This document shows positions 1-28,883 of a stretch of DNA of 28,883 nt, one piece after another. This DNA is from a virus. Location: positions 1-28,883 of IMG/VR virus record IMGVR_UViG_3300036832_001341. One strand, given 5' to 3'. The position numbers were made by a program, and so were the translations under genes. Each line of letters begins with the position of its first letter. The stretch's first letter is position 1. Under the pieces are notes generated by a model. The model did not search any database, had not been told where the DNA came from, and was given only the letters and a program-made list of their open reading frames with translations.

Positions 1-866
1 TGGGTCATGTCGACGCGCGCGGCCATGAAGTCGTTGAGCGCCGCCATCCACTTGACGATCCGGCGCATCGCCGGGACGCCGAACACCTGTTCTGAGCCGC
101 GGTTGATCGCGATGTGGTAGACGAGCCCCTCGCCTAGCTTCTCGGTCGGGGCCGGGTCATCCTGGGAGTCCAGCTCGCCGGTCTCGGAGTCGGTCGCGGC
201 GAGCGCCTGGTAGTACATGACGCGCACCTTGCCGGGCTCCTGCTGGCTCATCAGGGCCTTGATCGACGGCCGGTCGTTGTCGTAGTCCCAGGCGTAGTCG
301 CGGCGGCGGGCGACGTAGTACAGGACGCGCAGGCGGTTGTTGGAGTCGCGCACGGCGTCCTCGACGGAGTCGTGGTCGAGCAGCCCGAGCTTGATCTTGC
401 CGTCGTCGCCCTCGAAGAACAGCAGGAACAGGTTCGACTGCAGCATCAGGTCGACGCACAGCGCGACCTGCGCGGGGTAGGTCGTCAGCACCGCCTTGTT
501 GTCCGGGTCGTCCCAGGCCTCGTCGATGACCTCCTGGACCTTCTCGTCGGCGGCCTTGGGCTTGGGCACGCCACGGCCGAAGATGAAGTTGCAGCTCAGC
601 TCGACGTTGGCCCCGGCGACCGGGTCCTGGACCCACACCATGCGCGCCTGCGCTGCCATCCGGCGGCGCTCGGTCGGCTTGACCTCCTGGGGCGAGCCCG
701 AGATGTAGTCGAGCACGTACCAGCCGAGGAGATCCAGCTCCTTCTGCATGGCCCGGCGCTCGACGTCGCTGGCCTCCAGCAGCTCGACGTAGCTTGAGTC
801 GACAACCTTCTTGCCGGATCGCTGCTCAATCGCCTCCTGGATGCGAGGAAGCCAACCGTCAGCCAT
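1..866 (-). CDS. Phage portal protein, N-terminal 288 residues (3' end outside window)
   Basis: This open frame starts with ATG at 866 and runs off the left edge without a stop. Portal proteins form the dodecameric ring at the capsid vertex through which DNA is packaged and ejected. The visible part is mixed alpha/beta, with a portal-like segment near residues 258-288 (INRGSEQVFGVPAM followed by ALNDFMAARVDM), the region where portals of this type carry a G-x-P / L-N-D-F-x-x-x-R-x-D pattern. The start overlaps the end of the preceding small gene by 8 nt, and no clear Shine-Dalgarno is seen, so translational coupling is likely. The terminase genes lie about 13 kb upstream rather than next door, which is unusual. 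The call rests on motif resemblance only. Confidence 0.75.
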   Translation of the reverse strand, partial: MADGWLPRIQEAIEQRSGKKVVDSSYVELLEASDVERRAMQKELDLLGWYVLDYISGSPQEVKPTERRRMAAQARMVWVQDPVAGANVELSCNFIFGRGVPKPKAADEKVQEVIDEAWDDPDNKAVLTTYPAQVALCVDLMLQSNLFLLFFEGDDGKIKLGLLDHDSVEDAVRDSNNRLRVLYYVARRRDYAWDYDNDRPSIKALMSQQEPGKVRVMYYQALAATDSETGELDSQDDPAPTEKLGEGLVYHIAINRGSEQVFGVPAMRRIVKWMAALNDFMAARVDMT

Positions 867-1047
867 CGGCCACCACTACGCGCCACTTGGCCAGCGCCGA
901 CGCCTGCATCTTGTAGACCTCGCGCGAACGAATGTCTTCGACCGTCGCCGTGCCGTCCTTGCCCACGTCCAGCACGTACAGCAGCGTGACCTCGTCGGTC
1001 AAGTAGACGTCGGCGGCTAGCGCTCGCGTTCGCGTTGCAGCAGCCAC
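859..1047 (-). CDS. Small hypothetical protein (62 aa) before portal
   Basis: I do not recognise this protein. The C-terminal 50 residues have a beta-strand pattern (VTLLYVLDV, TATVEDI, KWRVVV) that could be a small barrel. The start is uncertain: GTG at 1047 has GGAG eight bases upstream and would overlap the preceding gene by 31 nt, while a TTG start would give 47 residues. It overlaps the portal start by 8 nt, so the two are probably translated together. The strandy composition and codon-position bias argue that the C-terminal part is real. Confidence 0.6.
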   Translation of the reverse strand: MAAATRTRALAADVYLTDEVTLLYVLDVGKDGTATVEDIRSREVYKMQASALAKWRVVVADG

Positions 1048-1391
1048 GCCTCGCGCTCCTGCGCTTCGATCGCCAGCGCCAGGCCCTGTTCGCGCTCGCG
1101 ATCCTCCGGGTGCCCCGAGACGAGATCGCCCCGGCGATTGAGCAGGTCGCGGATCGTCTTGCTGCGCCACAGCTCTTCGCGATCGGCGCGCCACGTAGGG
1201 CACAGCCGGTAGCCGTCGGAGCTGAAGCAGAAGCTCTGCAGTGTCGATGGGTTCCGTCGGCTGTCGATCAGGTTGCGCGTGATGCGACACACGCACCCGG
1301 TGCCCCCAGCCGCCTCCGATACCAGGGCAGCGGCGGGACACGGCGGCGTGCTCGGGTTCGGCACGACGACGCGCTCGTAGTACTCGCTCAA
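1017..1391 (-). CDS. Hypothetical Cys-containing protein (124 aa)
   Basis: I do not recognise this protein. Cysteines at residues 18, 33, 35, 55 and 64 are spaced as in a small metal-binding fold, followed by a charged helical C-terminus rich in Glu and Arg. The start is TTG at 1391. The TTG overlaps an in-frame TGA of the preceding reading frame (TTGA), the same overlap style used by neighbours with ATGA and GTGA, which supports this start. It is in the leftward operon leading to the portal. Confidence 0.6.
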   Translation of the reverse strand: MSEYYERVVVPNPSTPPCPAAALVSEAAGGTGCVCRITRNLIDSRRNPSTLQSFCFSSDGYRLCPTWRADREELWRSKTIRDLLNRRGDLVSGHPEDREREQGLALAIEAQEREAWLLQRERER

Positions 1392-1462
1392 CGCCCGCCC
1401 TCGCGATCCATGCGGCGAACCTTACTGCGGCCCTTCCGGGCCTCCACACAAGGATCCCGCAC
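1388..1462 (-). CDS. Possible 24-aa mini-protein
   Basis: A GTG-started frame of 24 codons fills part of the 107-nt gap between two better genes and ends with TGA overlapping the TTG start of the next gene. The product would be very basic (many Arg and Lys). No good ribosome binding site is visible. It may be only a leader that couples translation, or chance. Confidence 0.25.
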   Translation of the reverse strand: MRDPCVEARKGRSKVRRMDREGGR

Positions 1463-1498
1463 ACGCCCACTTACCGAGCGTAAGCCCGCCCGGGCCGA

Positions 1499-1723
1499 TC
1501 AGGTCAAACGAGGATCCTTCAGCGCATCAGCAGCCACGCACGCGTTGCACCAGGCGTCCGCGCCGTAGCGCGCGCCACGCGCTCGCGCATGCTCCCAGCA
1601 GCGGCCGGTGGTGTAGTTCTCGCAGCCGTCGCGGTCGATCAGCTCAAGCGCGCTGCGCAGGCGCTCGATCTCGTCGACCTGCTCCTGGATCACCCGCTCG
1701 GCGGCGGCCTGCGCGGGCCTCAT
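1499..1723 (-). CDS. Small zinc-binding phage protein (74 aa)
   Basis: An N-terminal helix (about residues 1-30) is followed by a metal-binding half with C34, C42, H45, C59 and C62, including the tract GCENYTTGRCW and ARYGADAWCNAC. This layout (DGCEN-x-T-x-G-x-C then ARYGA-x-x-W-C-x-x-C) is a small protein type that I know recurs in actinobacteriophages; its function is not known to me. ATG at 1723 overlaps the TGA of the preceding gene (ATGA), and GAGGG lies just upstream. Confidence 0.8.
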   Translation of the reverse strand: MRPAQAAAERVIQEQVDEIERLRSALELIDRDGCENYTTGRCWEHARARGARYGADAWCNACVAADALKDPRLT

Positions 1724-1947
1724 CGACCCTCGTGGCTGCAGAACTGCCACAGGCCGTAGGCACCGGACGACGGCGGCGGCGCAGCCGGGTCCTGCAGGCC
1801 GCACTCCTCAAACGCGCTCTCAAGGTGAAACGTGCCCATTGGGCTCACGATCGACAGGTCGCGGAAGTCGGGTCCGAACGCCTTGATCATCATCTGCTCA
1901 AGGCGCTGGGCCTCCCTGAACTTGGCAGCCCCGTCGCCAGCGCTCAC
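1720..1947 (-). CDS. Hypothetical protein (75 aa)
   Basis: I do not recognise this protein. The N-terminal half is a charged helix (KFREAQRLEQMM), the centre has IVSPMGTF and the C-terminus is Pro/Ser rich and then Trp containing. The GTG start at 1947 overlaps the TGA of the preceding gene (GTGA); the end overlaps the next gene by ATGA. It is one of the coupled small genes upstream of the portal. Confidence 0.65.
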   Translation of the reverse strand: MSAGDGAAKFREAQRLEQMMIKAFGPDFRDLSIVSPMGTFHLESAFEECGLQDPAAPPPSSGAYGLWQFCSHEGR

Positions 1948-2189
1948 GTGGTCTGGCCGCTCACGTGGTCGCCGCAGCCGCAGTGGACGCCGGGGTGAAA
2001 GTCCGGCTCGCCGTCCGAGTTGATCACGTAGCTGCCGACCGGCGCGTGCAGCGTGACGCAGCATCCGCAGTTGTTCATGTGCCAGTGCGTCTTCTCGATG
2101 CCGTGCTCCTCGCGCAGGCGCGCGAGCGTCAGCACCTGCGTGAAGCCGAGCGTGGTCCCGTTCGACAGGGTGATCTGCATCTCGCTCAT
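1944..2189 (-). CDS. Cys/His-rich small protein, probably metal-binding (81 aa)
   Basis: The second half is packed with potential metal ligands: H35, H37, C41, C43, C44, H48, H65, H69, C70, C72 and H75 (HWHMNNCGCC and HPGVHCGCGDH). I do not know the family. The N-terminal part looks like a small strand-helix unit (MQITLSNGTTLG, QVLTLARLREEHG). ATG at 2189 overlaps the TGA of the preceding winged-helix gene, so the two are translationally coupled. The number of ligands could hold two zinc ions; this is inference. Confidence 0.75.
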   Translation of the reverse strand: MSEMQITLSNGTTLGFTQVLTLARLREEHGIEKTHWHMNNCGCCVTLHAPVGSYVINSDGEPDFHPGVHCGCGDHVSGQTT

Positions 2190-2608
2190 GCCGTCACCGG
2201 CTCCCGGCTGTTGTCGGTCCACTCGAACTCGGCCGAGTTGCGGCGCTTGTTGCCCGTCGCGACGATCAGGTGGCGCGCGCCCAGGACCCGCAGCACGTGC
2301 GTGACGGTGCCCGAATTGAGCCCGGTCGCCTCGGTGATGTCTGACTGGTAGGCCCGGCCGATCTCGCGCAGGTACGCGGTCACGGCCGCGATCGCCGCGG
2401 GCCCGGCGCTCGCGCGCTCGGCGGCGGTCTCGGGAGAGTCGATCAGGTCTTCGCTGGCGACGGTCGCCCAGCGCTCGCGCTCCTGGCGCAGGACGCCGAT
2501 GCGCTGCTGCTGCTCTCGGATCCCCTGCTCGATCTGCTCGATCGTGCTGTCGATTTCCTCGACGGCGGCCTGTGCCGCCCTGACTGCTCGCTTGATTGCC
2601 TGTGGCAT
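2186..2608 (-). CDS. Coiled-coil plus winged-helix DNA-binding protein (140 aa)
   Basis: Residues 1-60 are a long amphipathic Gln/Glu-rich helix suited to a coiled coil (EEIDSTIEQIEQGIREQQQ). Residues about 70-130 resemble a winged helix: an initial helix (AAVTAYLREIGRA), a helix-turn-helix (YQSDITEATGLNSGTVTHVLRVLGA) and a short wing (RHLIVATGNKRRN). This is typical of phage transcription regulators, but the target is unknown. It is the first gene after the 2.65 kb promoter of the leftward operon leading to the portal, with a good AAGGAGG ribosome binding site, so it could control that operon. Confidence 0.75.
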   Translation of the reverse strand: MPQAIKRAVRAAQAAVEEIDSTIEQIEQGIREQQQRIGVLRQERERWATVASEDLIDSPETAAERASAGPAAIAAVTAYLREIGRAYQSDITEATGLNSGTVTHVLRVLGARHLIVATGNKRRNSAEFEWTDNSREPVTA

Positions 2609-2644
2609 CCGTGCGCCCTCCTTACGTGGTCACCTGAGCACCCA

Positions 2645-2667
2645 ACTGTAGCACCAATCATGCGCTC
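2645..2667 (-). promoter_or_regulatory. Extended -10 promoter with degenerate palindromic operator (copy 1)
   Basis: Read on the minus strand, GGTGCTACAGTTG carries an extended -10 (TGC then TACAGT at 2650-2645) overlapping a 19-bp element (2649-2667) in the same register as the other copies. This copy is the most degenerate full-register one in its arms. It precedes the winged-helix gene that starts at 2608. Confidence 0.55.
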
Positions 2668-2674
2668 TCTGCGT

Positions 2675-2761
2675 TCACTGAGCCCAGCCGTGCATGTACG
2701 CGGCCATTGCTCCGAACGCCACGACGACGAAGAAGATCATCACCCACTTTTCACGGGTCAT
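2675..2761 (-). CDS. 28-aa single-span membrane protein
   Basis: This very short protein has a basic N-terminus (MTREKW) and then an uninterrupted hydrophobic stretch (residues 7-22, with MIFFVVVAFGAMAA), ending with YMHGWAQ. It looks like a single transmembrane segment, N-terminus inside. ATG at 2761 overlaps the TGA of the preceding gene (ATGA), supporting translation. Function unknown; tiny membrane proteins occur among phage accessory and lysis genes, but nothing specific can be claimed. Confidence 0.65.
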   Translation of the reverse strand: MTREKWVMIFFVVVAFGAMAAYMHGWAQ

Positions 2762-3009
2762 ACTGTCTCCGCCCAGCGCCCGTAAAGCCGCTCCAGCTCA
2801 CCAGACGGGATCCCGCGCGGATCACCGAAACCGCCCTCGGCCAGCCAGTCCACGAACGCCTGCGCGCGGTCCTCGGGCGCGTCGCCGTCCTCGCCCCTGT
2901 GAAAGACCGGGCCGAACGCCCAGCCGGTCACGCTGTCGAACAGACAGGCGATCTCGCGCGCATAGCCGTGGTCGCCCTGCTCGTGGCCTACCAGGATCCT
3001 GGTGCTCAT
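2758..3009 (-). CDS. Hypothetical protein (83 aa)
   Basis: I do not recognise this protein. It begins MSTRILVGHEQGDHGY and continues with a Trp/Phe/Asp/Glu-rich helical sequence. The start is fixed by a perfect start-associated sequence (CCGACCGAGGAG) five bases upstream and by the ATGA overlap with the Toprim gene. The N-terminal strand followed by GHEQGDHGYA could belong to a small Rossmann-like fold, but that is a guess. Confidence 0.7.
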   Translation of the reverse strand: MSTRILVGHEQGDHGYAREIACLFDSVTGWAFGPVFHRGEDGDAPEDRAQAFVDWLAEGGFGDPRGIPSGELERLYGRWAETV

Positions 3010-4031
3010 TCGTTCTCCTCGGTCGGTTGGTCTCCGTTCAAGCTCTTGACGATCTCCTCCCAGCGCTGCGACGCCTGGCGCAGCAGCCGCTGGCCGTCCT
3101 CCTCGCGCTCGACCGCCGCGTCCCAGACGTCGGTGTCGATCAGCGCCTCCACGTTGGTGCGCACCAGGCCGGACAGGACGTCGGGCGGCAGCGCGTCCAG
3201 CTCCCAGCTCTCGTGGCCGTAGTCGCGGATGTAGCCCGCCGCGCGCGAGTCGCTGACCTTCGCCGGGTTGGGCGGCGGGTTGTACTGGCGCACCTGGTCC
3301 ATGTTCAGCGCGATGCGGTCGACGGTGAAGCGGTCGAGCGCCTCGCGAGCCCACTGCTGCAGCGACAAGTTCTGATTCTCGCCGCTGTAGGTGTCCCAGT
3401 CGGGATCCTCGCTGGCCCGGCCGTATGCGTAGTCGCTGGCGAGAAATAGGCTCAGCCGGTCGGTGATGTCGCGGGTCATGTCGATCCCCGACGGGTCATG
3501 GTCGCCGAGGTGCAGGATCGTGATCCGCTTGCCCTTGAGCGCCTGCTCCAGCAGCCGCTGGCCCGCCGCCCACATCTCGCTCTGCGACGTGTAGCCGCGG
3601 CAGGAGAAGTAGGGGACGTCCAGCTCGCGGCTGACGCCCTGGATCACGCCGACGAGCGCGTCCTTCTCGATCCACACCTCGACGTAGTCGCCCTGGGCCT
3701 CCCACAGGTCGACCTTGTAGCTGCGCGCGGTCGCCGCAACGATGTCCGCCGGGTCGCGCCAGTGCTGGGTGGAGCGCACGTTGCGCGTGCGGTCGACGAT
3801 GTGGTTCCAGTCGATCTCGCCCGCCAGTCGCGCGTCGTTGACGATCGAGCCCAGGCGCTTGTAGGAGCGCTCGGTGTTGGGGATCAGGCCCCTGGCGACG
3901 TGCTGGTAGAAGAGCTGGCGCAGCGTCAGGTCATAGCCCTGCGCCTCGTACTCCTCCAGGATCTGGTTGGCCGTGCGAATCGCCTCCAGCGTCTCGGCGC
4001 TGAAGCGCTTGCTCTCGTAGGAGATCCTCAC
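3006..4031 (-). CDS. Spo11/TopoVI-A-like Toprim-domain protein (341 aa)
   Basis: Residues about 15-85 look like a winged-helix-type unit (LTLRQLFYQHVARGLIPNTE, then YKRLGSIVNDARLAGEIDW). Residues 115-190 form a Toprim fold with the conserved acidic residues: E122 in WIEKDAL and the DxD pair D177/D179 in HLGDHDPSGID. The combination E-K-x-A plus D-x-D-P-x-G is the pattern of topoisomerase VI subunit A and Spo11 rather than of DnaG. The catalytic tyrosine of the 5Y-CAP domain cannot be assigned by eye (Y42 is one candidate). It probably acts on DNA by cleavage, nicking or strand passage, but the reaction is unproven. The GTG start at 4031 overlaps the upstream TGA (GTGA). The C-terminus ends QPTEENE because it contains the start-associated sequence of the next gene. 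Confidence 0.8.
   Translation of the reverse strand: MRISYESKRFSAETLEAIRTANQILEEYEAQGYDLTLRQLFYQHVARGLIPNTERSYKRLGSIVNDARLAGEIDWNHIVDRTRNVRSTQHWRDPADIVAATARSYKVDLWEAQGDYVEVWIEKDALVGVIQGVSRELDVPYFSCRGYTSQSEMWAAGQRLLEQALKGKRITILHLGDHDPSGIDMTRDITDRLSLFLASDYAYGRASEDPDWDTYSGENQNLSLQQWAREALDRFTVDRIALNMDQVRQYNPPPNPAKVSDSRAAGYIRDYGHESWELDALPPDVLSGLVRTNVEALIDTDVWDAAVEREEDGQRLLRQASQRWEEIVKSLNGDQPTEENE
3015..3026 (-). promoter_or_regulatory. Start-associated sequence CCGACCGAGGAG (exact)
   Basis: An exact copy five bases before the ATG at 3009. It lies inside the 3' end of the Toprim gene, where it is translated as Pro-Thr-Glu-Glu. Confidence 0.85.
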
Positions 4032-4246
4032 GACGTCACGACCCTGTCGACCGCGTAGCTGGCCCACCAGGTGGGGTCATTGCTCCAGAACGGAGCCTCG
4101 TCGCGTTGGACGCGCAGCTCGTCGGTCCCGTCGGACTGAGGGACGACCTCCAGGACCGTGCCCCAGTAATAACCGCCGCCCTCGTGCGTGAGGGAGTAGA
4201 TGCCGCCACGGTGGTGCACTCGATCTCCGATCGCGGCCTTCATCAC
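4028..4246 (-). CDS. Small beta-rich protein (72 aa)
   Basis: The sequence has the look of a small SH3-like barrel: GDRVHHRGGIYSL, a Gly/Tyr turn, WGTVLEVV, ELRVQRDE and a Trp-rich end. Family and function are not recognised. The start is either GTG at 4246 (overlapping the upstream TGA as GTGA) or the adjacent ATG at 4243. A similar THEG-x-x-YY-x-G segment occurs in the protein at 9034-9252, so the two may be distant paralogues. Confidence 0.65.
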   Translation of the reverse strand: MMKAAIGDRVHHRGGIYSLTHEGGGYYWGTVLEVVPQSDGTDELRVQRDEAPFWSNDPTWWASYAVDRVVTS

Positions 4247-4545
4247 CCCGCCGCCTTCGTGACGACGTACTCGCCGTCCCGGCGCTCGACCACGGCCAGC
4301 TTGTTGAAGTCCTCCAGGCCGATGTCGAACCAGGCTTCGACAGCCTCGTCGCGGTCGGCCAGCTTGAACATCGTCAGCGTGCGGACGTAGTCGCCGTCGC
4401 CGTGCAGCAGGTGCGTGACGATGATGTTGACGCCGCTGTCGTCGAGCCGCTCGATCATCTGGCTGCTCAGCGTGCGGTTGTACTTCCTGCTGACGGCTGC
4501 CCGGTTGAGAGCGACGACGGTATCGGCACCCATAATCTTGCTCAT
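4243..4545 (-). CDS. Hypothetical protein (100 aa)
   Basis: I do not recognise this protein. It has a mixed alpha/beta pattern (VNIIVTHLLHGDGDYVRTLTMF, then AVEAWFDIGLEDFNKLAVVERR). It is the first gene after the 4.58 kb promoter, and its start is set by an exact start-associated sequence six bases upstream. The transcript leader is only about 25 nt. Confidence 0.75.
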   Translation of the reverse strand: MSKIMGADTVVALNRAAVSRKYNRTLSSQMIERLDDSGVNIIVTHLLHGDGDYVRTLTMFKLADRDEAVEAWFDIGLEDFNKLAVVERRDGEYVVTKAAG

Positions 4546-4551
4546 TGCTAC

Positions 4552-4563
4552 CTCCTCGGTCGG
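4552..4563 (-). promoter_or_regulatory. Start-associated sequence CCGACCGAGGAG (exact)
   Basis: An exact copy six bases before the ATG at 4545, close behind the 4.58 kb promoter. Confidence 0.85.
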
Positions 4564-4574
4564 ATTGTGTGTTC

Positions 4575-4597
4575 AGTTTAGCACGCGTCGTGTGCTA
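4575..4597 (-). promoter_or_regulatory. Extended -10 promoter with palindromic operator (copy 2)
   Basis: The palindrome TAGCACGCGTCGTGTGCTA (4579-4597) overlaps the minus-strand -10 hexamer TAAACT (4580-4575), preceded by TGC. The outer three bases of the palindrome (4597-4595) are the TAG stop codon of the preceding gene. No -35 hexamer is evident. Confidence 0.8.
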
Positions 4598-5239
4598 GCC
4601 GGGCATCTCCCCGAGCGCCTCGTTGGCCCGGTCCATCGCTGCCTCCCGGCGCTCCTCGCGCTTGGCCTGGACGTGCTCTGCGAACTCGTCGGCATCGACC
4701 GGCTTGTCGTCCTCGTCGGTCTCGCCCTCGTAGTCGGCCAGGAACTCGTCCTCGTCGGCCTCGGGATCGTCCATGTTCTCGATCTCGTCGGCGATTGACT
4801 CCACCTCGTCGGCAACCGACTCGCACGCCTCGGCCTTCTCGCGGATCTCCTGCGACTGGTAGGTCTCGTGGCCGAAGCCTTCCTCCATGTTGTCGGCGGA
4901 CTCGCCGTAGCTCTCGGATGCTTCGCGCAGGGACTCGGCGTAGCCGCGCACGGCCTCCGCGATGTCGCTCAGGGTCAGCTCGCCGTCAGTCACCGCGAGC
5001 GCATCCTCGGCAGCCTCCTGCCCGGCGTAGATCGTCTGGAGGTGCGGGCTGGTGGTCTTGTCCGATTCGCGGATCGGGCAGGTCGCGCAGAAGTTCTTGC
5101 GCTGGCTGGAGCGCCCGATCCGGTTCGCGAACCAACGGTATGAGTCCCCCGGCTTGATCTCGGTCCCGCACTTGTCGCAGCGCCGTGCGCGCCCGTCCTT
5201 GCGGCCCTTCGCCGCCTTCACATAGGTCACTCTCGCCAT
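4595..5239 (-). CDS. Zinc-ribbon protein with long acidic tail (214 aa)
   Basis: The basic N-terminus carries a four-cysteine zinc ribbon, C21-x2-C24 and C51-x2-C54 (RCDKCGTEI and NFCATCPI). From about residue 80 the protein is strongly acidic and helical, with many Glu and Asp, then a basic helix before the end. The ribbon suggests nucleic-acid or protein binding; I know similar ribbon-plus-acidic phage proteins, but no defined function. ATG at 5239 overlaps the upstream TGA by one base (TGATG). The stop codon lies in the palindrome of the next promoter. Confidence 0.8.
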   Translation of the reverse strand: MARVTYVKAAKGRKDGRARRCDKCGTEIKPGDSYRWFANRIGRSSQRKNFCATCPIRESDKTTSPHLQTIYAGQEAAEDALAVTDGELTLSDIAEAVRGYAESLREASESYGESADNMEEGFGHETYQSQEIREKAEACESVADEVESIADEIENMDDPEADEDEFLADYEGETDEDDKPVDADEFAEHVQAKREERREAAMDRANEALGEMPG

Positions 5240-5454
5240 CAGTCGTTCTCGCCTTTCGCTGCTTCGGTGTCGATCAGTAGGCGCTGGCCCCGGCCCATGC
5301 CGAGTCCAACGCCGCAGGTCTCAAAGCACGGGACGCACATATACGCCCACGGTCCCATGCGGGTCGCGCCGTCGATCGCCGCCGGGCGCTGCGTGCACAG
5401 GTCGCACGTCGGGCGCTCGGTCAGCACATCGGTGGCGGTGTCGTCGTACTTCAT
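5239..5454 (-). CDS. Four-cysteine zinc-finger phage protein (71 aa)
   Basis: Ligands C17-x2-C20 and C40-x2-C43 (TCDLCTQRPAAIDGATRMG, then YMCVPCF) make a classic zinc knuckle pair; C47 is extra. The motif CDLC-x-x-x-P-A-x-x-D-G-x-T-R-M-G-P-W-A is one I recognise as common in small actinobacteriophage proteins of unknown function. The ATG start at 5454 is chosen because the family-like sequence begins just after it. Confidence 0.8.
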   Translation of the reverse strand: MKYDDTATDVLTERPTCDLCTQRPAAIDGATRMGPWAYMCVPCFETCGVGLGMGRGQRLLIDTEAAKGEND

Positions 5455-5458
5455 CGGG

Positions 5459-6061
5459 TCAGGCCGGGTCGAAGGCGTAGAGCTGGCCGTTGACCGTGGC
5501 GAAGTCGATCTCACCATTGGCGCTGCAGTCCCGCGCGACCATGTCCAGGTCGAGGTGGTTCAGCAGCAGGTCGATGACGTCGATCGCACCGTCGCTGCCG
5601 TAGCCCCACCCGCCGCGCTCCTTCGGCACGTACTCGCCCGGCTGGACGCCCTCGTAGCCGAGGCTCTGGACGCGCTCGCGGGCCCAGTCGGCCTCGCTGT
5701 CCCAGGCACCGCGGCGGGCCTCCTGGAAGCTGCGCTCGTCGACGTCGTCCAGGTCGGGCTCGACCGCCTCGACGAACGCGATGAACTCGTCACCGAACTC
5801 TTCGATCAGCGCGCCGATCCTGGCGATCTGCTCAAAGCTGGCGTACTCGCCCAGCTTGTAGGTCAGGTCGCCGAAGCCGTCATAGTCGTGGATCGCCCAC
5901 TCCTCGGCATGTGGCTCGGGGCTGGAGGCGAGGATCTCGTCCTTGGCCTCGTTCAGCTCGTCGGCGTCGGTCGCGTCGACCCAGCGGCCGTGCAGCTTGC
6001 CGTTGTTGTAGGCCGCCAGGTCGGCGATCCAGACCTTCGGCGTATCGGTCGCCACGGTCAT
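5459..6061 (-). CDS. ardA: ArdA-like antirestriction protein (200 aa)
   Basis: ArdA proteins are acidic DNA mimics that occupy type I restriction-modification enzymes and protect incoming DNA. Hallmarks visible here are an N-terminal strand with AAYNNGKLHGRWVDA (residues about 16-30), the core EEWAIHDYDGFG (about 53-64) and a following helix with GALIEEFGDEFIAFVEA, plus a very high Asp/Glu content over the whole chain. The length is close to the usual 165-200 residues. The C-terminal part (DLLLNHLDLDMVARDCSANG) is more divergent. ATG at 6061 overlaps the upstream TGA (ATGA). It sits in a leftward operon of small genes, where an early protective function would make sense. Confidence 0.9.
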   Translation of the reverse strand: MTVATDTPKVWIADLAAYNNGKLHGRWVDATDADELNEAKDEILASSPEPHAEEWAIHDYDGFGDLTYKLGEYASFEQIARIGALIEEFGDEFIAFVEAVEPDLDDVDERSFQEARRGAWDSEADWARERVQSLGYEGVQPGEYVPKERGGWGYGSDGAIDVIDLLLNHLDLDMVARDCSANGEIDFATVNGQLYAFDPA

Positions 6062-6273
6062 CCCTCCACCTTGACGTGAAGCTCGTATCGCTCGGGGTTG
6101 TCCGGCGACTGGTTACGGTCGATGTAGCCGTCGCACTCCTCCCACGTGCCGGTGAGCTTGACCCACTTCGCGGGCCGCTCGCCAGGCTCGGGCTCCTTGT
6201 CGATCGCCATGACGACGAACACGTCGTCGTCGGTGATCCGTGTCTCGGGGAACACTCGCTTGGTATCCATCAT
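6058..6273 (-). CDS. Hypothetical protein (71 aa)
   Basis: I do not recognise this protein. It is acidic and strand-rich (FVVMAIDKE, AKWVKLTGTWEECDGYID, RYELHVKVEG) and could be one small alpha/beta domain. The start at 6273 is set by a near-exact start-associated sequence five bases upstream and by an ATGA overlap with the preceding gene. It lies directly before ardA and overlaps it by ATGA, so the two are coupled. Confidence 0.7.
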   Translation of the reverse strand: MMDTKRVFPETRITDDDVFVVMAIDKEPEPGERPAKWVKLTGTWEECDGYIDRNQSPDNPERYELHVKVEG

Positions 6274-6626
6274 GCTGTCTCCTCGGTCGATTGGGCAGCC
6301 TTGTCGAGCCGCTTCAGTAGCCGCTGGGCGGCGCGCAGGTCACTCCGCGCGTCCTGGTCGCCCCACTGGGCGTCACCCTCGGCGGCGCTCGCCAGCGTCT
6401 CGGCCCAGTAGCGAGCCGCTGCGCGCCCCTCGGCGCTCAGCTCGACGCTGACCCAGTACCCGCCCTTGGCGTAGCGCCTGGGTCCCTCGCAGGCGCGAAA
6501 GAACTCCCACTCGCCTGCGTCGTACTCGCTCTCGCGGGGGTTGCCTCGCGGCTCGCGCTGGTACGCGAGCCAGGCTTCGCCGCCGCGAGAGAACTCGATC
6601 ACGCGTCCTGGGACGTTGATCTTCAT
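6270..6626 (-). CDS. Hypothetical protein (118 aa)
   Basis: I do not recognise this protein. The N-terminal half is strandy and aromatic (KINVPGRVIEFSRGGEAWLAY), followed by EWEFFRACEGPRRYA and GGYWVSVEL. The C-terminal half is a charged helix ending QSTEETA, whose last residues are encoded by the start-associated sequence of the next gene. ATG at 6626 overlaps the upstream TGA (ATGA). Confidence 0.7.
   Translation of the reverse strand: MKINVPGRVIEFSRGGEAWLAYQREPRGNPRESEYDAGEWEFFRACEGPRRYAKGGYWVSVELSAEGRAAARYWAETLASAAEGDAQWGDQDARSDLRAAQRLLKRLDKAAQSTEETA
6279..6290 (-). promoter_or_regulatory. Start-associated sequence (one mismatch)
   Basis: TCGACCGAGGAG, five bases before the ATG at 6273. 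It lies in the preceding gene and is read there as Ser-Thr-Glu-Glu. Confidence 0.8.
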
Positions 6627-6793
6627 GACCGGGGCTCCAGCTCGCTGGGGTCCATGTCGATGGCGTCGATGCCGGTTGCGGTGGCAACCTCCACCCAGAC
6701 CACGTTCTCGTCGTGGTCGATGCTGGTCACACGGCCGTGCTCGCCTGTCGGGAGCGCGACCATCTGGCCGATCGTGATGTCGTTGATGTCCAT
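6623..6793 (-). CDS. Small beta-barrel-like protein (56 aa)
   Basis: The sequence IGQMVALPTGEHGRVTSID, then NVVWVEV, has the strand-turn spacing of a KOW or SH3-like barrel, often found in small phage proteins of unknown role. ATG at 6793 is preceded by GAGGAGG. The end overlaps the next gene (ATGA). Confidence 0.65.
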   Translation of the reverse strand: MDINDITIGQMVALPTGEHGRVTSIDHDENVVWVEVATATGIDAIDMDPSELEPRS

Positions 6794-6808
6794 GCGCCTT
6801 GGCCTCCT

Positions 6809-7036
6809 CTAGTCCGTTGTCCCGTGCGCCAGCGGGTTGGCGAGCTTGTGGATCGCGTCGATGGTCTCCGGGAATATCCGGTCGAACTCTGAGCCGCCGT
6901 AGGCGTCCGCGAAACCCAGAGCGTCGAGGGCGCGCCACAGATCTCTGGCAGCCTCGACCAGGGTCTCGGCCTGCTCCACGGTGATCCCGCGACGAGCGGC
7001 AATCTCCACCGCCACGATGTCGGGCTCGGCCGTCAT
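6809..7036 (-). CDS. Hypothetical helical protein (75 aa)
   Basis: I do not recognise this protein. It is predicted mostly helical (VAVEIAARRGITVEQAETLVEAARDLWRAL in two helices), then FDRIFPETIDAIHKLAN. ATG at 7036 overlaps the upstream TGA (ATGA). A 15-nt gap with GAGGAGG follows before the next gene. Confidence 0.65.
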   Translation of the reverse strand: MTAEPDIVAVEIAARRGITVEQAETLVEAARDLWRALDALGFADAYGGSEFDRIFPETIDAIHKLANPLAHGTTD

Positions 7037-7200
7037 GCCGTCACCCCGCGAGCTTCCGCGACCGCTTCCGCGATGCGGGGATAGCCGTTCGCCCGCAGGA
7101 GCGCGGCCTGCTCGGCAGCGGCCACCCCCGTGGAGCGAATCGTCTCCAGATTGCTACGCACCATCCACTGCTCGTAGGGCGACAATGTCTCGTAGGTCAT
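7033..7200 (-). CDS. Hypothetical helical protein (55 aa)
   Basis: A small helical protein (SPYEQWMVRSNLETIRST, then AAEQAALLRANGYPRIAEAVAEA). I do not recognise it. The start at 7200 overlaps the upstream TGA (ATGA), and the end overlaps the next gene the same way, so three genes in a row are coupled. Confidence 0.65.
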   Translation of the reverse strand: MTYETLSPYEQWMVRSNLETIRSTGVAAAEQAALLRANGYPRIAEAVAEARGVTA

Positions 7201-7508
7201 GCCGCTTCCCCCCACGCCCCGTTGCGGAAGCAGCTCGCGCGGTAGGCCACCTCGCCGACTTCCTCGCAGTAGACGCCGCGCTGCTCGCCCTTGATCCAGG
7301 TCTTGGTGCCGCGCGTGAAGACGCGCCTCACGACGTAGTCATCGCCCCAGTCGTAGTCGACGGTCACGCTGTACCCGGCTCCGACCTTCAGGGTGACGCC
7401 GGTATCGCGGCGTTCGATCCTGCCGCCGCTGATGGCCAGGATGTTCATTCGGCCGATCTGCGCGAGCAGCGTCTGTGTGTCGCACTCGCGAAAGGTCTCT
7501 GTGGTCAT
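7197..7508 (-). CDS. Conserved phage protein of unknown function (103 aa)
   Basis: The segment IGRMNILAISGGRI, then GVTLKVGAGYSVTVDY and YVVRRVFTRGTKTW, is a pattern I recognise from widespread small phage proteins without a known role. It is beta-rich, with a late conserved-looking tract VGEVAYRASCFRNGAWG. It is the first gene after the 7.56 kb promoter, and the start is fixed by an exact start-associated sequence six bases upstream. The strong promoter-leader cassette suggests a well-expressed product. Confidence 0.8.
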   Translation of the reverse strand: MTTETFRECDTQTLLAQIGRMNILAISGGRIERRDTGVTLKVGAGYSVTVDYDWGDDYVVRRVFTRGTKTWIKGEQRGVYCEEVGEVAYRASCFRNGAWGEAA

Positions 7509-7514
7509 TGCTGT

Positions 7515-7526
7515 CTCCTCGGTCGG
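7515..7526 (-). promoter_or_regulatory. Start-associated sequence CCGACCGAGGAG (exact)
   Basis: An exact copy six bases before the ATG at 7508. Confidence 0.85.
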
Positions 7527-7555
7527 GGGAGCGGCTCTCTTCTGGCCGCACCTAC

Positions 7556-7578
7556 ATTGTAGCACAGATCGTGTGCTA
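7556..7578 (-). promoter_or_regulatory. Extended -10 promoter with palindromic operator (copy 3)
   Basis: The palindrome TAGCACAGATCGTGTGCTA (7560-7578) overlaps the minus-strand -10 TACAAT (7561-7556) preceded by TGC. The first transcribed bases contain TGCGGCC (7550-7544), five bases after the -10, as at copies 7 and 9. No -35 box is evident. Confidence 0.85.
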
Positions 7579-7588
7579 AGGATCTTCC

Positions 7589-7641
7589 TGGCGCGCGCAG
7601 TGGCGGTACCCGTGGGCCCGCTATTAGCGCTGCGCGCGCCA
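7589..7641 (-). terminator. 12-bp inverted repeat just after a stop codon; possible terminator
   Basis: TGGCGCGCGCAG (7589-7600) and its exact complement CTGCGCGCGCCA (7630-7641) can pair with a 29-nt loop that itself has self-complementary parts. It starts four bases after the stop of the 7646-7918 gene and ends eleven bases before the palindrome of the next promoter. There is no T-run on the minus strand, so intrinsic termination is uncertain; it may instead stabilise the 3' end. Confidence 0.5.
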
Positions 7642-7645
7642 AGTC

Positions 7646-7918
7646 TCAGGCGGCCCGGCCCGCGGCTCCCAGGTGCGGGCAGAGCAACTCATCGAGCGTC
7701 GGCACAAACCGGTCGTCGCGCCTGGGTAGCTCGAAATAGCCAGCGGTCTCCACGCCACTGCCGTCGAGCTTGCACCGCCCGAGCAGGTCGACGCGGATGC
7801 CGTCGGCCGTCGTGGCCAGCAGGTAGTGGTAGCCCCATCGGGTTTCGATGACGACGTGATCCTCGCCGGATGTCGCCGCCATCGCGGCCAGATTGCTTAG
7901 CGCCCGTGTAGTCATCAC
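7646..7918 (-). CDS. Hypothetical protein (90 aa)
   Basis: I do not recognise this protein. It has a helical start (ALSNLAAMAATSG) and then strands (HVVIETRWGYHYLLATT, then GIRVDLLGRCKL). The start is GTG at 7918 (GTGA overlap) or the adjacent ATG at 7915. It is the last gene of its operon; a hairpin follows the stop. Confidence 0.65.
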   Translation of the reverse strand: MMTTRALSNLAAMAATSGEDHVVIETRWGYHYLLATTADGIRVDLLGRCKLDGSGVETAGYFELPRRDDRFVPTLDELLCPHLGAAGRAA

Positions 7919-8340
7919 GCATCGGCCTCCGGGTCGAAGAAGCGCGCCACGCGCGGGTCGTCGCGCACCGTGTCGAAGTGGGCCTGGGCCTCTTCGAAGG
8001 CCGCGCGCAGGCCCTTCTCGCTGTAGCGCGCAACCGGCTCAGAGCGCCACAGGCCGAGACCCTTGAACAGCATGAAGCCGCGAGCTGTGCCGATCCGCTG
8101 GCCGTCGCTGCCGGTGATCTCCTCCTCGGTCTCGCGGGTGATCGACGACTCGTAGCCGCGGGCGTCGGTCCGGCCCGAGAAGTAGTTCATGCCGCCCTTG
8201 TTGTAACGGACGGTGAGGGTCGCGTAGGTGCGTCGCTCACGGCCCATCGAGCCCTCGTTGTCGGTCGCGATCAGGTGGTCTACGGTGAACTTGCGTGCGC
8301 CCTTGTTGAAGGTGATGCGCGGTTCGGTGGTGGTGGTCAT
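7915..8340 (-). CDS. Hypothetical protein (141 aa)
   Basis: I do not recognise this protein. The first half is beta-rich (PRITFNKGARKFTVDHLIA, then RTYATLTVRYNKGGMNYFSG), the second half helical (RYSEKGLRAAFEEAQAHFDT), suggesting a single alpha/beta domain. The start at 8340 is defined by an exact start-associated sequence five bases upstream in the 20-nt gap behind the preceding gene. Confidence 0.7.
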   Translation of the reverse strand: MTTTTEPRITFNKGARKFTVDHLIATDNEGSMGRERRTYATLTVRYNKGGMNYFSGRTDARGYESSITRETEEEITGSDGQRIGTARGFMLFKGLGLWRSEPVARYSEKGLRAAFEEAQAHFDTVRDDPRVARFFDPEADA

Positions 8341-8345
8341 CGGGT

Positions 8346-8357
8346 CTCCTCGGTCGG
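8346..8357 (-). promoter_or_regulatory. Start-associated sequence CCGACCGAGGAG (exact)
   Basis: An exact copy five bases before the ATG at 8340. It lies in a 20-nt intergenic gap, the one gap between co-directional genes that holds this element without an adjacent promoter palindrome. Confidence 0.85.
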
Positions 8358-8360
8358 GTG

Positions 8361-8636
8361 TCATGTGCGTTTCCGGTAGTCGCGTTTGGCCTCGCCCTCG
8401 TTGCGGGTGTAGTGGCCCCAGACGAGCATCGAGTGCCCATCGACGTGCAGGCAGGCGACGTGCGTTCCGTGCTCGTCGGGCGTGAAGGGACCGGTGGTCC
8501 GCCGCCAGCGCACGACGTAGCGGTTCTCGTCGGCGCTCTCGTCCTTGAGCCTGAACTCGATCAGCTCAGCGCCGAGCAGCCGGTCGCGCGCCAGGTCAGA
8601 CAGGCGCGTGGTGGTGGTCGTAAGCGTCAGGTCCAT
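8361..8636 (-). CDS. Hypothetical protein (91 aa)
   Basis: I do not recognise this protein. It starts with a Thr-rich strand (DLTLTTTTTRLSDLARDRLLG) and has ENRYVVRWRRTTGPF and SMLVWGHYTRN, consistent with a beta-sheet with few helices. Two ATGs are possible: 8639 (ATGA overlap) and 8636 (TGATG). The second is preferred because it stands five bases behind the start-associated sequence, the usual spacing here. Confidence 0.7.
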   Translation of the reverse strand: MDLTLTTTTTRLSDLARDRLLGAELIEFRLKDESADENRYVVRWRRTTGPFTPDEHGTHVACLHVDGHSMLVWGHYTRNEGEAKRDYRKRT

Positions 8637-9034
8637 CATGTCTCCTCGGTCGGGGGGTAGGCGAGTGCCATCGACAGCACGCCGATCTGTCGCGCGATCT
8701 CGCGCTTGGCCAGCCGCCGGTACTTGCGCCCGGGTGCGATCTTGATGCCGCGCGCCCGGGCCCAGCGCGAGCCCTCAAGCGTGCGCTCGCCAGTGTCCTG
8801 GTCAAGGCTCAGGCCGGTCGTCTCACGCGCGAAGTCGAGCAGCACAGTCGCGATGCCCTCGCCGCGCAGGAAGTCCGGCACATACACCAGCTCGATCGTG
8901 TTCGTCACGTCGTCGATCGTCAGCCAGCCGAGGTTGATGCCCCGCTGGTAGGCGGCGAACACGCGCGTGGTCGTGAAGTCGAGCCCCTCGATCTCGTGGA
9001 GCGTCACCTGGTCGATCTGCTTGGCGGCGGCCAT
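8636..9034 (-). CDS. Possible GNAT-like acetyltransferase (132 aa)
   Basis: A strand pair (GWLTIDDVTNTIELVYV) leads into PDFLRGEGIATVLLDFARE. RGEGIA (residues 57-62) matches the R/Q-x-x-G-x-G/A acetyl-CoA pyrophosphate-binding loop of GNAT enzymes, and the helix ATVLLDFA follows in the expected place. The C-terminal RTLEGSRWARARG resembles a tract seen in short phage GNAT-like proteins. The first GNAT strands are poorly matched, so a degenerate or specialised member is likely; substrate unknown. The C-terminus ends PPTEET because of the overlapped start-associated sequence. Confidence 0.6.
   Translation of the reverse strand: MAAAKQIDQVTLHEIEGLDFTTTRVFAAYQRGINLGWLTIDDVTNTIELVYVPDFLRGEGIATVLLDFARETTGLSLDQDTGERTLEGSRWARARGIKIAPGRKYRRLAKREIARQIGVLSMALAYPPTEET
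8642..8653 (-). promoter_or_regulatory. Start-associated sequence CCGACCGAGGAG (exact)
   Basis: An exact copy inside the 3' end of the preceding gene, read there as Pro-Thr-Glu-Glu. The spacing (5 nt) favours ATG 8636 over ATG 8639. Confidence 0.85.
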
Positions 9035-9252
9035 CAGTCGGCCCTCGCCGCCAGCGCCTGGCGCACACGGTTGAAGCCGCCGTCGTAGACGCGGTTGTGG
9101 TCGACGATGATGGTCTCGCCGTAGTACAGCGAGCCCTCGTGCGTCGGCCGGACGCGGACGCCGAAGATGTTCACGTCGAGCACCTCGCACGGCCAGACGC
9201 CGGACGCCTGGCCCTCGTCCAGCCACCAGCGGCCCTCGATCGGCTCGATCAT
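9034..9252 (-). CDS. Small beta-rich protein (72 aa)
   Basis: I do not recognise this protein. It has the pattern GRWWLDEGQ, WPCEVLDVNIFGVRVRP, EGSLYYGETIIVDH and VYDGGFNRV, compatible with a small barrel. THEGSLYYGE recalls THEGGGYYWG in the 4028-4246 protein. TGATG overlap with the next gene; its own ATG at 9252 overlaps the upstream TGA (ATGA). Confidence 0.65.
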   Translation of the reverse strand: MIEPIEGRWWLDEGQASGVWPCEVLDVNIFGVRVRPTHEGSLYYGETIIVDHNRVYDGGFNRVRQALAARAD

Positions 9253-9401
9253 CGCTTCACCTCGGCCTCTTCCAGGCGGATCAGGCGATCGAGGACGACC
9301 GCCATCATCGGCCCTTCGGCCACCGGCGATGGCCCGTGCGGTGTTTGGCGCACGAGGCGCGTAGCGTGAGCGATCAGCTCTTGTAGGCGCTCCTCGGTCA
9401 T
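9249..9401 (-). CDS. Hypothetical helical protein (50 aa)
   Basis: A short helical protein beginning MTEERLQELIAHATRL and ending VVLDRLIRLEEAEVKR. GGAGG lies just before the ATG at 9401, which overlaps the upstream TGA (ATGA). Function unknown. Confidence 0.6.
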   Translation of the reverse strand: MTEERLQELIAHATRLVRQTPHGPSPVAEGPMMAVVLDRLIRLEEAEVKR

Positions 9402-9580
9402 CGTGCCTCCTCGAACTCGATCTCGGCGGGCTCCAGCTTCTTCTCCAGCTTCTCCGCGCAGCGCGCGCAGGAGAGGTACAGGCCGAGGATCGGGTGGCGG
9501 CAGACGCCTTCGGCCGCGTCCTCGCACTTGGCGAACGCCTGGCAGGCCACGTTGTCGCTGGCCTCAAGGATCTTGGTCAT
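9398..9580 (-). CDS. Small Cys-rich zinc-binding protein (60 aa)
   Basis: Cysteines at 13, 19, 27, 38 and 41 plus H29 (VACQAFAKCE, GVCRHP, LSCARCAEKLE) form a likely treble-clef or knuckle, followed by an acidic helix. It is the first gene after the 9.62 kb promoter, with an exact start-associated sequence four bases upstream. Function unknown. Confidence 0.7.
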   Translation of the reverse strand: MTKILEASDNVACQAFAKCEDAAEGVCRHPILGLYLSCARCAEKLEKKLEPAEIEFEEAR

Positions 9581-9584
9581 CTCG

Positions 9585-9596
9585 CTCCTCGGTCGG
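9585..9596 (-). promoter_or_regulatory. Start-associated sequence CCGACCGAGGAG (exact)
   Basis: An exact copy four bases before the ATG at 9580. Confidence 0.85.
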
Positions 9597-9613
9597 TTTC
9601 TGCTTACAGCTTC

Positions 9614-9636
9614 ATTGTAGCACACATCGTGCGCTA
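9614..9636 (-). promoter_or_regulatory. Extended -10 promoter with palindromic operator (copy 4)
   Basis: The palindrome TAGCACACATCGTGCGCTA (9618-9636) overlaps the minus-strand -10 TACAAT (9619-9614) preceded by TGC. The outer bases 9636-9634 are the TAG stop codon of the preceding gene. Confidence 0.85.
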
Positions 9637-9843
9637 TGTCTCGCTCCGCGCGGGACGGTTCTCCTGGTCGTCGAGCCACGCCTCGTAGTCCGCCGGAATG
9701 TCTTCGACAAGCGCAAGCTGTCCGTTGCTGACGACGAAGCGGCGCACCAACTCGCGCGACGCCAGACCTGGCTCGCCGTAGCGGTGCGCCAGCGCCCGGC
9801 GCTGGTAATCGCTCACTTCGATCGTGCCGAGCGCGACCTTCAT
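9634..9843 (-). CDS. Hypothetical protein (69 aa)
   Basis: I do not recognise this protein. It begins with a strand (KVALGTIEVSDYQRRALAHRYG) and continues RELVRRFVVSNGQLALVEDI, then an acidic tail (DYEAWLDDQEN). ATG at 9843 overlaps the upstream TGA (ATGA). Its TAG stop is the outer end of the next operator palindrome. Confidence 0.7.
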   Translation of the reverse strand: MKVALGTIEVSDYQRRALAHRYGEPGLASRELVRRFVVSNGQLALVEDIPADYEAWLDDQENRPARSET

Positions 9844-10196
9844 GCCCAGTCCCTCGCGGCAGCCGCTTCGAACTCCTCGCGGGAGATCTCCTCGACGGCG
9901 TCCAGCGGCACGTAGCCCGGCTCGCCGCGCGGCTCCATCACGCTGTGGTTCCAGGCGAAGAACGCCCGGCGGCGCTGCCACACCTCGGGATCCAGCGCGC
10001 GATCCTCTGGGTACTCGGACTGGTAGCTGTAGCCGTAGATCCAGATCGCCTGCGCGGGCGACAGGTCCACGAAGATCGTGTTGTCGCGCTCGTGCTGCGG
10101 CTGGGGGTTGCCGCCGTAGCGCCGCCTGAAGAACAGGGGCTGCCCCTCGTCGGCAAACGGCGCGTAGGGCTCGCGCTCGTAGGTGAACTCGGGCAA
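9840..10196 (-). CDS. Hypothetical protein (118 aa)
   Basis: I do not recognise this protein. It is rich in aromatic residues (FADEGQPLFFRRRYGGNPQ, TIFVDLSPAQAIWIYGYSY, RRRAFFAWNH). The start is uncertain: TTG at 10196, five bases after the upstream stop, fits the tight gene spacing but has no clear ribosome binding site; an overlapping GTG further upstream is possible. Confidence 0.65.
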   Translation of the reverse strand: MPEFTYEREPYAPFADEGQPLFFRRRYGGNPQPQHERDNTIFVDLSPAQAIWIYGYSYQSEYPEDRALDPEVWQRRRAFFAWNHSVMEPRGEPGYVPLDAVEEISREEFEAAAARDWA

Positions 10197-10200
10197 GGGA

Positions 10201-10470
10201 TCAGCCCCAACAGGTGGGGCAGGTGCAATGAGCCCGGCCACCGCTGCGGCACTGCATGCCGGGCCGGTGGCGGGGCATGAACGGGTCAAGCGTCGGGTGC
10301 GCCGGGATCGCCCGGCACTGCTCGCAGCTCGGGTCATAGATCCCCAGCGCCGCGAAGCGCTCCAGGCGCTCCAGGCGCGTCTCGCTCGCGCCGAACGGCG
10401 AGATCGCGAACACGGTCTGCACGCCGTCCTTGTCGAAGCGCTCGACGGTCTTGTCAATCAGTGGTGGCAT
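10201..10470 (-). CDS. Cys-rich zinc-binding protein (89 aa)
   Basis: After a strand-helix N-terminus (DGVQTVFAISPFGASETRLE), the second half carries C49-x2-C52, C74, H81, C82, C84 and C87 (SCEQCRAIPAH, MQCRSGG, HCTCPTCWG), enough for one or two zinc ions. Family unknown. The start at 10470 is fixed by an exact start-associated sequence four bases upstream, which lies inside the preceding gene. Confidence 0.75.
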   Translation of the reverse strand: MPPLIDKTVERFDKDGVQTVFAISPFGASETRLERLERFAALGIYDPSCEQCRAIPAHPTLDPFMPRHRPGMQCRSGGRAHCTCPTCWG

Positions 10471-11083
10471 CGTTCTCCTCGGTCGGTAGGTACAGCCCAC
10501 GTGGGTTGCGGTCGGTCACCATGCCGACGATGTCGATCGGCACGTAGCCCCTCAGGGTCTGGTTGGGGATCGTCGGGTGCGGGGTCTCGCAGATCGCGTC
10601 GATGATCTCAGCAGCGGGCCAGCCCTCGACCGGCGCGTGCGCGAGCATGACCCAGCCCTCGCGATCGAGCGGGCCCAGCAGCTCCAGGAAGCCTCTGGCG
10701 GTCCGGGAGAACGGCTTGCGCGGGGTCAGCTCGACCACCGGTCCGGTCGCCTCGTCGGGCCTGCCCCAGTTCCAGATCGAGCCCTTGCCGAACGGCGTGT
10801 GCCTACCGTCGCGGTAAGTGCCGACCCAGACGCCCTCGACGCTCTCGTCGTAGCTCCAGAGGGTCGGGTCGACGATCACCGCGCCGTCGTCGTAGCAGTC
10901 GTCGCCGAGCACTAGCCAGGAGTGCTGGCCGCCCACGCCCGCGCAGCCGCCGCGCGCGACCCGGCACGCGCCGAAGCGCCCGGACCGCACCAGCTCCAGC
11001 GACGCGGCATGGCACTGGCCGCCCCATTCCTCCAGGGGTGCCAGCACCTCGACGGCGACGTCGGCCAGCTCAGAACGCGTCAT
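10454..11083 (-). CDS. Papain- or transglutaminase-like protein with C-H-D triad (209 aa)
   Basis: Three motifs occur in the order expected of a papain-like or transglutaminase-like fold: C24 in WGGQCHAASLELV at the start of a helix, H54 in GVGGQHSWLVLG and D72 in AVIVDPTLWSYD. Aromatic strands follow (GVWVGTY, SIWNWGRP). I know this arrangement from unannotated actinobacteriophage proteins. It could be a peptidase, amidase or acyl-transfer enzyme; substrate unknown and activity unproven. It overlaps the upstream gene by 14 nt and the downstream gene by 17 nt. Confidence 0.65.
   Translation of the reverse strand: MTRSELADVAVEVLAPLEEWGGQCHAASLELVRSGRFGACRVARGGCAGVGGQHSWLVLGDDCYDDGAVIVDPTLWSYDESVEGVWVGTYRDGRHTPFGKGSIWNWGRPDEATGPVVELTPRKPFSRTARGFLELLGPLDREGWVMLAHAPVEGWPAAEIIDAICETPHPTIPNQTLRGYVPIDIVGMVTDRNPRGLYLPTEENDATTD
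10475..10486 (-). promoter_or_regulatory. Start-associated sequence CCGACCGAGGAG (exact)
   Basis: An exact copy four bases before the ATG at 10470, inside the preceding gene, where it is read as Pro-Thr-Glu-Glu (YLPTEEND). Confidence 0.85.
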
Positions 11084-11471
11084 CGGCTCGGTGGGTGATC
11101 GTCGCAGGCTTGGGCGGCAGAGCGCGGTCCAGCTTGGCGAACGCTTCCTGCACCTCCTCGATGTCGTACATGCCCGACCCGGCGCGCCACATCTCAACGA
11201 CGTCGCGCGCGAGCGCCTGGAGCCTCTCCAGCTCGCTCTCCTCGGGATCGGTCGGCAGCTCGACGTCCCCGGCCAGGAGCGCCTCGCGCAGCTCGTGCAG
11301 CGCGTTGCGGTAGCCCCTCGCTGCGGTCGCGCGCGCCCTCGCGCCCCCTAGATGCTGGAGGTAGCCCGGCCCCTTGCGCTGCTCGATCCGGCGCGCGTCA
11401 GACATCGCCTCGCTCTGGATGCGCGCGGTGTTCTCCAGCTCGGTCTGGATGTACTCGTCAAGCAACATCAC
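11070..11471 (-). CDS. Helical protein (133 aa)
   Basis: Almost entirely helical and charged (LDEYIQTELENTARIQSEAM, then RGYRNALHELREALLAG, then ERLQALARDVVEMWRAG, then IEEVQEAFAKLDRAL), with coiled-coil potential. Family unknown. The start is GTG at 11471 (GTGA overlap) or the adjacent ATG at 11468. Confidence 0.7.
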   Translation of the reverse strand: MMLLDEYIQTELENTARIQSEAMSDARRIEQRKGPGYLQHLGGARARATAARGYRNALHELREALLAGDVELPTDPEESELERLQALARDVVEMWRAGSGMYDIEEVQEAFAKLDRALPPKPATITHRADDAF

Positions 11472-11755
11472 GTCACCCGGATCCTGGCGCGGAACGCAGC
11501 CGAGCGCGCCTCGCGTGCCTCAGCGGCCTTGTCGCGCACCGGGGCGGTGCGGCCGGTCTTGACCAGCGACGCCTTGCTTACGAGACCGATGAAGTCACCC
11601 TCGACAGTCTGGGTGTAGACCATGCCGAAGGTCCCGTTCTTCGGGCAGCCGACCGGCTGGATCATCTGCACCTCGCGTCCGGCGAAGGCCGTCACGCGCT
11701 TATCGGTGCGGTCCATCAGGCCCGCTGGCTCAAGTCTGAATACGGCTCGGTTCAT
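11468..11755 (-). CDS. Small beta-barrel-like protein (95 aa)
   Basis: The strand pattern FRLEPAGLM, TAFAGREVQMIQPVG, GTFGMVYTQT, DFIGLVSKASLV suggests an SH3-like barrel, followed by a basic helix (KAAEAREARSAAFRARI). Function unknown. ATG at 11755 has GAGGAGGAG upstream and overlaps the preceding TGA (ATGA). Confidence 0.65.
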   Translation of the reverse strand: MNRAVFRLEPAGLMDRTDKRVTAFAGREVQMIQPVGCPKNGTFGMVYTQTVEGDFIGLVSKASLVKTGRTAPVRDKAAEAREARSAAFRARIRVT

Positions 11756-11979
11756 CGCTCCTCCTCTTGTTTGTCGATCAGCTCGACCGGCGTGTCGGGA
11801 TCGACGTACCGGTTGATCTGGCGGATGCCTCGGGTCGAGATCTCAAGCCTCGCCAGTCGCACGTTGCCGCCCTCGTAGGGCCGGGTCATGTGGCCGACGG
11901 CGTCGTACAGGGTGCGGCCGCCAACGACGCGCACGTAGCGCGGTCCGTCGTAGCCGATCGGGTCAAACGCTGTGGTCAC
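11752..11979 (-). CDS. Hypothetical protein (75 aa)
   Basis: I do not recognise this protein. It is strand-rich (RYVRVVGGRTLYDAVG, NVRLARLEISTRGIRQI) with an acidic end. GTG at 11979 overlaps the upstream TGA (GTGA); a weak relative of the start-associated sequence (GGGGCCGAGGAG, 11996-11985) precedes it. Confidence 0.65.
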   Translation of the reverse strand: MTTAFDPIGYDGPRYVRVVGGRTLYDAVGHMTRPYEGGNVRLARLEISTRGIRQINRYVDPDTPVELIDKQEEER

Positions 11980-12137
11980 TGCTGCTCCTCGGCCCCGCCG
12001 AACATCTTGCGCGTCGTCTCGGCCGTCACCTCGTCGTAGGCGTCCCGCGCGATCCGCGCCATGTCCCTGCCGGTGAACACAACACCGTCGGCCATCGCCT
12101 CTTTGACGACCTCTTTGATGCGATCCTCGTAAGTCAC
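11976..12137 (-). CDS. Hypothetical helical protein (53 aa)
   Basis: A small helical protein (YEDRIKEVVKEAMADG, then GRDMARIARDAYDEVTAET). Family unknown. GTG at 12137 lies five bases behind a start-associated sequence and overlaps the upstream TGA (GTGA). It is served both by readthrough of the upstream genes and by the promoter at 12.17 kb, which lies within the upstream gene. Confidence 0.65.
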   Translation of the reverse strand: MTYEDRIKEVVKEAMADGVVFTGRDMARIARDAYDEVTAETTRKMFGGAEEQQ

Positions 12138-12358
12138 TGTGTCTCCTCGGTCGTTTCCTTCACCCCTGAGGATAGCACACATCGTGCGCTCCAGGCCTGG
12201 TCCATCGCCGACCAGGGGGTACGCCCCTCGGCGGCCAGGTAGCCGCCGCCGGGATGCTCGACGTAGGCGCGGTAGCGCTGGCCGCGCTTGACCACCCAGC
12301 CGACCACCCGGCCGTCGGCCTCGATGTGGCGGCGGCGGCGGAGTACCGGCTCAGTCAT
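12134..12358 (-). CDS. Hypothetical protein (74 aa)
   Basis: The N-terminal part is basic and strandy (RRRRHIEADGRVVGWVVKRG, YRAYVEHPGGGYLAAEG) and resembles the short wing-like repeats of phage integrase-arm or AP2-like modules, but the match is weak. The last 20 codons run through an operator palindrome, the -10 element and a start-associated sequence (ending KETTEETQ), so the C-terminus is probably unconstrained. It overlaps the upstream gene by 8 nt. Confidence 0.65.
   Translation of the reverse strand: MTEPVLRRRRHIEADGRVVGWVVKRGQRYRAYVEHPGGGYLAAEGRTPWSAMDQAWSARCVLSSGVKETTEETQ
12143..12154 (-). promoter_or_regulatory. Start-associated sequence (one mismatch)
   Basis: ACGACCGAGGAG, five bases before the GTG at 12137, inside the preceding gene, where it is read as Thr-Thr-Glu-Glu. 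Confidence 0.8.
12169..12191 (-). promoter_or_regulatory. Extended -10 promoter with palindromic operator (copy 5), inside a gene
   Basis: The palindrome TAGCACACATCGTGCGCTC (12173-12191) overlaps the minus-strand -10 TATCCT (12174-12169) preceded by TGC. Unlike the other copies it lies wholly inside a coding region, the C-terminal 20 codons of the 12134-12358 gene. Confidence 0.75.
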
Positions 12359-12545
12359 CCTCAGGGTCGATGCCGTTGGCCTTGGCGCGCTTGAGGCACG
12401 CCTTGCAGGTCACGGCTTCGGTGGTGGTGAACGCGCCGCTGACGGCGCGCCCAGAGCAGTACAGGATCGTGTAGAAGCGCGCTCGCTTGGCGGGCTCGCC
12501 AAGGTGCACCTTCCCAGCGCCGTAGTTGGCCCAGTAGCGGGTCAT
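12351..12545 (-). CDS. Small zinc-binding protein (64 aa)
   Basis: Candidate ligands are H14, C30, C47 and C50 (GKVHLGE, ILYCSGRAV, VTCKACLKRA), laid out like a short zinc ribbon whose last pair opens a helix. This pattern (R-x-H-L ... C-G/S ... C-x-x-C-L-K) is one I know from small phage proteins of unknown role. ATG at 12545 overlaps the upstream TGA (TGATG). Confidence 0.75.
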   Translation of the reverse strand: MTRYWANYGAGKVHLGEPAKRARFYTILYCSGRAVSGAFTTTEAVTCKACLKRAKANGIDPEDD

Positions 12546-13177
12546 CAGGCAGCCTTCTTCGCGGCCTGGGCAGCGGTGATCTTCTTGCCGCTGGTCCAGC
12601 CGACCGGTGCACTCGGGAAGCACACCGTGCAGAGCGTCGGCCCCAGCTCCTCGACGGCCTCGGCCTCGGTCTGGCCCGACAGTTCGGGGAGCCAGCCAAA
12701 CGTCGTCGTCGGGTAGCAGGTCGAGCAGTGCATCGAGCTGTGGACGTGGCCGGGGCTCGATGTCACCAGGAAGAACCGCGACCAGCCGGTGTAGGTGGCC
12801 TCCAGTGCGTCGATCTGCGCCTGCTTCTCGAACTGCTCGGTGAGCAGGGCCTCGCGCTTGGCGAGGTACTCCGCAGGCTTGTCGGCCTCGTAGGGCGCGA
12901 CGCGGCCCTTCCAGTCATTCCAGTCGGTGCGCACCCAGCCATCGGACTCGGTGACCTGGTGAGTCGCCTTGTACTCGGCAAGCTCGCCAACGGCGGCGGT
13001 CACGATCTCGATCGCGTCGGCCAGCTTCATGTCGGTGACGCGCTGGCGGCCTCGGTAGTAGTACTTCGCGCCCGCCAGCGACAGCAGGCCGCTATCGCTC
13101 CAGGCAATCTTCTGGCGGATGCCGTACAGCTCGCGCCAGAGTGCCGCGAGCGCGGTGTCTGTCTCTTTCGGTGTCAT
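12545..13177 (-). CDS. Conserved zinc-binding phage protein (210 aa)
   Basis: The N-terminal 130 residues are helical and charged. The C-terminal domain has a strong metal-binding signature: H144, H146, H150, C151, C154 (GHVHSSMHCSTC), then FGWLPELSG, then C183 and C186 (LCTVCFPSAPVGW). I recognise this C-terminal tract as a widespread family in actinobacteriophages with no assigned function. ATG at 13177 has GGAGGAG upstream and overlaps the preceding TGA (ATGA). Confidence 0.85.
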   Translation of the reverse strand: MTPKETDTALAALWRELYGIRQKIAWSDSGLLSLAGAKYYYRGRQRVTDMKLADAIEIVTAAVGELAEYKATHQVTESDGWVRTDWNDWKGRVAPYEADKPAEYLAKREALLTEQFEKQAQIDALEATYTGWSRFFLVTSSPGHVHSSMHCSTCYPTTTFGWLPELSGQTEAEAVEELGPTLCTVCFPSAPVGWTSGKKITAAQAAKKAA

Positions 13178-13353
13178 GCCAGCTCCTCCAGGCGCGCGTC
13201 GCCGAACTCGTCGAGGGAGGCGCGGAAGCGCCTGTCCTGCGCCGCTGCGAACTGGAAGTCGGCAGACAGCCCATCCTCGGCGGGTTGCGCAGCGAGGTTG
13301 CCCCCCGCCACGGCGGCCTCGGCGAGGAAGCGTTCAATGCGTGAATCAAGCAT
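13174..13353 (-). CDS. Hypothetical helical protein (59 aa)
   Basis: A small helical protein (MLDSRIERFLAEAAVAGGN, then FQFAAAQDRRFRASLDEFG). Family unknown. ATG at 13353 overlaps the end of the tiny membrane-protein gene, and the TGA overlaps the next ATG, so all three are coupled. AAGGAA precedes the start. Confidence 0.65.
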   Translation of the reverse strand: MLDSRIERFLAEAAVAGGNLAAQPAEDGLSADFQFAAAQDRRFRASLDEFGDARLEELA

Positions 13354-13444
13354 TGGCCGTTCCTTCCTGGTTGCCCCAGCCTGCGCGCCAGGCCATCGCC
13401 ATGCAGATCGTGGCGAGCCCCAGCAGAATCCCTTGCGCGATCAT
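13346..13444 (-). CDS. 32-aa single-span membrane protein
   Basis: Residues 2-18 (IAQGILLGLATICMAMA) are hydrophobic and long enough to span the membrane, followed by WRAGWGNQEG. It is the first gene after the 13.48 kb promoter and has a start-associated sequence six bases before its ATG, which makes translation credible in spite of its size. Function unknown. Confidence 0.7.
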   Translation of the reverse strand: MIAQGILLGLATICMAMAWRAGWGNQEGTANA

Positions 13445-13450
13445 CTCGTG

Positions 13451-13462
13451 CTCCTCGGTCGT
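13451..13462 (-). promoter_or_regulatory. Start-associated sequence (one mismatch)
   Basis: ACGACCGAGGAG, six bases before the ATG at 13444. Confidence 0.8.
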
Positions 13463-13477
13463 TTCCGTTGCACCTAC

Positions 13478-13500
13478 AGTGTAGCACACGTCGTGCGCTA
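13478..13500 (-). promoter_or_regulatory. Extended -10 promoter with palindromic operator (copy 6)
   Basis: The palindrome TAGCACACGTCGTGCGCTA (13482-13500) overlaps the minus-strand -10 TACACT (13483-13478) preceded by TGC. The outer bases 13500-13498 are the TAG stop codon of the preceding gene. Confidence 0.85.
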
Positions 13501-13770
13501 GTCCGCCGCCTTGACCCGGCCCTCGGCCTGCGCCTCCTCGTACTCAGCCTGCGTCAGCATCTGCGTGCGGCCGTTCGGGAAGCGGAGTACCAGGTCGACG
13601 CCGCCGTAGCGGCCGTCCTCGTCCGCGTCCTCCCATTCCTCGTGGGAGTCGACGATCCCGTGGGCGTCCTCCTCCTCGATCCAGACCCGGGTGCCGAGCG
13701 CGTCTTCCACCCAGCCGGGCATGTCACGCGACTCGTACCCGCGCTGGAGCCAGTTGTCATAGCCCTTCAT
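13498..13770 (-). CDS. Acidic hypothetical protein (90 aa)
   Basis: I do not recognise this protein. It is strongly acidic in the centre (VWIEEEDAHGIVDSHEEWED), then has GGVDLVLRFPNGRTQ and a helix. The start at 13770 overlaps the upstream TGA (ATGA). Its stop is the outer TAG of the next operator palindrome. Confidence 0.7.
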   Translation of the reverse strand: MKGYDNWLQRGYESRDMPGWVEDALGTRVWIEEEDAHGIVDSHEEWEDADEDGRYGGVDLVLRFPNGRTQMLTQAEYEEAQAEGRVKAAD

Positions 13771-14012
13771 CGCGTCTCTCCCAGCGCCCGGGCGAAGCCG
13801 AATGCTCGGTCGCCTGTGGTGGTCGCGCCCTCGGTCAGCATGACCGCGTCGGCGTTGACCGTCAGGGTCTCGCCGTCGATCGTGGTGAACTGGCGCAGCC
13901 GGTCGTCCGCCTGGCCCATCGTCCGGCGCTTCAGGGTGTTGCCGATGTCTTCGGCGCGGCCCTGGACGACGCGCGTCATGCCGTTGGCCAGGAATAGCGT
14001 GGTGGCCTCCAT
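13767..14012 (-). CDS. Hypothetical protein (81 aa)
   Basis: A beta-rich sequence (TTLFLANGMTRVVQG, LRQFTTIDGETLTVNADAVML) that could form a small sandwich or barrel. Family unknown. It is the first gene after the 14.06 kb promoter, with an exact start-associated sequence five bases upstream. Confidence 0.7.
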   Translation of the reverse strand: MEATTLFLANGMTRVVQGRAEDIGNTLKRRTMGQADDRLRQFTTIDGETLTVNADAVMLTEGATTTGDRAFGFARALGETR

Positions 14013-14017
14013 GATGT

Positions 14018-14029
14018 CTCCTCGGTCGG
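14018..14029 (-). promoter_or_regulatory. Start-associated sequence CCGACCGAGGAG (exact)
   Basis: An exact copy five bases before the ATG at 14012. Confidence 0.85.
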
Positions 14030-14057
14030 GGACTGCGACCTCTCCGGCCGCAACTAC

Positions 14058-14080
14058 AGTGTAGCACACATCGTGTGCTC
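14058..14080 (-). promoter_or_regulatory. Extended -10 promoter with palindromic operator (copy 7)
   Basis: The palindrome TAGCACACATCGTGTGCTC (14062-14080) overlaps the minus-strand -10 TACACT (14063-14058) preceded by TGC. TGCGGCC (14052-14046) follows five bases after the -10, as at copies 3 and 9. It lies eight bases after the large-terminase stop. Confidence 0.85.
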
Positions 14081-14087
14081 TATGGGG

Positions 14088-15839
14088 CTATTCGCCGTAC
14101 CCGTAGCCGTCGTCGTCGAAGCCGTTGATCGTCCCGTTGACGGTCTCATACTCGCCGTCTGAGCGCCCGGGCGAGTACTCCATCGAGTCGGGGTCGCGCA
14201 GCGTCGAGCGCTCGAACCCCAGCTCGGTCATCTCGTCGATGCTCGTGATCTCCTCGTGGGCCACCTGCTGGCGGATCCACCAGCACTCGTTGGCGACGAT
14301 CGCGTAGACGAGCGCCTGCATCCAGTCGTCGGGGCCGTCGGCGCGGTAGAGCACCTTGACCTTGCCGACGTCGTCGCGCTCGACCGAGCGCACGTTGGCG
14401 CACATCTGCGCCACGAAGTCGCTGGGGAGATCCTGGGGCAGGTACTCGCGCTGGGCGCGGATGCGCTCCTGGGCGGCGTCGATCGCCTCGGTGCGGCGCA
14501 CGCTGGCGCGGCGCTGCTCGTCCTCGACCTGGAGGATGTCGCGCTGCGTGTCGGTGCCGTAGTTGATGATGTACACCCGCCCGGCGAACTTGTTGGCGAA
14601 CGCCTGCGCCAGGCGGTTCTCGGGCAGGTGGTCGATCCCGGCCATGACCACCCGGTAGCGGTCCATCAGCTTGGCCAGCTCGTCGAAGCTGTGCACCGCG
14701 CCGAGGTACAGGGTGCGGCCCTGGGTCTCTGAGGTCTGCTCGGAGATCCACACGTTCAGCGCGCGCACCGACGCGACGTCGATGCCCATGATCACCGGCC
14801 GGGCCCCGTCGTAGCCGGTCGCCTGCGTGAAGCTGCGCTGCGCCGCCGCGATCATCGCCGCCGTCAGCCGCGCGCCCTCGGCCTCCCACGGCTCGCCCAG
14901 ATCGCGGTTGTAGAAGATCTGGCGCTGGTAGGCGACCTGCTCGCGCGACGCTTCGATCAGCCGCGGGACGACGTCCTGGCTGGGGAGCATCAGCTTGGTC
15001 ACGTGGTAGCCACGAGCCCGGCGGTCGGGATGCGCCGCGACCCACTCGCCAGTGGCAACATCCAGCGGGCCCTTGCGGCACCGACGGCAGATCCGGATCT
15101 CGCGGTCCAGGTCGACGTTCTCGGCCCACGTCAGCGCCTGCCACTCGCCGCAGAACTCGCAGCGGACCGTCCACTCGCGCATGTCGGTCTTGCGGAACTC
15201 CTTGTGGATCCCGTGCTCGGAGATCGTCGGGAAGCCGATCCGGCGGATCATCCCCATCGAGTCCTGGCCGCCGACGCGGCGCTCGGCGATCGGGATGTGC
15301 GCCTGCACGAGCAGGTCGTGCTCGTCGAGGCACAGCGCGTCAGCGTCGATCGACTCAAGCCCGGCCTCGGCCTCGGAGCCGCGGAAGTAGACGATCCCCA
15401 GGCCGACGGACTTCAGCGTCTTGTTCATGACGCTGGCGGGCGGCACGCGCGTGCGCAGGTACTCGCCCAGGATCAGCGGCTTGATCCGGCCGTCTGAGAA
15501 GTCCAGGAGCTGGCGCTCGCGGGGGAAGATGTAGAGCACGCGCGCAGCGTGCATGTCGGCCCAGCACAGCGCCCAGCGCACCAGCCACGCGGAGATCCCG
15601 AGCTGCGTGGCCTTCATGACGACCATCTCCTTGTCGTCGAAGCCCTGCTCGTACAGCTCGCGCTGAAACGGCCAGCGCTCGAAGTTCAGCGGCCCGCGCG
15701 CCTCGGGGACCTTGACCGCCCATTGCAGGAAGCTCGCGCGCTTGTGCTCCTGAGCGGCGACGTCTGACTGCAGCGCGTCCAGGAACGCGTCGGTGACCGA
15801 CATGCCGAACCCCGCGCGAGGGTCAAGTTTGAGCGCCAC
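14088..15839 (-). CDS. terL: Terminase large subunit (583 aa)
   Basis: This is the packaging motor: an N-terminal ATPase drives DNA into the prohead and a C-terminal RNase-H-like nuclease cuts it. The N-terminal domain has a GpA-type Walker A, K76-ATQLGIS (K76 to S83), and a Walker B LCLDE (D172, E173). A four-cysteine zinc knuckle, C227-x2-C230 and C251-x2-C254, sits before the nuclease domain, whose first strand carries VIMGIDVA (D354). Length and domain order fit the GpA-like family. The GTG start at 15839 overlaps the upstream gene by 17 nt; an internal ATG at 15803 is the alternative. It is separated from the portal by about 13 kb of small genes. Confidence 0.93.
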   Translation of the reverse strand: MALKLDPRAGFGMSVTDAFLDALQSDVAAQEHKRASFLQWAVKVPEARGPLNFERWPFQRELYEQGFDDKEMVVMKATQLGISAWLVRWALCWADMHAARVLYIFPRERQLLDFSDGRIKPLILGEYLRTRVPPASVMNKTLKSVGLGIVYFRGSEAEAGLESIDADALCLDEHDLLVQAHIPIAERRVGGQDSMGMIRRIGFPTISEHGIHKEFRKTDMREWTVRCEFCGEWQALTWAENVDLDREIRICRRCRKGPLDVATGEWVAAHPDRRARGYHVTKLMLPSQDVVPRLIEASREQVAYQRQIFYNRDLGEPWEAEGARLTAAMIAAAQRSFTQATGYDGARPVIMGIDVASVRALNVWISEQTSETQGRTLYLGAVHSFDELAKLMDRYRVVMAGIDHLPENRLAQAFANKFAGRVYIINYGTDTQRDILQVEDEQRRASVRRTEAIDAAQERIRAQREYLPQDLPSDFVAQMCANVRSVERDDVGKVKVLYRADGPDDWMQALVYAIVANECWWIRQQVAHEEITSIDEMTELGFERSTLRDPDSMEYSPGRSDGEYETVNGTINGFDDDGYGYGE

Positions 15840-16077
15840 TGGCGAGCATCCTCAGGTGAAACGCGCAATAGGACTCGCGCGGCATCGCGCTGTCGATGCA
15901 GGTCTTGAAGTCGCACTTCTTGAACATCGTGCGGTGCGTGCGCTCGGGCGTGCGGCGGCGAATGTCCTTGCCGTCGTCGATCTCGGATGCGATCGACGCG
16001 AGCAGGTCGCGGTGCTCTGCGCAGAAGCGCGAGCCGTCGGCGCGGTCAAGCGGACAGCGCGGGCTGCTGCACCGCAT
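15823..16077 (-). CDS. Tandem CCCH zinc-finger protein (84 aa)
   Basis: Two near-repeats of a C-x4-C-x10-C-x2-H finger are visible: C3, C8, C19, H22 and C55, C60, C71, H74, each followed by a short hydrophobic helix (RDLLASI and LRMLASG). This single-finger type is common in phage proteins; a tandem pair in one small protein is less so. It lies between the two terminase genes, so a role near packaging is possible but only inferred. ATG at 16077 has GAGGA upstream; the gene overlaps the small-terminase gene by 32 nt. Confidence 0.8.
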   Translation of the reverse strand: MRCSSPRCPLDRADGSRFCAEHRDLLASIASEIDDGKDIRRRTPERTHRTMFKKCDFKTCIDSAMPRESYCAFHLRMLASGAQT

Positions 16078-16627
16078 CGGTCCTCAGCGCGTCCAGGATC
16101 GCGCGCTTCATCTCGGGCGGCGCGCCCTGCTCGGACAGCACCGTCACGAGCTTGACCGCGAGCGTCTGGACGTCCAGCTCCAGGCGCAAGGTGCCGAGGT
16201 CGTGGGGCAGGATGCCGGTCGCCTGCATCAGCTCGGCGGTGCGCGTCAGCGCGTTTAGCTGCGCGTTGATCGCCGCGATCTTCGTCGCGTCGGCGGCGGC
16301 CGAGTCGGCCACCTCGGCGAGCTGCTCGACCCAGCTCTCCAGGCGATCGAGCATCGAGTGCACGATCGTGATCGGATCGCGGCCCTGGTAGGTCGGCTGG
16401 TTGTCGTTGCGCCAGGCGTTGTAGATGCTCATGCAGGCGGGGATCTGTAGGCCGTACTTCTCGGCCAGGTACGCCCAGCTCTGGCCGCGCAGCCGGTCGC
16501 GCACCAGCTCGGCGTTGCGCTCCTCGCGCTCGGCGTCGGTCAGCCCCGGCTTGCGCCCGCGCTTGCGCTCCTGGCGCTCGGCCATGTCCTCGATCGAACG
16601 AGCCCCGTTGTCCTCCACTGCCGCCAT
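16046..16627 (-). CDS. terS: Probable terminase small subunit (193 aa)
   Basis: Small terminases recognise the packaging site and load the large subunit. Residues about 10-70 contain a basic stretch (RQERKRGRKPGL) and a helix-turn-helix (GQSWAYLAEKYGLQIPACMS, then IYNAWRND); the rest is a long helical oligomerisation region. Position just upstream of terL and the HTH-plus-helix layout support the call; there is no diagnostic motif. No clear ribosome binding site precedes ATG 16627; a start at the internal ATG near 16584 is possible. Confidence 0.65.
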   Translation of the reverse strand: MAAVEDNGARSIEDMAERQERKRGRKPGLTDAEREERNAELVRDRLRGQSWAYLAEKYGLQIPACMSIYNAWRNDNQPTYQGRDPITIVHSMLDRLESWVEQLAEVADSAAADATKIAAINAQLNALTRTAELMQATGILPHDLGTLRLELDVQTLAVKLVTVLSEQGAPPEMKRAILDALRTDAVQQPALSA

Positions 16628-16643
16628 CGTATCGGCGCTTGGC

Positions 16644-16994
16644 TCAATACCGGGAGGCGAGCCACGCGTCGCGCTCAGCGAGCCGCTGGCGCTCCTGCCT
16701 GCTGGTGTCGGCACCGAGATCGACACCGAGCCCGCAGCGCAGGCACAGCCCGCGTGGCGCGTCATGGCCGAAGATGGCGCACGTCGCCGACGCGGCCTGC
16801 CCGCGCGGGGCCCCGGCCTTGCGATAGGCGAAGTAGTGAGACAGCGCGCGGTACTGGTCCATCGCGCGCTCGTCGTATTCGCCGTAGTCTGCGATCAGTC
16901 CCCGCAGCTCCCCGAACGGATCCCCCTCGGGCTGGGGGGGCGGCTCTACGAGCTGGGGCTCCTCTGCCGACTGGGGCTCAGGCTCGTCTGGCAT
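16644..16994 (-). CDS. Zinc-knuckle protein with Pro/Glu-rich N-terminus (116 aa)
   Basis: Residues 1-25 are a disordered Pro/Glu/Gln tract. The centre is helical (FGELRGLIADYGEY, MDQYRALSHYFAYRK) and the end has C72-x4-H77 and C84-x2-C87 (ATCAIFGHDAPRGLCLRCG). The C-x-x-F-G-H-D ... C-x-x-C-G pattern resembles the short zinc knuckles of many phage proteins. ATG at 16994 has AAGGAG upstream. Its first 49 nt overlap the end of the preceding gene. Confidence 0.75.
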   Translation of the reverse strand: MPDEPEPQSAEEPQLVEPPPQPEGDPFGELRGLIADYGEYDERAMDQYRALSHYFAYRKAGAPRGQAASATCAIFGHDAPRGLCLRCGLGVDLGADTSRQERQRLAERDAWLASRY

Positions 16995-17266
16995 AGCAAG
17001 CACTCCTTCAGCGGTTTGCCGGTCTCGCTGCGGCGCGGGTGCAGCATGCTGCAGCTCGGACAGGCGACGTACAGGTAGTCGACGTGGGCGAGGCGATGCT
17101 GGCCCGGGCAGTGCCGGTACAGGCTGCGCCCGGTGCGCGGGCGCTCGAACGCGCGCGGGCGGTTGAGCCGGTCGGGGTCGCCCTCGACCCACAGCCATCC
17201 CGCAGAGTCCGGGATGGCGATCGTGACGCCGCACCAGGGCCCGCCGACCAGCTCGACACCGCTCAG
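16946..17266 (-). CDS. Zinc-binding protein with probable CTG start (106 aa)
   Basis: This frame is clearly coding by composition: WLWVEGDPDRLNRPRAF, an RHCPGQH motif (C53), VDYLYVACPSC (C69, C72) and KPLKECLLC (C89, C92), a likely zinc ribbon. The frame opens after a TGA and contains no ATG, GTG or TTG before the conserved-looking part. The best start is CTG at 17266, which overlaps the upstream TGA exactly as ATGA and GTGA do elsewhere (here CTGA). The end overlaps the next gene by 49 nt. The competing GTG frame (17008-17259) has the look of a shadow. Confidence 0.65.
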   Translation of the reverse strand: MSGVELVGGPWCGVTIAIPDSAGWLWVEGDPDRLNRPRAFERPRTGRSLYRHCPGQHRLAHVDYLYVACPSCSMLHPRRSETGKPLKECLLCQTSLSPSRQRSPSS

Positions 17267-17532
17267 TCCTCGATCACCTCAACCTTTGTGCTCTTCGTCG
17301 TCTCGGTGGTGGTGCGAACGATCGGGCTCCAGTTGCGCACCGGCACGGGACGCCAGTCGCCCTCGGTGTCCCCCGCCACCTTCTTGGCCGCATCCACGCG
17401 CGCCGTCGCCGACTCGTGGCCGCTCTCGACCCAGGCCACGACGATCTCGTCGGTCTCCGGGTCCTTCAGCTCACGCCTGGCGAGCACCACGTAGTCAGTT
17501 GCCGTCGACACGCGCTCCTTGGCTACTGCCAT
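17263..17532 (-). CDS. Hypothetical protein (89 aa)
   Basis: A sequence with TDYVVLARRELKD, IVVAWVESGHESATARVDAA and a Thr/Lys-rich end (TTTETTKSTKVEVIED). The pattern suggests a small alpha/beta protein of the kind that modifies or mimics phage-host interactions, but I do not recognise it. ATG at 17532 is preceded by a start-associated sequence carrying a one-base insertion. Confidence 0.7.
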   Translation of the reverse strand: MAVAKERVSTATDYVVLARRELKDPETDEIVVAWVESGHESATARVDAAKKVAGDTEGDWRPVPVRNWSPIVRTTTETTKSTKVEVIED

Positions 17533-17539
17533 GTCCAGC

Positions 17540-17552
17540 CTCCTCGGGTCGG
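17540..17552 (-). promoter_or_regulatory. Start-associated sequence with one-base insertion
   Basis: CCGACCCGAGGAG, seven bases before the ATG at 17532. The extra C shows that the 5' CCGAC part and the GAGGAG part can move by one base. Confidence 0.75.
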
Positions 17553-17568
17553 GTTGTGCCCGCGAAGA

Positions 17569-17781
17569 CTACGTGTCTGCGCGGACGTCGGGCTCGCCGG
17601 GGTGGGCCTTGGGCGACCGGTAGCCGGACTTGCGCCGGGTCGGCCGGTCGGCCGGGGGCCCCCAGCGCTCCCGCTCCTCGGGCGTCATCTGGCGGATCGT
17701 CAGCGCCCCGGTCTCCTGCAGGCGTCGGATCCGCTCAAGCGCCGCCTCGTGCGCTAGCTTGGCGCGTTCTGCGGGCCGCAC
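17569..17781 (-). CDS. Hypothetical basic helical protein (70 aa)
   Basis: An N-terminal helix (ERAKLAHEAALERIRRLQET) is followed by a Pro/Arg-rich tail. Family unknown. GTG at 17781 lies three bases after the upstream stop; the downstream gene follows after a 36-nt gap with the variant start-associated sequence. Confidence 0.6.
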   Translation of the reverse strand: MRPAERAKLAHEAALERIRRLQETGALTIRQMTPEERERWGPPADRPTRRKSGYRSPKAHPGEPDVRADT

Positions 17782-17784
17782 CGA

Positions 17785-18075
17785 TCAGCTAGCGACCGGT
17801 TCGCGGTCAGGGTCGTCTTGACCCGCACCGCGATTCAGACGCCGGTTGTCTTCGACCCAGTCCTGCATCTTCAGGATGTCCCTGCGATACCAGACCGGCG
17901 TGGCCTGCAGATGCGCCGCCGTCGGCGGCATCACGCCGCGCTTGACCCATCGCCCGATGCGTGGGCGTTCCACGCCCAGAAGCTCCGCCGCCTCGGCGGT
18001 CCCGACGATGTCGAGCTGCTTGACCGGCCGGTGCTTCGGGGCGCTGATCGGCTCGGCCCCGTTCTCCTTGCTCAT
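17785..18075 (-). CDS. MerR/excisionase-like DNA-binding protein (96 aa)
   Basis: Residues about 22-75 carry a winged helix-turn-helix of the AlpA/MerR/excisionase type: IVGTAEAAELLGVERPRIG, WVKRGVMPPTAA, VWYRRDILKMQDWV, where the last part is the usual helix after the wing. Such proteins act as transcription regulators or recombination directionality factors; with no integrase in view, regulator is more likely. ATG at 18075 overlaps the TGA of the 25-aa leader gene (ATGA), and GAGGGGAG lies upstream. It is controlled by the 18.16 kb promoter. Confidence 0.8.
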   Translation of the reverse strand: MSKENGAEPISAPKHRPVKQLDIVGTAEAAELLGVERPRIGRWVKRGVMPPTAAHLQATPVWYRRDILKMQDWVEDNRRLNRGAGQDDPDREPVAS

Positions 18076-18149
18076 GACACTCCCCTCGGAGCACTCCGCG
18101 TCACGGCCGCGATCCGACGTCGCCCTCGCGCTCTGTTCGTGGTCTTCAT
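18072..18149 (-). CDS. 25-aa basic leader protein
   Basis: This short frame begins at ATG 18149 behind GAGGGAAT and ends with TGA overlapping the ATG of the HTH gene. The product has nine Arg or Lys in 25 residues (TNRARGRRRIAAVTRSA). The -10 hexamer TACCCT ends only nine bases before the ATG, so the transcript may be leaderless. It may be a true mini-protein or a coupling and attenuation device for the regulator behind it. Confidence 0.55.
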   Translation of the reverse strand: MKTTNRARGRRRIAAVTRSAPRGVS

Positions 18150-18158
18150 ATTCCCTCA

Positions 18159-18181
18159 AGGGTAGCACACGATAAGCGTTA
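18159..18181 (-). promoter_or_regulatory. Extended -10 promoter with partly degenerate operator (copy 8)
   Basis: The element TAGCACACGATAAGCGTTA (18163-18181) has one strong arm and one weakened arm. It overlaps the minus-strand -10 TACCCT (18164-18159) preceded by TGC. The outer bases 18181-18179 are the TAA stop codon of the preceding gene. Confidence 0.75.
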
Positions 18182-18463
18182 CCGGTCCATCCGCCTGCGG
18201 ATCGCATCGAGGCACGGGCAGACCCATCTGCCCGCAGTGCAGCCTGCGCCCATCGCGGCGAGCTGGGCTCGCGTCGTGCGCACAGTGATCCCGCACCGGC
18301 ACGCTCGCGCGCGCGGCCGGGACATCTCTTCGCGGATGATCGTCGCCAGCTTGGAGCTGGCCTCCTGCTCGCGTTTGCTCTGCGCTTCGCGCCGGGCGCG
18401 CGCGAGCTGGCGGTGCTGCTCGCGCGCGGCGCGCTCCTCTTCGAGCGGCGTGGTCACGGTCAT
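18179..18463 (-). CDS. Helical protein with Cys cluster (94 aa)
   Basis: Residues 8-48 are one long charged helix (EEERAAREQHRQLARARREA, then EQEASSKLATIIREE), probably a coiled coil. The C-terminus holds C55, C57, C75, C82 and C84 (RACRCGITV, GAGCTAGRWVCPCLD), a likely metal site. Family unknown. ATG at 18463 overlaps the upstream TGA (ATGA). Its TAA stop is part of the next operator. Confidence 0.7.
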   Translation of the reverse strand: MTVTTPLEEERAAREQHRQLARARREAQSKREQEASSKLATIIREEMSRPRARACRCGITVRTTRAQLAAMGAGCTAGRWVCPCLDAIRRRMDR

Positions 18464-18777
18464 CGCCGCTTGCGCAGCGCCTTGCCCGCGTCCTCCAGCC
18501 AGTGCCGAGCCTCCGTGAGGCTGGTCTCGACGTTGCCGTTGTATCGCTTGAGGTTGTCCGTCATGGCGTTGTGGAATGCCTGGAGGCAGCTCACACTGGT
18601 CCTCAGGGCCTCCACGACGCGGCGCTCTTCGGTCATGGTCTCGTCTTCAAGCAGCCCGTACGGGATCTCGTCCAGCTTCGCGTAGGTCTCGCTCAGGAGC
18701 CCGGCGACGGTCTCGTGCGCCAGGATCGAGCCCGGCACGATCTCGGTGCCGTCCTCGGTGTAGATGGTGGTCTTCAT
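18460..18777 (-). CDS. Hypothetical protein (105 aa)
   Basis: I do not recognise this protein. The N-terminal part is strandy (MKTTIYTEDGTEIVPGSILA), the rest helical (TVAGLLSETYAKLDEIPY, VVEALRTSVSCLQAFHNAMT, LTEARHWLEDAGKAL). It is the first leftward gene of the divergent promoter region; the start at 18777 has a start-associated sequence four bases upstream. Confidence 0.75.
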   Translation of the reverse strand: MKTTIYTEDGTEIVPGSILAHETVAGLLSETYAKLDEIPYGLLEDETMTEERRVVEALRTSVSCLQAFHNAMTDNLKRYNGNVETSLTEARHWLEDAGKALRKRR

Positions 18778-18781
18778 GGTT

Positions 18782-18793
18782 CTCCTCGGTCTT
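18782..18793 (-). promoter_or_regulatory. Start-associated sequence (two mismatches)
   Basis: AAGACCGAGGAG, four bases before the ATG at 18777. Confidence 0.75.
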
Positions 18794-18806
18794 GGTAGGA
18801 GTGGTG

Positions 18807-18816
18807 ATGATAGCAC
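18807..18816 (-). promoter_or_regulatory. Leftward -10 of the divergent promoter pair, with operator half-site
   Basis: On the minus strand GTGCTATCAT gives the extended -10 TGC plus TATCAT (18812-18807). Only the half-site next to the -10 matches (TAGCAC at 18811-18816 on the plus strand); the far arm is replaced by part of the rightward operator. Confidence 0.6.
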
Positions 18817-18819
18817 GGC

Positions 18820-18842
18820 TAGCACTCGACGTGTGCTACAAT
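18820..18842 (+). promoter_or_regulatory. Rightward extended -10 promoter with palindromic operator (copy 9)
   Basis: The palindrome TAGCACTCGACGTGTGCTA (18820-18838) overlaps the -10 TACAAT (18837-18842) preceded by TGC. TGCGGCC (18848-18854) follows five bases after the -10. With the leftward half-site it forms a divergent switch with three TAGCAC-type half-sites within 28 bp. Confidence 0.85.
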
Positions 18843-18871
18843 GGAGGTGCGGCCAGAGAAGACCGCGCCCC

Positions 18872-18883
18872 CCGACCGAGGAG
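18872..18883 (+). promoter_or_regulatory. Start-associated sequence CCGACCGAGGAG (exact)
   Basis: An exact copy on the plus strand, unusually 11 bases before the ATG at 18895. Confidence 0.8.
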
Positions 18884-18894
18884 GTACCGCCAAG

Positions 18895-19551
18895 ATGCAA
18901 GCGATCCGGAAGATGAATCCGGGCGCGTACCGTCAGGCACGCTGGCACTACGCCGTCGGCGATGATTCTACACGCACGATGTGTGGTAGGGACGTTACCG
19001 AGATCACAGGCGACCGGCGCGGTTCTTGGAACCGCGGCCGGATCGAGCGCCAGGATGCCGAGGGGATGCCCGAGTATTCGATCTGCGCCACGTGCCGAAG
19101 CAAGGTGCACGGCGGCGGCTCGATCAAGATGAGCAAGGCCGACATGAAGGCCCTGATCGCACGCGCAGCCGAGGCCGGTGACGCCGCCTTCCGCGAGGCA
19201 ATCCCCACACCGATGGTGGTGTACACGCCCCGCAACATGATGGGGTCGCTGATGGGCGGCGACGACGGCGGCGCGGATCCGAGCAAGCCCGTTGACTTCG
19301 TCAGCGAGGGTGTGTGCGGCACCGCCTGGGTCAACGTCAAGCCCGGCGGCTCGCGCTTCGCCCGGTTCATCCTCAGCGAGAAGCTGGGCCGCGCAGACAG
19401 CTACAGGGGCGGCGTGAGCCTGAGCCTCTACAGCATCTGCGGCGACCGCATGTCGCAGTCGCTGACGCGCTGGGAGGCAGCGGCCCACGCGGTCGCGGCA
19501 GTCCTGCGCGAAGCCGGGATCAAGGCCTATGGTCAGAGCTGGATGACCTGA
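18895..19551 (+). CDS. Conserved phage protein of unknown function (218 aa)
   Basis: The N-terminal third has a probable metal site (C30, C64, C67, H72; SICATCRSKVHG). The C-terminal half contains CGTAWVNVKPGGSRFARF, then YRGGVSLSLYSICGDRMS, then SLTRWEAAAHAVAAVLREAG, a strand-strand-helix unit that I recognise from widespread actinobacteriophage proteins with no known function. First gene of the rightward operon. ATG at 18895 was chosen because the frame upstream of it is the leader; the end overlaps the next gene (TGATG). Confidence 0.8.
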   Translation: MQAIRKMNPGAYRQARWHYAVGDDSTRTMCGRDVTEITGDRRGSWNRGRIERQDAEGMPEYSICATCRSKVHGGGSIKMSKADMKALIARAAEAGDAAFREAIPTPMVVYTPRNMMGSLMGGDDGGADPSKPVDFVSEGVCGTAWVNVKPGGSRFARFILSEKLGRADSYRGGVSLSLYSICGDRMSQSLTRWEAAAHAVAAVLREAGIKAYGQSWMT

Positions 19552-19733
19552 TGACCAAGCGCCTGGTCTCCGAGCACTTCCGCGACGACGGGACACCCAA
19601 GCGCCGCTTCGACACGCGCGAAGCGGCGCAGGCGCACCTCGACCGCCACTGCCAGGAATACCTGATCGTCTACCGCTGCACGTTCTGCGGCGGCTATCAC
19701 TTCAGCGGGCGACGCACCCCGAGGCTGACCTAA
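19551..19733 (+). CDS. Small zinc-ribbon-like protein (60 aa)
   Basis: After a basic alpha-helical start (RFDTREAAQAHLDRH), the ligands H33, C34, C43, C46 and H50 (YRCTFCGGYHFSGR) form a half-ribbon. This layout (R-x-F ... A-x-x-A-L/H ... Y-x-C-x-x-C-x-x-x-H) is a type I know as a very common small phage protein. TGATG overlap upstream and TAATG overlap downstream. Confidence 0.8.
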   Translation: MTKRLVSEHFRDDGTPKRRFDTREAAQAHLDRHCQEYLIVYRCTFCGGYHFSGRRTPRLT

Positions 19734-20176
19734 TGGCCCTCTGGGACGATGCGCAGCTTCTGCTGTTTGGCCACGGCCTAGACGGCCCGGAGTGCGCCTG
19801 CGGCTGCGGGCTCCCCGTTGTCACGATTGCGCAGCAGACGCGCCGCGACATCCACCACCAGCGCGGTGAGCCGACTCCATACCGCCCCGGGCACAACGGT
19901 CGGTGGCGTGGTCCGCTCGCCGTAATCGACCTTGCTACCGGCTGCTGGGTCTGGCAGCGCAGCACGATCAACGGCTATGGCATCGTGCGCGTGGACGGGA
20001 TCCGGAAGGAACTCCACCGGCTGGTCTGGGAGAAGCTCAGGGGGCCGGTCCCCCCCGGCCACCACTTACACCACAGCGAGTGCCGCAACCGGGCTTGCTT
20101 CTTCCCGCCACACCTGCGACCCCTCTCCCCGCCGGAACACGCCCGCCTGCACAACGACGAACGGCGGGCACGATGA
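19733..20176 (+). CDS. HNH endonuclease with N-terminal zinc knuckle (147 aa)
   Basis: The core runs from TGCWVWQRSTINGYGIVRVDG (split here: TGCWVWQ at 69-75, then INGYG at 79-83) to ELHRLVWEKL (H95), HHLHHSEC (110-117), N119, C122 and H127, the usual order of a phage HNH homing-type nuclease with the beta-beta-alpha metal site. An extra CACGCG knuckle lies at 21-26. Such enzymes nick or cut DNA and may be mobile intruders or packaging helpers. Being inside a tightly overlapping operon (TAATG and ATGA overlaps) it looks settled rather than freshly inserted. Confidence 0.85.
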   Translation: MALWDDAQLLLFGHGLDGPECACGCGLPVVTIAQQTRRDIHHQRGEPTPYRPGHNGRWRGPLAVIDLATGCWVWQRSTINGYGIVRVDGIRKELHRLVWEKLRGPVPPGHHLHHSECRNRACFFPPHLRPLSPPEHARLHNDERRAR

Positions 20177-20850
20177 CCAGATGGGTTTGTCCACTATGCG
20201 GCAGCGGTGTGAACGCTCCACAGCGCCCGCGCAAGGACGACGTACGGAGGTTCTGCAAGGAATGTTCGTGGAAGACCGGCCGTCTCGTCGAGCGCACGAG
20301 CCCGGCGCTTGAGCGCCAGCGCGAGCAGGGCAGGGCCCGCTCGGCGGCACGCACGCAGCGCAAGCGCGAGCAGCAGCGCCAGCGCCAGCTCGTCACCCTG
20401 AGCGACGCGGCCGGGCGCGAGCGCGAGCTTGACGTCCGCGCCGAGCTGCGCCGGGCGCTGACCAGCATGGGCTACTTCGACGGCTGGCTCGCGGGCAGCA
20501 CACCGACGATGGACGACCTCAACATCACGATCCGCCGCGGCCAGAAGCACCACCATTCGGGACGCGCGATCCTCGCCGGGTTCGACGTGTGGTTCACGTT
20601 CGGCTCAAACGCCAGCTACGAGGGCGGCCTGGAGCTGATCTACCACGAAGCGGCACACCTGGCCTCACCGATCACCGAGAAGGGGCACGGCGCGCGCTTT
20701 CACCGGATCCTCGCCGACGCCATCCAGGAGCGCTGGCCGTTTGTCACCTACGGCTCGCTCGCTCCCAACCAGCCGGGCGGCTGCTGGGCGATGGGACAGC
20801 GCGTGATCCGCCAGTTGGAAGCGCACACGCGCGCCGGAGGCGAGCTGTGA
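20173..20850 (+). CDS. SprT-like zinc metalloprotease with zinc ribbon (225 aa)
   Basis: The N-terminus is a zinc ribbon (C6, C9, C28, C31). A basic, Gln-rich linker (about 45-75) leads to a catalytic domain with ELIYHEAAHLAS: HEAAH gives H158, E159 and H162, the HExxH zinc site, and GHGARFHRILADA (H172) supplies the likely third ligand as in SprT/WLM-type proteases. Cellular relatives such as Spartan cleave DNA-protein crosslinks; whether this one does is unknown. ATG at 20173 overlaps the HNH stop (ATGA). Confidence 0.85.
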   Translation: MTRWVCPLCGSGVNAPQRPRKDDVRRFCKECSWKTGRLVERTSPALERQREQGRARSAARTQRKREQQRQRQLVTLSDAAGRERELDVRAELRRALTSMGYFDGWLAGSTPTMDDLNITIRRGQKHHHSGRAILAGFDVWFTFGSNASYEGGLELIYHEAAHLASPITEKGHGARFHRILADAIQERWPFVTYGSLAPNQPGGCWAMGQRVIRQLEAHTRAGGEL

Positions 20851-21125
20851 GCCTGTCGCGCGAGCAGCTCAAGGCGATGCAGCCGCCGCGCTGGAAGACG
20901 CTGGCGGCCAAGTCCAAGCGCCGCGTCGACGCGCTGCTGCACGCGATCGCGATCGCGCAGCTCGGGACCGACCTCGACGTCAAGGCGCTGCGCAATGTGC
21001 TGATCGCCGAGCTGGAATCAAGCCTTTACCACGCGGCGCGCGCCAGCGGCGACGAGCACCAGGTCGCGATGACCAAGAGCCGCCAGGGGCGCAAGCAGGC
21101 CGACGCGCTCGCGGGCTGGGCCTAG
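20847..21125 (+). CDS. Hypothetical helical protein (92 aa)
   Basis: I do not recognise this protein. It is helical and charged (LSREQLKAMQPPRWKTLAAK, VDALLHAIAIAQLG, VKALRNVLIAELESSLYHAA). GTG at 20847 overlaps the upstream TGA (GTGA). It is the last gene of the rightward operon, just before a 12-bp hairpin. Confidence 0.7.
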   Translation: MSLSREQLKAMQPPRWKTLAAKSKRRVDALLHAIAIAQLGTDLDVKALRNVLIAELESSLYHAARASGDEHQVAMTKSRQGRKQADALAGWA

Positions 21126-21133
21126 ACCGGGGT

Positions 21134-21165
21134 GACCGGCCCGGGGCGTGGAACCCGGGCCGGTC
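21134..21165. terminator. Perfect 12-bp hairpin between convergent operons
   Basis: GACCGGCCCGGG and CCCGGGCCGGTC pair perfectly around an 8-nt loop, nine bases after the stop of the rightward operon and 20 bases before the end of the leftward rusA gene. It has no T-run on either strand, as is common for terminators of high-GC actinobacteria. A bidirectional terminator is the simplest reading. Confidence 0.75.
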
Positions 21166-21185
21166 GGCTCCTCGGACGAACTCGT

Positions 21186-21731
21186 TCAGGCGACCGCGCC
21201 GAGAGAGAGCTGATCCCGATCTTGCTGCGCACGACCGAGGGTCGATGGCAAGGTCCAGATCCTGACATGCGCGCCAGTCGGCTCGCCGGGCTCGGCGTAC
21301 ACCTTCTCGACGTGCACGACCGCGTTGCGCGAATCATCCTGCCAGACGACGCCGGTCAGGGCGTCCTCCAGCGCTCGCGCAAGCTTCACCGCATCAGGCT
21401 TGGTGTGCGGGTACAGCGGTGCCGACGGCAGCAGCTTGCCCGCGTTGCGACCCTGGCCGAAGTGGCCTCCACCACGCCCCCGGAGAACCGTCAGCTCGAC
21501 GTAGAGCGGCGTCTCCAGGTCAAACAGCGCGCGCCCGTCCATCGCCCTGCTCGCCACGTAGGCGATGGCTGCGCGCCACTCCTTGCCCGCCGGACCAGCG
21601 TTATCGCTGACCCACATCTTCGGGCCGTCGGCACTCACGTGCATATGCGGGTCCTTGGAGCCCGCGCCCTTGGGCTGGCCGACGACCTGGAACGCCAGGT
21701 CGGGCTCTCGATCGGGTCGCTCGATGCGCAT
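21186..21731 (-). CDS. rusA: RusA-like Holliday junction resolvase (181 aa)
   Basis: RusA enzymes cut four-way junctions, in phages usually for recombination or before packaging. The fold is visible: LAFQVVGQPKGAGSKD at the start, a middle strand set (PLYVELTVLRGRG) and the signature PHTKPDAVKLARALEDALTG (106-126) followed by VVWQDDSRNAVVHVEKVY. The usual catalytic motif is K-P-D-x-D-N: here K111, P112 and D113 are present, but the second Asp is V115 and the Asn is K116; D132/D133 match the third acidic site. Activity may be altered. No clear ribosome binding site is seen 30 nt after the upstream stop. Confidence 0.82.
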   Translation of the reverse strand: MRIERPDREPDLAFQVVGQPKGAGSKDPHMHVSADGPKMWVSDNAGPAGKEWRAAIAYVASRAMDGRALFDLETPLYVELTVLRGRGGGHFGQGRNAGKLLPSAPLYPHTKPDAVKLARALEDALTGVVWQDDSRNAVVHVEKVYAEPGEPTGAHVRIWTLPSTLGRAQQDRDQLSLGAVA

Positions 21732-21760
21732 GCTGTGAGTCTACGGATCGCCGTGGACGC

Positions 21761-22768
21761 TTACCCCGCCAGGCGGTCGCGCGCACGCCGTGCGTTCAGC
21801 CTCTCGACCGCGCGGGCTGCGTTTGCCTTCTCGTTCGGGGGTGCTCCCGGGTCGGCCATGATCCGCTCACAGTCGACGATCTTGCGCTGGATCCCCAGAT
21901 CGTCCATGTGCGCCATCGTGGTCGCCAGGGACGTCTCGGTCCACTTGTCCAGGATGTTGAGGTAGTCGAAGATCCGCACCACGGTGCCCTGCGTCGTTTC
22001 CGACCAGTTCAGATCCGGCAGGTCGTAGGACTCCAGGGCTCGCACCGCCTCCATGATCGGGATCATCACGTCGTGGTACAGGTCCGCGTCCCCGCTCTTG
22101 CGCTTGGTGTACAGCTCGCGCAGCGGCTTGCCCGACTCCTTCTTCTGCTTCTTGGGCTGCATCGGTGCTTCAGTGCCCAGCGCTCGCTCGACGGCAACGA
22201 TCGCGGTGCACACTTCGCCGTAGCTGCCGTTGCTCAGCACCTTCTCCTCCAGGCCCGCATCCATGACGGCCGCAGCAGGCCACCCGTCAGACCGAGCCTT
22301 TGACGCAGCAACGATCTTCTCTCGATCCCATCCCGCCCGACTTCGATCGCGAACCCACTCCTGCACCGCGGGCACGCGAGACAACGACGGCTTGCCATCG
22401 GTGAACGTCGGCTCGGTCGCCTTCTTGGTCCTGTCCTTCTTCCTGGGCCCAGCCTTCGGCCTGTCCCCACGCTTGGCCTTCTGGTAGGCCGTATTCCAGG
22501 CAGGGCGAGCCTGGGTACCTGGGTACCCAGACTGCTTCCAAGCGTCCTTGCAGAATCCGACGTGCTTGTGTGTGTAGGGATTGCCCGTGCGCGCGTTGAT
22601 CCATCCAGCCGCCACCGCGCGCTGCGTCATCCCACCGTCGAGCAGCCGAACCACTTCCTCGGCCTGCGCCCAACGAGCGTCGTCGGCGGAGCCCTCGGCT
22701 GCGGCGATCTCCTGCTCCAGCCTGTTCAGCTTCGCGGTCGCCTCCACCGCGTGTGTTTCCTCGTGCAT
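21761..22768 (-). CDS. Hypothetical protein with HTH-like region (335 aa)
   Basis: I do not recognise this protein. Residues 10-65 are helical and contain an HTH-like tract (VVRLLDGGMTQRAVAAGW, then TGNPYTHKHVGFCKDAWK), then a Lys-rich segment (RKKDRTKKAT, QPKKQKKES) and a helical C-terminus. A DNA-associated role (replication or partition-like) would fit the basic linkers and the rusA neighbour, but this is inference. ATG at 22768 has AAGGAGAAGG upstream, a strong ribosome binding site that lacks the start-associated sequence. Confidence 0.7.
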   Translation of the reverse strand: MHEETHAVEATAKLNRLEQEIAAAEGSADDARWAQAEEVVRLLDGGMTQRAVAAGWINARTGNPYTHKHVGFCKDAWKQSGYPGTQARPAWNTAYQKAKRGDRPKAGPRKKDRTKKATEPTFTDGKPSLSRVPAVQEWVRDRSRAGWDREKIVAASKARSDGWPAAAVMDAGLEEKVLSNGSYGEVCTAIVAVERALGTEAPMQPKKQKKESGKPLRELYTKRKSGDADLYHDVMIPIMEAVRALESYDLPDLNWSETTQGTVVRIFDYLNILDKWTETSLATTMAHMDDLGIQRKIVDCERIMADPGAPPNEKANAARAVERLNARRARDRLAG

Positions 22769-22828
22769 GTCCTTCTCCTTTCAGACGAGCAGGGGCGAGC
22801 GCCCGAAGACGCCCGCCCCGAAATGCTC

Positions 22829-23560
22829 CTACTCGTCGCCGCCCTCGTCGGCGTCGCCGTCGCTGCCGTTATCCTTCCCGGCGTCGATCGTGCGCTTGAT
22901 CCTGTCGGTCCCAGCCTTCAGCCCGTCCTGGGCCTCGTTCTTGAACTCGTTCAGGAATGCGGTGCCGTGCTCGGGCACGCGATCCGCGGCCAGGTCCATC
23001 ATGGCCGAGTGCTTGTCCATCGCGGCCTTGATCTTCTTCCGCTGGGGCGCGGAGAAGTCCTCCAGAAGCGACCGCTTGTTGCGGGTTACGTAGATGCCCT
23101 TCTCCTTCCGGGGCACCTCTCGACGGCAGAGGATTCCCTCGCCGTTGAGTTGCGACTGGACCGGGCCGTCCGGATCCATGCTGGTCAAGCGCCAGATGTC
23201 TCCGTCGACGATGTCGTAGATCCTCACCGCCAGCGGCGGATCGGAGGTCTCGGCTGCGGCCGCCTTGCTGAGGCCAGCCAGGTCCAGAACCATCGCTGAA
23301 CGGGTCCAGTAGACCTTGTCCCGGTCTCCCGGCTTCACGACGACGCGATCCTTCACGCCCTCGTAGATCTGAACCGCCAACGCGTCACGGTTCAGCTCTC
23401 CCTGCAGAAGAAGCCCCTTGCTGGCGTAAAGCCCCAAGACCTCCTTCTTGGCCTGCGCGTCCAACTCCTCCGCAGTGCGGAGGTCCGGCTGAGCCTCGGG
23501 CTCGTCGTGAGCCTGCCCATCGACCTGGGGCTCTTCCGGAGCCCCTTCCTGCGAGTCCAT
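22829..23560 (-). CDS. Hypothetical protein (243 aa)
   Basis: I do not recognise this protein. The N-terminal 40 residues are acidic and Pro/Gln-rich, the middle has VYWTRSAMVLDLAGLSKAA and DPPLAVRIYDIVDGDIWRL, then a basic helix (DFSAPQRKKIKAAMDK), and the C-terminus is Asp/Gly-rich. ATG at 23560 has AAGGGAGAG upstream. It is the first gene of the leftward rusA operon. Confidence 0.7.
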   Translation of the reverse strand: MDSQEGAPEEPQVDGQAHDEPEAQPDLRTAEELDAQAKKEVLGLYASKGLLLQGELNRDALAVQIYEGVKDRVVVKPGDRDKVYWTRSAMVLDLAGLSKAAAAETSDPPLAVRIYDIVDGDIWRLTSMDPDGPVQSQLNGEGILCRREVPRKEKGIYVTRNKRSLLEDFSAPQRKKIKAAMDKHSAMMDLAADRVPEHGTAFLNEFKNEAQDGLKAGTDRIKRTIDAGKDNGSDGDADEGGDE

Positions 23561-23631
23561 AGACTCTCCCTTCACTAGGCCGGTGGGGAGCACCCTGGTT
23601 CTCAGGGCGGCCCCCGGCGGCGTTTGAAAAC

Positions 23632-23648
23632 AGAGTAACACGGCGTGT
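23632..23648 (-). promoter_or_regulatory. Possible leftward promoter with variant palindrome
   Basis: On the minus strand CGTGTTACTCTG gives an extended -10 (TGT plus TACTCT, 23637-23632) next to an 11-bp palindrome ACACGGCGTGT (23638-23648). The spacing and centre differ from the 19-bp operator, so this is only a possible relative of it. It would drive the 22829-23560 gene. Confidence 0.4.
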
Positions 23649-23689
23649 CAAGGTCCACCCCGTCCGTAGCGCCGGAAGCCCTCCCCCGG

Positions 23690-23703
23690 TACCCTTGCAA
23701 GTA
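23690..23703 (+). promoter_or_regulatory. Possible leaderless promoter of the XRE gene
   Basis: TACCCT (23690-23695) lies eight bases before ATG 23704 and no Shine-Dalgarno is seen, as expected of a leaderless repressor transcript. The -35 region shows no consensus. Confidence 0.45.
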
Positions 23704-23970
23704 ATGAGTGCGGCATCCGGTCGGCCCGACGCTGACCTTCTTCAGGCGAGGATCGCCTTCAACGTCCGCCTCGCGCGTACCCGGCGAGGACTGAGCCAGC
23801 GCCAGCTCGCGCGCCTACTGGACATCGACCCGATCCAGGTCAGCCGCTGGGAGCGCGGGCTCAATACACCGAGCACGACCAGCATCATCGCGCTCGCAGG
23901 CGTAACCGACGTCGACCCGGGCTGGTTCTACGCCGATCACGCGAACGACTCGGTCGCACTCACCGCCTAG
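23704..23970 (+). CDS. XRE/Cro-type helix-turn-helix protein, candidate repressor (88 aa)
   Basis: Residues about 15-70 are a lambda-repressor-like HTH: FNVRLARTRRGLSQRQLARL, then DIDPIQVSRWERGLNTPST (recognition helix PIQVSRWERG), then a helix with SIIALAGVTDVD. The rest is a short acidic tail, so it is a small repressor without a peptidase domain. The phage family commonly includes immunity and early-gene repressors. ATG at 23704 is preferred to TTG 23695. Its TAG stop lies inside an operator palindrome (23968-23986), so it would itself sit beside a site of the repeated set. Confidence 0.85.
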   Translation: MSAASGRPDADLLQARIAFNVRLARTRRGLSQRQLARLLDIDPIQVSRWERGLNTPSTTSIIALAGVTDVDPGWFYADHANDSVALTA

Positions 23971-23990
23971 CGCGTGACGTGTGCTACCCT
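23968..23990 (+). promoter_or_regulatory. Rightward extended -10 promoter with palindromic operator (copy 10)
   Basis: The element TAGCGCGTGACGTGTGCTA (23968-23986) overlaps the -10 TACCCT (23985-23990) preceded by TGC. Its first three bases are the TAG stop codon of the XRE gene. Confidence 0.75.
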
Positions 23991-23998
23991 CGGTGCAA

Positions 23999-24010
23999 CC
24001 GACCGAGGGG
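23999..24010 (+). promoter_or_regulatory. Start-associated sequence (one mismatch)
   Basis: CCGACCGAGGGG, five bases before the ATG at 24016. Confidence 0.75.
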
Positions 24011-24015
24011 GACCA

Positions 24016-25020
24016 ATGCCGTACAGCACCGACAACGCGATGCGCAACGCGGCACGAGACCGCGGCCTGCGCGTCAACAAGGAACGCGACACGAGGTGGC
24101 AGAAGGGCTCGTGGATCGTCCGTCACGCGTTCAGCCGAGAGCGCCTGCTGGCGGGCTCGCGCGATGAAGTCGACGCGTTCGTCGCCGCCTACAGCCCGGG
24201 CGAAGTTCGGCTGAACATCGTCTCGGCAATCCCGCGGGTGCTGGCCCTCGCCGTGATCGCCGACTGGCCCGAGGTGCGCGAGGACGACGGCGGATTTGAC
24301 TACGTCTGGGAGAGCCTGGAGCACATCCAGAAGCTGCTCGCCGACTTCGAACCCGAGGAGCGCTACGTGCGTCCCAAACCGCCACCGGAGCCGACGTCTG
24401 GCCTGGCGCTGCTCGGCTGGCGTGGAGGGGTCCTGGAGGCGCTGAACGTCCGCATGGACCTCAACTACCTGCACCTCGGCGACGTCTCGACGCTCAAGGC
24501 GATCGAGGACGAAGGCGAGCGCCGTCGCGCGCACGCCGAAGCCGGGCTCCTGCGGATGCTCGTCGACTACATCCTGGAGCACCGCGCCACCTGGCCCGAG
24601 ATCGCGGCCGAGGAGCGAGCGATCACATTGGAGGCCGAGGCGATCGCGTCGATCCGCTCGGACGCCGGGCGTCACGGCGACAGCGCCGAGAACCGGACGT
24701 TCCGGCTCACCAAGGCCGACGAGCGCGAAGCAAAGCTGAACGAGCGCCGGACCCAGCTCGACAAGCGGCTCGGGATCGACACGGTGCACCGCTACTGGTG
24801 GCCGTCGATCCGCGAGTCGCGCGAGGCACTGGAGCGCCTGCGCGACGAGATCATCGCGGGCCACCACGTCGAGAACCTGCCGCGAATCCACGAGGAGCTG
24901 GCCAAGCTCACCAAGCTGGTCGGGCGCATCGACGCGCTCGCGCTCAGCGCCGACCTGCGCGACCGCGCACGCAAGATGCGCCAGTCAGGCGACAAGCAGG
25001 AGATCGAGGAGGCGGGCTAG
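24016..25020 (+). CDS. Hypothetical protein with coiled-coil regions (334 aa)
   Basis: I do not recognise this protein. The N-terminus has a basic compact part (RNAARDRGLRVNKERDTRW, then WIVRHAFSRERLLAGS) that could bind nucleic acid; the middle and C-terminus are long charged helices (ERRRAHAEAGLLRMLVDYI, EREAKLNERRTQLDKRLG, RIHEELAKLTKLVGRID). It is driven by the promoter just behind the XRE gene, so it is likely to be controlled with it. Its last codon overlaps the end of the convergent tiny membrane-protein gene. Confidence 0.75.
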   Translation: MPYSTDNAMRNAARDRGLRVNKERDTRWQKGSWIVRHAFSRERLLAGSRDEVDAFVAAYSPGEVRLNIVSAIPRVLALAVIADWPEVREDDGGFDYVWESLEHIQKLLADFEPEERYVRPKPPPEPTSGLALLGWRGGVLEALNVRMDLNYLHLGDVSTLKAIEDEGERRRAHAEAGLLRMLVDYILEHRATWPEIAAEERAITLEAEAIASIRSDAGRHGDSAENRTFRLTKADEREAKLNERRTQLDKRLGIDTVHRYWWPSIRESREALERLRDEIIAGHHVENLPRIHEELAKLTKLVGRIDALALSADLRDRARKMRQSGDKQEIEEAG

Positions 25021-25133
25021 CTCCACGCCAGCGCCAGGGCCACCACCACGACCACCGGGGTGGCCAACAGGCTGACGCCGAAGAAGAGCTGCGCGGCGAC
25101 CACCGCGGCGACCAGCTTCAGCTCCCAGCGCAT
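25017..25133 (-). CDS. 38-aa membrane protein
   Basis: After MRWELK the protein is hydrophobic to residue 36 (LVAAVVAAQLFFGVSLLATP and VVVVVALALAW), long enough for two short or one long membrane span. ATG at 25133 has GGGAGGG six bases upstream; a longer in-frame version reaching 25289 begins in Pro/Arg-rich shadow-like sequence and is rejected. It ends across the stop of the convergent gene. Function unknown. Confidence 0.6.
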   Translation of the reverse strand: MRWELKLVAAVVAAQLFFGVSLLATPVVVVVALALAWS

Positions 25134-25652
25134 CGCAGCCCTCCCAACGACAGGATCCGGATTGACTCCGGGGCTACGCGCCCCGGTCCCCCGCTCCTCC
25201 CGGAGGGGGCAGGGTTGCGCCGAGCACCGCCGCGCGAGCCGGGTCGGCATGACGTTGGTGGTGGTGTTCTGGGGCTCGCACGGCGGCACTCGCCGCGCCC
25301 CTGGTCTTCTCTCTCGCGATACGACGACGGGCGGGTGGTGCTGCGGCCATTTATCCAGCGCGCGGGCATACGTCTCCTAAGCCTGCTTGTCACTCTGCGC
25401 GCGGGGGTTGTTCCGCGCCGATCGCTCCTCCGGTGGTTCCTGCACCCTGCCAGCCTCGCTTTGGCTAAGCCTGCCTTCCAGGGGTTCGCGCCTGTGCGCT
25501 TCTGCCCGACGGTGTCCGGGCTCTGCACCACCTTGCCTGTATCACCCGTGCCGTCCACGGGATGTAGGAGGCGGACCATTCTCGATCCTCCCGGTATGTG
25601 TGCTCTCGACGCCGGGCCGCCGGGCTGTGGTCGCCATCCGCCGCGTCACACG
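25134..25652. other. 519-nt gene-free region with several hairpins
   Basis: All frames here have an Arg/Ser/Pro shadow-like composition and no ribosome binding site before a credible start. Visible structure: CCGGGGC/GCCCCGG (25168-25186, 5-nt loop), a bulged CCCC/GGGG-CTCC/GGAG hairpin (25188-25209) and a two-step stem 25271-25301. There are no iterons, tRNA-like folds or start-associated sequences. It could hold a replication origin or a structured RNA. Confidence 0.5.
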
Positions 25653-27551
25653 CTAGGGTTCATCCTCCTTCCCGTCGCCGGTCGGAGGATCGCTTGAGCC
25701 CCGGTTCACGCCGGGGCTCACTGTTTCTAGAAGCTCGGGCTGTAGCTGGTAGACGCGGTTCTTCTTCAGGTGCGCGCCGTTGGAGATCACACCGCGGTGG
25801 CCCTGGTTCTCCAGCGCCTCGTCGATGGCGTTCATGCCCCCGGCCCAGCGACGCCCTTCGCGGTGAAGCTTGTTCTTGATGTCCTCGCGGGTCACGGCCC
25901 CGGTCTCGCGGATCGTCTCGTAGCAGAAGGCCCCCAGGTCGAACCTGGCCGTCGGGGCGACGTTGACGTCCAGGCGCTCCTGCTTGCCGCCTTCGACATA
26001 GCGCTGGAAGCCCCCCCGCTTGCGATCGAACCGCACCGGCCAGTGCGAGCCGACGGTCGCGCCGTCTTCGGCAGCGTCGCCCTCGCGATCCTTCCACCAG
26101 TGCAGCCAGGTCATGCCGGGGTTCTTGCGCTCGACGCCCAGCAACATCTCCGCACCCCATTGATATGCGGAGGAGCCGAACAGGTCGTGGGGCGAGAGCT
26201 TCGGGGCCCCGCGCTGGTCCTGCGGCTTGCGGCAGTGCATCGGCAGCAGCAGCGCGAACTGGTAGCGCTCGCGCCAGTCGTCAAAGCGGCGCATCAGCTC
26301 GGTCGCGGCGCGCGTGTCGTTCGGATCTCCTCTATGGCACTTGTACAGCGGGTCGCAGAGCACAAGGTCGTAGCGGCCCTGCGCGAACGTCTTCTCCATG
26401 AACGCGACGGCGTCCGCGTCGGAGTCGAGCCCGAGCCCGTCCGGGACGCGGAGATACTGGACGGCCTCGCTCTTGTCCAGGCCGACCTCGCGCAGCACGC
26501 GCTTGACGGTGCGGGTGCCCTGCTCGACGTCGACTACGAGCGCCTTGAGGTTGCCCTTGCCCCTCCACTTGGGGCGCAGGAACTCCCGGCCGTGGACCGC
26601 CGACGCCACCATGTGCATCGTGAAGGTGGTCTTGCCGTGACCGGTCCAGCCGCCGATCACGATGCGGTGACCGCGGTAGATCAGCGGGCCCAGCAGGTAG
26701 CCCGACTCGTCGGGATCGGGCAGCGCCATGATCGCCTTGGCGGTCAGCACCTCCATCTTGGCCCGGGGCACCGGGCTGCTGGTGGTGACGTCGACCAGCG
26801 CGCCGAGCCCCAGGCCACCCTTGACGTGGTCGGTGACGTCCTTGCCGATCGCTGGCTCGAAGATCTTGACGGCGGCGGCGACACCCTGCAGCGCGTCGTA
26901 GACGGCGCGGGCGTGCTCCTGGCCGGGCCGCTTGCCGGTCTTGGGGTCGATCGGGTCGACGTCCGAGACGATCGCGACCTTGGCCCCGCGCAGCATCTCG
27001 GAGTACTCGGCGCGCCACTTCCCGGCACCGCCGGGGCAGGTGGTCGCGACCTTGCCCTTGGCCTCCAGCGTGTGCACGTCGCGCTCGCCCTCGACGAGGG
27101 TGATCAGCTCGCCCGCCTTGACCGCCGCGAGCACGCGCGGCAGCCGGTAGAGCACGCGCCGGGTGTCGCCCAGCGAGTACTCCCAGCCGCGGGCCTTGGG
27201 GCGACGCTGGCGGAAGGCCTTGGGCATCATGCGCTCGACCTGGAAGAGCAGCTTGCCCTGCTCGTCGACGTAGTCGTAGTGGTCGACGACGATGCGCTCG
27301 CCAGCCTCCTCGCTGGGTTCGAACAGCTCGCGCACGTCCATCTGCAGCGCCGCGGCGATCTGGTCAAGCGTGCACCCGGCGTGGCAGTACACGAGCGCCC
27401 GGCCGTCGACCCCCTGGCCGAGGTGGAAGCTGGGACTTCGATCCTCATGACTCACGCATTTCGCGTCCCAGCCCCTCCCCTCGTTGCCTCGTGGCTCGCA
27501 ACCCCTTACCTCCAGGGCGTCGAGCACGCGCTGTACGACCGGGCTGGGCAT
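25653..27551 (-). CDS. Primase/helicase: zinc finger, Toprim and RecA-like ATPase (632 aa)
   Basis: Three modules are in the expected order. A CHC2-like zinc finger (C32, H35, C56, C60; AKCVSHEDRSPSF, then VYCHAGC) recognises template. A Toprim domain follows with E154 in LVEGERD and the DxD pair D197/D199 in IVSDVD, the polymerase or nicking core of DnaG-type primases. The C-terminal half is a RepA/DnaB-like RecA ATPase with Walker A GWTGHGKTT (301-309) and Walker B LVLCD (D400). It should make primers and unwind DNA at the phage fork. The start at 27551 is fixed by a TAATG overlap with the upstream HNH gene; the frame continues to 27590 but only through the HNH gene. Confidence 0.92.
   Translation of the reverse strand: MPSPVVQRVLDALEVRGCEPRGNEGRGWDAKCVSHEDRSPSFHLGQGVDGRALVYCHAGCTLDQIAAALQMDVRELFEPSEEAGERIVVDHYDYVDEQGKLLFQVERMMPKAFRQRRPKARGWEYSLGDTRRVLYRLPRVLAAVKAGELITLVEGERDVHTLEAKGKVATTCPGGAGKWRAEYSEMLRGAKVAIVSDVDPIDPKTGKRPGQEHARAVYDALQGVAAAVKIFEPAIGKDVTDHVKGGLGLGALVDVTTSSPVPRAKMEVLTAKAIMALPDPDESGYLLGPLIYRGHRIVIGGWTGHGKTTFTMHMVASAVHGREFLRPKWRGKGNLKALVVDVEQGTRTVKRVLREVGLDKSEAVQYLRVPDGLGLDSDADAVAFMEKTFAQGRYDLVLCDPLYKCHRGDPNDTRAATELMRRFDDWRERYQFALLLPMHCRKPQDQRGAPKLSPHDLFGSSAYQWGAEMLLGVERKNPGMTWLHWWKDREGDAAEDGATVGSHWPVRFDRKRGGFQRYVEGGKQERLDVNVAPTARFDLGAFCYETIRETGAVTREDIKNKLHREGRRWAGGMNAIDEALENQGHRGVISNGAHLKKNRVYQLQPELLETVSPGVNRGSSDPPTGDGKEDEP
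25695..25720 (+). terminator. 10-bp hairpin inside the 3' end of the primase gene
   Basis: TGAGCCCCGG and CCGGGGCTCA pair perfectly around a 6-nt loop; on the plus strand CTGTTTCT follows. It could end rightward transcription coming from the 24-25 kb operon or the gene-free region. It is translated on the minus strand as part of the primase C-terminus. Confidence 0.5.
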
Positions 27552-28069
27552 TACGAAGCCTCCGAGATGGGCATGTGCTCTTGCCGCCAAGCAACCACGA
27601 CAGCCTCGGCTTCGTCGAGCGTGGCGTGCCGCCCGAGCCAGTAGTAGCGCCCATTCATCTCGGCTCTCGCTGACCAGCGCCCAGTCTGCTTACAGCGACT
27701 GACTCCGCGTACGCCAGTGGTCGAGTTACGTTGCGGTCCGCGACGGTTCTGGGCGTTTTGCGCGTGGCTAATGACGCGGAGATTCGTGCGCCGGTTATCA
27801 AGTCCGTTGCCGTTGCGGTGGTCGGCTTCGCCAGGGTCACCCCATGCGAGACCGAGCAGCTCGCGTGCTAGATAGATGGCCCGCTGACGCCCATCGACGC
27901 GCATCTTGCGGTAGGCGTGGTGGTCGCCGTTGGCACGCACCATGCGCGTCCAGCGGAACCGCATGGCCCACGGGTAGTCGCTGGGATCAACCAGCGCATA
28001 GGCGATCACAGCGCCTGCCGCGTTGTGCAGCGGGACTCGCTCACAGTCAAGCGTCGTCTCAGACGGCAC
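27551..28069 (-). CDS. AP2/HNH homing-type endonuclease (172 aa)
   Basis: An N-terminal HNH core carries YAYRKMRVDGRQRAIYLARE-like strands (split: HAYRKM at 51-56, IYLARELLG at 65-73), DHRNGNGLDN (83-92) and TNLRVISHAQNAQNR (95-109), the classic H-N-H spacing of phage endonucleases. An AP2 DNA-binding domain follows (about 117-165; GVRGVSRCKQTGRWSARA, WLGRHATLDEAEAVV). This architecture belongs to mobile homing endonucleases. It sits immediately upstream of the primase, overlapping it by TAATG. GTG at 28069 has GGAGGTCCC upstream. Confidence 0.9.
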   Translation of the reverse strand: MPSETTLDCERVPLHNAAGAVIAYALVDPSDYPWAMRFRWTRMVRANGDHHAYRKMRVDGRQRAIYLARELLGLAWGDPGEADHRNGNGLDNRRTNLRVISHAQNAQNRRGPQRNSTTGVRGVSRCKQTGRWSARAEMNGRYYWLGRHATLDEAEAVVVAWRQEHMPISEAS

Positions 28070-28158
28070 GGGACCTCCAATACTGGACGCGGGCCTCTTG
28101 GCCCGTCACCTCATGGCCGCCGTGGCCGACGAGCCCATTCCACGCGAACCGGATCACA

Positions 28159-28177
28159 GAGCACACTTTGTGCGCTG
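28159..28177 (-). promoter_or_regulatory. Orphan copy of the palindromic operator (copy 11)
   Basis: GAGCACACTTTGTGCGCTG is a good palindrome of the 8-3-8 type, but the hexamer in the -10 register is TCTGTG and matches the promoter poorly. It lies about 90 bases before the AP2-HNH gene. It may be an operator without a promoter or a decayed promoter. Confidence 0.6.
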
Positions 28178-28195
28178 CGAACAGGACTAGCAACT

Positions 28196-28213
28196 TACAC
28201 CCGGGCACGGGTG
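28196..28213 (-). terminator. Small hairpin after the 28247-28588 gene
   Basis: CACCCG and CGGGTG pair around GGCA, followed on the minus strand by TAAGTTGC, about 35 bases after the stop. A weak terminator candidate. Confidence 0.35.
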
Positions 28214-28246
28214 CTCGCAAGCAGGAAGATCGCGGAGTTTGCGGGG

Positions 28247-28588
28247 TTAGTCCAAGGTGGTGGCAGAGAGCACTTGCCCGTGGTGGCGGCGCTCGGTGCC
28301 GACGCGCATCCCCCGGTCCTTGACCGGCGGGAAGGCGATGTACTCGACCTCGATCTCCAGCACGAGCTTGATCCGGTCGCCCTCCTGGTACTGCCCGTCG
28401 ACCGTCATCAGCGGCACGGGCGGGAGCTTCAGCGTCGAGTCCGACAGGTCGTACTCGGACCCGAGATCAAAGCTGAGCTGCTGCTCGGTGCCCTGCAGCG
28501 GGTGCCCGAGCGCCGGATCCATGTCCTCGATCGAGATCCGGTCTTCGGCCTCGTCGACTACGTGGCCGTTGTCGTGCTGTTGCGCCAT
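28247..28588 (-). CDS. Conserved small phage protein (113 aa)
   Basis: An acidic N-terminus (VVDEAEDRISIEDMD) is followed by a beta-rich part (LKLPPVPLMTVDGQYQEGDR, IKLVLEIEVEYIAF) and a C-terminal VGTERRHHGQVLSAT. The L-P-P-x-P ... G-x-x-x-x-L-x-L-x-x-E-V-E-Y-I-x-F pattern resembles short phage proteins that I have met without a function. ATG at 28588 has AAGGAGAG upstream. It overlaps the preceding HNH frame by 122 nt. Confidence 0.75.
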   Translation of the reverse strand: MAQQHDNGHVVDEAEDRISIEDMDPALGHPLQGTEQQLSFDLGSEYDLSDSTLKLPPVPLMTVDGQYQEGDRIKLVLEIEVEYIAFPPVKDRGMRVGTERRHHGQVLSATTLD

Positions 28589-28883
28589 CGTGCTCTCCTT
28601 GTTCCGGATCGAGTGAGGGTGCGTGCCCCGTCGCCGCCGGGTAGTAGCGAGCGATCCACCAGTCGAGCCCCAGCTCATTGATGAACTCCCAGTTCTTCGC
28701 GGTGAGCCGAGCGCGCGGTATGCGGCGAAAAGCGCTCGTGTGCCTGGCGTGGCATAGCTCACAGATTGCGATACCTGAGCGGGGATCCCAGATCAGCGTG
28801 CCCTCGGCGAGACCACATTCGCGCTCGACGCGCCGAAGCCTCGTCTGGGTGATGATGTGATGGCCCTGCACGCGCACTCTGCC
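28467..28883 (-). CDS. HNH endonuclease-like protein, C-terminal part (start outside window)
   Basis: The visible N-terminal part GHHIITQTRLRR, then WDPRSGIAICELCHARHTS, matches the His pair and the C-x-x-C-H end of a phage HNH domain whose first cysteines would lie beyond the right edge. WEFINELGLDWWIARYYPA closes the domain. The remaining 40 residues are Arg/Ala/Gly-rich and overlap the next gene by 122 nt, so they may be a non-functional extension. Confidence 0.75.
   Translation of the reverse strand, partial: GRVRVQGHHIITQTRLRRVERECGLAEGTLIWDPRSGIAICELCHARHTSAFRRIPRARLTAKNWEFINELGLDWWIARYYPAATGHAPSLDPEQGEHDGATARQRPRSRRGRRPDLDRGHGSGARAPAAGHRAAAQL

Follow-up and report, generated by a model that had tools for sequence, protein, structure and literature searches.

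The window analysed here, a stretch of 28,883 nucleotides, is a fragment of a contractile-tailed phage of 105-125 kb. It belongs to a family of uncultured phages with large, GC-rich genomes that carry 20 to 30 copies of one palindrome each. A search of INPHARED for close isolates gave no nucleotide match, and TerL is only about 27% identical to that of SPO1-like phages. Eleven palindromic sites are found in the window, all of them where the first-pass annotation had located them, together with several genes for potential regulators (Table 1). Ten of the sites are joined to a -10 hexamer that reads as first described, each time with TGC in front of it. Gene calls were made in the present analysis.

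Table 1. Palindromic sites, promoter elements and genes for potential regulators in the window
Feature	Position	Strand	-10 hexamer	Context
Palindrome (degenerate), score 16.9	2649..2667	-	TACAGT, 2645-2650	Non-coding; heads gene 2186-2608, 40 nt to start codon
Palindrome	4579..4597	-	TAAACT, 4575-4580	Gene 4595-5239 has the distal TAG as its stop codon
Palindrome	7560..7578	-	TACAAT, 7556-7561	Heads gene run 7508 to 5459, ardA at its end; kept before orthologous gene in 5/7 genomes
Palindrome	9618..9636	-	TACAAT, 9614-9619	Distal TAG is the upstream gene's stop codon
Palindrome	12173..12191	-	TATCCT, 12169-12174	Inside a weak, possibly wrong gene call
Palindrome	13482..13500	-	TACACT, 13478-13483	Distal TAG is the upstream gene's stop codon
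Palindrome	14062..14080	-	TACACT, 14058-14063	Kept in 5/6 genomes
Core small protein, MerR/excisionase-like winged HTH	17785..18075	-
Palindrome (degenerate)	18163..18181	-	TACCCT, 18159-18164	Upstream of core HTH gene 17785-18075; kept in 6/7 genomes
Leftward extended -10, TGC-TATCAT	18807..18812	-		9 bp off the locked register; for gene 18460-18777
Palindrome, divergent region	18820..18838	+	TACAAT (rightward, locked), 18837-18842	Retained ahead of 18895-19551 family genes in 7/7 genomes
Core protein, 218 aa, no known function	18895..19551	+		Behind the best conserved site
HTH_3 (Cro/CI-type) protein, accessory	23704..23970	+
Palindrome	23968..23986	+	TACCCT, 23985-23990	For gene 24016-25020; first TAG ends HTH_3 gene 23704-23970
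Site without -10	28159..28177	-		Upstream of primase-helicase gene

Form and distribution of the palindrome

The first-pass annotation had described the sites as two 8-bp arms around a free 3-bp spacer. The arms hold, as nine sites fit TAGCACAC-N3-GTGTGCTA with at most three mismatches, against 0.05 matches expected in shuffled sequence; those at 2649 and 18163 are degenerate and fail this cut, yet have their -10 in register. The spacer is not free: the palindrome centre is GWC, GAT or ATC, and this constraint brings the site closer to a 9-1-9 form, TAGCRCACGWCGTGYGCTA. The motif scan of relatives that had been suggested was run on the window and eight related contigs with a score threshold of at least 18, and returned 182 TAGCRCACGWCGTGYGCTA sites in the nine contigs, compared with only a few in reversed sequence. 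The palindrome is abundant in all relatives of the window.

Equal frequency in coding and non-coding DNA, which the first-pass annotation had named as evidence against its proposal, is not what is found: non-coding DNA makes up 10.5% of the total and holds the centres of 158 of the 182 sites (p about 1e-127). The palindrome stands as an inverted repeat upstream of a start motif and is restricted to non-structural genes, with zero oriented sites in the head and tail gene block of G001 (about 51-75 kb). The start motif, CGACCGAGGAG (GACCGAG), is present in 61% of the genes led by a site, versus 6.5% of other genes. At the other end of the palindrome, 56 of 137 sites have a distal TAG or TAA that doubles as stop codon of the gene before it. 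The claim that one factor could reach most non-structural operons is supported by this distribution, and one protein could probably switch most non-structural genes at once.

The site at 28159, formerly taken for an orphan, represents a conserved class without a -10 before the primase-helicase gene (the window, G001, G003 and G004), and G007 has one of similar form. In the window, a TAANNT hexamer of another promoter type precedes this site by about 14-17 bp.

Promoter register and shared bases

When sites are oriented by the next gene only (153 sites), 134 (87.6%) have a TANNNT hexamer with the palindrome's proximal end as its TA, compared with 9.8% at the distal end. These locked sites have TG two bases before the hexamer in 89% of cases and lie a median of 47 nt from the next start codon. 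Among 50 held-out sites from 21 other loci, 46 have a locked -10, and the reversed control gave one site. That no -35 box is conserved, as had been noted for the window, is borne out across the oriented set and the intergenic extended -10 elements. About 93% of the intergenic TGNTANNNT elements carry the palindrome, and extended -10 elements lacking it are rare (9/133). Other placements occur as well: displaced -10s lie about 9-10 bp further on, approximately one helical turn, and hardly any are shifted by half a turn; in a few sites the -10 sits 2 bp nearer; and a minority class has its palindrome centre near -30. Operator quality and -10 quality are positively correlated (rho 0.30, p = 4e-4), a weak and perhaps confounded relation. 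A late-type promoter motif, TCGTTTG-N-TANNNT, was seen in four places only.

The symmetry of the palindrome allows the bases shared with the promoter to be compared with their mirror bases. Position 14, the thymine of the TG, is T in 119 of the 134 locked sites, while its mirror base is G in 80, A in 28 and T in 25; in unlocked sites, T is present at position 14 in just 5 of 19 (p = 2e-8). At the mirror base the preferred letter depends on the lineage: it is G, but T in one lineage. Of the 18 sites of G006, which is divergent, 16 have T as the distal mirror base, and all 18 have T at position 14. Because the proximal T is fixed, its mirror base follows the lineage, and the proximal T is lost where the -10 has another location, two proteins appear to read the same base pairs. 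The distal TA, which is used by no promoter, is still kept (72% and 87%), which argues for a protein that reads the whole palindrome. The comparison of sequences establishes both this cis-architecture and the double constraint on it. It offers a clean natural case in which symmetry can tell apart the constraints that RNA polymerase and a regulator place on shared bases, as one arm would be read by both the regulator and sigma, and the other by the regulator alone.

Candidate regulators and mode of action

The two proteins that the first-pass annotation had put forward for binding assays do not qualify as the general factor. The HTH_3 protein encoded at 23704-23970 is present in the window and G004 only, whereas sites are found in all relatives; the product of 2186-2608 is restricted to the window and G008, with a weak match in G006 and a homologue on fragment L014. 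The best phage-encoded candidate is instead the product of 17785-18075, the only recognisable core helix-turn-helix protein. This HTH_17/MerR-like protein is found in all large genomes, in most of them below the Pfam cut-off, and also resembles excisionases and terminase small subunits; it could also be one of the latter. Its list of winged-helix matches (RacA, BldC, MerR, lambda Nu1) supports the fold class only. The 218-residue core protein encoded at 18895-19551 is a second candidate. AlphaFold models of both are mediocre (mean pLDDT 62), and comparison of the two with PDB structures gave zero significant matches. A phage sigma factor was also considered and rejected, as sigma region 4 scores above the cut-off in G004 only and is not common to the group.

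From the architecture of the sites we infer binding, dimerisation, the identity of the protein and the direction of control. The best explanation, to which we give about even credence, is a phage-encoded dimeric global repressor competing with RNA polymerase at 20-30 non-structural promoters. Each site would be the 19-bp operator of this protein and occupy roughly positions -29 to -11 in an extended -10 promoter, which would need no -35 and be read by the host RNA polymerase. The half-site on the promoter side, GTGTGCTA, would correspond to TGN plus the first TA of the -10, and the regulator and sigma would therefore read the same base pairs. A protein holding -12/-11 in double-stranded form would be hard to reconcile with an open complex, and binding at the conserved site ahead of the primase-helicase gene would occlude another promoter or act as a roadblock to it. 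The first-pass annotation had allowed that a bound protein might either block -35 contacts or substitute for them; of the two, blocking is favoured by the overlap with bases read by sigma. Mycobacterial TGNTANNNT promoters are strong even though they show no -35 consensus (PMC3898074).

The main alternative, possible but rather doubtful, is an activator: a phage protein bound to the palindrome that replaces the -35 and recruits or remodels the host RNA polymerase in the style of Lpa, MotA/AsiA or MerR. The absence of a -35 from this promoter class agrees with it, as do the MerR-like nature of the sole recognisable core HTH protein and the near-constant company of palindrome and extended -10, which would also fit an obligatory activator site. 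The displacement of other -10s by about one helical turn and not half a turn is likewise activator-like. There are precedents in P1, whose 11 late promoters carry a conserved inverted repeat that is the Lpa site (PMC10695390), and in T4, where a MotA box at -30 takes the place of the -35 and TGn occurs in half of the promoters (PMC2988021). What speaks against an activator is that the proximal half-site is the very sequence that sigma reads and that is melted at -11, and that some conserved sites have no promoter at the arm. The variable register (-2, 0, +9/+10) is a loose geometry that suits occlusion, and better operators accompany better -10s, the opposite of what is expected of an activator compensating weak promoters. 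ArdA is usually an early function, and the presence of ardA in a gene run behind such a site is counted for a repressor and against an activator, as is the lack of a phage sigma region 4 common to the group for a repressor. Counted against a repressor, besides the rarity of extended -10 elements that lack the palindrome and the one-turn displacement of other -10s, are the weakness and possible confounding of the correlation, the existence of MerR-type spacer palindromes, and the lack of lysogeny markers: a search for tyrosine integrase, resolvase and ParA found none, and there is therefore no sign of a lysogenic state for such a repressor to serve.

Two further explanations are much less probable. 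Control by a host regulator, whose operators the phage would have gathered to place its early genes under a host signal, is improbable: it would agree with the phage binding protein being represented so far by candidate genes only, but a scan of 84,980 bacterial and archaeal genomes (GTDB) gave the full consensus once, on a contig without any gene family in common with these phages, and half-site preference differs among phage lineages. In repeated form, the consensus is found among viral contigs in this phage group only; this and its near-absence from cellular genomes argue for a phage-encoded factor. Most improbable is that the palindrome is a mere promoter part, or an RNA hairpin or terminator, without a dedicated binding protein. 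It does lie where upstream genes end, in many cases over the stop codon, and upstream transcripts would fold there; however, conservation extends to the distal arm with its TA, though RNA polymerase has no need of this arm, orientation is tied to the downstream gene, and mirror bases vary by lineage. In G006, the T/T at positions 4 and 14 cannot pair, and RNA pairing is thus broken.

Returning to the repressor, we propose, somewhat more tentatively than for the repressor itself, that host sigma and the regulator contend for the same base pairs at almost all extended -10 promoters, that stop codon, operator, promoter and start sequence form one portable cassette spreading to new genes as a unit, and that lineages drift apart in half-site specificity only within the arm not read by sigma. 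The compact cassette suggests a route by which a large phage may bring the majority of its non-structural operons under a single factor; the regulator, if found, could serve to time gene expression in high-GC actinobacteria.

Relation to known systems

Among known systems, the promoter cassettes called SAS/ESAS in Cluster K mycobacteriophages come closest (PMC3203893, PMC11373665). There too, cassettes are repeated between genes of the non-structural part, the promoter is accompanied by an inverted repeat and, at the ribosome site, by a conserved start-associated sequence, and the inverted-repeat consensus varies by lineage. The ESAS was described in 2011 and its role was still called unclear in 2024; its binding protein is not known, and repression has been suggested (PMC3203893, PMC11373665). 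However, it has a SigA-like -35 and -10, 17-18 bp apart, with imperfect 15-17-bp repeats and a spacer, whereas the phage sites described here have no -35, and one compact 19-bp palindrome fills the spacer and shares the bases of the extended -10. The start sequences differ as well, Cluster K having the 13-bp SAS GGGATAGGAGCCC at its start codons in place of CGACCGAGGAG. The novelty claimed for the fused site is thereby narrowed: cassettes of promoter, inverted repeat and start-associated sequence are known from Cluster K, and inverted-repeat or box elements standing in for the -35 from P1 and T4, but the exact sharing of bases between operator arm and extended -10 across a whole regulon was not found described.

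Dispersed operators are also known from L5 (stoperators) and phiC31, with 18-30 sites for one phage repressor (PMC4557955). Those of L5 are asymmetric 13-mers, largely outside promoters and many inside transcription units, which stop elongation, unlike the symmetric, mostly intergenic 19-bp sites studied here; the phiC31 sites are not said in that account to be fused to a -10.

The operators of MerR-type regulators likewise place a palindrome inside the promoter spacer, and the core candidate appears to have a MerR-like winged HTH. MerR-type activators can share this palindrome with RNA polymerase; their promoters keep the -35, with a spacer of 19-20 bp, unlike the sites of these phages. In P1, Lpa acts with host SspA on a palindromic site before the -10 at many dispersed promoters, and the inverted repeat occupies the place of the -35, a likeness by position only. 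The P1 element is a 9-bp repeat serving late genes, located near -22 and not known to be fused to the -10, compared with 19 bp, a shared TA and non-structural operons here. T4 middle promoters resemble the present ones in having a phage box in place of the -35 and in using the extended -10. The MotA box is asymmetric, bound by a MotA monomer and 12 +/-1 bp from the -10, whereas the palindrome reaches into the -10; the minority class centred near -30 is closer to the MotA box.

Recurrence and register of the palindrome

The eleven 19-bp palindromes that the first-pass annotation placed in the window lie at the correct coordinates with the hexamers claimed for them, and nine fit its motif with at most three mismatches, against 0.05 expected. 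Rescanning nine contigs (the window and eight related viral contigs, G001-G008) with a symmetric matrix derived from the sites gives the consensus TAGCRCACGWCGTGYGCTA and 182 sites at a score of at least 18, against only a few in the reversed sequence. Since the training partly used the scanned contigs, 21 other loci of the phage group were held out, with shared sequence removed first; they contain 50 sites, 46 with a locked -10 (a TANNNT whose TA is the promoter-proximal end of the palindrome), and the reversed control contains one. The scan of relatives, suggested by the same annotation, also shows that the motif is not equally frequent in coding and non-coding DNA: 158 of the 182 site centres are non-coding, a fraction that by the gene calls made here comprises only 10.5% of the DNA.

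When 153 sites are oriented solely from the next gene start, 87.6% of them have a TANNNT that starts with the final two bases of the palindrome, in agreement with the proposed fusion to the -10, against 9.8% at the distal end and at most 6% at every other offset. With the first T of the -10 set as -12, the palindrome spans approximately -29 to -11, centred on -20, and the start codon follows the site at a median of 47 nt. The hexamer, most frequently TATCCT, TACAAT, or TACACT, is preceded by TG in 89% of the 134 locked sites. No column around -35 carries information in the aligned oriented sites, which bears out the earlier claim that a conserved -35 is lacking. The palindrome stands in register at 112 of the 133 intergenic extended -10 elements located within ~115 nt of a start codon and lies 7-13 bp farther upstream at 12; nine lack it, several of these carrying shifted or truncated versions. 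Single palindromes at G001:86499, G003:75575, and G005:105557 have a -10 at either end and gene starts on both flanks, and could each be one operator shared by two divergent promoters.

The shared arm and the mode of control

Position 14, the T of the TG, is T in 119 of the 134 locked sites but in only 5 of 19 unlocked ones (p = 2e-8), whereas at the mirror position, 4, the locked sites show G 80 times, A 28 times, and T 25 times. In the divergent lineage G006, T occupies position 4 in 16 of the 18 sites and position 14 in all 18. Judging by these counts, the extended -10 fixes the shared arm, whereas the arm not needed by RNA polymerase obeys a lineage-specific preference. The T/T mismatch at 4/14 in G006 also makes an RNA hairpin unlikely, and retention of the distal TA (72% and 87%) is explained only by a protein reading the whole palindrome. 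The repeated palindrome, its fixed register, the missing -35, and this double constraint are established at the level of sequence.

A dimeric phage protein would bind the palindrome and the host sigma factor would read the -10; the host factor is invoked because no phage sigma factor common to the group was found and TGNTANNNT is a strong mycobacterial form, with no -35 consensus there (PMC3898074). The phage protein could possibly turn these promoters on, as nearly all extended -10 elements are accompanied by a palindrome and displaced ones prefer one helical turn. At sites without a locked hexamer, extended -10s occur at offsets 26-27 (eight cases), approximately one turn past the usual 17, with single cases at 23, 25, 28, 29, and beyond; in the held-out set, two of three such sites have one at 26. 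This phasing is only suggestive, because several displaced sites resemble a 9-bp duplication of the half-site. Repression is favoured, since protein and sigma factor would need the same proximal-arm bases and -11 must melt, sites devoid of a -10 are kept, the geometry is loose, operator and -10 quality rise together across sites, and ardA belongs to a palindrome-headed operon.

The orphan at 28159, a class with no -10 at the arm end, has counterparts in G001, G003, and G004 and a similar form in G007, all upstream of the primase-helicase gene. Because a TAACGT or TAAGTT hexamer lies 14-17 bp upstream of the site in four of these cases, a protein bound there would sit just downstream of the start of this predicted promoter.

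Candidate binders and the phage group

A single exact match to the consensus exists among 84,980 bacterial and archaeal genomes, and the multi-site contigs examined all belong to this phage group, which points to a phage-encoded binder. The single occurrence (L127:2997-3015) is in an Eremiobacterota MAG from Mitchell Peninsula, on a contig with no protein family in common with these phages. The two regulators initially proposed (23704-23970 and 2186-2608) are not supported as the general factor, both being accessory. Among 55 core small proteins compared with Pfam and PHROGs, only 17785-18075 has a recognisable HTH; it is present in six of six large genomes, usually with its own upstream site, and its closest folds in a weak model seem to be MerR-type winged HTHs, but also lambda Nu1 and excisionases. 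Its gene precedes that of the large terminase by a few genes, and the protein is possibly the terminase small subunit. The 218-aa protein 18895-19551, for which no relatives of known function were found, is the other candidate. G006, with its different half-site preference, encodes the core HTH protein with two tandem winged-HTH units (G006:22114-22545).

The 28,883-base window, of 68% GC, is an IMG/VR viral record whose terminase has matches 74-88% identical in other IMG/VR contigs. Eight contigs were compared with the window, six of 105-125 kb (G001-G006) and the shorter G007 and G008; repeats of ~127 bp at both ends of G001 and G004 fit complete circular assemblies. Tail sheath, tape measure, and RecT are present in the group, searches for integrase, resolvase, and ParA found none, and no nucleotide match exists among 50,697 isolated phages. 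The block 21758-25020, containing the HTH_3 gene, is an accessory segment, ~80% identical to G004 along its full length and mostly absent from other relatives. Sigma-70 region 4-like domains exceed the cut-off only in G004 (113326-113460 and 39537-39614).

Features of the window
Feature	Position	Strand	Remark
Topoisomerase-like gene	3006-4031		341 codons
ArdA antirestriction protein	5459-6055		
Large terminase	14088-15803	minus	
Leftward displaced promoter	18807-18812		offset 26-27 type
RusA	21186-21731		
Primase-helicase	25653-27551		
Exact CGACCGAGGAG	3015, 4552, 6279, 7515, 8346, 8642, 9585, 10475, 12143, 13451, 14018, 18873		first bases; just 5' of start codons

Cassette structure and known systems

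Of 137 sites that follow a co-directional gene, 56 supply the stop codon of that gene through the first TAG/TAA of the palindrome. GACCGAG is found no more than 30 nt from the start of 94 of the 153 genes led by a site and of 76 of the 1,179 remaining genes (odds ratio 23), and is nearly absent from G006. The cassette therefore runs from the stop through operator, extended -10, ~40-nt leader, and start motif to the gene. The start-associated CGACCGAGGAG, with a 23-fold enrichment (as odds ratio) at palindrome-led genes, is longer than a Shine-Dalgarno site. Sites are kept before orthologues of 18895-19551 (7/7), 17785-18075 (6/7), and a 621-aa family (6/6), and the remaining ones precede different genes in different genomes.

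The nearest known system is SAS/ESAS of Cluster K mycobacteriophages, in which promoters with an inverted repeat and a start-associated sequence recur between genes; the repeats are lineage-specific and their binder is unknown (PMC3203893, PMC11373665). Since SAS/ESAS retain a -35 and their repeat is a spaced one, the cassette is a variant rather than a member. Phage elements can stand in for the -35 at P1 late (PMC10695390) and T4 middle promoters (PMC2988021), and dispersed repressor sites number 18-30 in L5 and phiC31 (PMC4557955). In the part of the literature covered, no regulon-wide operator is described in which a half-site doubles as the extended -10.

In G001, a 1,027-aa protein (109935-113018) joins tRNA nucleotidyltransferase-like and phosphohydrolase-like domains, and the palindrome of its gene overlaps the end of the preceding gene. 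Promoter-like TCGTTTG-N-TANNNT sites without a palindrome (G001 54223, G002 24906, G005 15791, and window 1476) precede a head-region gene family and the 1017-1391 gene, and are possibly a second, late promoter class.
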